A program made the translations under genes and the position numbers. Positions 1 to 64,000 of a DNA stretch of 64,000 bases are shown in pieces (positions within the stretch are counted from its first letter, which is position 1; the number at the start of each line of letters is the position of its first letter). The notes under the pieces are model-generated. The model was not told where the DNA came from and searched no databases. It was given only the letters and a program-made list of their open reading frames with translations. The stretch lies in contig JAYJMM010000106.1 of assembly GCA_037349105.1 (NCBI GenBank), positions 1,426,001 to 1,490,000 on the forward strand, read 5' to 3'. The DNA is from Limnomonas spitsbergensis (Eukaryota; Chlorophyta; Chlorophyceae; Chlamydomonadales).

Positions 1-203
1 CAGATCTTGACCGAGGAATGTAGAACTGAATTTGCCTCCCTCTGGAAACTGAACATTCAAATCTGCTGATATGCTAACAGGAATGAGCTCAAGGAGGAGC
101 GCAGCCTTGGACAGATCTTGACCGAGGAATGTATAACTGAATTGGCCTTACTCGCAGACATCATCTGGAAACTGAACATTTAAATTTGCTGATATGCCAA
201 CAG
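1..203 (+). repeat. Tandem duplications of an intron-exon junction
   Basis: Two diverged units of about 115-123 bp precede the first visible exon. Each carries the start of that exon (CAGATCTTGACCGAGGAATG at about 1 and 113) and the intron 3' end with its AG (GCTAACAGGAATGAG near 86, then the real acceptor near 203). The upstream copies contain stops or lose the frame, so they read as decayed copies of the junction, not as exons. Confidence 0.75.
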
Positions 204-3200
204 GAATGAGCTTAAGGAGGAGCGCAGCTTTGAACAGATCTTGACCGAGGAATGTAGATCCGAGATGGACAAGGCCACCGACGTGCTAATGTGCGTCATA
301 GACGACGAGGAGCAGCGGCTTCGAAAGCAGGACATGCCGGATGCTGACAGGAAGAAACACCCCTTGATTCAAATATTATGGAGGTAGGTGGTTTGTGATG
401 GGCCATGGCTAAAAGATTTAGACCCAACTGTGAACCCTTAAACTAAACCGTAAGCTCCTTACCCTTATCCCTCAACCCTAAGTTATATGGTGGCTGGCCG
501 TCGTCCGCGTCTCTCCGACGGAGACAGGCTTGCAGGATCCTTTTCGAACTGCCGCCCCTAGGACCGCAGTCATGCAGTCGTGCCGCAGACACACTCCTTG
601 GCCACAGAGTGATACCTTGTCACTTCCCAAGGCTCGGCCTCTTTGGCCGCATACGTCTCAAACTGCTGCCTCAGTGCCTCACTCCTTATGCAGGCAGACT
701 TGCAGGATTTTTAAAACAGCCGCCTTTGGCATAAAGTATTTTAAATACCGTAGCTAATTATTTTCCAAAGTGCCTTCTCCCAGGATGCAGTTGAACCGAG
801 GAGACACCCCTTGGCCGCAAAGTGACATGTGCACAATTTCCAAAGCTCGGCCTCCATGGACGCATCTTTTCAAGCTGCTGCCTCACTGGCCTCCTTGGAC
901 GCATATTTTCAAGCTGCTGCCTCACTGGCCTCCTTGGACGCATCATTCTCAAGCTGCTGCCTCACTTCCGATGCAGGCGGGCTTGTGAGATCCTTTTCAA
1001 GCTGTCGTTGCTGGAGGGCCTAGCTGGCAAGACCAAGGTCCAGCTGGGCCACCTCGACAACATCCTCGGAATTAATGAGGGGTACCAATGTATGTCGGCG
1101 GAGCTGCTGGCGTGCACGCTCAAGGAGAAGGGGGCTGCACTGGTGGCCTTTGCTACGACTCAGTCGGACGGGGAACAGAAAGAGGTGAGTGTGGTCATGG
1201 ACCAAGGCTCAGTTAATGGCGCACCCTTCGGCCATGCCTCAGCTCTGATGGTAAATTCGAAACTAGTGTTGAAAGATTGAGAAAATCCTGATGAGAAATA
1301 AAAATGGTGAATCCCACAAAGGAAATTTAAAATCATAAATCCAGCAAAGGAAATTTAAGAATGATCGTGACCGCAGGCATGGAGTGAGGCACCTTATGGT
1401 GCCCTACTTTAATTCGAAGGGTTACCCGGGGTTTACTCCACCAAAGGTGGAGTGACCGCTTGGCCAGAGCATTGGTTGTACTACCATGGTGTGCTTGCTG
1501 TCTGCTTTGGTATGAGCGATTGAATAATGCATGCAAATACCAAAGCATTCAACATTCCGATCATTCTCCATTATACGTGATGAAGTCATGCACCCTGAAC
1601 AACACACTCAGCTAAACTTCAGCTACGGCCGGGGGGGGGGCTGATGCAGCAAGGTGCCTGCTGCTTGGGCCACCAGCTGTAGGCCAACAAAGGTTTGGTC
1701 CTTCCCGGCTTTGCGGTGGCTGCGCAGCCATCTGCTTAGGGAAGTCTGTGGTGCGCACTGAAACAGACACTGCGCTCGGCAAGATAATATGAAGCACAAT
1801 GAAGGCTCTGGAGCCATGCAGCAGGCAGGGGCACAGGATACGGCCGTATGGCCCACAAATCCCATATTGCAACGTACTTATTGTATTATTTAGATGCGGT
1901 CCACTATGGTGCATGACTGAAAATCTATACATTTTGTCCCGTATGGGCCAAAAATCCCGTATCATCCCGTATCATCCCGTATTTCCGTATTCTGTATCCT
2001 GTGTCCCTGGCAGCAGGCTCTTCGTCCTCTGATCTGTGTGATGCAAACATTTACACTTCACTGGAAGATTTGGGGCAGGCTCTAGAGCTTTGCAACAGGC
2101 TGTTAATTCTGCAATTTGTGTGATGGAATTATTGATGCTGTACAGGAAGTGGCTTCGGCCCAGGCTGCGCTATTTCCTTAACTCTCACGCCTTCCACGGG
2201 GCGTAGCTTTCTTCTTCTCCTTGTACAGGAAGATTGTTCGGGGCAGGCTCTGGAGCTCTACTGTTCGGGGCAGGCTCTGGAGCTCTACTGTTCGGGGCAG
2301 GCTCTGGAGCTCTACTGTTCGGGGCAGGCTCTGGAGCTCTACTGTTCGGGGCAGGCTCTGGAGCTCCGTTTTTTGCCCTCAAATCTGTGTGGTGAAATCA
2401 TTGTCCATGCTTCACAGGATGATTTGAAGCAGGCTATCAAGGTTTATGAAAGGCTGCTGGAGTGGCAGCTCCAGCGCTACCCAGAGGGCAGCGCCAAGCA
2501 GGCACTTGCGCGTGCGGAGGCTCTGAAGCTGACAGGCAACGTCTATGTGGCGCTGCGACTGTGGGGCAGGTGCGCTTTTCCCCTTCGTCATATATCAATA
2601 TATGATATACGGTATCTCAGCTAAACGTGCTGTGCCCAAGCTAAACATGCTGTGCCCAAGCTAAACGTGCTGTGCCCCAGCTAAACGTGCCGTGCCCCAA
2701 CTAAACGTGCTGTGCCCCAGCTAAACGTGCTGTGCCCCAGCTAAACGTGCTGTGCCCCAGCTAAACGTGCTGTGCCCCAGCTAAACGTGCTGTGCCCCAG
2801 CTAAACGTGCTGTGCCCCAGCTAAACGTGCTGTGCCCCAGCTTAATGTGCTGTGCCCCAGCTAAACGTGCTATGGTGGCCCAGCTAAACGTGCTGTGCCC
2901 CAGCTAAACATGCTGTGGTGGCCCAGCTAAACGTGCTGTGCCCCAGCTAAACGTGCTGTGCCCCAGCTAAACGTGCTGTGCCCCAGCTAAACGTGCTGTG
3001 CCCCAGCTTAACGTGCTGTGCCCCAGCTAAACGTGCTGTGGTGGCCCAGCTAAACGTGCTGTGCCCCAGCTAAACGTGCTGTGCCCCAGCTTAACGTGCT
3101 GTGCCCCAGCTAAACGTGCTGTGCCCCAGCTAAACGTGCTGTGCCCCAGCTAAACGTGCTGTGCCCCAGCTAAACGTGCTGTGCCCCAGCTAAACATGCT

Positions 3201-4961
3201 GTGCCCCAGCTAAACGTGCCGTGCCCCAACTAAACGTGCTGTGCCCCAGCTAAACGTGCTGTGCCCCAGCTAAACGTGCTGTGCCCCAGCTAAACGTGCT
3301 GTGCCCCAGCTAAACGTGCTGTGCCCCAGCTAAACGTGCTGTGCCCCAGCTAAACATGCTGTGCCCCAGCTAAACGTGCTGTGCCCCAGCTAAACATGCT
3401 GTGCCCCAGCTAAACGTGCTGTGCCCCAGCTAAACGTGCTGTGCCCCAGCTAAACGTGCTGTGCCCCAGCTAAACGTGCTGTGCCCCAGCTAAACGTGCT
3501 GTGCCCCAGCTAAACATGCTGTGCCCCAGCTGAACGTGCTGTGCCCCAGCTAAACGTGCTGTGCCCCAGCTTAACGTGCTGTGCCCCAGCTAAACGTGCT
3601 GTGCCCCAGCTTAACGTGCTGTGCCCCAGCTAAACGTGCTGTGCCCCAGCTAAACGTGCTGTGCCCCAGCTAAACATGCTGTGCCCCAGCTAAACGTGCT
3701 GTGCCCCAGCTAAACATGCTGTGCCCCAGCTAAACGTGCTGTGCCCCAGCTAAACATGCTGTGCCCCAGCTAAACGTGCTGTGCCCAAGCTAAACGTGCT
3801 GTGCCCCAGCTAAACATGCTGTGCCCCAGCTAAACGTGCTGTGCCCCAGCTAAACATGCTGTGCCCCAGCTAAACATGCTGTGCCCCAGCTAAACGTGCT
3901 GTGCCCCAGCTAAACGTGCTGTGCCCCAGCTAAACATGCTGTGCCCCAGCTAAACGTGCCGTGCCCCAGCTTAATGTGCTGTGCTGGGTTATGGTCAGAA
4001 CAGTGCATACCCGTTGGGCCCTGCTGAACGTGGGGCTGGAAGGGAATGACTTAGCTGAATCCTAGCTACCATGCACAGCCAGGACCATGGTGCAGCCATG
4101 CCACCCTCCTATGTGAGGGGGCTGAGTATGTTCAGGAGTGCTGGGGTGTGTAGCTGGGGGGTGTAGCACACATCTGGGCCCTGCTGGGGTGTAAAGCTGG
4201 GGTGTGAAGCTGGGGGGTGTAGCAGGGGTGTGAAGCAAACCTCTAGGCCCTGATCTGCCGCGCGGGCGCCCAACTTTTTGGTCGGGAGAACAGGAAAGTG
4301 AAGGCAATCGGAAAGAAAGTAAGAGAGGAGGGAGGGCAAAGGTGCGCATTCTCCCTGGTGGTTGATCCTTCTTCATCGGCATTGCCATGCAACTGCTCGC
4401 ATCACTCTATGCAAATGCCAGTCACTCTTGTGTCACTCAAATGATCATTTAGACGCACGTCAGCTACAATTCAGCTATGTCACGGCCTACAGGGGCTTGT
4501 GCAGCAAGCCATGCTGCTTGGGCCATCGACTATAGGCCGGTCAAGCGGTCCTATGGTTGCCGCCTGGCAACCCCGAAGGTGGTCTAGCCTGGTGGCCCCC
4601 CAAAGGTTGTCAGGCACCCTGACGTATTTTAAGGTGGTCTAGCAAGCACTCAAATAAAGAATACATCTTTAGGTGTGACAATCACACCCAGGCATGATTG
4701 TCAGGGGCTTCAGGAGGATTGGAAGCAGATGATTAATAGCATTGATATTCTTGAGTTTTAATACTATTAATTGTGTCGAGGTGTAATAATATTTAGTTCG
4801 CAGTGCCTGATTAAGACATGGACTCTGACCTTGCTTGCAGGGCTCAAGAATATTTCAAGTTTGCGTTGGACCTCTACTACTCGTTCCTGGGACCCAGCAG
4901 TAATATGGTCAGCGACCTCGAGAACAGGATGTTTGAAGTGCAGGGATATGTCGAGGAATGA
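204..4961 (+). CDS. 3' part of a TPR-like helical protein, four exons
   Basis: Exons 204-383, 977-1184, 2418-2569 and 4841-4961 (stop TGA 4959-4961). All three introns are GT-AG and the phases agree (2, 0, 2), giving 219 codons in the window. The 5' end is outside: position 204 follows an acceptor and is the last base of a codon. The last two exons encode amphipathic helices in a TPR-like pattern (DDLKQAIKVYERLLEW, then RAQEYFKFALDLYYSFLG). The earlier part contains LLEGLAGKTKVQLGHLDNIL. I do not recognise the family; a TPR scaffold protein is an inference from helix periodicity. Additional in-phase exons inside the long introns cannot be excluded. All introns carry junction-derived repeats, and intron 3 also holds a 20-bp array. 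Confidence 0.65.
481..976 (+). repeat. Duplicated acceptor region before exon 2 of the TPR-like gene
   Basis: A block of about 190 bp is repeated. GCAGGCTTGCAGGATCCTTT (525-544) and GCAGGCAGACTTGCAGGATT (695-714) resemble the real acceptor and exon start near 974-1000 (GCAGGCGGGCTTGTGAGATC). Between them a unit of about 41 bp (TTTTCAAGCTGCTGCCTCAC) is repeated three times at 860-960, and it too matches the beginning of the exon (TTTTCAAGCTGTCGTTGCTG). Confidence 0.7.
1541..1760 (+). repeat. Dispersed repeat, CAGCTACAATTCAGCTA family copy
   Basis: Contains CAGCTAAACTTCAGCTACGG followed by a GC-rich segment with GCTTGGGCCACCAGCTGTAG. Related copies lie near 4455-4660, 22060-22170, 24420-24570, 25080-25220, 44060-44190 and 48895-49060. 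No coding potential is seen. A SINE or MITE identity is not settled. Confidence 0.5.
2032..2390 (+). repeat. Decayed exon-3 junction copies seeding a 27-bp minisatellite
   Basis: Two degenerate copies of the exon-3 acceptor region (ACACTTCACTGGAAGATTTG near 2050 and ATGCTGTACAGGAAGTGGCT near 2136) precede the real one (GCTTCACAGGATGATTTGAA near 2409). From about 2241 to 2365 a 27-bp unit (GTTCGGGGCAGGCTCTGGAG and on) is repeated five times; it matches the exon-3 start GATTTGAAGCAGGCTATCAA at the level of a diverged copy. Confidence 0.7.
2617..3990 (+). repeat. 20-bp minisatellite, about 68 copies
   Basis: Unit CCCCAGCTAAACGTGCTGTG repeated in near-perfect head-to-tail order inside intron 3 of the TPR-like gene. 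Variant positions recur (AAACATG for AAACGTG, TTAACG for TAAACG, GTGGTGGCCC insertions), which suggests higher-order duplication. It begins about 50 bp after the exon-3 donor. There are no unique spacers. Confidence 0.95.
4107..4256 (+). repeat. Short degenerate repeat
   Basis: GGGGTGTGAAGCTGGGG-type units of about 20-24 bp recur four or five times. No gene is seen between the 20-bp array and exon 4 at 4841. Confidence 0.5.
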
Positions 4962-5319
4962 ACTAGTAGATTCATGGACCATGCTATGGTCCGAAAATTC
5001 TGGCCCTGCATACGGTAGATATACTTTAAAAAAATCAAAATTCACATCGTACCTTTTCAGGCCGTTTCTTCTGCACTTCTTCCCCGGTTTATCAAGATTT
5101 ATGTTGCTTGGCCGTCGGAATTTATGCATCAAGCAATAATTTAAGATGATTGGTTTCACAACCTGGGTTTATTGGATGGCCTTTTGCATGGCGTTTGATC
5201 ACTTTTGACACTTGCAAGAGATAGTAGCTGACACAGCTGCCGCCTCAGCACATTTTTTACAACTTAAAACATTTGAACTATCACACGGTAGTGCTTCATT
5301 CTCCCAACTTCATATCACT

Positions 5320-5520
5320 GCTAGGCGCCCACGCGGTCGATTCTCTTTGAGCCTGGCTGACCCTTTGAGATCATACACCCTTTGTTTGACCCTGGAGCCA
5401 GCCTGGAGCAGAACCCTGGGGGGAAAGAAAGCCTACCCTCATTGTACGGCAAGCGGATACCGTATGTCAATGACGTTACACCTCTGGGCCCGCTCAAAGC
5501 TCGGCCGCGGGGGCGCAAGC
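5320..5520. mobile_element. LINE 3'-tail fragments in both orientations
   Basis: A plus-strand fragment (GGCGCCCACGCGGTCGA near 5328) and a minus-strand one (GTCAATGACGTTACACCTCT near 5466, then CTCGGCCGCGGGGGCG) match the conserved tail that follows the LINE coding region at 58.7 kb. The arrangement is a partial inverted pair. No ORF is present. Confidence 0.55.
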
Positions 5521-6023
5521 GGATATGTGGATTATTGTGGATGCCTCTCTGGTGGATGCCGATGGATGCGTTACCGGCAGTGCGTTACAGGTACACGTGG
5601 CACTGTGGATCTATTAGGGCTGGTATGAGTGCATCCAGGGATCCATCTCTGGGCGTTGGCCGTTAGACAGCGCTCACTGCTCAAAGGAAATCTGGCCATG
5701 CCCCTGCAGCGAATGTACCAGCAACTACCAACCCCTTCCACGTATTATGAATATGAAGCGCATCATGCGGGATCTGCTATTTCTATCTAGACGATAACTA
5801 CGGTACTCATTGGGATAAGAGGCATCGGGACCCGATCTCGAAAAGGGAGCTTCGCATATGATTGTTCAGCCCTAACTGTACTGCGACGTTGCTGCTACTA
5901 TACAAGCATGTTGTTTGCAAGGTGGGTGCGAGCCTGGTGCGAGGGGTGCCGTTTGGGGCGATATTTTTCACCACCCCTGGTTTAATATGGTTTAATATGG
6001 ACATTCCTTTCAGGCCTCCGCAC

Positions 6024-7893
6024 ATGTCGGCACTGGGACACAGCAGGCGATCGCCTTTTCACAGAAGCGCGCGTCTTCTGCAGCCCTCTTCTGTTCATGC
6101 AACTCTGAATCAAGCCGAGCACTACAAAATCCTAGATTGGAAACGGTCCCTCATCTCGTACGTTGGCAGCGCCGAGGAGGAAGAGCTGCAAAAGTTCTCG
6201 AGAGGTCGGTATTTCACCCTGGTCATCCATCATGGCCTTGCATGTAGCATGCATGCTCCCCTCTAATCACAATTATATAAATTGATACGTAAACAAGTGC
6301 GTGGATTAAGGAAGCCGCCCATTTTGGCCGAAGCATGGGACAAGGCTACCGTGGTATCATAGCCATGCAAACACGCAGCATGACCATGCATGTTTGCAGC
6401 TTCTTCCGACTCAACATAACCATGCATGAATGAATGGTGCAGCTCCCCTCCCAACATGGTCATGCATGCTACGTTTTCGATAGTCTTTACCTTCCCTGCT
6501 GTAGATATGGCCGCCCAGGTTGAGTTCACGCTCGAGTTCCAAAGAACCGGAGAGAAATACTGCAACGCAACCCTGGCAGCTGCTCAGGAAGTATTCGGCA
6601 TTCCTGGTGTCAGCGCCGAGGTTCAGGGCAGCGTCATCAAGGGGACGGCCTGGCGTTGCAGCGACCTTGACATCCTCGTGCACACGCCGCAGCCTGCAAC
6701 GCGCGAGGAGCAGCACCGGCTGGTGGAGGAGCTAAAGCGGCAAGACTGGTTCCATCCGGAGCACGTGCGGCTAGGCAAGTTGGCCATCCATGTGAAGTCC
6801 ATGCATGACATCGATGTGGTGTGCGCGAACACGACACTGTACGGGCAGCGCCCGCATGCCCCTGCACGCTTCCTCGAAAACCCAGTGGCACGCGATGCCG
6901 TGCTCGCGCTCAAGTACCTCGCGTTCATGGCGCAGACTCCGGAGAAGGTACCCAGCTACGAGTTAGAGCTGTTGGTATTACGCGTGCAGTCAGAGCTGAT
7001 GGGCGACCTCGATTCGGGAGAGGATTCAGCGGCCGCGCGCCCAGCGGCGGGGCCGATGCGGTTGCTGCTGCGGACGCTGATGGCCATTGTGGACGATGAG
7101 CCAAAATTGAGGGACATCAGCGGGTTTCGCGAAATTGTCGGAGGCATGCTTCGGGTGAGCGCCATTACTTTGCCCATCTGTAATAATGTTTAGGTAGTTG
7201 GTAGGTGGCTGTGGTAGAAGATATTTGGGAAAACGAACCATTGTTTTTAGAAAAAAACAGAGATAAAGAAACATAATTCATCAGGTTTCCCTTGTACCGT
7301 AACACAAAAAGGTTGTGAGGGCAAATAATATAAGTCCTGGTCAGGTATGGTCACAACTTCGCAGCTCATCTTTCTCCTGACACCATCCGTTACAAACCCA
7401 GAGCATGCCCATATTTATTCAAGGGTTTCCAGTGATCACCAGTGAGACCTGGTTCATAATTAGAACTTCTCACCAGATTTGACGAACTGAGTCTCATTTG
7501 CATGGTTGTGTAGGACCATTCCCTGAAAGTGTTGCACATCTTCCTCATGTCCCGCGTCCTGCTGCCGGACGGCTGGCGCAGTGGCCGCGACATCAGCAGC
7601 TGGCTGGCCGCGATGTACTCCGTTGGGGCCATTGAAACACCGGCCGGGCCCGCGCAGCTCTGGCTCATCGACCACGACATTGCACCCCCGTCAGGTATAC
7701 TTGTTGTAGGATGCTTCAGCTACAATTCAGCAACTTGTGTGTGTCACTTTTCGGAAGGTGCTTCCGCTACACTTCTGCTACATAACTTAATGCATCATGT
7801 GTGAGTTTTGGCCCAGGTTTGTCATGGCCGCTGACAAAGGCTTCGGATTTATTTTTGGCTCGCAATTCGCAAGGTTATGATGAAGGCATGGAT
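6024..7893 (+). CDS. Nucleotidyltransferase, poly(A) polymerase / OAS-like
   Basis: Exons 6024-6204, 6505-7154, 7514-7694 and probably 7817-7893, all GT-AG with matching phases (1, 0, 1). The first ATG of exon 1 is 6024, but an acceptor at about 6012 means an upstream exon is possible. The pol-beta nucleotidyltransferase signature is clear: QGSVIKGTAWRCSDLDILV gives the G-S pair (about residues 102-103) and metal-binding Asp 114 and 116, with a third Asp in MHDIDVVC (about 164). The KGT-x-SD spacing and the later SYELELLVLRVQ resemble the 2'-5' oligoadenylate synthase / poly(A) polymerase group. The reaction would be NMP transfer to an RNA or oligonucleotide 3' or 2' end; the substrate is unknown. 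If exon 4 has no donor it reads through to a stop near 7941. Exon 4 ends in phase 0 at GAT|GTAAGT, so the link to the next gene is unresolved. Confidence 0.75.
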
Positions 7894-8255
7894 GTAAGTA
7901 CAGCCCCAAGTTACGTTGTTTCATCGACCCCCACGCCTAAGTAGGGTGTAGTTCTTTCTTTCAGACCACAGTATGTTCTTTCGAGCGTCGGCCAGCAGGG
8001 TTTGGTGCAGCATGCACTACATGCACGATTGATTGGGCTGCTGGCTTAAACTTAAGATATTTTGCACGGCTACAATATGTAGATCACTTCTTAAGTAGGC
8101 CCAGTGTTGGCTGCTCATCGGCTTGCAGTCCCATCGGCCCAGTGCCAGCTGCTCATCAGCTTGCAATTCCATTGGCCTAGTGATGGCGGGCTGCCCATTA
8201 TTCTGAATCACAAAAAACGAGCCCTGCTTTAGACCGCGATACCCCTGTCCCCCCC

Positions 8256-8650
8256 TTGGCACTCACGGGACTGGATGCATGCCTTCACACTAAGCACATT
8301 ATAAACCCTACCCCCAGCACCCCTACGTCAGGGGACGGGATATATGCCGACCCTCCTAGCAATTTTTTAAACCCACCCCCTAGGCCTGGGTCTTGGATTT
8401 TTTCCTACCTCTGCACACATCCTAAACCTTACTTACCCCCCCCCCCACCCCCATGGCAGAGGACTGAATGCCTGCCTACCCTCCGAGCAAATCCGAAACC
8501 CTACCCCCTCCCCACGTAAATCCTACTCCCTGAACCCTAAACCTTTCACCCCATGCCAGGGGACTGGGTGCATGCCTCTCCTCTTGCTTGAGCAAGTTCT
8601 GAACCATACACCCTATATTCCTTAACCCTACTCTCCCCCCCCCCTGGCAG
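8256..8650 (+). repeat. Four decayed copies of the next exon's acceptor junction
   Basis: The real junction is GGCAG|GGGACTGGATGTATGG at 8646-8666. Diverged copies occur near 8265 (CACGGGACTGGATGCATG), 8328 (TCAGGGGACGGGATATATG), 8454 (GGCAGAGGACTGAATGCCTG) and 8557 (CCAGGGGACTGGGTGCATG), each followed by a relic of the downstream exon sequence (ACCCTC-AGCAA) and a C-rich intron stretch. Unit length is about 65-120 bp. Confidence 0.85.
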
Positions 8651-10440
8651 GGGACTGGATGTATGGCGACCCTCAGAGCAAGAGACAGGCACCGATGTAC
8701 GCCCGCTCCGCCACTGGGGGGCCAACAGGTCTCCAGCAACCAAGGCTCAACTTCACGCAGTTTTCTGCGCTGCTTGCACTGATGCGGAGCCCACATGCAC
8801 GCTACACCCTTTTAGGGGCAAGACCACTCGACCCACGGCAGGAAAGCCCACCAGCAGGCATGCCCCTCGAAGCGCTATGCGATCCACATGTCGCAAGCTC
8901 CGGAGAGCATGATTTGTTTGGCGCAATGGCAGATGCTGAGCAGTTTTGGGGGCTTGACCCCGAGCGCGAGGAGGGCGGTGCTGGCCAGGAAGAGATGCTC
9001 AAGGGAGTGCTGACACGCCTACCGGCCTTTATGCATTTAGGCCTACATCTCTCACGGACCAACGTGGTTCTGCAGCAGTTGCATGACAAGGCATTAGGGC
9101 CTTGGAGAGGGAAATGGAGCGAGAGCACCCGCCCCGCCGACCATGTGCTGGCAAAGGCAAAGTGGAGGGATGCAGTCCTCGTGGTTGACCAAGCGGGCAC
9201 TGGAGACTTCTCCGACTTGCAGTTGGCGCTTGGCTTTTGCGCTAGCTATGCCCCGCCTACCGGTTCTGGTGGGTGGACCCTTTTCCTAAGGGCTGGTCTG
9301 TATGAGCAGACAACAATTTTGCTCATGGCCTCAAGGCGAGACGTCCATGTGCAGCTTTTGGGCGAGACTAGCCCCCACGACACTACTGTTGGAAAACGCG
9401 CCAAGCCGGCGGTAACAATTCGGTCCATTCCCGCGGAGCACGATAACACCAGCTGCCTCGCCCTCGTGGGCAAAGTCTCTCTGCACGTTGACGACATTGC
9501 TTTCGTGGTGGGCAAGAGCATGCCCAACAAGACGGGACACTGTTTGGATATCCGTAGTCCAGGCGCCATGGTCACTGCCCAGTCGTGCAGTTTCTTTGCT
9601 GAAAGCATGCCATGCATCCTTGTCCAAGGGACTGAGGGGGGGGATGCACGAGCCAAAGTCTTTGATTGCAACTTTGAGCGAGGGTGCGGCGCCGGCGTTG
9701 TGCTCAGCGACTACTCGACCATGTTGATGGAGCGGTGTAAGATGCAAAGATGCACGAGCGTTGCTATCGAGATACGCGGCATCCACGCGGAGGCGAAGAT
9801 CAAGAGCTGCGCCTTTGATTCGTGTAGTAGGTCTGCGGTGCACCTCGTCAATGGCGGACGTCTGCTGGAGATGGAGGACTGCAAGGTGTCCAAATGCGGG
9901 ATCATGGTTCATGCCGGCGTGCTGATCGAGACCGGACGGGCTGTCTTGCTGCGGTGTACGTTTGAGCGCAACGAGTCCAAAGCCGTCATGGTTCAAAGCG
10001 GAGGCATCATTCCTAGCGGCAAGAGGGTCCCTCTCCCGCCGCTCTTGATCATGGAGGACTGCCAGGTCATGTACAATCAGGGTGGAGTCACTTTCGGGTT
10101 CGGCAATTCTGAGACCATGGATACCTTGAAAGCGAGTGGTTACGGAACCTCTGGGAGCTCCGGCGCACTCAAGAGGAACACCTTCCAAGGCAATGTGCTT
10201 TGTGGCGTTGACGTCAAAAGCGTTTGTCCGGGGGAACAGGTGTTGTTAGAGGACAATGTATTCAGCGATAACGGAATTGTGGCGATAGGGAATAAGATGG
10301 CAATCGATTGTCTTCCAATATGCAAGGCGCAAGTAGTCGTCCGCAAGAGTAAGCCCAAGGAGGCACAACTCGGCCGGTCTGTGTCGGTCTTAAAAAGAGA
10401 GAAAGAGGAGGCTAGGAAGCTTAGAAAGCGAGGGTTCTGA
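8651..10440 (+). CDS. Right-handed parallel beta-helix protein (large 3' exon)
   Basis: One uninterrupted exon, stop TGA 10438-10440, about 593 codons from the first ATG (8659). VVDQAGTGDFSDLQLALGF followed by LFLRAGLYEQTTIL and VQLLGE is the opening turn of pectin-lyase-fold proteins, and about ten coils with C-F/C-K spacing and repeated 'CSFFAESMPCILVQG'-like rungs follow, the PbH1/CASH pattern. The C-terminus is basic (KREKEEARKLRKRGF). No pectinase catalytic set is evident, so an enzyme activity is not claimed; cell-surface, SHCBP1-like or F-box-associated roles are equally open. The true start is uncertain. Splicing from 7694 (phase 1) to 8651 keeps frame, and splicing from 7893 (phase 0) to an AG at 8676 or 8688 also keeps frame, so fusion to the nucleotidyltransferase is possible. 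Confidence 0.75.
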
Positions 10441-11770
10441 GGAAGCGTAGTCTGGAGACACGGCGTGGGACATTTTTGGGGGGGAGTCAGAATATTCACT
10501 TGTCCAGGAGATGGGTCCCTCAGAATGAACGAGAAAAACTGCACATCTGACAAGAAAGATCGTGGCGGGAGACCTCGTCACCTGAAGGTTCATGCATGGT
10601 CTTATATGAATAACGATTAACTTATCAAAAGTAAGGAATAAAGGGCATAATACTTCGCCGCCACGCTAGGAATGTGCATGTAGGGGAAAAGCGGCGTCCG
10701 TGTCGGCCGTCACCTTACTCATTGCATACCGGTATTACCGGTATAGTTGTTTCAAGTGGGAAGAGAGGAATTGATTTTGAGCTGATGGAGGACTAACATT
10801 TTCGGGTGCCGGTTGTCCTTTGGGAAGTATGAAGGAAATAGTGGTATGAATTGTACATTGTTGCCCAACTCATTCATTTGATGCTCCTTATGAACAATGT
10901 GCAGCAATTTGATGTGTCAATCCATAGGTGCTTTATTTGATATTGTTAACTTAAGGGTGGGCAAACCAATCAATACCGAGTTATACGTCATTCATTTTCC
11001 AGCCAGACACTTGTTGGTACCAGCCAGTCCCTTTTCCTTCATTCCCGACCCGCTGGTTGGGCGCCCATGCGGCCGAGTCCTTTTAAGCAATGCCCAGAGG
11101 TGTAACGTCAATGACTTATTGGTGCCAGTTTCTGCGAGGCAGCTCCCATAAACAGGGTGTGTGATACAACAACATCATTTTTGCTGATGTGAATGGTCCT
11201 TTCAGTGGCTCACTAGCTTTTCTTTGGTGGAAATTGTAACGGCCGGGGAATTGAGAGAAGTGACGTGCTACAAATTCTATACTGTCTTTCCAAGGAGATA
11301 TCCGTGGAATTAAATTGGTTTAAATTTTATGACATTGCATCTAGCACAAATGAACTCCGGAATTAACAAGATGATTTCAACAGAGTATTGTAGCCAGTGT
11401 TGCCTAGGCGATTTATGGTTGCGGTGTAATTACGATTTTATTTTTCGGTGTATGCTACACGCCAGATTTCACGAACAGCGTAATCACACGAATTATGTTA
11501 CAGGACATATACTACATATACAGTCATCTTAAAGGCATACAACCGTAAAACCGCAAATTACGTCATAAACCCGTAAATTACACTGTACAGATAGGAATAC
11601 AATGCCGATTCATCGCAGCTCTGAAAACGGCAGCAAAGTAGCAAACCCATGAATAATCATTGAAATTGCTGCCCTCAATAACTCGTCTCCACAGCGCATC
11701 AGGGAGTTGCAACGGCAATTTAGTAGCATCAGTACATCATGGCCTAGAGGACCCTCCAAATAACATGGAC
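10441..11770. other. Intergenic region with a LINE tail
   Basis: No convincing gene. At about 11040-11115 lies a LINE 3' tail (GGGCGCCCATGCGGCCGAGT, then GCCCAGAGGTGTAACGTCAA). Between 11400 and 11590 there is a short AT-rich repeat based on CGTAAATTAC / CGTAATCACAC. Confidence 0.45.
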
Positions 11771-11879
11771 TAGGAGTGACACCATACCAAAGGGTGCGTA
11801 GAAGCCGCATGAGGCAGGACAACGTAGATGTATCTAGACACGACAACCAGCGCGACAGTAGCAGCAGCATCCCGCAGCA

Positions 11880-13200
11880 AGAGCGCGGCAAAATCAGTGC
11901 CAAGCGGCCGCCCGAAAGAGGCCTCCATAAAGGAGCCCTTCCCAATGCGGCCTCCCCAAAGTGGCCTTCAAAAGCGGCCTCCAAAAGCAGCCAACCAAAG
12001 CGGCCTCCAGAAAGCGGCCTCCCCAAAGCGGCTGATCAAAAACGGCATTCCGAATGCGGCCTCCGGAAAGCGGCCTTCCCAAAGTGGCCTCCCGAAAGCG
12101 GCCTTCCCAAAGCGGCCCTCCAATGCGGCCTACAAAAGCGGCCTACAAGTGCAGCATCTCGAGCGCGGCCTCCCAAAGCGGCCTCACAAAACGGCGTCAC
12201 CGAGGCGGCCTCCCAAAGCGGCCTCCCGAAAGCAGCATTACGAAAGCGGCCTCCTTAAAGCGGCCACCCGAAAGAGGCCTCCAGGAAAGAGCATCCCAAA
12301 ACAGCTTCCCTAAACTCCGAAAGCGGCCCACCCCAAAGCGGCCTCCCAAAGCGGCCTCCTAGAGCGGTCTCAACAAAGAGGTCTCCCCAAAGCAGCCTCC
12401 CCACAACGGCCTCCCAGATGCGGTCTCCCAAAGTGGCCTCCCGAAAGTGGTCTCCCGAAAGCCGCCTCCCACAGCGGTCTCCCTCAAGCGGCCTCCTATA
12501 GCGGCCTCCCGAAAGCGACCTCTCAAAAGTGGCCTCCCGAAAGTGGCCTTCCAATAGCGGCCTCCCAAAGCGGCCTCCCAAAGTGGCCTCCCGGAAGCGG
12601 CCTCCTGTAGCTGTCTCTTGAAAGCGGCCTCCCCGAGGCAGCCTCCTGAAAGCGGCCTCCCACAGCGGCCTCCCCAAAGCGGCCTCTCAAAAGAACCTTC
12701 ATAGCGGCCTCCCGAAACTGGCCTTTCAAAAGCGGCATCTCAAAGCGGCTCCCCGGAAGCGGCCTCCTAAAGCGGTCTCTCGAAAGCGGCCTCCCCAAGG
12801 CAGCCTCCCGAAAGCAGCCTTTCATAGATGGTCTCCCGAAAGCGGCCTCCCATAGCGGCCTCCCAAAGTGGCTTCCCAAAGTAACCTCCCGAAAGCTGCC
12901 TCCCGGAAGCGGCCTTACCAAAGCGGCCTCCCAAAGCGGCCTCCCAAAGCGGCCTCCCTAAAGCGGCCTCCCAAAGCGGCCTCCCCGAAGCAACCTCCCA
13001 AAGCGGCCTCCCAAGGTGACCTCCCGAAAGTGGCCTCCCGAAAGTGGCCTCTTCAAAGCGGCCGCCCAAGGCGGCCTACTGAAAGCGGCCGCCCGAAAGC
13101 GGCCTCCCGAAGCGGCCTCCCGACAGTGGCCTCCAGAGAGCGGCCTCACAAAGCGGCTAACCGAAAGCGGCTTTCTAGTAGCGGTCTCCCGAAAGCGGCG
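11880..13200 (+). repeat. Degenerate 13-bp GC-rich array
   Basis: About 1.3 kb of AAAGCGGCCTCCC-type units with spacing varying from 11 to 17 bp, roughly 90 copies. Several frames stay open only because of the periodicity; the encoded 'KRPPKAAS'-like strings are not taken as proteins. Confidence 0.9.
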
Positions 13201-13741
13201 TTTTCCCCTCCTGGTTTTAGATGCATTATTAAGCATCCCCCTCGGGACTACTAAATACACTTTTATTATTATTTCCTCACATTGAGGGCGCAATTTTGAC
13301 CAGGTTGACCGGTGTCCTATGCATCATGGCTGGGCACCTCAGCCCCTCAAGGCATAGCTGAAAAGTCGTGGTTAAGGGATTCCTTTGACAGTCTACTTTC
13401 CATGCCTTCCTTTTTATTCCTTTCCTGCCCCCCACCCTTTTGTCCTTTCGCTTTCTTCTCTCTCCCAATAGGACATAATCTCTCCCAGCAGGCCAAAGGA
13501 CAGGCCGTAAGGCCGTCACACATTAAGCCGTCATACAAAATCACATCTCCCATATTGATACCCCTAGGGTTCGATATGGGACATTCCTACTGTAATTAGC
13601 AACACCCGTATTCTATAGATCGCACAGACATGCGAACTTCGTAATACAGAGAGCAAGTCCCGAAGCTGACCTCTGTCAAACCAATTAGCCCACACCATGA
13701 CAGGTCACAACCAGTAATAAATCGTCATGATGCTGGGGAGT

Positions 13742-14310
13742 TTTAGCATCGTCTCAAGGAGATGCAACAACATACGGAGCAGTTTAGAAAGCGGCACCTG
13801 CATCTAGGCTTCAATGCGGATGTTTGGCATGGCTGCGAGCTCCCGGATGGTGGTCCGGAGCATGCTGATGCCGTCCAGCATGCAACTGAGCTGCACAAGT
13901 ACCGGATACTCCGCGGTGAGCCGCTTAAAATGCTGAAGCCGCAGGCTCAGATGTTTCTCAACTCAGCGGCAACCACTGGGATGCCGCTGCTCACAGGCCG
14001 CAAGGGAGACCAAAGGACCGCGACCTGGTTCTAGCGGCTCCTGGTCGGTCTCGTGTTGATCACACCGTGGTGCACCATACCCTGTGGCGGCAGGTGGAGA
14101 CCAACGGGTGCTACCCACGGGTTTACTTCGGGCTGCCTTTACCTTTTTTGGGGGGGGGGGGGTAGTTCTTTCCTTTGTTTTCTTCTCCTTCTTTCCCTCT
14201 TAACTTAAGTTTCTTTTCTTCCAACGAGACAGTTGGGCGCCCACGCGGCCGAGCCTTTTTGAGCAGGGCGCCAGGGCCCTGAGGTGTTATGTCATTGACC
14301 CACGGGATCG
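13742..14310 (+). mobile_element. Retroelement-like fragment ending in a LINE-type tail
   Basis: An open stretch of about 90 codons at 13762-14034 is followed by TTTACTTCGGGCTGCCTTTA, a G tract, a pyrimidine-rich stretch, and the tail GGGCGCCCACGCGGCCGAGC (14233) with GAGGTGTTATGTCATTGAC (14281). A similar TACTTCGGGCTGCC-pyrimidine block is at 44303. The coding part has no motif I recognise. Confidence 0.45.
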
Positions 14311-14389
14311 GATCTCTCAGATCATCGGCCGGTTGTGTCAATCCTCAAGCCCCCGGCAGGAAGCGGAATAGCAGGTATGGAGGGAGGAC

Positions 14390-14980
14390 AGCCCGGCGTT
14401 GGCAATCCAGCAGTCAGCAGTCAGACGATTACGACACGGAGAGCTGATCAAGCAGGCGTTTACAGCGGCTGGCACAGAGGTGTCGGCACTCGTTGACGCA
14501 GCCTAGGAGTATGCGCAGCTGGACGCTAGCGGCGGGGGGAACCCAAGGACCCTACCACCGAGCACAGGTATGCGTCGACCTATCTACCGCGTCTGGTCTC
14601 AGCCCACGGCGGGCGCCGTGTTGGCCCAGGCCAGGAGCCGCACTAGCACGAGCCAGTGTGATTGTGAGCGGACAAATTTGCGATTACGGCTCAGCGCCAT
14701 CAGCACGGCTGACACCAGAGGACGGCGCATCGGTCCGCGGCGAGAGACACGCTGCTGCCAACGGGGTTGGGCAAGCAAGGGGTGATGGTGAGCATGTAGA
14801 GGATGCACTGTGTGCTTGCTTCTAGAGGAGCTGAGGTGTTTGCATTTCCGGCCTTTCCTTTCGATCCATTTGTTTTGTCCCCCCCTTCCTTTCAGTTTCC
14901 TCTTTTCTTCCATCCGAACTGGTGGGCGCCCATGCGGCCAAATCTTCTGGAGCAGGGCCCAGAGATAAAACGTCATAGAC
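14390..14980 (+). mobile_element. LINE 3'-end copy, broken
   Basis: Parallel to 58330-58870: the same order of TATGCGCAGCTGGA, CCAGGCCAGGAGCCGCACTA, TTGCGATTACGGCTCAGCGC, GATGGTGAGCATGTAGAGGA, then the pyrimidine-rich tail and GGGCGCCCATGCGGCC (14926). The reading frame for the C-terminal RNLRLRLSA-like and zinc-knuckle region is frameshifted and has stops, so this is a dead copy. Confidence 0.7.
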
Positions 14981-15872
14981 TTATTTCAAACGGTCTACTC
15001 CATATAAAGGGATACTAGATCGTTTCCCCTGGGCAAACGCAGCAAAAGAAAGTCGCCGCGGCCCCACCTGCTGATATCAGCACGGGCTCTAGTTGCAACA
15101 CACACTCCCACATAAATCCAGCAGGGGTATGAGGCCTTTAGGTTTTGTGCAGTTGTTGTGCTTTTTGAAGGCTAGTCTCTTCAGGGGCAGGGGATACGGT
15201 TTTCCTGAACCTTGTGCTCCTCTCGTTTGGTGGGTAAACGTGCTATCCTTTCTTTCCTCTTGTGCCTTCTCCCTCGACTTTCCTAGATGTCTTTTTGTTT
15301 GTCGACGTGGCTTAACTTAATTTCAGCATGGCCCAGAGGTGTAACGTCATTTACATAAATCCAGAAGTCGTATCCAAGTATCACCTACAGAAAGAGCACC
15401 TCGGCTACCAAAAGAAGGCCTCCATCTTCATACATTGGCCATCCACATTCAAAAACTACATACATTCTTAACCCTGGCCCTCCTCCACTCTGAATTCCCC
15501 CCCAAATCCCCAAACCACCTATCTGTGTCGGGATGAGGAAGAAACAGCTTGCAGCCCCCCAGTTTTCCAGCTGATCAAGACACAGCTTGCAGCCCTCCCT
15601 CGTCAACAAGCTACATGTCAATATACAAAACAAGAGACAAAACACTGCAACCTATGGCCCATAGGTGTCATGTCATCGACACAAGCTATAAAGACGAAAT
15701 ACTGCAACCTAGGTACATGCTTGCTCCCCCACAACTTCTCCACGTCAAACCCACATGGGGGGAAGGGCGGCCCTCGTGGTGTTACCCCACATGCCGGTCC
15801 AGTCGGACCGACCGTGGAGTGCGTGGGTCCCCACAGCGTGCACTTTTCCTGACGAGTCTGCCACGACTTTCG

Positions 15873-16187
15873 CAGAAGTCGGATTGAGAAAGAAAGGGGC
15901 CTCCTAAACCTTGAGCACATTATAAACCCTACCCCCAGCACCCCCACGTCAGGGGACGGGATATATGCCGACCCTCCTAGCAATTTTTTAAACCCACCCC
16001 CTAGGCCTGGGTCTTGGATGTTTTCCTACCTCTGCACACATCCTAAACCTTACTTAGCCCCCCCCCCCACCCCATGGCAGAGGACTGAATGCCTGCCTAC
16101 CCTCCGAGCATATCCGAAACCCTACTCCCTCCCCACGCAAATCCTACTCCCTAAACCCTAAACCTTTCACAGAAGTCGGATTGAGAA
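15873..16187. mobile_element. Relocated copy of a beta-helix-gene intron array with 18-bp direct repeats
   Basis: Positions 15915-16169 match 8295-8551 nearly base for base (AGCACATTATAAACCCTACC to AACCCTAAACCTTTCAC). The insert 15891-16169 is bounded on both sides by CAGAAGTCGGATTGAGAA (15873-15890 and 16170-16187), as expected of a target-site duplication. The source region is part of the decayed acceptor array of the beta-helix exon. Confidence 0.8.
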
Positions 16188-16521
16188 CACAGGAAGAAAG
16201 GAAGCAACACCCCACGGGAGGCCTGAGGCGTGAGGAAAAAGCATAGCCGAGGCCGAAGCCACATCCGCACAGTTGCCGTGAATGGACACCAGCTCCCACC
16301 AAATCAGGTGCCCACTCAGCCCCCAGCTCAGCCCCCACATAATCTATTTCCCACTAAATTCACAAGAAAGCATGACACGGCACAATATAGCACAAGTTGA
16401 GCCGGCTTGGACTGCCAAGGTATCAGGATGCAGTACAGGTTCAGCCATATTTTTCTACCATTCAAATTCTGATGTACGAGAGCCCCCCAATGCCCTTTTC
16501 CCTCCCTCTCCCACCCACGCT

Positions 16522-16764
16522 CTATGCAGCAGCGAGGGGTGCGGGCCCCTTAGCCGGCGTCACCTTCGCCGCCGCCGTCGGGAGCGTCGGCCGGCGGCGC
16601 ACTGGCGGGGCCGGCGGCCGGGGCACTGCGTGCAACAGCTGAGTGCCCACCTCCGGAACCGATTCCAACACAATGCAGGACCAAGGGAGCAGTGGGTACA
16701 CACTCTCAGCCGTCCACATGGATACGGCGGCCCGCGCCTTGGCGACATCCGCTGCACTTAGGTC
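16522..16764 (-). CDS. ISA: ISA exon 25, C-terminus
   Basis: Starts after CTACAG and in phase 0. [12 protein letters not shown] corresponds to the last strand of the isoamylase C-terminal domain (plant forms end near an equivalent SSILLE). It continues into a Pro/Ala/Arg-rich tail of about 38 residues that plant enzymes lack; stop at 16524-16522. Its first 30 bases are the seed of the 84-bp array upstream. Confidence 0.85.
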   Translation of the reverse strand, partial: DLSAADVAKARAAVSMWTAESVYPLLPWSCIVLESVPEVGTQLLHAVPRPPAPPVRRRPTLPTAAAKVTPAKGPAPLAAA

Positions 16765-19700
16765 CTGTAGGATAGCAGGAGAAAATGAGATGTGAGGGCA
16801 GGGGGGCAGGGGGAGTAGGACAGTGGATCGCGCCACTTGGTGACACCTGCCACACTCAGGTGCTGAATGGTAGCAGGAGAAATGTGAGCGCTGGGGGAGG
16901 AGGACAGTGGGTCGCGCCACTTGGTGACACCTGCCGCACTCAGGTGCTGAAGGGTAGCAGGAGAAATGTGAGCGCAGGGGGAGGAGGACAGTGAATCGCG
17001 CCACTTAGTGACACCTGCCGCACTCAGGTGCTGAAGGGTAGCAGGAAAAATGTAAGCGCAGGGGGAGCAGGACAGTGAATCGCGCCACTGGGTGACACCT
17101 GCCGCACTCAGGTGCTGAAGGGTAGCAGGAGAAATGTGAGCGCAGGGGGAGGAGGACAGTGAATCGCGCCACTTAGTGACACCTGCCGCACTCAGGTGCT
17201 GAAGGGTAGCAGGAGAAATGTGAGCGCAGGGGGAGCAGGACAGTGAATCGCGCCACTGGGTGACACCTGCCGCACTCAGGTGCTGAAGGGTAGCAGGAGA
17301 TATGTAAGCGCAGGGGGAGCAGGACAGTGGATCGCGCCACTTGGTGACACCTGCCGCACTCAGGTGCTGAAGGGTAGCAGGAGAAATGTGAGCGCTGGGG
17401 GAGGAGGACAGTGAATCGTGCCACTTAGTGACACCTGCCGCACTCAGGTGCTGAAGGGTAGCAGGAGAAATGTGAGCGCAGGGGGAGGAGGACAGTGAAT
17501 CGCGCCACTTAGTGACACCTGCCGCACTCAGGCGCTGAAGGGTAGCAGGAGAAATGTGAGCGCAGGGGGAGCTGGACAGTGGATCGCGCCACTTGGTGAC
17601 ACCTGCCGCACTCAAGTGCTGAAGGGTAGCAGGAGATATGTGGGCGCAGGGGGAGGAGGACAGTGAATCGCGCCACTTGGTGACACCTGCCGCACTCAGG
17701 TGCTGAAGGGTAGCAGGAGAAATGTGAGCGCTGGGGGAGGAGGACAGTGAATCGCGCCACTTAGTGACACCTGCCGCACTCAGGTGCTGAAGGGTAGCAG
17801 GAGAAATGTGAGCGCAGGGGGAGGAGGACAGTGAATCGCGCCACTTAGTGACACCTGCCGCACTCAGGCGCTGAAGGGTAGCAGGAGAAATGTGAGCGCA
17901 GGGGGAGCTGGACAGTGGATCGCGCCACTTGGTGACACCTGCCGCACTCAAGTGCTGAAGGGTAGCAGGAGATATGTGGGCGCATGGGGAGGAGGACAGT
18001 GAATCGCGCCAATTGGCCACATCTGCCGTGCTCAGGTTCTCCGTACAGGGACACAGGATACGGGCCACCTACCATCCCACCTACGCTCCCACCTACCCTC
18101 CCACCACCCAGTCCAATCCCTCCTACCATATCCGGCACCAGGCAGTCGTAAGGCACCACCTTGTTCCCCAGCCACCCCACTTTGTACCAGCCCTCCCCTC
18201 CCCCTCCCAGCCCACCACCCAGTCTCATCCCTCCTACCATGTCCGCCACCAGGCAGTCGTAAGGTGCCACCTTGGAGGTGTCAAGGACGGGCTGCCACAC
18301 CATGCCACCCAACTTGGGGAGCGTCAGCATGCGGGGCGTGTGGGCTGTGGGCAGTAGGGAGGGAGGAAGTGGGCAGCAAGAAGAGAAAACAAACAGGCAT
18401 CGGGGGGGAGGAGGGGGTCTTAATTGAAGGAGTGCCTGCATGTTGGTAGTGTGGGAGGGGAGAATGGGAGATAAGCGGTGGAGAGGTAGTTGGCAGCAGG
18501 GAGGATAACAGCAGGGAGTGGGGCATAGGGAGGGGGGAATGGGGGACAAGCTGGAGGAAAGGAGGGGGCAGCAGGGAGTGGGGCATAGGGAGGGGGGAAT
18601 GGGGGACAAGCTGGAGGAAAGGAGGGGGCAGCAGGGAGGATAACAGCAGGGAGTGGGGCAGAGGGAGGGGGGAATGGGGGACAAGCTGGAGGAAAGGAGG
18701 GGGCAGCAGGGAGGATAACAGCAGGGAGTGAGGCATAGGGAGGGGGGAATGGGGGACAAGCTGGAGGAAAGGAGGGGGCAGCAGGGAGGATAACAGCAGG
18801 GAGTGGGGCATAGGGAGGGGAGAATGGGGGACAAGCTGGAGGAAAGGAGGGGGCAGCAGGGAGTGGATGATCTGGACACGAGCAGGGTACGCCTTGAATC
18901 ACTTCAATTACAAAAAACATTTGCTATTCTGAATTCACCGCAATCCTTCGCATTGAACATTCGTTGGCATTCAGAACTGAGACGCCCACCTGAATGGAAG
19001 GCCACATACATGCCGCTCCCTTTCATGTAATTGAACAATCATTTGAATTATAAACTGAGACGCCCACCTGAATTGAAGGCCACGTACACGCCGCTCCCTT
19101 TCATATCATTCAGCGAAAAGGCCACCAGGCGGCTGGTGTCGGACCAGTCGGGGACCAGAGGCAGCTCCCCATGCCACAGGATTTCGCGATCATTGACCCA
19201 CTCCCGGCGCTGCAGCTCAGAGTGACGTTTCCTGGGGTGGGGGGTGGGGGCAGGGGATCCAAACAGGATCTATATCTATAGATGCCACTAGATCTGGCGA
19301 CCATTGACCCATTTGCAGCGTTGCAGCTCTGCACGACGTTTCTTGGGTTTAATGGGGGTGCCGTGGAACAACAGAGGATCTAGATCTATACATGCCACTG
19401 GATGGGAGGGTTGGGGGGCGGAGGGAGAGTGGAGGCAGGAAAACAACAGAGGATCTCAATCTTCATGTTTCATTGGATCTCGGACCTCGCAATCATTTCC
19501 CCAATTGCGGCGCTGGGCCTCACTAAGGATGTTTCTAGATGGACGGTTGGGGCGGTTGGGGCGGATGGGGCAGAGGGGAGACGTACGAGGCTGAGGGGGC
19601 GCGCATGAAAGGTGGGGCGGGCTGGGCCCCTTGAGGATGGTTTGGGGTGGGATGAGGGTCTGCTAAAAATTGCTAGAGGGCTTTTGGGGATGGTAAGGGC

Positions 19701-22700
19701 CATTGTAAGCCATTCATCTAAACCATTGATATCTCACTGCTTATGTGACGTCGGGTTTATCGTTTAGTGTTCTAATTGTATAGGAAACGGTATAGGGCTG
19801 AGGGTTTGAGAGGGTCTGAGGTAAACCCCTTGTCTCCTCATACCTGCGATGGATGAGGTGGCAAACAAAGCGGACGGTTTAGGGTTAAGGGTTGATGTTT
19901 GAGGGTATCAGAGCCAACTCTTGTCTCCTCATACCTGAGATGGATGAAGTGGCGCACAAAGCGGTGGGTTTAGGGTTAAGGTTTTGAGGTTAACCCTTGT
20001 CTCCTCATACCTGAGATGGATGAGGTGGCGCACAAAGCGCAGCATGCCCGTCTCATCCTTCTTTGCCTGACTCCAATTCAGCCAGTTGAGCGGACTGCAA
20101 ACATGCAGCAGCAGGTATGTCAGGTGTGCAGCAGCAATACCCCGGCAAGTCAGAGGAGCAGCAGCAGCAGCAGCAGCATGGCAGGTGTGCAGCAAGACAA
20201 CGGCAAGGCAGAGGAGCAGTAGCAGTAGTAGCAGCAGCAACAGCAGTAGCAGCAGTAGCAGCAGTAGCAGCAGTAGCAGCAGCAGTAGCAGCAGTAGCAG
20301 TATCAGCAGTATCAGCAGTAGCAGCAGCAACAGCAGTATCAGCAGTATCAGCAGTATCAGCAGCAGCACTAGCAGCAGCATCAGCAGCAGTAGCAGCAGT
20401 AGCAGCAGTAGTAGCAGTAGCAGCAGTAGCAGCAGTAGCAGCAGTAGCAACAGCAGTAGCAGTAGCAACAGTAGCAGTAGCAGTAGCAGCAGTAGCAACA
20501 ACAGCAGCAGCAACAGCAGTAGCAGCAGCAGTGGCAGCAACAGCAGCAGCAGCATCAGCAGTAGCAGCAGTAGCAGCAGTAGCAGCAGTAGTAGCAGCAG
20601 CAGCAGCAGTAGCAGCAGCAGCATGCCGGTAGTAAATGAACACAACATTTAAAACCTGTGAATTCATAACTATGTGCACCATCACGGGCCAGGATAACCA
20701 TACCTCCCATTCCGGCCGAAGCATGGGACCTGGCGTGTGCCCCTCCTCACCAGTCAAGCCCCTGGTGTAAAGCCACTACACCAAGAGGTATTGCGATGCT
20801 GTAAGGTGCGGCGATTTGTCCACGTCCTTTGCATTCTTTCTGTCCTCCACCCCAAGAAGCGACAATTGGAACATGTCCTTTGCCTCCTTACTGTCCTCCC
20901 CCCCTATAGAAGTGACGCTCCTTTCGGGAAGCATCCCCCTGATGCCGCTTAGCCCCACAGCGCCAGGGTCCGCACTGTCGCCTTTCAGTTCACCACCCTG
21001 CCCCAGCTCCGAGACCACTTTGTAAAGCAACTGCACCAAAAGGTATCGCGATGCTGGAAGGTGCGACGATCCGACCTCATCCTATGCATTCTTACACCTC
21101 GCGCACCTGTCATGGCAGTAGGTGTTGTTGTTGCCCTGTTTGGTGTGGCCATACTCGTCCCCCATGTGCAGCATGGGCACGCCGTGAGAGACGAGCAAGG
21201 CCACGGCAAAGTTCCGCATCTGACGCTGGCGAAGACGCTGTATGGGCAATAGAGTCAGGGCTAGGATCAGGTTTCAGGTTTCAGGTTCCAAGGCTCAGGG
21301 TCCAGGGTCCAGGGTTCAGGGTTCAGGATTCAGGGTTCATGGTTCATGGTCCAGGGTCCAGGGTTCAGGGCTCAGGAGGCACGACGAAGTGTCACATCTG
21401 ACTCTGACGCAGACGTTGAGTGGCCAACATGAGGCCAGAGGGTAGGATCAGCATTCATGGGACAGGTGCCGTTAGAGAGTTGAACAGACGTTGGCGCAGA
21501 CCCTGGTAAGGCAACAAGAGGCCAGGGGGTAGGATCAGGGTTCAGAGAACAGTAGCGTTAGGGTTCCACAGACGCTGGCGCAGGTGGGAGCAAGGGCGGA
21601 GGTAGGTTGAGCGTGGGGGGTCAGGTTCAGGGGGGCATGTGTCTGGGAAGGTCAGCAGGGAGGGGGACGGGTTGCTGGGGTGTAGGGTTCTCGGTGACAC
21701 ATAGGCTGCGTCTGCTGCTATTACATAGCTGCTGTGCATCACAGCAGCGGTTACACAGCGGTTACATAGCAGCGGTTACACAGCAGCGGTTACACATATG
21801 CTGTTTCATGTATCTGGCGCTGATGCAGGCGCTGTTATAAACCAGGGTTCAAGGGGGGCTCGTGCGGTGAAGGTCGAGGTTGTTGGGTTTCGGCCTGTAT
21901 ATATGGCGCTGTTGCAAGCGCTGTGTGGGATCAGGCTTCAGGGGGAGCAGGTGCGGGTTCAGGGTTCAGTGATCAGGATTGTGGATGCGCTGTGTTGTGC
22001 ATCTGGCGCAGTGTTTTTTTATTCCGCTACGAGATCACCATTAGCACGCCCCGCGGCCGTCAAAGGCCCGTTTGAGACAAACCTAGTCAGGCCTACGACT
22101 GGTGGCAAAACAGCATGGCTGGCCACACACGGAGCCTCCGGCCAGAGGCTGGATGGTAGCTGACAAGTGAAGTTTTGTGAAAATTTTACGGTCCATCAGA
22201 GCATTACATTTCATGCATGGGACATGTGCCCATAACCGGTTAAGGCACTTGATACACTAGGACAGAAAGCAAAAACCAGTGACCCCCCTGGGCAAGCAAG
22301 TAGCACAGAACCATGACAGTGGTGTGGGAATGAACCCCATAGTGCAGAAGATAAGCCCCAGTCATAAAACATGACGTGGGTGCAAAAGAGTTCGATTGAG
22401 CACCGCTTAGAGAATACGGGGGGAGATTAGAGATGTGGCAAAGTTTTGAGATGATTCTCTCTTTTCAGCATACACTGAAAGATAAAAGAACCAAATTTCT
22501 TCCAGATCACCGATGCAGAAACACATTTAGATTGCCCCCACACTCCTTTTGTGAACCGTTTCATGGCCTCATCCTCGTCTTCTAGGAAATTATGGAAAGT
22601 AAGGTTAAATTGAAAACGAAGGTCTGTGCAGAAGTAGCGGAGTCACGAAAAAGGAAACCGATCTGGCGATGCTGCAAGCGCTGTGTGGGACCAGGAGAGG

Positions 22701-25700
22701 AGGGGGAGTATGTCCTGTACGGGTTAGGGTGACCGAGTTTCTCGTGCCAACAGAATGTGGAGTTCAGGAATTGCATGTGCTGTTAGGTTTAAGAGTTCAC
22801 GGGTTGCACATGCTGTTAGGATCTAGAGTTCAGGGTTGCATGTGCCGTTAGGGTTCAGAGTTCAGGGTTAGCCTGTCTTGTTAGGGTTAAGTGGATTTAG
22901 GGGATGCAGGCGCAATGTGGAAAAGGGGAAGGGGGGAGGAGAGGCTCAGAGGGGGAGGGAGGGGAGGGAGGAGGGCGAGAGAGATCAGGGATCGGTTAAT
23001 ATGTGTGGATGTGTGGATGTGTGCGTACCTTCACATCCCACCGCTCAGAGGGCCCCTCCTCCCCGCAGTTCCAGCTGCAGTTGTGCGCCTCACCATCCCT
23101 GTGGGAACCCGGAGCAGAGTAGGTCAGGGCTTAAGTGGAGGAGAACACACGCCAACGCAACAGGTGTTTCCCCTCCAACAGCAGGGTAGGTCGGGGCAAA
23201 GGGAAGGAGAATGTGCAGTTAACCCAGCAGTTATGTTTTGCCTCAGAAGTAGGATAGGTCAGGGTTAACCTCGTCCCCTCCCTCCACCTCTCTTCCTCTA
23301 ACTCCTCCCCGTTTGCATTGTGGACCTCCTCTCCCCCGTTTACCTGTTCCCCTCCTCCCCCCTGCCTGCCCACCCTCCCCACCTCCCCCTCCCCTCCTCC
23401 CTCCTTACCTGTCCCCCTCCTCCCCCGCTTACCTGTTCCCCTCCTCCCCCTCCTCACCCTTACCTGTTCCCCTCCTCCTCCTCCCCCCCCTTCGTACCTG
23501 TTCCCCTCCTCCTCCTCCCCCCCTTCGTACCTGTTCCCCTCCTCCTCCCCCCCCCCTTCGTACCTGTTCCCCTCCTCCTCCTCCCCCCCCTTCGTACCTG
23601 TTCCCCTCCTCCTCCTCTTCCCCCCCCCTTCGTACCTGTTCCCCTCCTCCTCCCCCCCCCCCTTCGTACCTGTTCCCCTCCTCCTCCTCTCCCCCCCCTT
23701 CGTACCTGTTCCCCTCCTCCTCCCCCCCCTTCGTACCTGTTCCCCTCCTTCTCCTCTCCCCCCTTCGTACCTGTTCCCCTCCTCCTCCTCCCCCCCCTTC
23801 GTACCTGTTTCCCTCCTTCTCCTCTCCCCCCTTCGTACCTGTTCCCCTCCTCCCCCTCCTCACCCTTACCTGTTCCCCTCCTCCTCCTCCCCCCCCTTCG
23901 TACCTGTTCCCCTCCTTCTCCTCTCCCCCCTTCGTACCTGTTCCCCTCCTCCCCCTCCTCACCCTTACCTGTTCCCCTCCTCCTCCTCCTCCCCCCCCCT
24001 TCGTACCTGTTCCCCTCCTTCTCCTCTCCCCCCTTCGTACCTGTTCCCCTCCTCCTCCTCCCCCCCTCCCTTCGTACCTGTTTCCCTCCTCCTCCCCCCC
24101 CCCCCCTTCGTACCTGTTCTACTCCTCCTCCTTCTTCCCCTTCGTACCTGTTCCCCTCCTCCTCCTCCTTCTCCCCCCTTCGTACCTGTTCCCCTCCTTC
24201 TCCTCTCCCCCCTTCGTACCTGTTCCCCTCCTCCTCCTTCCCCCCCTTCGTACCTGTTCCCCTCCCCGTTTGCATCGTTGTGTTTCTCGTTGTATGAAAC
24301 GAGGTCAGCCAGCGTGAACCCGTCGTGCGCAGTGATGAAGTTGACAGACGCGGCGGGGGGGCGGCCGCCACACCACTTGCGACCGCCGTTGTTCGCCCAC
24401 CTGAGAGAAAACAGTATTGAATTCAGCTACAGTTCAGCTACATTTTCAGCTACAATTCAGCTACATTCCAGCTACAATTCAGCTATATTCCAGCCTGTGG
24501 CTGAGCGTCCATGGTGCAGCATGCCCTGTTGGTTGGGCCGCCAGCTGTAGCTCAGTGCAAATTAGCTCAGGGGTTGTTGCAAGTAGCAAGGTAGTCAGGT
24601 ACTAAATTTGAATTACTGTTTGAAGAATAAATAACTAGAAGAAGCTTTAGGTTATGATGGATAAAGAGGACAACGTTAGATGTCAGCACTACCACTGCTT
24701 TGCCTGCCTTTCATCGCATTCCCTTCCCTTTTGGGGAGGGAGAAATATTTCTCCATTGCGTCCCTACCTATCACCCCTTTCCCCTCTTAACTTAACTTTC
24801 CTCCTCCCAATTTAACTGCCGGGCACTCGCGAGCCCGAGCCTTTTCAGCAGGGCCCAGAGGTGTTACATCATGGACTGATAAACTCTAAAACCCTAAACG
24901 TAATTTGGCTGGTAAGCGCTCAAACCAGCAGGAACACTTCAGGGGTCACACCTGCTGGAAAACGCAGAAAACAAGTTTTTCCGGCTCCACTTCTTCAGGT
25001 AACAAGTGAGCATGTACAACACCCTTATCAGCTTTCCACCATATAGGCAAGTAGAGAGCAGTGAATATTTTAGCATGCCTCAGCTACAATTCAGCTACCG
25101 GCCGTGGGGGCCTGGTGCAAGAGGCCCTAATTCTCATGCCACGGCCATGGCCCAGTCAGGGTTTGGTCCCCACCGGCCCGGTATTGCCGCCCGGCGGCCC
25201 CCCGAAGGTGCTCTAGCACGCACTATAATAAAAACTGTTATAGAGTACCGAAAAATCGACAAGAGGTCCCTCAATCTCGGCCTCAACCCAAACTGGAGGC
25301 TGCACCATGACCCAGGCTGTGCAAGGTAGCTGGACTTGACCTTGTCATTCCCTACCAGCCCCACGCGGCCAAGCGTTCAGCAGGGCCCAGAGAGTACGCA
25401 CAATTCTTAACCCAAACCTGGGGGTGCTACCCAGTTCCCTACATTTTTTTTTGTTATCCAGCTGGATGTCAAGTACACCCCAGCCTCTGGCTGGAGGCCC
25501 CGTTTGTGGCTAGCCATGCTGAATTTGCCCACTCAATGGCCGGCCCAGGTTTGGCCCCAATCAGGCCTTTGGGGGCCGCGGGGCGGGTCCTGCATTAGGC
25601 GGCGTTGTGGCCAGAAACAAAACATTGGCTCCCTCCCTGCCCTCTATTCCCTTCCCTCTGGCCTGCTCCCTCCCTCCCTTCCTCCCCCCTTCTCTCCCCC

Positions 25701-28700
25701 CAATCCCCGTTCCGTTCCCTGGCCTTACCCACAAACCCTCCCTGATTCCTCCCCACTACCTGCTCACTACACCATCTGCTCTCCATTTACTCCTCCCTCC
25801 CGCTCCCTTCAAACTCCCTGCTCCCTCCACATTCCCCACTCCCTCCCTGTTCCCGATTTGCTCCCTACTCCTTACTCCCTGCTCCCTCCCCTATCCCTTC
25901 CCACTCCCTCCCCATTTCCACTCCCTCCCCATTTCCACTCCCTCCAATCCCCAATCCCTTCCCACTCCCTCCCCAATCCCCAATCCCTTCCCACTCCCTC
26001 CCCATTTCCACTCCCTCCCCAATCCCCAATCCCTTCCCACTCCCTCCCCATTTCCACTCCCTCCCCCATCCCCAATCCCTTCCCACTCCCTCCCCATTTC
26101 CACTCCCTCCCCAATCCCCAATCCCTTCCCACTCCCTCCCCAATCCCTTCCCACTCCCTCCCCAATCCCTTCCCACTCCCTCCCCATTTCCACTCCCTTC
26201 CCAATCCCCAATCCCTTCCCACTCCCTCCCCATTTCCACTCCCTCCCCATTTCCACTCCCTCCCCAATCCCCAATCCCTTCCCACTCCCTCCCCATTTCC
26301 ACTCCCTCCCCAAACCCCCCAACCCCTTCCCACTCCCTCCCCAATCCCCAATCCCCCTTCCCTTCCCACTCCCTCCCCATTTCCACTCCCTCCCCAATCC
26401 CCAATCCCTTCCCACTCCCTCCCCATTTCCACTCCCTCCCCAATCCCCCTTCCCTTCCCACTCCCTCCCCAATCCCCAATCCCTTCCCACTCCCTTCCCA
26501 CTCCCTCCCCATTTCCACTCCCTCCCCAATCCCCCTTCCCTTCCCACTCCCTCCCCAATCCCCAATCCCTTCCCACTCCCTTCCCACTCCCTCCCCATTT
26601 CCACTCCCTCCCCCCAATCCCCATTTCCACTCCCTCCCCAATCCCCAATCCCTTCCCACTCCCTCCCCATTTCCACTCCCTCCCCCCAATCCCCATTTCC
26701 ACTCCCTCCCCATTTCCACTCCCTCCCCAATCCCCAATCCCTTCCCACTCCCTCCCCATTTCCACTCCCTCCCCAATCCCCAATCCCTTCCCACTCCCTC
26801 CCCAATCCCTTCCCACTCCCTCCCCAATCCCCAATCCCTCCCCAATCCCCAATCCCTTCCCACTCCCTCCCCAATCCCCAATCCCTTCCCACTCCCTCCC
26901 CATTTCCACTCCCTCCCCAATCCCCAATCCCTTCCCACTCCCTCCCCAATCCCTTCCCACTCCCTCCCCAATCCCTTCCCACTCCCTCCCCAATCCCCAC
27001 TCCCTTCCCACTCCCTCCCCATTTCCACTCCCTCCCCAATCCCCCTTCCCTCCCCCCAATCCCCATTCCCTCCCCCCTTCCTCCCCCCTTCCATTCCCTC
27101 CCCCCTCCCGCCTCACCAGTCACCCTCAGGGGGTGCACTGTTCTGATACATATTGGGAGAGCCACAGATTGCCGACGCAAAGTCACCAGCCCAAGGCCCG
27201 TCAGTTCCCTGGGAAAACAGATGGGGGTGACACAGGGGGGTAAAAGGCTGCTGAGAGGTGACATAGGTACATGAATATATAATACAAAATACGTTGATAT
27301 CTTCTGCTTAGACTCATGAAGGTGTGATGCCGGCCGGCCGCCCAACCCTAGAGAACCTGAAACGCAAACACAAAAAATGGCCCGGGAGCGAACACAAACG
27401 CAGACACAAAAACAGCTTCAGGAGCTGGCGCACATGGCACTCCACCCAGTCCACCCACATACATGATAGCCCCCCTCCCCTACCTTGAGGACCTGGCGCA
27501 CATGGCACTCCTCCCTCTCCCTCTCCCTCACACACAACACATTCGTCTCTCCCTCCCACCACTACTTGCACCATATTTCTTCATCTCCCTCCACCACACA
27601 CATGATGAACGCCACCCATACACATGGCACTCGTCCCTCTCCACCTATCACACACATGGCACTCCCCCTTCTCCACCCATTGCCACCCCCATACCTTAAA
27701 GAACTGGCGCACATGGCACCCCACCCTCTCCCCCCACCACACACATCATTTTTCTTCATCTCCCTCCACCCCACACATCCCACGTCCCTCTCCCCCCACC
27801 ATACACATGGCACTCCTCCCTCTCCCCCCACCCCACACAACCCACGTCCCTCTCCCCCCACCATACACATGGCACTCCTCCCTCTCCCCCCACCCCACAC
27901 ATCCCACGTCCCTCCCCCCACCATACACATGGCACTCCTTCCTCTCTAACTGCCCCCCCCCCTACCTTGAGGAACTGGCGCACAACATCCCGGAAGCGGC
28001 CGTTCCACTCGGACCATCGACCGCCAAAGTGTGGAAATGCGCCGACCTGGGGACATTTTTCGAAGTGAGGGCATATATGAGGGTTTTGGTGAAGGATGAA
28101 GGTGTGAGGGATTTAAATTATAGTTTGAGGCACGAGGGCTTTGTTAAACAGGTTGGACATGATATCATAGCGGTACACTTCATCCTTTGGAACATCTCTG
28201 GCAGTCTGGCACCAGGAGATAGCTAGCGGTACAATCAGCTAGTGGTACAATCAGTGCACGGACCTCCCTGGGACAAAAAACCAGCTTGCAGTACATACAG
28301 TACACATCATGTTTGGTACAAAAAGTCAGCTAGCAGTAGAAGCAGTACACAGCCGTCTCCTCCCTGCCACCTGGTCGAGCCCGTTGCTTGCCCACGTCTG
28401 CTGGCAGTACTAGCAGTACACTGACCTGTGTAAAAAAAGTATACTGTAAGCGTACTGCCCCCAGACACCTGTTTCAGGAGGTTGCAATCCCACGTCTAGC
28501 TGGCAGTACTAGCAGTACAGATTCCATTCTTAGAACCAATAGCTGACTTGTAACTTGAGTAGTGTACCGCATACAGTCACTTGGCTTTGACCGTTACAGT
28601 CTTACGTCTAGCTGGCAGTACGAGCAGTACACTCCCAGGCCTAGTCCCCAAAGCTGGCTAGTAGTACGAGCAGTACACTGCCTCCAGTCACCTGGATTAG

Positions 28701-31700
28701 ACCGTCACTGTCCCAAGTCCAACTGGCAGTATGATCAGTACACTTCCATGCCTAGTTCCAAGATCTGGCCAGCAACACGGGCAGTACACCGCCCACTATC
28801 GTCTGGCTTTGACCGTTGCAGTCCCACGTCAGGCTAACAGTACACTCTCACCCACAGCACTAGGATCTGGCTAGCAGTACACTGCCACCCATGGCACTAA
28901 GATCTGACTAGCAGTACCCTGCTGCCAGTCACCTGGTTGAGCCCGTCGCAGTCCCACGCCTCGGCAATTAGCTTCGTGCCCCGCAGCACTGGGTCCTCGC
29001 TGATCATGTCCACGAGGGGAGGGTCAGACAGCGGGGTGCCAGTGGGTACGCCGGCACCTGACGCAATGAGAGTGAGAGAGTGGGAGAGAGTGAAAAGTGT
29101 GACTTGCTAATCATGTCCACCAGGGGAGGGTCTGACAGCGGGGTGCCAGTGGGTACGCCGGCACCTGAAGCAATAAGAGTGAGAGAGTGGGAGAGAGTGA
29201 AAAGTGTGACTTGCTAATCATGTCCACCAGGGGAGGGTCTGACAGCGGGGTGCCAGTGGGTACACCGGCACCTGACGCAATAAGAGTGAGAGAGTGGGAG
29301 AGAGTGAAAAGTGTGACTTGCTAATCATGTCCACCAGGGGAGGGTCTGACAGCGGGGTGCCAGTGGGTACGCCGGCACCTGACGCAAGAAGAGTGAGAAA
29401 TAGTGAATGAGAGAGTGAACATGTGTGAGGATGAGGGTTGGGTTGACTGAGGCGTGGGGGTGCTCAAAGTGTGGGCATTCCGGCATCTGAACCAATAACA
29501 GCGGGGACACATGCGATAGTGAAAAGTGTGAGAGTGTGATTAGGGGGATGAGGCAGGGGAATGGGGTAGGTGTGACCGATGCGTTCCAGCGGGTACGCCG
29601 ACACCTGACGCAATAAGAGTGGGGGAGAGCGAGAGGGTGCAAAGTGTGTGTGTGTGAGGAGGGGGGTGAGACAGGGGGGGGGGGGGGGGGGGGGATTTGA
29701 CAGAGGGGTGTGGGCCAGCACCTGACGCAAGGTGAGTGAGAGCAAGTGAGGGAGAGTGAAAAGTGTGAGAGTGTGATTAGTAGGCTGAAACAGGGGGTGG
29801 GGTGAATGTGATAGAGGGATGATAGTGGGAATGCTGGCACGTGACCAAGAGGAGTAAGAGTGAGGGAGTGAGAGAGAGTGAAACATGTTAGTGTGCCAAG
29901 GATGGGAGACGATGATGGTTTGAACGTGACGGAACACGGTGGTGATCGGTGACCGTCTGTCGGTAAGGAGCGCATGACACAGTGATCATTGGTAAGTGGG
30001 CATGGGGCTCGTACCTGGGTTTTGTACCAATTGACTGAAGGGATTCTTGAGATGCAAGGATAGCACACAGATGCTATTCATCCCACTTCCGTGGTTGAAA
30101 AGGCAGGAACACAGGAGAGGGGTCCTCCCCAGGGATGGCCAGGGCGTGGGCACGACCTCGGCCGGAGCTGAGATGCTTGCTTGACCCTCGCTTTTCCACA
30201 GGGCCCCTCACTTTTACAGGGGGCCCTCACTCATCCAGAGGGCCCCTCACTCTTCCAGGGGGCCCTCGCTCATCCAGAGGGCCCCTCACTTTTCCACAGT
30301 GCCCCTCACCCAGCCAGATGCTCACCATCAGTCATGATTCCTGAGCCATTCACAACGGCACCGGACACGGGGACAAACTCGCCCGCCTCCTCAATGGTCC
30401 TGAAGAACACCGCAGGGTTCAGGTCTCAGGCTTGTCAAATACAGGTATGAATTCCGAAATCAGGCACAACTGAAATATCACTGCGCAAATAATATTTCAA
30501 TATACCTTCCACGTGGCTTTTAGCCACAGCCCATACTCCTCGCCCAAGCTGCATCCTCGCCTGAGAACAGCAATCTATTCTCCTCCGCATTACCAGATAC
30601 CTGAAGGTAGCTGAACTGTGCTGAGCTGTAGCTAAACCTGTAGCCATTCCACGATAAAAGTAAAAAGCCCCTCCTCCTCCTCCTCCTCCTCACCTTCCAA
30701 TACCCTCCGTGGCCCAAGCCGCACCCTCCTCAGAGGATAGCAACGCTTTCTCGTCTGCCTTGCTCGCCTCCTCCACCGCCTTGGCCGCCTCCTTGGCCGC
30801 CTCCTCGGCCACCTCAAGAGCCTGCTCCGGATGCCAAGCGCTGTTGGCGCGAGTGAGAATGGAGGCCAGGTCAAACCTGCAGCAGGAACAAGTGAAGGTC
30901 CAGGGATAAGGGTTCAGGAACCAATGTCCATATCTGCCGCCCCTACCTATGGCCTGCTCCAACTGCCATGCGCTGTTGGATGAGTATGGAAGCCAGGTGG
31001 AAGCTGCATCGGCAACGGAGTTAGAGATCTAGGGGTCAGGGTTTCGGATCAGGGGATCAGGATCCACTTCAGGATCCGAACGCATCGCACCCTTTAAGGA
31101 GTGTCATGCGCTGCTGATATTTGTGAGGGGCGTTGAAGCCAGGCGGAACCTGCGCGAAATAAAGCTTCAGGATCCAAAGTTTGGGATCCAGGGTTTAGGA
31201 TTCAGGGCTTTGGATCCAGGTTTAGGATCCAGGGTTTGGGATTCAGGTTTTGGGATCCAGGGTTTACGATTTGCTTCCCTTGCCATATTCAGAGCCTACT
31301 CTGGGAGCCAAGTGCAGCAGGCTAGGAGAGGAGAGGTGGGAAGCCAGGTAGAAGCTGCACGTGGCCTCCATCCTCTCCTGGTGTTACAGGGTCCAGGCCT
31401 GCATCAGGACAGGTCAGGGTGCCATGGGCTGTTGGCCAGGGGAGGCTGGCTGGCTCGACAGGAGGATCGAAGCTGTGCTTGCTGCTCTTGAGTGCACCCC
31501 CTGTGTCCTTCTTGTGGATGGCGTGTTCCTGATTTGCGGCATGCACATGCTAATAACGACGGAAACGGAAAGTAGCGGGATAGCATCGTCCCACATTGTG
31601 GCGAGGGCAGCTGTGGGGGGGGTGGACACATTTGAGGCGGAAGGAAAAGGGTGACCGGGTTTTTACAGTCATCGGGGTTTTGTATCCACACCTTCATACC

Positions 31701-34700
31701 GTATGTAACATCAAAATGCACAATTTCCTCCCAACAACAGCTTACATACATTTAACCTAAAAACATGTTTTTGCTCGTGAATATTTAAAATATAATCACC
31801 CTCCTTCAAATTGAAATGAATGTTACAACTTTGAAGTTTTTAAATATGATTCAAACGAGCCCAAACACACCGCATATGTGCTCTGACCTCCCACACAACA
31901 GCTGTTTAGGGGGGTGAGGGATGCTTACAAATAACATCCATAGTCGATGCCAGGTTTCAGTCTGAAAACGAGAGTTTCGTAGACCTTGACGGCAAGGCGA
32001 GCATGAGCAGAACAACGTTCTACCCCAGAAAAGGCAATTCAAATCTACGGCAACGCTCCCTCCCGAGATAAAATACAGATATACCGGGTAAACCCTCCTC
32101 CCGTAAAGAAACGCCGCCTGCCTCCCTGAAGTAATTTCGAGCCCTAGGCTTGTCTATGCACGTCGATAAAAGAGCTCTCCTGTCCTTTTTCCTCACCTCC
32201 CCTGGTTTTCAGAAGACGGCTCCAGCTCAGGGGGGAAAACGGAGAGGAAAAACAGGTCTGGCAGATCCTCTACCCCATTGTAGGGCCCTGCACCTGACAC
32301 TTGAGGCCTTGATGCCCCCCCACCTGAATCCATCCACGTGATACTCCAGCACCCAGTAGCGCAGACAGTCCACGATGAACTTGCGCACCTGGACATGTAG
32401 GTGGGAATCTTGGTGGGGATGAAAGTGGGAATACAGGTGGAAATGAAGGTGAGAATTGAGGTGGGAATACAGTTGGGAATTTAGGTGGGAGGTAAGTGGA
32501 AATAAAGGCGGAAATAAAGGTGGAAATAAATGGGGATAAAGGGGGAAATAAGGGGGGAATAAAGGGGAGAACAAAGGGGGAAACAGAGGGGGGAAGAAAG
32601 GGGGAAATAAAGGCGGGAAACAAAGGGGGAAATAAAGGCGGGAATAAAGGCTGGAATAAAGGCAGGAATTAAGGTGGAAATAAAGGCGGGAAATAAAGGG
32701 GGGAATAAAGGGGGAACAAAGGGGGGAATAAAGGCGGGAATAAAGGCTGGAATAAAGGCAGGAATTAAGGTGGAAATAAAGGCGGGGAATAAAGGCGGGA
32801 AATAAAGGGGGAACAAAGGGGGGAATAAAGGCGGGAATAAAGGCTGGAATAAAGGCGGGAAATAAAGGGGGGAATAAAGGGGGAACAAAGGGGGGAATAA
32901 AGGCGGGCATAAAGGCTGGAATAAAGGCAGGAATTAAGGTGGAAATAAAGGCGGGGAATAAAGGGGGAAATAAAGGCGGGAATAAAGGCAGGAATTAAGG
33001 TGGAAATAAAGGCGGGAAATAAAGGGGGAACAAAGGGGGGAATAAAGGCGGGAATAAAGGCTGGAATAAAGGCAGGAATTAAGGTGGAAATAAAGGCGGG
33101 AAATAAAGGCGGGGAATAAAGGCGGGAAATAAAGGCGGGAAACAAAGGGGGAAATAAAGGGGGAAATGAAGGGGGACATAAAGGGGGAAATCAAGGGGGG
33201 CATAGAGGGGGGGGGATAAAGGTGGAAATAAAGGCGGGAATAAAGGTAGAAATAAATGAGGAAATAAAGGGGGAAATCAAGGGGGAACAAGGGGGGAAAT
33301 AAAGGGGGGAATAAAGGGGGAAATAAAGGGGGAAACAAAGGGGGGAACAAAGGGGGAAACAAAGGGGGAAACAAAGGGGGAAACAAAGGGGAAAAAGGGG
33401 AAATAAAGGGGGAAATAAAGGGGGGAATAAAGGGGGAAATAAAGGGGGAAATAAAGGGGGAAATAAAGGGGGGAATGAAGGGGGGAATAAAGGGAGAAAC
33501 AAAGGGGGGAAACAAAGGGGGAAACAAAAGGGGAAACAAAGGGGGAAATTAAGGGGGAAACAAAGGGGGAAACAAAGGGGAAAAAGGGGAAATAAAGGGG
33601 GAAATAAAAGGGGAAATAAAGGGGGAAATAAAGGGGGAAATAAAGGGGGAAATAAAGGGGGCAATAAAGGGGGGAATGAAGGGGGGAATAAAGGGAGAAA
33701 CAAAGGGGGGAAACAAAGGGGGAAACAAAAGGGGAAACAAAGGGGGAAATATACCGGAAATAGGTGGAAATAGGATACGTTGCAACAACAGTACAAGCAA
33801 CCATCCGTCGCCTCGTCACACAAGCCACAATCCGTCACTCCTGACCTACCGAAGATTTGCTTTGTCTTCCCTCAAAATAACGTTGTTTGGGGTTGAGAGA
33901 TCAATGAATTTTCGATTTTCGATTGTCGACGCCGTTTTTTAGTCGGAGAATTCGAGTTTGTGTCGACCGTTTGCCCTGAGGGCAGCATGCAAATATATCA
34001 TGTTTTGATGCCCGAGGGAAGGCAAATCAAATCTACGGCATCTAGAAGTCTGGGGTTCAGGCACCCTTCACCGCCCCCAGGGTTGAGGTTCGTGCTGGGG
34101 ACAATTTACTGGAGCTGCTCTGCATATGAATGCGGGAATTCAGGTGGACGCCCTGAGGAACATTGATATGGGAATGTAGGCGACTATGAAAGTACCCGTA
34201 ACCATCGAAATAGATATTTCAGTAAAACAACAAAATGTTAGATCCGGGTGTATGTGTCACCCACCATGGGCTGGTTGCAGTTGAACGTGTTGCTACCGCC
34301 TAGTGCAAGGTAAAAGGTCCATGCAGCTCGTAATCAGGGTTAATGCTTTCGGGTTGAGGGTTTAGGGTTTGGGGTTCAGGGTGTATGTGTCACCCACCAT
34401 GGGCTGGTTGCAGTTGAACGTGTTGCTACCGCCTAGTGCAAGGTAAAAGGTCCATGCAGCTCGTAATCAGGGTTAATGCTTTCGGGTTGAGGGTTTAGGG
34501 TTTGGGGTTCAGGGTGTATGTGTCACCCACCATGGGCTGGTTGCAGTTGAACGTGTTACTACCGCCTAGTGCAAGGTAAAAGGTCCATGCAGCTTGTAAT
34601 CAGGGTTAATGCTTTCTGGTTGAGGGTTTAGGGTTTGGGGTTCAGGGTGTATGTGTCACCCACCATGGGCTGGTTGCAGTTGAACATGTTACTACCGCCT

Positions 34701-37700
34701 AGTGCAAGGTAAAATGTCCATGCAGCTCGTAATCAGGGTTAATGCTTTCGGGTTGAGGGTTTAGGGTTTGGGGTTCAGGGTGTATGTGTCACCCACCATG
34801 GGCTGGTTGCAGTTGAACGTGTTGCTACCGCCTAGTGCAAGGTAAAAGGTCCATGCAGCTCGTAATCAGGGTTAATGCTTTCTGGTTGAGGGTTTAGGGT
34901 TTGGGGTTCAGGGTGTATGTGTCACCCACCATGGGCTGGTTGCAGTTGAACGTGTTGCTACCGCCTAGTGCAAGGTAAAAGGTCCATGCAGCTTGTAATC
35001 AGGGTTAATGCTTTCGGGTTGAGGGTTAAGGGTTTGGGGTTCAGGGTGTATGTGTCACCCACCATGGGCTGGTTGCAGTTGAACGTGTTACTACCGCCTA
35101 GTGCAAGGTAAAAGGTCCATGCAGCTTGTAATCAGGGTTAATGCTTTCTGGTTGAGGGTTTAGGGTTTGGGTTTCAGGGTGTATGTGTCACCCACCATGG
35201 GCTGGTTGCAGTTGAACATGTTACTACCGCCTAGTGCAAGGTAAAATGTCCATGCAGCTCGTAATCAGGGTTAATGCTTTCGGGTTGAGGGTTTAGGGTT
35301 TGGGGTTCAGGGTGTATGTGTCACCCACCATGGGCTGGTTGCAGTTGAACGTGTTGCTACCGCCTAGTGCAAGGTAAAAGGTCCATGCAGCTCGTAATCA
35401 GGGTTAATGCTTTCGGGTTGAGGGTTTAGGGTTTGGGGTTCAGGGTGTATGTGTCACCCACCATGGGCTGGTTGCAGTTGAACGTGTTGCTACCGCCTAG
35501 TGCAAGGTAAAAGGTCCATGCAGCTCGTAATCAGGGTTAATGCTTTCGGGTTGAGGGTTTAGGGTTCAGGGTGTATGTGTCACCCACCATGGGCTGGTTG
35601 CAGTTGAACGTGTTGCTACCGCCTAGTGCAAGGTAAAAGGTCCATGCAGCTCGTAATCAGGGTTAATGCTTTCTGGTTGAGGGTTTAGGGTTTGGGGTTC
35701 AGGGTGTATGTGTCACCCACCATGGGCTGGTTGCAGTTGAACGTGTTGCTACCGCCTAGTGCAAGGTAAAAGGTCCATGCAGCTTGTAATCAGGGTTAAT
35801 GCTTTCGGGTTGAGGGTTTAGGGTTTGGGGTTCAGGGTGTATGTGTCACCCACCATGGGCTGGTTGCAGTTGAACGTGTTACTACCGCCTAGTGCAAGGT
35901 AAAAGGTCCATGCAGCTTGTAATCAGGGTTAATGCTTTCTGGTTGAGGGTTTAGGGTTTGGGGTTCAGGGTGTATGTGTCACCCACCATGGGCTGGTTGC
36001 AGTTGAACGTGTTACTACCGCCTAGTGCAAGGTAAAAGGTCCATGCAGCTTGTAATCAGGGTTAATGCTTTCGGGTTGAGGGTTTAGGGTTTGGGGTTCA
36101 GGGTGTATGTGTCACCCACCATGGGCTGGTTGCAGTTGAACGTGTTGCTACCGCCTAGTGCAAGGTAAAAGGTCCATGCAGCTTGTAATCAGGGTTAATG
36201 CTTTCTGGTTGAGGGTTTAGGGTTTGGGGTTCAGGGTGTATGTGTCACCCACCATGGGCTGGTTGCAGTTGAACATGTTACTACCGCCTAGTGCAAGGTA
36301 AAATGTCCATGCAGCTCGTAATCAGGGTTACTGCTTTCGGGTTGAGGGTTTAGGGTTTGGGGTTCAGGGTGTATGTGTCACCCACCATGGGCTGGTTGCA
36401 GTTGAACGTGTTGCTACCGCCTAGTGCAAGGTAAAAGGTCCATGCAGCTCGTAATCAGGGTTAATGCTTTCGGGTTGAGGGTTTAGGGTTTGGGGTTCAG
36501 GGTGTATGTGTCACCCACCATGGGCTGGTTGCAGTTGAACGTGTTGCTACCGCCTAGTGCAAGGTAAAAGGTCCATGCAGCTTGTAATCAGGGTTAATGC
36601 TTTCGGGTTGAGGGTTTAGGGTTTGAGGTTCAGGGTGTATGTGTCACCCACCATGGGCTGGTTGCAGTTGAACGTGTTGCTACCGCCTAGTGCAAGGTAA
36701 AAGGTCCATGCAGCTCGTAATCTGGGTTAATGCTTTCGGATTGAGGGTTTAGGGTTTGGGGTTCAGGGTGTATGTGTCACCCACCATGGGCTGGTTGCAG
36801 TTGAACGTGTTGCTACCGCCTAGTGCAAGGTAAAAGGTCCATGCAGCTCGTAATCAGGGTTAATGCTTTCGGGTTGAGGGTTTAGGGTTTGGGGTTCAGG
36901 GTGTATGTGTCACCCACCATGGGCTGGTTGCAGTTGAACGTGTTTCTACCGCCTAGTGCAAGGTAAAAGGTCCATGCAGCTTGTAATCAGGGTTAATGCT
37001 TTCGGGTTGAGGGTTTAGGGTTTGGGGTTCAGGGTGTATGTGTCACCCACCATGGGCTGGTTGCAGTTGAACGTGTTGCTACCGCCTAGTGCAAGGTAAA
37101 AGGTCCATGCAGCTCGTAATCAGGGTTAATGCTTTCGGGTTGAGGGTTTAGGGTTTGGGGTTCAGGGTGTATGTGTCACCCACCATGGGCTGGTTGCAGT
37201 TGAACGTGTTGCTACCGCCTAGTGCAAGGTAAAAGGTCCATGCAGCTTGTAATCAGGGTTAATGCTTTCGGGTTGAGGGTTTAGGGTTTGAGGTTCAGGG
37301 TGTATGTGTCACCCACCATGGGCTGGTTGCAGTTGAACGTGTTGCCGCAGCCGGAGTAGTTGTAGTACTCCCCTCCAGGGGCCATCATGTAGTAGATCCG
37401 GTTGTCCAGGCCCCTAAGCAGAAGTGACATGGGCAGAAAGACATTTGAAGATGACACAGACACAAAAGAAGGCTTTAATAAGCGGATCCCTGGCCCATTT
37501 ACCCTCCACCCTTCAACCTCAATCCTTAACCATTTAACCTTCCACCCCATTCCTTAAACCATCAACCCAAATCCTGAACCCTTCAATCTCACCTGAAGGG
37601 CAGTGGCAGTATGCCCTCCCCCTTACCCACCCCCCCCCCCCCCCCCCTATCCCTGGCCCATTAACCCTTCACCCTTCAACCCCAATCCTGAACCCTTCAA

Positions 37701-40700
37701 TCTCACCTGAAGGGCAGTATCAGCATGCCCCCCCTTACCCCCCTTATGTCTGGCCCATTAACCCTTCACCCTTCAACCCCAATCCTGAACCCTTCACCCT
37801 TCCACCTCAATCCTTAAACCTTCCCCCCAAATCATAAACCTTCGATTTCACCTGAAGGACAGTGTCGGTCCGTTCTCGTTGCCCTCAGCCGTGTGGTTCA
37901 AAACCACATCCAGGATCACCTCCATACCCCTCCTGAGAATGCAGACAGAAGTGTGGATCAAGCCCTGAAAGTATGACACATGCCCTCAAAGTATGAGACA
38001 TGCATGGATGTGTGGTTCAACACCACATCCAGTATCACCTCCATACCCCTCCTGGACAGGGGCAGGCAGAAGTGTGGATCAGGACCTAACAGTATGAAAC
38101 TTGCCCTGAAAGTATGAACAAGTTGTTCAGCCTAGAGGTTCAAAACCAGTTCCAAGAGGCCGGCCGTACCCCATCTGAAAATACAGGCAGATGTGTGAAT
38201 GCAGACAGACGGGCGCTCACGATCACGAGACAGACGCCCGAGAATATGAAGCAACCGCTTGATAAGATAAAACCGGCACTGACAAACGCTCGTACATACG
38301 AAACAGGCGCCCAGGAATATTAATAATAAAAAATACACCCTGGGGCGTGGATTAAGGAAGCCACCCGTTCGGCCTTAGCAATAGATAGGCTACCGGGAAT
38401 AAGAAACAACCGCTCAAAAATATGGACCAGACACCCAAGATAATTTAACGACCGTTTGAAACAGGCGCTGACAGGATGCATCGAACACAGCCATCTCCAG
38501 AATGCTCCCCCCCTGCTACACTCGGTAGCAGGAAATACCATGGCGGCTTCAGTGTGGTGGTGGTCACTCTAGTATGGCGGTGTTTACTCAAGTATGACAG
38601 AGTCACAGTGGTCACTCTTGTATGATGGCAGTCACTCTAGTGCAATGGCAGTCACTCAAATACAGTGGCCACTCTAGTATGGCGGTGGTTACTCTAATAT
38701 GACGTCGGTCACCCTACCGTAGTATCAGAAAACTTCGTTTTACATTGAATTTGTTTTTTTGATGGGAAATCTTCTGATTAACAAAATCACAGTTTCGTTT
38801 TAGTGGTTCGTTTTTCTGATCGGAGGCTGGATTGTTTTACAATCACTGGTTCGTCACTCTAGCTTGGCAGTGGTCACTGAAGTACATCCGTGGCCACTCT
38901 AGCGTGACAATGGTCACCCTAGTAATTTGGCTGCCATGCAAGTAAGACGGTGGTCACTCAAGCGTGACAGTGGCCACTCACTTGTGACGCTCCTTGACCA
39001 AAGTCTTGAACTTGGCCACTCTAGTTTAGTAGTGATCACTCTAGTACGACACTTGTGACTCTAGCATGACAGTGGCCACTCACTTGTGACACTCCTTGAC
39101 CAAAGTCTTGAACTCGTCTTGTATGGCTTCCCCGCCCTTACCCTTGGCAGCTGCGTCAGAGTACCTGAAGGCAGGAGGGTTTAAGTTCAGGATTGGAGGT
39201 GGGGGTAGGGGGTAGGGTTTAGAGATCGGGGTGTAGAAGCTCGTTTGGGGGGGGGGGGGAGTTTGGGGATGGGGGGGGGGAGGGCATGCGCGTAAGGGTT
39301 CAGAGATCAGAGGGGGAGGGGGAGGCAGGTTCAGAGTTTAGGGGCCGCGGGGGGGGGGGGGGATTCAGGATTTGGGGTTCAAGGACCACGAGGGGGGGGG
39401 GGGGGTCAGACGGAAGGGCGGCCGAGTTTAGGGATCAGGGTTTAAGGATCAGGAGGGTTCAGGATTCAGGGTTTAGGGATCAGGAGGGGGAAGGCTTTAG
39501 GGTTTAGGGTTTAAGGATCAGGAGGGGGGAGGGTTCAGGGTTTAGGGATCAGGAGGGGGAAGGTTAAAGGCCTTAAGGGTTTAGGGGTCAGGAGGGGGAA
39601 GGGTTCAGGGTTTAGGGATCAGGAGTTGGAAGAATTTAGGGTTAGGGGTTTAGAGATCAGGAGGGGGGAGCTTTCAGGGTCCAGGGGAAGGATCAGTTGA
39701 AGGATCAGGAAGGGGACGGGTTCAGGGTTAAGGGATCAGGGGATGGAAGGGTTTAGGTTTTATGGATCAGGAAGGGGTCGGGTTCGGGGTTTGGGGATCA
39801 GGGGATGGAAGGGTTCAGGGTTCAAGGATCAGGAAGGGGAAGGGTTAAGGGTTAATGTTTTAAGGTAAAAAGATCGGGTAGAGGAGGGGCCGGGGAAGAT
39901 GCCGCTTTATTGGAACTTGCAAAGGCCTTAAGCGTATGTTTTGAAATCCTAGTTATGAACAGCTTTATATTTGAACCCTGGTGGTGAAAATACCGGAGCA
40001 TGGGGGGATCTCATAAAGAGCTTCCTCACATTGGCCGCACTGGCGCAAAAGGTTGCAGACAGTTCAGGGTTTAGGGTGTAGGGTAACCATAAGCCCTTAG
40101 TCTATGGGGGCACCTCAGGGAGATCTTCCCATCAGTCACCGCCGCCTTTGGTACAAAGGGGGCAAGAGTTTAGGGTTCAGGGTTGGGGGGGTTAGGATTA
40201 CCCTGAACCCTGTACCATCAACTATGTGGGGGGCTCGTCGAAAACCGCCCTCTAGTCCCAACTATTGGGACAAAGGGGCAAAGGCTTTATATACCATTAG
40301 TAGGGGTCCGAAACATACCGAGGTTGGTTTCAAAAGAAACCGACGTTCCTGTAACCCCACAAGTTACAAGGCCCCACAGAAGTTACAAGGCCCCACAGAA
40401 GTTACAAGGCCCCACAGAAGTTACAAGGCCCCACAGAAGTTACTAGGCCCCACAGAAGTTATAAGGCCCCACAGAAGTTACAAGGCCCCACAGAAGTTAC
40501 AAGGCCCCACAGAAGTTACAAGGCCCCACCTTGACATGGGCGCGAAGAAGCCGACCGTCGAGTACCCCCAGAAGTTATAGCGGTACGCCTCAGATCCAGG
40601 GATTTGCGAGTAGTACTCCAACTCATTGAACTCCTGAGAGCATGAGGGGTGGGTGTGAGGCAGTTGATACGAGTGTGGGTTTAGGGTGTACACCAGGGTC

Positions 40701-43700
40701 CACTGTTAAGCTTAGGGTTTGGCTCATGTTTTAGAATTGAGATAAGGGTACACCCCAGGGTCCACGGTTAAGCTTAGGGTTTGGCTCAGGTTACAGGATT
40801 CAGCTTAGGGTACACCCCAGGGTCCACGGTTAAGCTTAGGGTTTGGCTCAGGTTACAGGATTCAGCTTAGGGTACACCCCAGGGTTCACAATTACGCTTC
40901 AGGTTTAGCTCAGGGTTCACAATTATGCTTAAGGTGTAGGGTTTATGTCAGGGTTCAGGATCAAGCATATGGTTTAGGCCAGGGTTCAGATTTGAGCTTC
41001 GGGTTTAGGCCAGGGATCATGATAAACCTTAGGACTTGGCTACCCTTCAGCCCTTTGAAGGTGTCATATGTCATATAAGAACATAGATCCACCCCCCTTC
41101 CAAAGTGTGGCCACACTTAAAAGCCTCACTCCCCCAGAGGCATAAGATATCACTCATCTAACCATTTTAAAAGAGTGACCAAAGTAAATAGCCTTACTCC
41201 CCCAGAGGCACAAGCTATCGCTCCTCTAACCCTTTCCAAAGCGTGGCCACATTTAATAACCTCACAACCCCAGAGGCATGTGCTATTGCTCCTCTAACCC
41301 TTTCCATAGTGTTATTGTAGCCAGCCCTCACCTGTACGGGCAACAGCTCCAGAGCATTGACGCCCAACTCCTCCAGGTAATCCAGTCGTTCCATCATGCC
41401 TTTGTACGTGCCTGAGGAGGTGTGGAGGTATGGACTCGAGACACAGCTGTACTCAAAGCTCTCTCTCACTAGATGCAGGTACGGTATGTCACTGCATAAC
41501 TTGTTCATAACAAAAACAAATGTAGACCTGGTAAGAAACGACGGAGGTACCCTCCGGGGGTCGGTGGAGCCAGGAGGCGTGAAAGCTCTCCAAAGTGGGA
41601 TGAAATGACAGCACCATACAGAGTGTCTCGAATGAAAAGGCTTCAGGGCTGTTAAGGCCAGTCATGCCCAACCCTCAAAACCCTCTGCAGGCCCCACCTC
41701 AGCCTACCTACTGATGCTGAGACCCGGCGCAAGGGTTCAGGTCTTAGCTACCCTAGACCCTTACCTGATGCTGAGACCCGGCGCAAGGGTTTAGGTCTTA
41801 GCTACCCTAGACCCTTACCTGATGCTGAGACCCCGGCGCAAGGGTTTAGGGTTCAGGTTTTACCTATCACCCCCAAGTAGACCCTTACCTGGTGCTGATA
41901 CCCGGGGCAAGGGTTCAGGGTTCAGAATTAGTCACCCTAGACTCTTACCCGGCGCTGAGACCCGATGCAAGGGTTAAGGGTTTAGCATTAGTCACCCTAT
42001 ACCCTTACTTGATCCCGTACTTGACGCAAGGGGGCAGGGTTCAGCTATCCCAGAACCTAACATGATGCTGAGACTGGGTGCAAGGGTTCAGGGTTCGGGT
42101 TTCAGCTAACCTAGACCCATACCTGATGCTGAGACCCAGCGTAAGGGTCTAGGGTCCAAATTAAGGGTTAAGTTGCCTAAATCCCTTACCTGGCATTAAG
42201 ACCCGGTGCAAGGGTCAAGGGCTATGTGAAGGGTTTAGATACCCTAAACCCTTACCTGGCGCTGAGACCCGGCTGCTGCTGTCCTGAGTGAAGCCCCTCA
42301 CATGCATTTCGTAGATCACCTGGATCAAGAGGCAAAACGTACTCATGTTTTGATGATATACCTGGCAGCGTTCAAACGTTAACAATATTCAAGGCAGCAT
42401 TCATATGCTATGATAACATACCTGGCCGTGTTAAAATGTAATTCACATTACCGACAGCATTCAAGTGTTGCTTCTCTTGTATCTCTTAGATCAAATGGTG
42501 GTGGAGGATGATACCAAAATTGAAATGCTGGTTGGGATCAAATACCATGACATTTAAACGTTGGATCACGCGTGTGTGATACTAGAGGTATGCAAACCGT
42601 AGTGATACGATGAATTGGTGATACCAATTGGTTATTGGAATAACCAAATGTATCACCATGTAAAATGCTGTGACAATCAATCACCAACTTAAATCACTGC
42701 GATTTAACTGCCCAAACCCTCGGAAACCCTCGAAATTCGCGGTAAGCCAGGATAGCCGCGAAAAAATTCTCCAGTTGATATCTCTTGCGATGGAGGGCCC
42801 CAGCGGTGGACCAGGTCCACCTCCAGGTGCTGCTAGCTCACTACCTGCGAGGCAGCGTAACCTTTTCGATTTCATGCCCCGGGTTCTTCCGGGGCAGCCT
42901 AGTGCTTCCTCGCAATCCGTCAGGCTAGATCCAGAGGTACAGCGACAAAAGGAACAGAGGCTCTTGGAAACGCAGCGCAGGGCTCAACTCGACCCACACT
43001 CGGGAGCTACAAAGCGCCCTCGCATCCTGTCGGCGCTCCGGCAAGCGACGAGCAAGTTCGCAATTAATGTCCGTGCAGCGCTCGCCAGCCTGCTGGATCA
43101 GGAGCTTCACCAAGTCAGGGCAGTCGCGCGGAACCAGGAGGGCAAGCTATTCCCAACTACCGAGCCTGCTGTCGAGCCTGAGGAGGGGCCAGCTGATCAT
43201 GCGGGGAGCAGTGACAATGCTGCTGCTCTGGAGAAGCTGCATGACCAGCTCATGAATGTGCAGCCCGCAACTCTCGCAGAAAAAAAAATCAACAACCAAT
43301 TTAAATCACTGTCAAAAACACGGCCAAATCCATTAACCAATTTATTATCACCATTTTTTATTTTCCATCGATTTTCTTTCACCAATATCATCGTATCACC
43401 AAATCATCGTATCACTACGGAATGCTATGTGGGATCAGAACCGCCGAATATTAGATTGGGTCAAGACTAAGCAAGCCCCAGTGATAATAAGATATGTCAG
43501 CTAAGGCCTGCCGGGGGTGGGCATGGCCGGGGGCTACGGCCTGCCGAGGGTGGGAGGGCCGGGGGGGGGCGTGGCCCAGGGGGGGGGCGTGGCCGGGGGG
43601 GGTCAGAAGTTACGCCGAGGGGACGGCTTGGAGGCTGGCAGCCTTCCCTCGGCCGATGGTGTTGGGGACCCATTTGTGTTCCAGTGATAAATTGGTAAGC

Positions 43701-46700
43701 TCTCCAGTAGTCATCATTTTCTTAATGCTCGGTAGTGTCCAGCCCCTGGTCAATCAGTTTCCAGGGTTACCCAGTAAGACCTTTGGGGCCAAAATCCCTT
43801 ACCGTTTACCGTACCGTTTACGAGTACCGTACCGCAATAAAGCACCGCAGTGGCCATTTCCTTACAAGTCTGGCCATTTTGGCCGTACTGCATCCGTTTT
43901 CGTACCTTACCGTTTGACCGTACTGCATTTCCGTAACCCTGGCTGTTTCAATGTCAAAATGAGGTTTGGGCCCGAATGCAACAAACATGGAAACTGAGCC
44001 AGAATGCCAAAATGCTTTGGTGGGGCAGAGTATCTTTTAGGAAAAAACAGTCCACCCGCAGGCGGCCGCCGGGCGGCCAGCACCTGGCAAGTTGGGACAA
44101 AGTCTTGACCGGCCTATGGCCGGTGGCTGGACTTGCTGCCCCAGGCCCCCACGGCCGTAGGCTGTGATGTAGCTGAATTTTAGCTGAAGCGCGCTAGAGA
44201 AAACACGGGTCAAGCAGCAATTCTTGGATTCTTGAATACTTAAATTCTTGAATTTGGTTGGAATAATGTCCTAGAAAATCCTAGGATGTGGTTCGAATAC
44301 ATACTTCGGGCTGCCTTTTCCTTTTGGGGGGGGTATTTCTTTCTCCTTTATGTTCTTCCCTTATAAATTCGCCCCCCCTCCGGCCATGCCCACCCCTGGC
44401 AGGCCGTTGCGCGTCGATTCTTATTAATCAAATGCTGCAATTATGTTGGGCACATATACAAACGCAAGGCTACATAAAGGTCCCCACGTAGCTAGCAATG
44501 TTAGGGCAGGCAACAAGCTTACAGCCGACCTGCATCAGCCAAAGTGGCAGAGCCTTTCTAGGAAAAAGAAACGAGTAACGAGGACCCCCGTCCCCCCCCC
44601 ACCACCACCCACCCACCATGAACCACCCACCAGTTTCTCCATGGGTATCCCCAGTGGCTTGTCACCCTCCCAGTCAAACTGTGTTCCACCAATGTCATCT
44701 TGGTGGGTTGGGGGCACAGCAGCAGCAGCCTACACAGGAGAGAGGGGCAGTGGACCAGATAAGACAAAAGACTGGTTATGGTAAGACAAGCAGGCTGTGT
44801 TCCGCCAATGGCATCTTGGGTGGGTGTGAGGCACAGCAACAGAAGCCTGCACGGGAAAGAGGGGCAGGGGATCAGATGAGACACAACCATATGTGAAGGG
44901 AAGACAAGCAGTTTGTGTGCCGCCAATGGCATCTTGGTGGGTAGGGGGCACAGCAGCAGCAGCCTGCACGGGAAAGAGGGGCAGTGGACCAGATGAGACA
45001 TTGCCATATCTTAAGGGAAGACAAGCGAACTGATGGACATCCTCTTGAAGGTGCGGCAAAGACGCCGTCCTCTACGTGGGAAGTGAGAGGGGACTTGACG
45101 GAAAGAAAGCTACACCGTATTAGGGCGTGGAGGTTAAGGAAACGGCGCACATCTGCGCCGTTACCATGTACCCTACTTGAGGGGAACTGAATCACTAGAC
45201 ATCAGGCGTTGCAAGCAGAAGAAAATAAGAGGAAACGACGTCCCGCAGGAGCGTGAGGGTGAAGGAAACAGTAAGTCATGGGCCCATACCGCAACTGCGC
45301 TGACAACCCTCCCTCATGTGTTGTGAACAAGAGTGATGGACGACCTTTGGGGGGTTCGGCAAGGTAGCGGCTGCCTCCTCGGGAGAGGGGGGCCACCACA
45401 GAGATGGAACAAATAATATCATTGATACAAGCTGGGCTCTCAACCCTAAACCCTCAGCTGGGCTCTAAACCCTAAACCCTCAGCTGGGCTCTAAACCCTA
45501 AACCCTCAGCTGGGCTCTAAACCCTAAACCCTCAGCTGGGCTCTAAACCCTAAACCCTCAGCTGGGCTCTTAACCCTAAACCCTCAGCTGGGATCTAAAC
45601 CCTAAACCCTCAGCTGGGTTCTTAACCCTCAACCCTCAGCTGGGCTCTAAACCCTAAACCCTCAGCTGGGCTCTTAACCCTCAACCCTAACTTGCTTCAC
45701 ACCGATGAGCAATGGATACATTCCATGTGTTTACTCTGCTTCAAGACAAGGCAGCCACTAACCTCAGCACAAAATTCATCGTCTGAGGCCGACGGCAGCG
45801 CGGTGATTCGGCATTGTTCTTTTTAATGCAATTCAGGTACACTTGAGCTGCATCCCCGTGTTTGGCTTGTAAGGATAGAGATTGAGCACGGTTCATAATG
45901 TTTTGAGGCAAGCCTCGGTCCCTCCAGGTCGGACCCCGGCCCCTTGCTGCATCCCCGTGTGTGGCTTGAAGGGATAAAGACTGAGCACGGTGCAGAGAGC
46001 CCAGCTGGATAGGCAACCCTCCGTGGGGCGAGCAAGGTTCGGGTCCCATTCGTTCAGGGGCGGCCAAAAATGGGCGGCGTTCACAACCCTCGCTGAGGGC
46101 ACATATACAACTACCATAGATTCGCTTTGCCTTCCCTCATATTAACGTTGTTTGAGGTTGAGGGATCGATGGATATACGAATAATCGATCGTCGTCGCCA
46201 GTGTTCAGTCAGAAACCAAGAGCTTTGGTCGATGATTTGGCCTGAGGGCAGCATGGGCAGCATGGGCAGCATGGGCAGCATGGGCAGCATGGGTAGCATG
46301 GGCAGCATGGGAAGGACACGATTGCCCAGACCCGAGGGAGGGCAAATCAAATCTACGGTACTCCTTTATTTACGGCCTCCAAGACATTCCCCCAAGAGGC
46401 CGCTTGATGCACGGTGAAAGGAGACCCCCCTGACAGCACTGTCACGCATCGAAAATGTTCAAATGCAAATAGCAATCTGAATGCAAAAGCCACGGAACAG
46501 AACAAAACCTGACTGCGGAAGTCTGTTAAGGCCAGCCACCCACAGTCCAGCTCGTCCCCAACCCGAAACCTGAACCCTCACAGCATTGTGATCTCCCACG
46601 ATGCTAATGTCTCCTGATTGTAAACTGCCTAAAGTGTTACATCCCTTGATTGTAACTTCTCCCTTTCTCGCTGTAGCCTCCCCAGATTGTCTGTAATCTC

Positions 46701-49700
46701 CCCTGATTGTAACCTTCCTGATTTCAACTGATACCTGCTGCCAGGTGCGAGAGCCGCCCAGGACGCCCTCGGTGCCGTACTGCAGGTCAGGCCCGAGCTG
46801 GCCGTACTGCCTGCGGCTAATCACACTTTTTGCGTAGGGGTCCAGGACGATCCGGCTCTGCAGTGCAAGTGGGTTTAGGGTTTAGGATTTAGAGTTTAGG
46901 GTTTAGAGTTTAGGGTTAAGGGATTAGGCTTGAGCAGCACAAGAGGAGGGGTAACGGGTATTGAACTGTAAATCGCAAGAGAGGGGGTAATGGGCATTGC
47001 ACTCTACAGCACAAGAGGGGAGGCAATGGGCATTGGACTAAACAGCACGACAGGGGGGGGTAATGTGCATTGCAGCTAAGTCTGAGCATCGCCCTTATCA
47101 CGCTTCCATTACCTGTCGACTCCCGCCCATTCTGCCGACACCTGCCCATTCTGCCGACACCTGCCCATTCTGCCGACACCTGCCCATTCTGTCGACACCT
47201 GCCCATTCTGCCGACACCTGCCCATTCTGCCGACACCTGCCCATTCTGCCGACACCTGCCCATTCTGCCGACACCTGCCCATTCTGCCGACACCTGCCCA
47301 TTTTGCCGACACCTGCCCATTCTGCCGACACCTGCCCATTCTGCCGACACCTGCCCATTCTGCCGACACCTGCCCATTCTGCCGACACCTGCCCATTCTG
47401 CCGACACCTGCCCATTCTGCTGACACCTGCCCATTCTGCCGATACCTGCCCATTCTGCCGACACCTGCCCATTCTGCCGACACCTGCCCATTCTGCTGAC
47501 ACCTGCCCATTCTGCCGACACCTGCCCATTCTGCCGACACCTGCCCATTCTGCCGACACCTGCCCATTCTACCGACACCTGTTCATTCTGCCGACACCTG
47601 CCCATTCTGCCAACACTCAGGTGCAAATCTGCATTTGCTGATGTCTCTATTAAGTCGTTACGCATAGCATGCCCCCCTGATGTTACAATCACATCAACAC
47701 CAGGCATCGACATGACCCCCCCATCAACGCCAGGCATCGACATGACCCCCCCATCAACGCCAGGCATTGACGCGAAAGGTACGGGCGTCATTCGCCGTGG
47801 TAACCCTAGCTTGCCAGTGGGATGCGTCAAGATATCTGAGAACCGCCCCTATCAAGATATCTGAGAACCGCCCCTATCAAGATATCTGAGAACCGCCCTT
47901 ACCAAGATATCTGAGAACTGCCCCTATCAAGATATCTGAGAACTGCCCTTACCAAGATATCTGAGAACCGCCCCTATCAAGATATCTGAGAACCGCCCCT
48001 ATCAAGATATCTGAGAACCGCCCCTATCAAGATATCTGAGAACCGCCCCTATCAAGATATCTGTGAACCGCCCTTACCAAGATATCTGAGAACCGCCCTT
48101 ACCAAGATATCTGAGAACCGCCCTTACCATGATTTCTGAGAACCGCCCTTACCAAGGTATCTGAGAATTGCCCTTACCAAGATATCTGAGAACCGCCCTT
48201 ACCAAGATATCTGAGAACCGCCCTTACCAAGATATCTGAGAACCGCCCTTACCAAGATATCTGAGAACCGCCCTTACCAAGATATCTGTGAACTGCCCTT
48301 ACCAAGATATCTGAGAACCGCCCTTACCAAGATATCTGAGAACCGCCCTTACCAAGATATCTGAGAACCGCCCCTATCAAGATATCTGAGAACCGCCCCT
48401 ATCAAGATATCTGAGAACCGCCCCTATCAAGATATCTGAGAACCGCCCCTATCAAGATATCTGAGAACCGCCCTTACCAAGATATCTGAGAACCGCCCTT
48501 ACCAAGATATCTGTGAACCGCCCTTACCAAGATATCTGAGAACCGCCCTTACCAAGATATCTGAGAACCGCCCTTACCAAGATATCTGTGAACTGCCCTT
48601 ACCAAGATATCTGTGAACCGCCCTTACCAAGATATCTGTGAACCGCCCTTACCAAGATATCTGAGAAACGCCCAAACTAACATTTCTGAGAACCGCCCTT
48701 ACCAAGATATCTGAGAATCGCCCTAACCAAGTGTCCCTTAACTGCCGATAACTGCCCATGCTGTCAATACTCCGGTGTCAAATCCGTATTTATTTATAAA
48801 AAAAACTTTTGTGTGCATCATTACTTTGCCCCCACATGCCCCCTCCCCTCTGTGTCCCAGATTTCCTCTCATAATCTCCAGAGTTTATTTTAGTGCGTGC
48901 CAAAGCACCTTTGGGGGGCCGCCGGGCAGCCATTCCTGGGCCGACTGTGACCAAACCTTGATTGGCCTAGGGCCGGTGGGTCAAGCAGTACAGCTTGCTG
49001 CACCAGGTGTTCGCGGCCTTAGGCCGTGATGTAGCTGAATTGTAGCTGAAGCACGCTAATATAACCAGTGATACCCTCCCCAAAGCGCACATGTGCTTCT
49101 TTTCACAATGCAGCATCCTTGGCAGTTGCCCAGGTAGCCCATGATACGGTGCGATACGGCACAGGTTTCCCCAGATTGTACCAGTTACTGCCAAGGCAGC
49201 ACGATATGGCACGATACCGCACAGGTTAAGCGGGATTGTACTGCCTAGGTAGAAAGACAAGGCCAGGTAGTGTACAGTTGTAGCTGAATTGTGCTACCAA
49301 TGCTGGCAAGCACCGCACAGTCATCTGCACCTCGTCATGGCAGTGCCCGGCCCAGTACAGTTGTAGCTGAATTTTAGCTGACTTGTGCCCCGGCCCAGTA
49401 CAGGTGTAGCAGAATTGTAGATAAATTGTGCCCCCGCACCGTACAGTTGTAGCTGAATTGTAGCTGAATTGTGCCCCGAAACGGCACAGTTTTTTGCTGA
49501 ATTGTGCTACCTATGCTGGTGAGCACCGCACAGTCATCCCCACCTCGTCATGGCGGTGCCCCGGTCCGTCTGTTTTGTTGGACTGGTGCTGCCCCGAGAC
49601 CCGGTAGCCTGCGGTACAAAGGAAGTACCATCACTCGTGCACGCGTTTTCATTCACTTGTGCTACATTCAGCTACATGCCTGCTGCATTCAGCTGCATGC

Positions 49701-52700
49701 CTGCTACATTCAGCTACATGCCTGCTACATTCAGCTACATGCCTGCTACATTATGCTACAGGCCAGCTACATTCAGCTACATGCCTGCTACATTCAGCTA
49801 CATGCCTGCTACATTCAGCTGCATGCCCGCTACATTCAGGTACATGCCTGCTACATTCTGCTACATGCCTGCTACATCCAGCTACATTCCTGCTACATTC
49901 AGCTACATGCCTGCTACATTCAGCTGCATACCTGCTACATTCAGCTACATGCCTGCTACATACAACTGCATGCCTGCTACATTCAGCTACATGCCTGCTA
50001 CATCCAGCTACATGCCTGCTCCATTCAGCTACATGCCTGCTGCATTCAGCTACATTCCTGCTACATTCAGCTACATGCCTGCTACATTCAGCTGCATACC
50101 TGCTACATTCAGCTACATGCCTGCTACATTCAGCTGCATACCTGCTACATTCTGCTACATGCCTGCTATATTCAGCTACATGCCTGCTACATTCTGCTAC
50201 ATGCCTGCTACATTCAGGTACATGCCTGCTACATTCTGCTACATGCCTGCTACATCCAGCTACATTCCTGCTACATTCAGCTACATGCCTGCTATATTCA
50301 GCTGCATACCTGCTACATTCAGCTACATGCCTGCTACATTCAGCTGCATACCTGCTACATTCTGCTACATGCCTGCTATATTCAGCTACATGCCTGCTAC
50401 ATTCTGCTACATGCCTGCTACATTCAGGTACATGCCTGCTACATTCTGCTACATGCCTGCTACATCCAGCTATACGCCTACTACATTCAGCTACATGCCT
50501 GCTACATTCAGCTACATTCAGCTACATTTCTTCTACATTCATCTATATGTCTGCTACATTCCGCTACATCCCTGCTACACTTCAGCCTCATCCCGGCATA
50601 CAGATGACTATCCCGGCATACAGATGAGGTGAGGGGCTGAGTGCAATACCACTCTTTGTCCAGAGCATCCCTCCTAGTACTGGCATTGCCCACTAACGAT
50701 AGCACACATTCTGATGGTAACAGCACGGATGCGGCTACGGCCCCAAGCTACGCTGCTACCCTTACCTCCACGCCCCATTGGGGCGCAGCTTTCTTCCTTT
50801 CTTTGGGGGACATCTGCCGTCCGCCGGTCAAGGATTGATCCAAACACGTCTGCCCAGGGGTAGTGGCTGATCAGCCCCCGGACCTGCAAACCCTTAACCC
50901 TTAACCCCAAGCTCACCGTACAACAGCCCGGGTTTCAGTCCTGGAACCATGGTGTGCCAGATGTCCCCCGTCCTGTTGACATCCGGCAGCATCTCCACTT
51001 CTGCGGTGATCCGACCAGCCTGTTGCGCAACAACAGCAGCAACAACAGCAGCATAATGCAAACGTCCCCCGTTCTGTTGACCTCCGGCAGCATCTCCACC
51101 TCTGCGGTGATACGGCCAGCCTGTTGCTCAAAAACAGGGACAACAGCAACAACAACATCAGCATTACGCAAACGTTCTCCGTTCTGTTGACCTCTGGCAG
51201 CATGTCCACCTCCGCGGTGACCCGCCAGCCTTTTGCGTGAAGTTAGCAACAGCAGCAACAGCAACATTAGGCATAAAGGTGGCAGGCTGGAAGCATCAGG
51301 AAGGTTTACCAGCAGCAGCTTTGGGGGTAGACGCAGGCACATTAAGAGGCCACATCTGGAGTCTCTGACAAAAAACAGCAGCATCGGGCAAACGCCGAAC
51401 GGAGGCCACATCAGGAGGTAGTTGTAATAACAACAGCAGCAGCAGCATCAAGCATGAAGACGGACACATCAGGAGGTTCCCTCACAGCTGGAGGAATGTT
51501 GAGACTAAGGAAACAGGACTAACTTAACCTATCTCAGTGCTCAGTACCATTAGGCATTCACTGACTTGAAATGCGAGCCAAATGCCACGGCTTGAAAACC
51601 GATCATGGCGCACGCCCCGTCCCCTGAAAACCCTCTTCTTGACAAAGCTAATTCACAAGAGATAGCTTCCAGCAATCTGTCCACACCGAGTGACCACATT
51701 GAGAAACATGTCCCCCCTTACGCAGCCAATCTACCCAATCACATCCCCTTGCATCACCATGCACCAACGCTGCCTTGCCATTAGAAGTTGCCATTTCGCC
51801 TCCTCATGCCAATCTGTCACATCGCCTCCCCATGCACCATGCACCCATGCTGCCTCCCCAATGGACAATGCACCCATGTTGCCTCCCATGTACACATGTT
51901 GCCTCCCATGCACCATGTCGCCTCCCATGCACCATGTCCCCTCCAATGCACCCATGTTGCCTCCCATGCACCCATATTGCCTCCCCATGCACCATACACC
52001 CATGTTGCTTCCACACACCATGCAACATACACCATGCACTCATGTTGCCTTTCCATGCACCATGCAACCATGTTGCCTCCCCATGCATCCCACTTTCCCA
52101 TTTACATCTGCCTCATGCGCTCCCCCTTTACCTGCAGATCCTCTTCTGTGAACAGACATAAGCTGACAGCCGTCGCCGAGGATGAGAACACAGAAAAATT
52201 GACGGCAGCCTGATGGCATGGAGGCGGAAATGAAAGAATGCCAAGACTTGAGCTCTCGTCGTGCACGCTCTGGGGTAGCAGGCAATGGTGTTGCACGCTA
52301 TGCTGTTACCAGCTCGGATGTTGCAGGTCATGGTGTAGCGAGCCCTAGGGTTGCAACCTATGTTGCTACCAGCTCGGATGTTGTAGGTCATGGTGTTGCA
52401 GGCTATGGTATTGCAAGCAAGTGCGTTAGTTTCTGATATCAACGAGGGGCACCAATGCATGACAGATATTTCATTACTTCCGTGATGGAGGAGCACAAGG
52501 TAGAGCACCGAGGAAGGCATGGTTTTCTGAGAGAGGAGCATAAAGTACAGCAGAAGCAGAAGCAGCAGCAGCAGCAGTAGCAGCAGTAGCAGCAGTAGCA
52601 GCGGCTGCAGCAACATCATCCATTATCTCATGCATTGCATACACAGGTTGTGACATGCACGCCATTTTCACCATGAGATCCTTAGCATGCCTTTTGCACC

Positions 52701-52994
52701 ATGCTGTGATCCCATGCATGCCATGCGCACCATGTTGGTGTCCGCAACGGCGCCCAGCGGCTCCGGTCGGCCAACCATGGGCTCCATATGGATGCCTGCG
52801 GTGGCCTGCTGCCCCGAAGGCGCCGACCAGATCGCCCTGGAGGCAATGATGCTAGGCTTTGCATTGGCTGTCAGGGGCACGGCGGTGGCGGCGGCGGCGG
52901 TAACTGGCTGGGGCATCGCGATGGCTGCCTGGGTTGTGGCCAGCAGCCTGCAGGTCAGCGGGTATGTGCAAGGGGCATTCATGCTTTGCGTCAC
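16522..52994 (-). CDS. ISA: Isoamylase-type starch debranching enzyme, 25 exons
   Basis: GH13 enzyme hydrolysing alpha-1,6 branches of glucan; in plants and green algae it trims pre-amylopectin in the plastid. Exons, 5' to 3': 52994-52731, 52209-52132, 51019-50917, 49608-49544, 46857-46735, 44678-44631, 42319-42256, 41411-41332, 40633-40530, 39164-39084, 37932-37852, 37413-37317, 32388-32324, 30876-30694, 30399-30326, 29057-28933, 28046-27966, 27208-27117, 24400-24254, 23098-23029, 21237-21107, 20094-20011, 19231-19068, 18344-18238, 16764-16522. All introns are GT-AG, all phases match, total 917 aa. Order: Ala/Thr-rich leader, CBM48 ([20 protein letters not shown]), then catalytic regions DVVLNH (345-350), GFRFDLAS (Asp420 nucleophile), LIAEAWD (Glu536 acid/base) and FITAHDG (Asp629), then the C-terminal beta domain. 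ISA1 versus ISA3 type is not resolved. An extra segment of about 80 residues sits between regions II and III. The gene looks intact. Confidence 0.93.
16765..18050 (-). repeat. 84-bp array of the exon-25 acceptor, about 15 copies
   Basis: On the minus strand each unit contains a pyrimidine tract, CCCTTCAG, then CACCTGAGTGCGGCAGGTGT, a diverged copy of the true junction (TCCTACAG|GACCTAAGTGCAGCGGATGT). Unit length 84 is divisible by three, so a 436-codon frame stays open through it; I attribute that frame to the repeat. The most distal copy (near 18000) begins with GAACCTGAGCACGGCAGATG. Confidence 0.95.
18130..18180 (-). repeat. Copy of the ISA exon-24 donor junction
   Basis: Minus-strand CCTTACGACTGCCTGGTGCC followed by GGATATGGTAGG repeats the end of exon 24 (GACTGCCTGGTGGCGGACAT|GGTAGG region near 18238), about 110 bp inside the intron. 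Confidence 0.75.
18440..18870 (-). repeat. Purine-rich minisatellite, 5 copies
   Basis: Unit of about 70-90 bp with GGAATGGGGGACAAGCTGGA and GCAGCAGGGAGGATAACAGC, in the intron between ISA exons 23 and 24. Copies differ by presence of the GGATAACAGCAGGG segment. Confidence 0.85.
18970..19545 (-). repeat. Copies of both edges of ISA exon 23
   Basis: Downstream of the exon (19068-19231) GACGCCCACCTGAATGGAAG at about 18981 repeats the donor edge (GACGCCCACCTGAATTGAAG at 19060). Upstream, two decayed copies of the acceptor edge lie near 19290-19350 (CGACCATTGACCCATTTGCA) and 19480-19540 (GCAATCATTTCCCCAATTGC), against the exon's CGATCATTGACCCACTCCCG. Confidence 0.8.
19840..19975 (-). repeat. Two copies of the ISA exon-22 donor
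   Basis: CCTCATACCTGAGATGGATG recurs at about 19928 and, with one change, at about 19838, in addition to the functional site at 20004-20023. Each copy also carries the exon tail (GGTGGCGCACAAAGCG). Confidence 0.85.
20110..20635 (+). repeat. CAG/TAG trinucleotide tract
   Basis: About 500 bp of interspersed GCA-GCA-GTA triplets (CAGCAGTAGCAGCAGTAGCA) immediately upstream of the ISA exon-22 acceptor. It yields long poly-Leu or poly-Ala/Ser frames that are artefacts of the triplet. Confidence 0.95.
21245..21600 (-). repeat. Copies of the ISA exon-21 acceptor edge and CAGGGTTCAGG repeats
   Basis: CTGACGCTGGCGAAGACGCT at the exon edge recurs as CTGACTCTGACGCAGACGTT (about 21394), AGACGTTGGCGCAGACCCTG (about 21486) and AGACGCTGGCGCAGG (about 21570). 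Between them lies a CAGGGTTCAGGGTTCAGG-type stretch (21270-21370). Weaker GGCGCTG-TGCA-GCGCTGT relics extend to about 22690. Confidence 0.7.
22050..23028 (-). other. Remainder of ISA intron 20
   Basis: Holds a dispersed-repeat copy at 22060-22170 (CCGCGGCCGTCAAAGGCC, GGCCAGAGGCTGGA) and a short GTTAGGGTTCAGAGTTCAGG-type array at 22720-22890. No coding signal beyond the exons. Confidence 0.5.
23340..24253 (-). repeat. About 24 copies of the ISA exon-19 donor (34-bp unit)
   Basis: The functional donor reads GAGGGGAACAG|GTACGAAGG on the minus strand. The same GAGGGGAACAGGTACGAAGG string recurs about every 30-36 bp through the array, with changes only in the purine-rich filler; some units have GTAAGGGTG instead of GTACGAAGG. 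Every unit therefore keeps an exon end and a GT. Confidence 0.93.
24254..24400 (-). CDS. ISA: ISA exon 19, catalytic region IV
   Basis: Encodes [20 protein letters not shown]; Asp629 is the transition-state-stabilising aspartate of GH13. Preceded by a [19 protein letters not shown] segment where plant isoamylases have a short Arg/Pro-Ser link. It enters in phase 2 after CTCTCAG and leaves in phase 2. Confidence 0.92.
24420..25600. repeat. Cluster of dispersed repeats in ISA intron 18
   Basis: CAGCTACAATTCAGCTA copies at 24420-24570 and 25080-25220, a LINE tail at 24820-24885 (CGAGCCTTTTCAGCAGGGCC) and another at 25360-25400, and a GGCCGGCCCAGG-type copy near 25540. No gene. Confidence 0.6.
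25860..27110 (-). repeat. Purine/pyrimidine array beside the ISA exon-18 donor
   Basis: Units built from CCCCAATCCC, CTTCCCACTCCCTCC and CCATTTCCACTCCCTCC in mixed order, about 1.25 kb, with strict purine bias on the minus strand. It begins within a few bases of the donor. Frames on both strands stay open for 400-580 codons because of composition. Confidence 0.95.
27410..27965 (-). repeat. Three copies of the ISA exon-17 donor plus CACCATACACATGG array
   Basis: ACCTTGAGGAACTGGCGCAC is the real exon edge (27964). Copies: near 27482 (ACCTTGAGGACCTGGCGCAC), 27694 (ACCTTAAAGAACTGGCGCAC) and 27415 (CTTCAGGAGCTGGCGCAC). The interval between is filled with CCCCCCACCATACACATGGC units. Confidence 0.88.
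28230..28932 (-). repeat. About six copies of the ISA exon-16 donor (about 115-bp unit)
   Basis: The exon edge AGTCACCTGGTTGAGCCCGT at about 28926 is followed by copies near 28800, 28685, 28573, 28462 and 28366 with decreasing identity (for example AGTCACCTGGATTAGACCGT). Units share GCTAGCAGTAC / GCTGGCAGTACGAGCAGTAC. Confidence 0.88.
28933..29057 (-). CDS. ISA: ISA exon 16, catalytic region III
   Basis: Encodes [16 protein letters not shown] and [14 protein letters not shown]; Glu536 is the GH13 acid/base. The residues match the plant isoamylase block at this place. Both edges of this single exon are multiplied in the flanking introns. Confidence 0.93.
29058..29880 (-). repeat. Seven copies of the ISA exon-16 acceptor (about 115-bp unit)
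   Basis: GGTACGCCGGCACCTGACGC, the reverse complement of the acceptor plus exon start, recurs at about 29152, 29265 and 29366 almost unchanged, and in decayed form near 29480, 29598, 29712 and 29830. The first three units also include about 50 bp of exon 16 (CACCAGGGGAGGGTCTGACA). Confidence 0.93.
30185..30315 (+). repeat. Short CCCTCACTCTTCCAGGGGG array
   Basis: About six 19-bp units (GGCCCCTCACTTTTCCAGAG-like), adjacent to the ISA exon-15 donor. Confidence 0.75.
30694..30876 (-). CDS. ISA: ISA exon 14, nucleophile Asp and acidic insertion
   Basis: Begins with the FDLASILTR of catalytic region II; Asp420 is the nucleophile. The rest is an Ala/Glu/Lys-rich stretch ([20 protein letters not shown]) predicted to be a long helix. 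Together with exon 15 it adds about 80 residues where plant isoamylases have a short loop. Confidence 0.9.
30940..31400 (-). repeat. Copies of the ISA exon-14 acceptor edge; GGATCCAGGGTTTAGG array
   Basis: Decayed copies of GCGCTGTTGGCGCGAGTGAG...GGCCAGGTCAAACCTGC lie near 30970 (GCGCTGTTGGATGAGTATGG), 31108 and 31333 (GGAAGCCAGGTAGAAGCTGC). A stretch of CAGGGTTTAGGATTCAGG repeats is at 31180-31270. Confidence 0.7.
32324..32388 (-). CDS. ISA: ISA exon 13, start of catalytic region II
   Basis: Encodes [20 protein letters not shown] and ends in F-AG; the split Arg codon is completed by exon 14 to make GFRFDLAS. It has exactly the plant block, no insertion. Confidence 0.92.
32400..33770 (-). 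repeat. GGAATAAAGGGGG array, 1.37 kb
   Basis: Irregular 11-13-bp units (GGGGGAAATAAAG, GGCGGGAATAAAG, GGGGAACAAAG) fill the intron on the acceptor side of ISA exon 13. It has complete purine bias on the plus strand. Superstructure: a block of about 300 bp is repeated around 33270-33540 and 33530-33760. Confidence 0.93.
33849..34038. mobile_element. Small inverted-repeat element (MITE), copy 1
   Basis: 190 bp with inverted ends of about 26 bp (left CCGAAGATTTGCTTTGTCTT; right end reads CCGTAGATTTGATTTGCCTT in reverse). Left flank is TA; the right flank CA looks like a mutated TA. Copy 2 is at 46114-46358. Confidence 0.75.
34240..37316 (-). repeat. 24-copy array of the ISA exon-12 donor, 133-bp unit
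   Basis: Minus-strand units contain AACACGTTCAACTGCAACCA, then GCCCATG|GTGGGTGACACATA: the last 25 or so bases of exon 12, the donor and the intron start. Copies start near 34247, 34380, 34513 and so on to 37300 (the functional one), spaced 133 bp except one 124-bp unit at 35446-35570. Identity is very high; single-base variants (AACATG, TTACTACC) recur in blocks. Each unit also includes GGGTTTAGGGTTTGGGG. Confidence 0.97.
37590..38080 (-). repeat. Copies of both edges of ISA exon 11
   Basis: Donor-side copies: CTCACCTGAAGGGCAGTGGC (about 37589) and CTCACCTGAAGGGCAGTATC (about 37702), against the exon's TTCACCTGAAGGACAGTGTC. Acceptor-side copy: ACCACATCCAGTATCACCTC at about 38020 against ACCACATCCAGGATCACCTC in the exon. 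Confidence 0.85.
37852..37932 (-). CDS. ISA: ISA exon 11, catalytic region I
   Basis: Encodes [20 protein letters not shown]; the DVVLNH box is GH13 region I. Phase 2 in and out. Confidence 0.94.
38530..39083 (-). repeat. GGTCACTCTAGTATGGCGG array with a copy of the ISA exon-10 donor
   Basis: Loose 20-24-bp units over 0.5 kb. CACTTGTGACGCTCCTTGAC at about 38980 repeats the exon edge CACTTGTGACACTCCTTGAC at 39081 together with about 25 exon bases. Confidence 0.8.
39190..39870 (+). repeat. GGGTTTAGGGATCAGGAGGGGG array
   Basis: Units of 25-45 bp built of telomere-like GGGTTTAGGG and GATCAGGAGGGGGA, on the acceptor side of ISA exon 10. No coding content. Confidence 0.85.
40362..40529 (-). repeat. 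19-bp array starting at the first base of ISA intron 9
   Basis: Nine units of GGGGCCTTGTAACTTCTGT (minus strand). The first unit overlaps the functional donor (TCAAG|GTGGGGCCTTGTAAC), so the array grew directly from the 5' splice site. Confidence 0.92.
40670..41320 (+). repeat. Two tandem arrays in ISA intron 8
   Basis: First (40680-41010): units of about 56 bp with GTACACCCCAGGGTCCACGG and TTAAGCTTAGGGTTTGGCTC. Second (41095-41320): three units of about 73 bp with CCTCACTCCCCCAGAGGCAT and CTCCTCTAACCCTTTCC. Confidence 0.85.
41695..42255 (-). repeat. About nine copies of the ISA exon-7 donor (about 60-bp unit)
   Basis: Exon edge plus donor is CCTTACCTGGCGCTGAGACC in plus-strand form (42250). 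Copies CCTTACCTGATGCTGAGACC and relatives recur near 41704, 41760, 41815, 41884, 41946, 42055, 42120 and 42187. Each is followed by CCGGCGCAAGGGTTCAGG. Confidence 0.92.
42597..43420 (+). mobile_element. 824-bp transposon with 28-bp inverted ends
   Basis: Left end CCGTAGTGATACGATGAATT and right end (reverse) CCGTAGTGATACGATGATTT match at 27 of 28 bases. It lies in ISA intron 6 in antisense orientation to the gene. Internally 42670-43470 is open; its middle encodes [20 protein letters not shown], resembling the PIP-box-like N-terminus of some transposases, but no catalytic domain follows. I read it as non-autonomous. A truncated copy lies at about 56712-57127. Confidence 0.8.
43505..44405. mobile_element. 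Possible element with GC-rich inverted ends
   Basis: GGCCTGCCGGGGGTGGGCAT at 43505 faces its inverse ATGCCCACCCCTGGCAGGCC ending at 44405; about 29 bp match with two differences. The interior holds a dispersed CAGCTA-family copy (44060-44190) and a LINE-type block (44303-44350). No target duplication is visible, so it could also be an inverted pair of repeats. Confidence 0.45.
44679..45010 (-). repeat. Three copies of the ISA exon-6 acceptor region (about 120-bp unit)
   Basis: CTGTGTTCCACCAATGTCAT next to the exon is repeated as CTGTGTTCCGCCAATGGCAT (44803) and TTGTGTGCCGCCAATGGCAT (44914), each followed by GGCACAGCAGCAGCAGCCT. The exon start itself (CAGTCAAACTGTG) is only partly kept (GCAGTTTGTGTG). 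Confidence 0.88.
45430..45690 (+). repeat. 26-bp telomere-like array
   Basis: About ten units of CAGCTGGGCTCTAAACCCTAAACCCT. Each carries two CCCTAAA motifs, the Arabidopsis-type telomere repeat, separated by a constant non-telomeric spacer. Confidence 0.93.
46114..46358. mobile_element. Small inverted-repeat element (MITE), copy 2
   Basis: 245 bp between TA (46112-46113) and TA (46359-46360). Ends CCATAGATTCGCTTTGCCTT and (reverse) CCGTAGATTTGATTTGCCTT. An internal 9-bp GGGCAGCAT tract (seven or eight units near 46250-46310) explains the length difference from copy 1. TA target and short size fit a mariner-type MITE. Confidence 0.78.
46735..46857 (-). CDS. ISA: ISA exon 5, end of the CBM48 linker
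   Basis: [20 protein letters not shown] is the diagnostic DPYAK block of isoamylases that joins the N-terminal carbohydrate-binding module to the catalytic barrel. Confidence 0.93.
46866..46925 (+). repeat. TTTAGGG-like run next to ISA exon 5
   Basis: GGGTTTAGGGTTTAGGATTT followed by diverged GTTTAGAGTTTAGGG units, directly upstream of the exon-5 acceptor. Confidence 0.7.
47110..47770 (+). repeat. 19-bp array (about 27 copies) and 30-bp array (3 copies)
   Basis: CTGCCCATTCTGCCGACAC from about 47110 to 47620, with scattered single-base variants, then AACGCCAGGCATCGACATGA units at 47690-47770. Both lie in ISA intron 4; 19 is not a multiple of 3, so the apparent frames rotate through the same peptide. 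Confidence 0.95.
47826..48735 (+). repeat. 26-bp array, about 35 copies
   Basis: AAGATATCTGAGAACCGCCC plus CTATC or TTACC. The two end variants occur in runs (CCTATC first, then CTTACC, then CCTATC, then CTTACC), showing block duplication. ISA intron 4. Confidence 0.96.
48895..49060 (+). repeat. Dispersed repeat, CAGCTA family copy
   Basis: GGCCGCCGGGCAGCCATTCC to GATGTAGCTGAATTGTAGCT; close to the copy at 44060-44190 (GGCCGCCGGGCGGCCAGCAC to GATGTAGCTGAATTTTAGCT). Confidence 0.65.
49265..49543 (-). repeat. Copy of the ISA exon-4 donor and TAGCTGAATTGTAGCTGAAT array
   Basis: GCACCGCACAGTCATCTGCA at about 49311 with CCTCGTCATGG repeats the exon edge region GCACCGCACAGTCATCCCCA at 49523. Between them are three or four units of about 50 bp containing GTACAGTTGTAGCTGAATTG. 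Confidence 0.85.
49650..50600 (+). repeat. 21-bp array, about 45 copies
   Basis: TACATTCAGCTACATGCCTGC, in ISA intron 3. Since 21 is divisible by 3, all three plus frames stay open for 320-367 codons. A block of about 190 bp is duplicated (compare 49850-49950, 50210-50310 and 50400-50470). Confidence 0.96.
51060..51235 (-). repeat. Two copies of the ISA exon-3 acceptor and exon start
   Basis: CCGTTCTGTTGACCTCCGGC at 51069 and CCGTTCTGTTGACCTCTGGC at 51179 repeat the exon's CCGTCCTGTTGACATCCGGC (50969). Each copy covers about 60 bp of exon plus the AG and an ACAACAGCAGCAACAAC intron end. Confidence 0.93.
51690..52110 (+). repeat. CATGCACCCATGTTGCCTCC degenerate array
   Basis: About 20 loose units of 17-26 bp in ISA intron 2, adjacent to the exon-2 donor (52131). 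Confidence 0.85.
52731..52994 (-). CDS. ISA: ISA exon 1, leader and start of CBM48
   Basis: 88 codons from ATG 52994 to the donor ATG|GTGCGC, phase 0. The first 70 residues are rich in Ala, Thr, Ser and Pro with few acidic residues, as in plastid transit peptides; [13 protein letters not shown] fits the PLGA motif that opens isoamylase CBM48 modules. The start codon is the least certain point of the gene; an alternative ATG is 52982. Confidence 0.65.
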
Positions 52995-53049
52995 AAGCGC
53001 TTATGGACCCACTCCGCAGCGTATTAGGAGCAGGCAGGGCTGACGGGGA

Positions 53050-54420
53050 GGACAAGGCGGAGGAGAGTGGAGACAAGACGCGAGGGTTGATGTTGCACTT
53101 GCCTGTGCTTGTGTATATTCTACTAAGCAGGGTAGGGAAGGGCAAGGGAGGGTAGGGTTCTCGTTTTTATTTGTTCTCATGTCAGGTTGGGGCCTAAATG
53201 GGCTTGGCTTGGAGATTTCCCCGCAGGAGCTGGGCACCAGGCCGGGGATAGGATGGGGTCGCGGGAGCATAGATGACCGGATCGCACGAGCGTGTATTCG
53301 CTCAATTGGGTCGGGCCACGCGGTTTGGGCATCGATATGTTGATTGCAGGTTCAATTTGGATCAATCTCAGTAGCTCGGAGGGTGAAAGCAGGTGGGATC
53401 GCGATTTCGAACCTGGCCGAGAGCTTGCTTCGAGACATACGCGCCAGGCCTGGCAGGATACGTGATCCAGCGTTGAGCCTCGGCAATGGACAGGCAGGGG
53501 AAGCTGCTGCTTCACAGCCATTCGCGCATCGCCGTGACAGGTGCGATCCAGCATGGGACAGCTTCATGGCGTTTTCGCTTGAACGGTCGAGAGGAGGCAG
53601 ATGACGACGGGTAGGCGGGCAGTCTCCTCGGCTCGGCTCGAATCAGCTGGCCGTTTAAGCAAATGTTAAGGAGATGGGCTTGAGCAGCGATGAGGGATCG
53701 GACCCGCTTTCCTGTAGTTTTCCCCAGGTTTTCCCTGCGCAGCAGAAGCACACTTTTATGACAGTTGATCCGCTTTCTGATTGCCACCTCATCGCAATTT
53801 CTTGGACTGCACGTGACCATGAGGGTGACCATACCGTGCCAATCAGGGTTTTGATCGCGACATAACTAGTAATCAATGCAGCCTCACGTGTTAACACCCT
53901 CGCAGGGCCTATCGTGCTCGACACATATCAGATTCCTGTCAGAATTTAACTGCCGCTTGAACGCCGATGCTAGCATGCCGATGGTTGCCACCCAATCCAC
54001 GGCAACGGTTCCCACGGGTGCCCACATCGGATGGCCGGCATGGACCCCAGACATGGACCCAAACATTCCGGCTATCGATTATGTGAGGCGTTCTTACCGG
54101 TCCCTTCCGTCGTCATCACCGTTTTATTGCCAATTTGCCCTACGAAGTACCATACATGTCTCCATCATGTGCGGTATGATACAACCCCTACACGGCTAGA
54201 CCATGTGTCATGAGCTCTTCTTAGTGCCACTCCAGAGTAGGTGACCATGGGTATGTATCTGCCGGTGGCTCAAAATTAACCAAAAGTTGCCAGTCTCCAG
54301 GTAATGGATACATCCAGTGGTGCTACTGCGTGTCATAACCACCCGTAGCTCCTGAACACACTTTTCACTGTGTAGCAATGCATTGAGCTTGTCACTAAAT
54401 TGGCCCTACAAATTGTCACT
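53050..54420. other. Intergenic region upstream of ISA
   Basis: No recognisable gene. It should contain the ISA 5' UTR and promoter, but I see no defining element. Short open stretches on both strands show no family signature. Confidence 0.4.
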
Positions 54421-54429
54421 ACATGTGTG

Positions 54430-54950
54430 CTTCCAGTGCCCTAGTGTCAGGGACCAGCTACGGGAGCGGGGGTGGGCAGGTCCTCCGGGCGCTGCCACTA
54501 ACTTCCACCAGCTTTACCAGGCTGAGCAGGGGTGGGATGCACCTGCTTTTGTGGACTGTGCTGTGGGCATTGTCGAGGATTATTAGTCCCTAGGGATTCC
54601 GAGGCGCCGGTGTCGTTTGCCTTTCAGGCCTTCCCTTTTGGTACTTTTTTGTGCCCCCCTTTTTCTTTAGTTTCTTCTGTTCTCCCTTCTGATCAGTGGG
54701 GCGCCCTCGCGGCCAAGTAGGCGTGGGATGCACTTGCTTTTGTGGACTTTTTTGGGGATGCTTTGTTGAGGGCTAGTCTCTAGTGGAACTCAGGTGTCGG
54801 ACTTGGTCTTCTTGGCCTTTCCTTTCGTTCCTTTCCACCCTCTTCCTTCTAGTTTCTTCTTTTCTCCCTTCTGAACAGTTGGGCGCCCACGCGGCCGAGC
54901 TTTGAGCGGGCCCAGAGGTGTAACGTTATTGACTAAATTGGCCCTTGCTT
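54430..54950 (+). mobile_element. Two LINE 3' ends in tandem
   Basis: CAGTGCCCTAGTGTCAGGGA (54436) matches the zinc-knuckle end at 58718 (CAGTGCCCTAGCGTGAAGGA). It runs through the pyrimidine-rich tail to GGCGCCCTCGCGGCCAAG (54701); a second tail follows at 54720-54950 ending GGGCGCCCACGCGGCCGAGC and CCAGAGGTGTAACG. Confidence 0.7.
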
Positions 54951-55421
54951 CTAGTGAAGGTGAGGTCCAAGGTTGCATCATCCTTCACTTCCGGCGTATA
55001 GACAGCTGTTGCTCATCCCGGTGCACCAGAGATTCTTTGGGGAAGGTTGGAACGCATCTCTGGTGTCAATGACGTTCCATCGCGTAGTGTCATTGACACC
55101 AGAGTTTCTGCCCCTTCACATCGGAGTATGGCGTGGTTTCCCCATGGTCCTGACCCCATGGGTGCATCGGCATTACCGGCATGAGCACAGCTGTCTCTCA
55201 CCCCGGCTCACCAGAGATCAGTTCCAACCTTCCCCAAACCAGCGATAGACATCCCCGTGATGAACATGTTTGCCATCATGTATTCCTGGCGGCCAAGATT
55301 ACATCAGTATCTGGTACAGAAGGTCACTAGCAACACCACACGCCCAGCATGCAGGAGCTTAACCACCCCCGTCTCGCAACCCAGATGTCACACGCCCTGT
55401 TAAGGCATGCCGGCAAATGAT

Positions 55422-56270
55422 CTACTGGGCAGGAGGAGGAGCACCACGGCCAGCACCACCGAAGCGGGGCTGGTAGTCACCGCGGCCGAAGCCACGGGCG
55501 CCGGCACCGCCAGCGCGGTAGCCCTCACGGCCCTCTCCCTCAAAGCGCCTGGGAGGCCTGTCACCCCTGTCAGCACGTGGACCACCGGCGGTACGCTCCA
55601 GAGGCCTGCGGTGCAGGTTAGCCAAGGATTCAAATTTAAACTAGAAATGCATGAGGAGCTCATCATCCCTGTCAGAGCGCTGCAGGCCGGCAGAGTGCTC
55701 AGCGGTGAGCTCCTGCAACTCAGGAACACGTTTTCCCCTTACACCATCCACCCCACAGACAACTTTTGCTTATGATCGAGGGCCTCCACCTGCCCAGGAA
55801 AGGGATAGCTCGGCCCTTATTTTCCAAGCCCCGATTCCTACTTAGACCAGGAGCATTTCCCTCTACCTTCCTACTAGACAGTTGGACACCCATGCGGCCT
55901 TGTCTTTTAGGACAAGGCCAAGAGGTGTGAAGTCATACATACTGGAGGACTCCTCGGTGTTGCGGAATGCCCACTACATGCACCCCACCCACTGACGTCT
56001 ATAAACTGCAGATCGTTTCTTGTTGGTAAGAAAACCACCAGGTAGACTTCTTCAGCATGGCAGGCACGATCTCAGAAGGCAACAACATAATATTTGTAGG
56101 GCACACCCCAACTGATTTCCCCTCCTCCCAGGATGCGACCTAATTTGAATGTCCAGAAAACTGACCCCACGCGTTTTTACCTGTTGGATTTCTTCATTGT
56201 GGCGGGCACGATCTCCGAGGGCAGGTTCAGGTACTCGCGCAGGTACTCGATACCCTTGTCGGTCAGGAAC
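55422..56270 (-). CDS. RPS10: 40S ribosomal protein S10, last two exons only
   Basis: Exon 56270-56181 encodes [20 protein letters not shown] and [10 protein letters not shown], and exon 55605-55422 encodes [16 protein letters not shown] and the Gly/Arg-rich tail ending APPPAQ, stop TAG. GT-AG, phase 2 at both joins. This is the C-terminal half of eS10; the 5' exon(s), with the winged-helix part beginning MLIPK in the family, should lie at higher coordinates but are not found up to 64 kb. An acceptor precedes 56270, so the missing part was spliced on. Either the 5' exon is very far away or this is a broken copy. The tail keeps the family's RG composition, so it has not decayed much. Confidence 0.85.
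55855..55940 (+). mobile_element. LINE tail in the RPS10 intron
   Basis: GTTGGACACCCATGCGGCCT and GCCAAGAGGTGTGAAGTCAT, a diverged copy of the conserved tail. Confidence 0.5.
56045..56095 (-). repeat. Copy of the RPS10 exon donor edge
   Basis: CTTCTTCAGCATGGCAGGCA with CGATCTCAGAAGGC resembles the exon end TTTCTTCATTGTGGCGGGCA with CGATCTCCGAGGGC (56189-56223). It extends the junction-copy pattern to a third gene. Confidence 0.75.
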
Positions 56271-56389
56271 CTAAAAATCGGGGGGGGGGGGCAATATTTA
56301 GTTAATCAGATTTTGAGGTATAAATCAGATGAGGGGGACATGAATATTAAATAAATCAGATTTGTAAATACATACAGCGCAACGGAAGC

Positions 56390-56520
56390 CCCTCCTTAAC
56401 TTATTTCCCCCCTTTCTTCTTTCCTTAGTTAACCATGATCTTCGTTTCCACAATTAGAGTGTTGGGCGCTTAGCAGGCGGGCCTTTCTTAGCAGGGCCCA
56501 CAGGTGTTACGTCATTTAAC
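56390..56520 (+). mobile_element. LINE tail
   Basis: TTGGGCGCTTAGCAGGCGGG then CAGGGCCCACAGGTGTTACG, preceded by a pyrimidine-rich stretch. Confidence 0.5.
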
Positions 56521-56711
56521 CCTGACCCTCCGGCAGTCCCAGCACCAACATAACCAGTAGCAGCACCCCTTGAACACCAGCCACACCAGTAGTAGACCCT
56601 CAACGAGGGTAGACGTCTCAGCAAGAACACTCAACACCCCTCAGTGACTCCGGCGGACCAGCTCCTGGCTTTACTTCTTAGGCTTTATAGACAACTTGGC
56701 AGGAATCCGAG

Positions 56712-57127
56712 CGAGGGTCGTGTTCAGCCGTGCGCTGCGTCTCCAAGATCCCTTGTTCCATTTGTCGCTGTACCTTTGGATCTAGTAGCCTGCCTGATAG
56801 ATTTCGTTGAGGCACAACTTAGGCTGCCCCGGAATGAAGAACCCGGGGCATGAAATCGAAAAGGTTCCGCTACCTCGACGGAGGCCTTAGTAGTGAGCTA
56901 GTAGCACCTGGAGGTCTAATGCTGGGACCCTATCGCGAGAGATATCACCTGGAGAAAATTTTCGCGCCCATCCTGGTTTGACGCGAATTTTTGACGGTTT
57001 ACGACGGTTTGAGCGGTTAAATCGCGGTGATTTACGTTGGTGATTGTTTGTAGCAGTATTTTACATGGTGATACATCTGGTGATTCCAATAACCAATTGG
57101 TATCACCAATTCATCGTATCACTACGG
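56712..57127 (-). mobile_element. Truncated copy of the CCGTAG-ended transposon
   Basis: Reverse complement of 42597-43010 of copy 1, with the intact terminal CCGTAGTGATACGATGAATT (ending 57127) and the shared TTTTCGATTTCATGCCCCGG. The other terminus is missing. It sits between the visible RPS10 exons and where the 5' exon would be. Confidence 0.75.
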
Positions 57128-57480
57128 TACTAAGTGTTTAATTTGGAAGAGGCAAGATATTATTCTGCCCCCTTCTTCTCCCTCATGCACCCCCCCCCCT
57201 CAGAGGGTCCTACAGGGTCCATGGACATCAACTTTGACACATGGCATGTACCGAATGTTTCATGGCCGTCCCCTTGGGTATCAAATAATGAAATATTTCC
57301 ATCCGTGCCTTTGAGGCAAACATTGCACAGAACCTAGCTATCCATCCCTGACAGAATCTCGCATGGACGATTGATAATAAGTCCATGCATGCATCAGGCC
57401 CCCAGGCAACATTAATAACAGGGCATGCACAACCAAATCATGTTTTTCCCTTGAATACGGAATTATCTGATTTTTTTCCA

Positions 57481-58862
57481 CAGTCTATATAAGCGATCTG
57501 CCGGGCAAGATCGCAGCCCTGTGCCCGACAGAGGGCATTGTGCTGGGGGCGAGGCGAAGATGTAGGTGCCTCTTATATGCTGATGATCTCTCCCTGCTAG
57601 TCAGCAGCCCGGCAGGGCTGCAGCACATGCTAGACGCCCTGCATGAATATGCGACGGTCAAACAGCTCAATGTGGACGAGAGCAAGACAGAGATATTGGA
57701 GTTTGGCAGCCTAGTTTTAGCAGCGCAGCGCCGGCAATCAGCCCATACTTGCGTGTACGGCCCCAATGGGATAGCGCTGAAGCGTGTCCAAAAGTTCTTG
57801 AGCATCATCCAGCACCAGAGCGGCAGCATGAGGAAGGCGATGCAAGGAAGAGAGGGGCCTTTGGCTGCCGCATTGCAGCGTGTCCGCTGCATGGCCGCCA
57901 AGGTGCGCGTCAGGCATCATCTGCCTACACGCATCCGGTTGGCGTCTGTCTATGCAACGCATGCGGCCAGCTACAATGATGTCGTGTGGGCCAACGATCA
58001 CCTCAGGCCACGACATTGCCTCAAGAGCAAGGTGCAGTCCAGCTTTATCCAGCATCTGCGCCATGCTGCATGGCTACCTCCGTCAGCTGCCACTTGGGGG
58101 GTCATGAGGGAGCTGCAGATCCAGCCGTTACAGCGAAGTTGGTGGCAGCATGTACTTCGCTTCTACAACACCACGGTCGCACCAGCAGCACAGCAAGACA
58201 GCCCACTCATGGCCGCAACAATGGCGGCCGACATGGAGCTCAATGTCAGACATGGCACTGGAGGACGCAATTGGTATAGGGAATTGCTAGGTGCTTTGGA
58301 GGAGCTGGAGCTGGGATCAGCCGTCCCCAAACTGCGTCAGACAGCGACTGACCTGCAGCCTCTACTTGTCCCAGAGGTGCTAGCGCGCTAGTTGATGCAG
58401 CATACGAGCGGGCGCAGCTGGATGCAGCTTGTAGAGGGGACCCCAGAGATCCTGCCAATGAACACAGGTCTACGGCGGCCTACCGCACCTGCTTTTAGTC
58501 TAGCTACGGCGGACGCCATGCTGGTGCAGGCCAGGGGCCGCACCAGTCGAAGGGAGTGTGCTTGCGTGTGCACGAACTTAAGGCTGCGGCTCGGTGCCGT
58601 CAGCACGGCTGACACTCGAGGACGGCGCAGCGGTCAGCAACGTGACAGACGGTGCAGCCAACGGTGTTGGGCAAGGGGAGATGGCGAGCATGTGGAGGAT
58701 GCGTTGCATGTTTGCTGCCAGTGCCCTAGCGTGAAGGAGAGGCTTAGGGAGAGGGGAAAATAGTGACTTCTGTAGGGAAACAATTTCCTCTCTCTCTTTA
58801 GTGTCCAACCGTGTTGTACGCCGACGCGGCCGAGCTTTGCAGCATGGCCCAGTGGTGTAACG
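57481..58862 (+). mobile_element. 5'-truncated LINE with RT and zinc-knuckle coding
   Basis: Open from about 57487: LLYADDLSLLVSSPAG is the RT active-site box (YADD), followed by QLNVDESKTEIL. The frame runs to a stop at 58391. A second frame at 58518-58761 encodes TNLRLRLGAVSTADTRGRR and CWARGDGEHVEDALHVCCQC, the zf-RVT type C-terminus, so at least one frameshift or stop separates them. The 5' part of RT is missing, the usual LINE truncation. The 3' tail has GCCGACGCGGCCGAGC and continues after the inserted MITE. Confidence 0.85.
57540..58391 (+). pseudogene. Reverse transcriptase C-terminal half (dead LINE)
   Basis: 283 codons after the first ATG. Non-LTR RT palm (YADD), thumb, and the region before the zinc knuckle. 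The 5' two thirds of the palm are lost by truncation, so it is not functional. Confidence 0.8.
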
Positions 58863-59218
58863 CAGTGATGGGCATTCGTGTATGTGTATCTATATACTGT
58901 ATGGATGTTGACCGTATGTAAGTAAGTTTTAAGATCCATTCGGTGGTGCAAAAAAATTGAAAAAGGGGGGTTCGGGGGCGCAGCCCCCGAAAGCTAGCTT
59001 TTAGGCATGTATTCATTCCCTTGATCTAGAGCAAAATTGAATTTAAGCCAAGCGTGGAATACAGCGAGTCGCGAAGGCGGCGAGAGAAAAAAATAGGATA
59101 TCGCCACACTTTTCACACATTTTGCCCTAGGGAGCGAATGACTGTTTGTAAGTAAAACATCCATTCGGAGCTCCGAATGGATAAAAAAACGTCATGCACG
59201 AGCGAATGCACAACACTG
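58863..59218. mobile_element. 356-bp hAT-like MITE inserted in the LINE tail
   Basis: Flanked by a perfect 8-bp target duplication GTGTAACG (58855-58862 and 59219-59226). Ends CAGTGATGGGCATTCG and (reverse) CAGTGTTGTGCATTCG agree at 14 of 16. Removing one duplicate restores the LINE tail GTGTAACG-ACATTGAC. Internally: a hairpin TTCGGGGGC-GCA-GCCCCCGAA (58968-58988), a perfect 24-bp palindrome centred on CATTCGGAGCTCCGAATG (59159-59182), and repeated CGAATG/CATTCG motifs near both ends. No ORF. Confidence 0.9.
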
Positions 59219-59226
59219 GTGTAACG

Positions 59227-59510
59227 ACATTGACTGATCGGCTGGACAGTAACGGGCCCTGCTCCCTGAACTAGAAACAAGCCAAGCCCAGGACCCTAAA
59301 CTTGGCTACAGGCAAACCCCGCTCCATGAACCATATAAAAGCAAGCCCTGAACCCTGAATTGATTGGACAACTACCCGAACCCCGATCCTCACCTAAAAC
59401 TAGGCAACAAGCCAAACCCACCCTGAACCACGAGCTACGGAACAATCCTACCCCTGAACCCTGAACCAGGGAACAAGCAAAACCCTGAACCCTGAACTTC
59501 GCAACACGTA
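59227..59510 (+). repeat. Loose CCCTGAACC-AACAAGCC repeat
   Basis: Units of 50-60 bp with ACAAGCCAA and CCCTGAACCCTGAA, five copies, after the LINE tail. Confidence 0.55.
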
Positions 59511-59514
59511 TCAA

Positions 59515-60030
59515 CACGTAATTGCGCGCAAGCAAGGCTTGTCACACGGCAATGCCGTACCGTAGCTACAACTGTTTTATTACCCTCACAGACATACCTA
59601 AGTGGCAGTTACTCGATGTACACTTCAAGACGGTTCTTTTTAGGGATGATCATGTTTACGAGTCTTGGGTCAGCTCGACTCTCCTGTGCCGCAGGGACAG
59701 TCAGTGGGGCTAATCAAATTTCGTACCCAGGGTTGTGTGGAGCAGAGGATATTAGGAATCTTTGATTTAGTAACAAATTACAGCAGTCGCACCCTCAATG
59801 GATGAAAGAAAAAGACAGAGGCTGCGATGCGGTCCCAGTCAGATAATCTTTGGCAGGCCCCTGCCAGGTCGCGCCCATTTTGGCAGGCCCCTGCCAAGCA
59901 CTCGGCCTGACTCAGGGGAGCTGGGAGCGCAGCCCAGCTGGCTACGAGCAGTTGGGCATTCTTCACAAATCATTATATTGGGCTACACACCTAGGATTCG
60001 ACATGCCGGATATGCACTGTAAATAGGCAC
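59515..60030 (+). repeat. Dispersed repeat copy A
   Basis: Shares TTGCGCGCAAG, GGCAGGCCCCTGCCAAG, ATCATTATATTGGGCT and ATGCCGGATATGCACTG with copy B at 63600-63900. It ends about 85 bp before the ATG of the next gene. Confidence 0.75.
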
Positions 60031-60114
60031 ACCCTCTCTTCAACAGGGCTACCTGACGTGTTGAAATCTCCGTTTGCTCCCTTCTTCTCACCTAGACCTT
60101 CATATACACACACA

Positions 60115-62641
60115 ATGAGTCGTCTTAGCGAGCTGACCTTCTGGACACTTCAGCTAAACAACATAGAACGTAGGCTCGACCTCGACTTTGCGAGACATGC
60201 CAAAGTGATCAAGCAATTCTACAGCTTCTCCAACGTTTTTCAGCGGAAGATGTCTCTGTCTGCCTACATTTGCTCCGATATACAGGCAGTTGAACGCTTT
60301 TATGCAATGAATCCCTTAAAAGACTGGTATGCTCGCTACCTGCACTACCTGGTCTACGACTGGGTGCCCTCTTCAGCTTTTGGCTTGATGCACTTTAAGG
60401 AGCAGGGCCGCCAATTTGATGATTCTGATGTGGTCGCTTTGATGAGTGGTGAGCGTGAAGGCCGACAGTGGTTACGCCGTTGCATGGGCGTTGCATTGTT
60501 GCATGGCATGAACGTCTCGCATGATGGAAGCCTGAATGCCATGCCATTCTTACAGGACAGTAAATTCCATAAAAGTCTCTCCACTTGCACCCCCTCACAG
60601 ATGCCTACGCGCTGATGAGAAAGCTGAGCAAGCTGGATTCTGAAGAGGTAAACTGCAGATATACACTATGTTTGTGTGGCGCTTCGGAGTAGGTGTAGGG
60701 CAGGCTTGCAATTGAAGTGCGCTGCACTAGCCATGCTTCGGCTGAGGGCAGGGGCGATCTCAGGGCAGCCCTAGCCCAGCCCAGCCCCTAGCCCAGCCCA
60801 GCTCCTAGCCCAGCCCCTAGCCCAGCCCCTAGCCCAGCCCCTAGCCCAGCCCCTAGCCCAGCCCCTAGCCCAGCCCCTAGCCCAGCCCCTAGCCCAGCCC
60901 CTAGCCCAGCCCCTAGCCCAGCCCAGCCCCTAGCCCAGCCCCTAGCCCAGCCCCTAGCCCAGCCCCTAGCCCAGCCCCTAGCCCAGCCCCTAGCCCAGCC
61001 CCTAGCCCAGCCCCTAGCCCAGCCCCTAGCCCAGCCCCTAGCCCAGCCCCTAGCCCAGCCCCTAGCCCAGCCCCTAGCCCAGCCCCTAGCCCAGCCCCTA
61101 GCCCAGCCCCTAGCCCAGCCCCTAGCCCAGCCCCTAGCCCAGCCCCTAGCCCAGCCCCTAGCCCAGCCCAGCCCCTAGCCCAGCCCCTAGCCCAGCCCCT
61201 AGCCCAGCCCCTAGCCCAGCCCAGCCCCTAGCCCAGCCCCTAGCCCAGCCCCTAGCCCAGCCCCTAGCCCAGCCCCTAGCCCAGCCCCTAGCCCAGCCCC
61301 TAGCCCAGCCCCTAGCCCAGCCCCTAGCCCAGCCCCTAGCCCAGCCCCTAGCCCAGCCCCTAGCCCAGCCACTAGCCCAGCCCAGCCCCTAGCCCAGCCC
61401 CTAGCCCAGCCCCTAGCCCAGCCCCTAGCCCAGCCCCTAGCCCAGCCCCTAGCCCAGCCCCTAGCCCAGCCCCTAGCCCAGCCCAGCCCCTAGCCCAGCC
61501 CCTAGCCCAGCCCCTAGCCCAGCCCCTAGCCCAGCCCCTAGCCCAGCCCCTAGCCCAGCCCCTAGCCCAGCCCAGCCCCTAGCCCAGCCCCTAGCCCAGC
61601 CCCTAGCCCAGCCCCTAGCCCAGCCCCTAGCCCAGCCCCTAGCCCAGCCCCTAGCCCAGCCCCTAGCCCAGCCCCTAGCCCAGCCCCTAGCCCAGCCCAG
61701 CCCCCAGCCTAGCCCAGCCCCTAGCCGGCAGCCAAGCCAAGCCCCTGCCCCCCCCTCCCCCCCGGCCCCCGACCCCAACCCAGACCGCAGCCCAGCCTGT
61801 CTGGTCCGGACTTACAGGCTTGCGATGGGTGAAGGGCTGACTAGAAGCAATGCAGCCACACTGACTACAACTGCCTTCAATGCAGTTTAAACACTCCCAC
61901 CTTGGTCCGCCATGCCACACAAATCTCGGTGCTTGTCAATGCCGTAATAGTTTGCAAAGCCGCCACGCGGCAGCCGCTGGTTGGGCATGTTCATCCCTTT
62001 GTGTGCATGCGTCCTTTGCTGGCCATATGCAGGACCCCATGCTGCATGGATGGCGTGTATGCTGTCACCAAGGCCCCCTCCGATTCACTGTGCACTCTCT
62101 TTGCATTGCGACGGCCAGGTGGGCACCACGGGAGCAGCAGCTAAGCGGGGACCTGTCGACGCGCATTCGGCAGCGTTTGACCATGATGCGGATGAGGGCG
62201 TGCAGCTGTCCCTGCCGCCCGAAGCAAAGTTGATTGCCTTTTCTACTGATGAAGATGATGTGCCGGGTGGGTGACGGGAGGCATGTCACTTGAAAAGGCG
62301 AGAGAAAGCAACCTCAAAATATACAAAACATTCAGGTGGAGGAGGCCAGCTATTATTCTGCCCCCTTCTTCTCCCTCATGCGGCCCCCACCCGCTAGCAG
62401 GTTCCAGCCTGCCCTTTTCTTCCCCACCCTTTCATGCACCCCCTTCCCACCGGTCCCGTACGTTCTATCTTGATTCCAAAAGGTTATGCCTAGAGGGTCC
62501 ATCGACATTACCGTGGCCCCTGTCTTCCCTGCTGCAGGACTAAAAGGCAAGGATCCCTTCCCTGCCTCTTGCTCCGCCATGGTTGCCGCAACTACAAGAC
62601 CTAATACCCACCGAGCCTCAGCACCGCCAGGTTGCAGCTGA
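60115..62641 (+). CDS. Unrecognised four-exon protein, 247 aa
   Basis: Exons 60115-60559, 60601-60647, 62119-62266 and 62538-62641 (TGA). All GT-AG, phases 1, 0, 1 agree, and the total is exactly 248 codons. The ATG at 60115 follows ACACACACA and an upstream in-frame stop. Residues 1-160 are a compact helical domain with many aromatics (WYARYLHYLVYDWVPSSAFG; MGVALLHGMNVSHDG); residues 165-215 are a disordered, acidic part (AFDHDADEG, FSTDEDDVPG); the end is basic. No signal peptide or membrane segment. I do not know the family. Intron 1 is only 41 bp; intron 2 is 1.47 kb and holds the 12-bp array. The last exon is the weakest, since a donor (CCG CCA G|GTTGCA) lies just before the stop. Confidence 0.65.
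60765..61740 (+). repeat. 12-bp array, about 80 copies
   Basis: CCCCTAGCCCAG head to tail for 0.97 kb, interrupted about ten times by a shortened CCCAG unit at irregular spacing. It lies within intron 2 of the unrecognised gene. Confidence 0.97.
62328..62520 (+). repeat. Dispersed TATTATTCTGCCCCCTTCTT repeat
   Basis: Matches 57145-57235 (TATTATTCTGCCCCCTTCTT, CTCCCTCATGC, AGGGTCCAT-GACAT). It lies in intron 3 of the gene above. Confidence 0.65.
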
Positions 62642-63599
62642 CGCGGATGGATGTCGGCCGATGGATGTCTGGGCCACCTGTGCCATGACTGATGGACACC
62701 GAAGGAGAGACGTGTTACATAGCGGCTTGATCATGATTTTGTATGTAGGGCAGGGTGCAATTCACTGATGTCTTAGTGATATTATTCCACTATTTTGGCC
62801 TTAGTGCCCCCCCCCCCTGCCCCTCGTCTTGCTTATATGAATGGGAGCTCTTAAGGTTCATGTTGCTTCAGGGGTCCTGCTCTCTTTCTGCCTAATGAAT
62901 AGTTTTTGTAGGGTTGACTACTTGTAGCCTATTTGCAGCCCATGTTTGTATCTCTCAGATGAAACAACTGGAACTTGCTGTGTATAAATGGTTTGCTGCT
63001 TGATTAGTCTACTCGCATCAGTTTCGCCTACTTTCAGGTCAAAATCGTCGAGGGGTAGACTTACGGCTAGGCAAATCGGCGTCTTTTTTTAGAGAGGGGC
63101 TGTTTTCCTGTTATTTCGCTCTTTAAGTTTCCAACCATAAAATATGGTGTTGATGCAGGCAAGCACCAGAGGAGGGCCCATGGGTGTTATACTGTTATGT
63201 CATTGACAGGTTGTCAGGCTCACTCCCTCTTTCCACACAGGGGCATTAAATTATGTGTTTGGTCGACTCACCCTGCTTGGCTATTTCATAGATGGTGGTT
63301 GGTGGTTGTGTTCACTACCCGGTATGCCACAATACCGTATTCGTGTTTTGCCTTCGCCTGGGCGAATGGAAGGTTCTCTTTTAACCCGTTTGGCCAAAAA
63401 CGGCTTTTACTTAGCCGCGGCGTCAATCCACAAAACAATACGGTAATATATCTATATGTATCACGCTGGGGCTTTTTTATTTGAAACGTGATGCGTCTAC
63501 GCCACCCTTTACAATCACTTATACTACCGGTACCCTGCCGGAATGCTTTATCCAAAGGAGTGTTGTGCTTTTACGTCGTACCGGTAATCAGTTCTTGTA

Positions 63600-63900
63600 T
63601 GCAAGCAATTACGGTCAATTAGTTGCGCGCAAGTAAAGGCTTGTGTGGATCAGAAAATTTTAGAATCATGATTTAGTAATGAGGTACCGGTACAGCAAGC
63701 GCACCTTAAATATATGAAAGAAATGACAAAGGCTGCGGCGCAGTACCATTTCGTTTTTTTTTTGGCAGGCCCCTCCCAAGTCGCGTCCACTTGGCAAGCC
63801 CCTCCCAAGCACTTGACCTGACGCAAGGGAGCGCATCCCAGCTTGGCATTCTTATAAAATCATTATATTGGGCTTCGAAATGCCGGATATACACTGAAAA
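63600..63900 (+). repeat. Dispersed repeat copy B
   Basis: Counterpart of 59515-60030, with internal deletions (GGCAGGCCCCTCCCAAGTCG; ATCATTATATTGGGCTTCGA). Confidence 0.75.
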
Positions 63901-64000
63901 TAGGACAGCCCACTCATGGCGGCCGACATGCAGCTCGCTGTCAGGGAAGGAACTGGAGGGTGCAATTGGTGCAGTAATTTGCTAGGTGCCTTGCAAGATC
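63901..64000 (+). mobile_element. Start of another 5'-truncated LINE copy
   Basis: AGGACAGCCCACTCATGGC to the window end follows 58195-58300 (AAGACAGCCCACTCATGGCC), i.e. it begins inside the RT C-terminal coding region and runs off the window. Confidence 0.75.

Follow-up and report, generated by a model that had tools for sequence, protein, structure and literature searches.

Why do the introns of some genes contain tandem repeats whose unit runs across the splice junction into the neighbouring exon, and are such junctions the places from which introns grow? The question is raised by an isoamylase (ISA1-type) gene of the green alga Limnomonas spitsbergensis, which lies on the minus strand at 16522..52976 of the window, as the whole 64,000-nucleotide stretch analysed here is called; the genome assembly containing it comprises 260 Mb in 124 contigs. 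The gene has 25 coding exons and 24 introns, and its exon edges come from a spliced alignment in which 40 homologous isoamylases served as the profile, a procedure that is blind to repeats (the start of exon 1 was placed by eye). All 24 of the 24 introns are GT-AG. Between 52976 and 16525 the introns amount to 33,668 nt and the coding sequence to 2,784 nt; at 92% intron, the gene agrees with the original prediction that introns make up over 90% of it. Among the homologues listed for the draft protein the best is from Chlamydomonas eustigma (68% identity). The ISOA1-3_C domain match falls under the cut-off in the last exon (E 0.00035) and above it in exons 23 and 24.

Junction copies were sought with probes of 30 exon and 30 intron nucleotides, each of the 48 being aligned to its own intron; a match had to exceed the best of 60 dinucleotide shuffles and to include at least 6 exon and at least 4 intron nucleotides. 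In this shuffle-tested scan, junction-crossing copies are present within the intron at 19/48 junctions (11 donors and 8 acceptors) belonging to 16/24 introns, and the count was 19-21 when the scan was repeated under slightly altered rules with 25 first-order Markov shuffles. The chance level, given by aligning isoamylase junctions to a non-adjacent intron, is 1/48. All of the donors (exons 4, 7, 10, 11, 12, 16, 17, 19, 22, 23 and 24) and acceptors (exons 3, 6, 11, 14, 16, 21, 23 and 25) that had been named beforehand are recovered, and no others. As was also foreseen, copying favours exon edges over exon interiors: exon 60-mers have an intronic copy in 37/93 cases when they lie at most 15 nt from an edge versus 5/89 when they lie more than 45 nt inside. 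GT is kept in 61/63 donor copies and AG in 29/33 acceptor copies, a high retention that is favoured by the requirement that the alignments span the junction. The observation that isoamylase introns contain junction-spanning tandem copies is confirmed.

The repeats of this gene described here all lie on the minus strand. The largest junction-spanning family is found at the donor of exon 12 (37413-37317), where a 133-bp unit, composed of the last 29 exon nt and 104 intron nt, is present in 23.4 copies at 34246..37345 and provides 23 intronic donors. At the donor of exon 19 (24400-24254) a 34-bp unit with an exon part of 12 nt is repeated 25 times (23325..24265), while the donor of exon 7 (42319-42256) has 7 copies, the nearest at 66 nt, with exon parts of at most 21 nt (41711..42273). 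The donor of exon 16 has 3-4 copies (28283..28961; exon part 24-29 nt), and two copies each are seen at the donors of exon 11 (37490..37864; at 145 and 259 nt, exon part 13-15 nt), exon 17 (28046-27966; copies 27416..27984, exon part 19 nt) and exon 22 (20094-20011; copies 19787..20039, at 76 and 167 nt, exon part 29 nt). The donor of exon 4 (49608-49544) has one copy, 213 nt into intron 4 (49274..49561; exon part 18 nt), and there are duplicates of 102 bp at exon 10 (39164-39084; 38911..39114, exon part 31 nt), 78 bp at exon 23 (18952..19110; exon part 43 nt) and 111 bp at exon 24 (18344-18238; 18080..18274, exon part 37 nt).

On the acceptor side, exon 25 (16764-16525) has 84 bp x 14.7 at 16733..18040, with an exon part of 32 nt. 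Exon 16 (29057-28933) has three older copies besides 107 bp x 3.7 at 28996..29895 (exon part 62 nt), a duplication with a homologous counterpart in a paralogous gene, and exon 6 (44729-44631) has 117 bp x 3.0 at 44680..45026 (exon part 51 nt). Units in 2 copies occur at exon 3 (51019-50917; unit of ~101-109 bp, 50968..51236, exon part at most 57 nt) and exon 11 (37932-37852; unit of ~120 bp, 37885..38200, exon part 42-48 nt). The remaining acceptor repeats are old: a copy at 127 nt with 73% identity at exon 14 (30876-30694; 30820..31043, exon part 57 nt), 2 copies at exon 21 (21237-21107; 21202..21583, exon part up to ~40 nt), and a ~111-bp unit at 74-75% identity at exon 23 (19231-19068; 19171..19403, exon part 61 nt). 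A further array, 19 bp x 8.9 at 40361..40529, begins as predicted with the first base of intron 9 (the last base of exon 9 is 40530, the array starts at 40529), and its unit is without exon bases. Degenerate plant-type telomere-like repeats (TTTAGGG, AACCCT) are found in several introns (21267-21376, 46871-46928, 39427-39680 and others) and also within the 133-bp unit. The possibility that this unit derives from a structured RNA was rejected, the 9 Rfam matches in the window all being under gathering scores.

On C19 lies an isoamylase paralogue that agrees with the window gene in its 25 exons and in all 24 intron positions, and 17/48 of its junctions are matched. (A third isoamylase-like gene, on C95, was left out, its model having an internal stop and a score of 472 vs ~3500.) Third codon positions of the paralogues are identical at 354/647 sites (55%), and alignable sequence is kept in 5/24 introns. 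Before the half-alignment rule was applied, 20 junctions were matched in the window gene and 22 in the C19 paralogue; the 8 in common compare with 9.2 expected by chance, so the majority of matched junctions are not common to the paralogues. Two of the five introns with alignable sequence contain junction duplications common to both genes, at donor 12 and at the acceptor of exon 16, which indicates that such duplications can be of old date and undergo renewed amplification later; the donor 12 unit is present in ~1.5 copies in the C19 intron (by eye), and the window gene alone has it in 23 almost identical copies. Most of the conserved genes searched occur in pairs that have diverged but whose exon structures are identical or almost so (C106/C19, C39/C99, C70/C107, C112/C32, C123/C4, C124/C21 and C36/C119), suggesting an old large-scale duplication. 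HSP90 matches at C32:466000-500000 form three tandem blocks, two of them apparently partial.

Two long-intron AAA genes, picked on protein similarity and long span when their repeats had not yet been seen, are matched at 16/40 junctions; 17 housekeeping genes (CDC48, EF2, HSP90 and HSP70), whose introns are mostly a few hundred nt, are matched at 18/332. The whole sample gives 70/468 junctions in 21 genes, the rate being ~40% in the four long-intron genes. The high rates in these genes and the 18/332 in the housekeeping set tie the phenomenon to long introns and extend it beyond the window gene. Exon edges are homology-based in all genes, set by the profile of homologues in the isoamylases and by other reference proteins in the rest, with roughly 40-60% identity in the case of the AAA models. 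Introns under 150 nt were dropped (housekeeping and AAA genes), and so were two introns flanking a 2-nt pseudo-exon and, in the HSP70 and AAA genes alone, introns poorly supported by homology next to a junction; the introns kept were 22/26 for CDC48, 64/83 for EF2/HSP90, 80/109 for HSP70 and 20/25 for the AAA genes.

Elsewhere in the window, the prediction that an RPS10 gene has the same pattern appears, by eye, to be borne out at one donor junction: an RPS10-like exon (56270-56181, minus strand) is followed in the next intron by an older copy of its 3' edge (~56082-56047), exon and copy together occupying 56047..56270. Between the RPS10-like exons at 59653 and 56270 sits an open reading frame on the plus strand (57471-58388) that weakly matches a reverse transcriptase domain (PF00078, E 3.9e-5, under the curated cut-off). 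The plus strand also contains a 593-aa open reading frame with a right-handed beta-helix domain (8659-10437; PF13229) and one of 255 aa with a nucleotidyltransferase domain (6426-7190; PF01909). Long arrays of short units are present outside the isoamylase gene at 2618-3984 (20 bp x 68), 11902-13199 (14 bp x 95) and 60769-61726 (12 bp x 78).

The orientation and location of the copies bear on how they arose. In the two isoamylase genes direct copies are found at 40/96 junctions (19/48 in the window gene, 21/48 in the paralogue), inverted copies at 2/96 (one per gene), and a junction copy in a non-adjacent intron at 1/96 (one in the window gene, none in the paralogue). When searched against the 260-Mb genome, the donor 12 unit matches, besides its own array, the paralogous intron (at 80%) and short pieces no longer than 59 bp; the exon 16 acceptor unit matches its own array and the paralogous intron, and the exon 25 acceptor unit its own array alone. 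Direct orientation, confinement of the copies to their own intron and the locus specificity of the three units together point to local tandem duplication of DNA. It is probable, in our judgement, that the introns grow by ordinary local tandem duplication that occurs throughout introns and often brackets a junction. Such duplication, whether by slippage, unequal exchange or microhomology repair, would produce a unit consisting of exon tail, donor and intron head, or of intron tail, acceptor and exon head. The mRNA would be unharmed provided that splicing uses the outermost copy, which adjoins the complete exon; a duplication across a junction can in this way be tolerated, and the inner copies, sealed inside the intron, would be free to amplify and diverge. 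If splicing used a near inner copy instead (taken as the closest one whose site is intact, except at donor 19, where it is the second), a frameshift or an added stop would follow in 18/19 window-gene cases, so the spliceosome presumably uses the outer copy. We infer this use from the reading frames; the outer copy would be the one that completes a short exon, and exon definition is probably the natural reading of such a choice. Duplication is seen again in unrelated genes with long introns and in the paralogue, where the junctions affected are mostly different ones.

Whether junctions are duplicated preferentially depends on how repeats are counted. In the window gene, 2454/4214 intron 60-mers have copies, as do 1204/1980 of those at least 45 nt from a junction, and per base the interiors are 58-61% repetitive versus ~40% at the edges. 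However, a single long array occupies many interior positions, and for that reason each array was also counted once; on this basis the interiors score 0.19-0.22 versus 0.40-0.44 for window-gene junctions. When the intronic half, where both copies are free to drift, is scored separately at an identity of at least 90%, 10/48 junctions of the window gene are matched versus 0.095 in the interior. In the two isoamylase genes together, false-positive rates are equal for junctions (2/96) and interior windows (42/2606). In a matched test each junction was compared with the interior of its own intron, each array counting once, with bootstrap confidence intervals (CIs) over introns. Across 21 genes this test gives 70 matched junctions of 468 vs 46.4 expected (ratio 1.51, CI 1.23-1.83). 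Because the window gene was selected for its repeats, counts are also given for the 20 genes without it: 51 of 420 vs 33.3 expected (ratio 1.53, CI 1.18-1.93). The excess at junctions is modest, roughly 1.5 to 2-fold, and model-dependent. The original prediction that repeats are anchored on junctions therefore stands in part, junctions being crossed ~1.5 times more often than interiors of the same introns, and in part does not, the interiors being the more repetitive per base; its further claim that junctions are the main site of intron growth is not supported, in view of the repetitive interiors and a per-array excess of only ~1.5-2-fold.

Given this excess, exon edges might be preferred sites of duplication, through transcription-linked breaks or R-loops for example, and might drive intron growth; this reading is doubtful but deserves weight. 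In its favour, junctions exceed their own interiors ~1.5-fold and a uniform null ~2-fold, and the excess is also seen among young copies, whose intronic halves are at least 90% identical (34 vs 22.3 expected of 468 in 21 genes, CI 1.09-2.05). Nor is the excess restricted to two-copy families: in the four long-intron genes the ratios for 1, 2-3 and at least 4 extra copies are 1.56, 3.01 and 1.70. (The survival of a protected exon copy as the cause of the excess is not favoured, since there is no concentration in two-copy families.) However, a break at a fixed point of the junction should leave its mark on the size of the exon part, and there is no sign of this, the sizes being compatible with uniform placement: in four genes the median exon part is 29 nt for donors (n=31) and 40 nt for acceptors (n=18), and comparison with uniformly placed duplications yields KS p values of 0.14 (donors) and 0.60 (acceptors), or 0.10 and 0.88 when the exon part is taken relative to unit length. 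(In the window gene the exon parts had at first looked narrower than uniform, but simulation did not bear this out.) In addition, the repeated intron sequence lies mostly away from junctions, and the 17 housekeeping genes alone exhibit no clear excess (18 vs 13.3 expected of 332, CI 0.82-1.94). It is only tentatively that junctions may be regarded as true hotspots in this lineage, duplicated through a transcription- or spliceosome-linked lesion, with growth partly seeded there and the junction then re-amplified. Under ordinary local duplication the excess could reflect either such a mutational preference or repeated re-amplification from a junction copy that selection keeps intact.

At the other extreme, duplications might fall uniformly, those across junctions being merely tolerated, with no excess whatever. 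The greater repetitiveness per base of the interiors fits this reading, as does an unmatched pooled ratio close to 1 outside the isoamylase genes (1.06, CI 0.65-1.54); the matched interval without the window gene, moreover, touches 1 when an intronic-half identity of 0.8 is required (36 vs 26.7 expected, CI 0.98-1.79), while at 0.9 it does not (24 vs 15.5 expected, CI 1.02-2.24). The unmatched pooled ratio is 1.18 (CI 0.92-1.49) for 19 genes and 1.07 (CI 0.73-1.44) without the window gene. Pooled ratios, however, mix intron-length classes, and the matched test is preferred on that account; inside four such classes they are 1.60, 1.49, 2.49 and 1.43. Tandem Repeats Finder, whose extents are too insensitive at diverged edges to serve as a spanning test, gives 10 spanning loci of 64 vs 4.6 or 6.1 expected (P 0.011 or 0.062), and self-BLAST families (17/38 spanning) were set aside, short units being lumped together.

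A null simulation with uniform duplications, from which those that break the mRNA were discarded, argues against pure chance. (It has no deletions, its distributions of unit length and copy number are guessed, and it leaves out simulated genes that grew too large, one seed in each of two runs.) At rising rates the simulated matched ratios are 0.99, 0.73 and 0.58 with the lowest threshold and 0.75, 0.61 and 0.33 with the strictest, that is, ~1 or below, as in the unmatched simulations, in contrast to the 1.53 measured without the window gene. Simulated genes of comparable interior repetitiveness (0.57-0.66) have a mean of 7.6-8.8 matched junctions of 48 and a maximum of 15 (n=34), so that 0/34 reached 17/48, compared with the 19 and 17 of 48 observed in the isoamylase pair; when the rate was set excessively high (0.75 interior repetitiveness, mean intron 2274), 1/16 genes exceeded 17/48, with 23/48. 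In the two isoamylase genes the excess is present, moreover, in three of four complexity-threshold strata (12/36 vs 0.158, 16/31 vs 0.175 and 10/21 vs 0.214) and small in the highest (4/8 vs 0.397). Zero excess is thus unlikely. The argument originally made, that nothing should anchor ordinary intronic minisatellites on junctions, overlooked the tolerance of duplications there and the junction-spanning minisatellites known from lancelets (PMC3087553).

A role for selection, which might retain duplicated splice sites because redundancy aids very long introns or because the copies serve as alternative sites or mini-exons, appears improbable. The preserved GT and AG of the copies would fit such a role, but many copies are simply young and their alignments are forced to span the junction; the near inner copy, if used, would break the protein in nearly every case, and few of the paralogous introns retain alignable sequence. 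The intron-12 unit (window 34246-37345; L007 8950-9450) is a further point in favour: over some 190 nt it is ~80% identical between the paralogues, well above their third codon positions, and in both it has, by eye, a pyrimidine-rich TAG|G, a 35-36-nt exon-like piece and then GT. This similarity could reflect constraint, conversion or a used mini-exon.

Two further readings of the copies carry little weight. That reverse-transcribed splicing intermediates or spliced RNA gave rise to them, as the original prediction allowed, is very improbable: spliced exon-exon joints are copied in 3/48 introns (2/24 in the window gene, 1/24 in the paralogue), slightly above the 1-2% false-positive rate but far under the 40/96 of genomic junctions, and the units are contiguous exon plus intron, direct, and in their own intron. 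Unspliced RNA, by comparison, might still have served as a template. Introners, or introner-like elements, are dispersed families that add intron sequence and create new introns. It is equally hard to credit that the repeats are introner or transposon copies or, alternatively, assembly artefacts: although the reverse transcriptase-like open reading frame at 57471-58388 suggests a retroelement nearby, the three array units searched genome-wide are not dispersed families but are tied to one junction, or to it and its paralogue, intron positions are common to the paralogue while arrays mostly differ, and copies inside arrays differ from one another.

Work on the so-called mirages of lancelets reportedly includes Canestro et al. 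(2002, NAR), as cited by later lancelet papers. As described in two such papers, mirages are minisatellite-like tandem duplications across intron/exon boundaries, found in Adh3, the globins BflGb6 and BflGb9, and troponin C, with similar repeats in PGBD5; splicing is reported to be undisturbed, units measure 10-72 bp (Adh3) or 150-160 bp (globins), and arrays undergo concerted evolution (PMC3087553, PMC3902484). The algal units resemble mirages: they are part exon and part intron, span the exon-intron boundary, affect both 5' and 3' boundaries, and many keep AG or GT. They differ in extent, since mirages are described there for a handful of lancelet genes whereas the alga has 70/468 junctions in 21 genes, with up to 23 extra copies, as well as a measured excess over interiors, known here from the sequence of one assembly. 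For the length instability and the undisturbed splicing of mirages the algal observations are narrower: turnover is seen between the paralogues of one assembly, and the predicted protein would stay intact if the outer copy is used. The alga is a new, dense occurrence of a kind known from lancelets.

In the Rogers model, as given in a review and a Drosophila study, introns are gained by tandem genomic duplication of an exonic AGGT (PMC3443670, PMC2891723). The algal repeats likewise involve tandem duplication of splice-site sequence, but they differ in that existing introns grow; the 24 intron positions, compared with those of the paralogue, are identical and give no new position. Tandem repeats in the introns of Chlamydomonas reinhardtii and Volvox carteri crowd near intron-exon junctions in a U-shaped distribution, which is read as regulation, and units with exon or splice site are undescribed in the available part of that paper (PMC3887541); the alga shares with these species green-algal introns rich in tandem repeats. 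Two other papers put introns of related algae at medians of 198-343 bp (PMC8226300) and a mean of 788 bp (PMC11228838). Among the open-licence papers searched, no earlier algal report of junction-spanning repeats was found.

Taken together, a curiosity of a few lancelet genes is now present in a green alga, and densely enough for statistics. Junction-spanning duplication is a possible route of intron lengthening. It also bears on splice-site choice: intron 12 offers the spliceosome 24 nearly identical donors, of which the first must be picked, and intron 24 has up to fifteen similar acceptors, of which the last must be picked. If the excess at junctions is mutational, it would tie transcription or splicing to DNA duplication.
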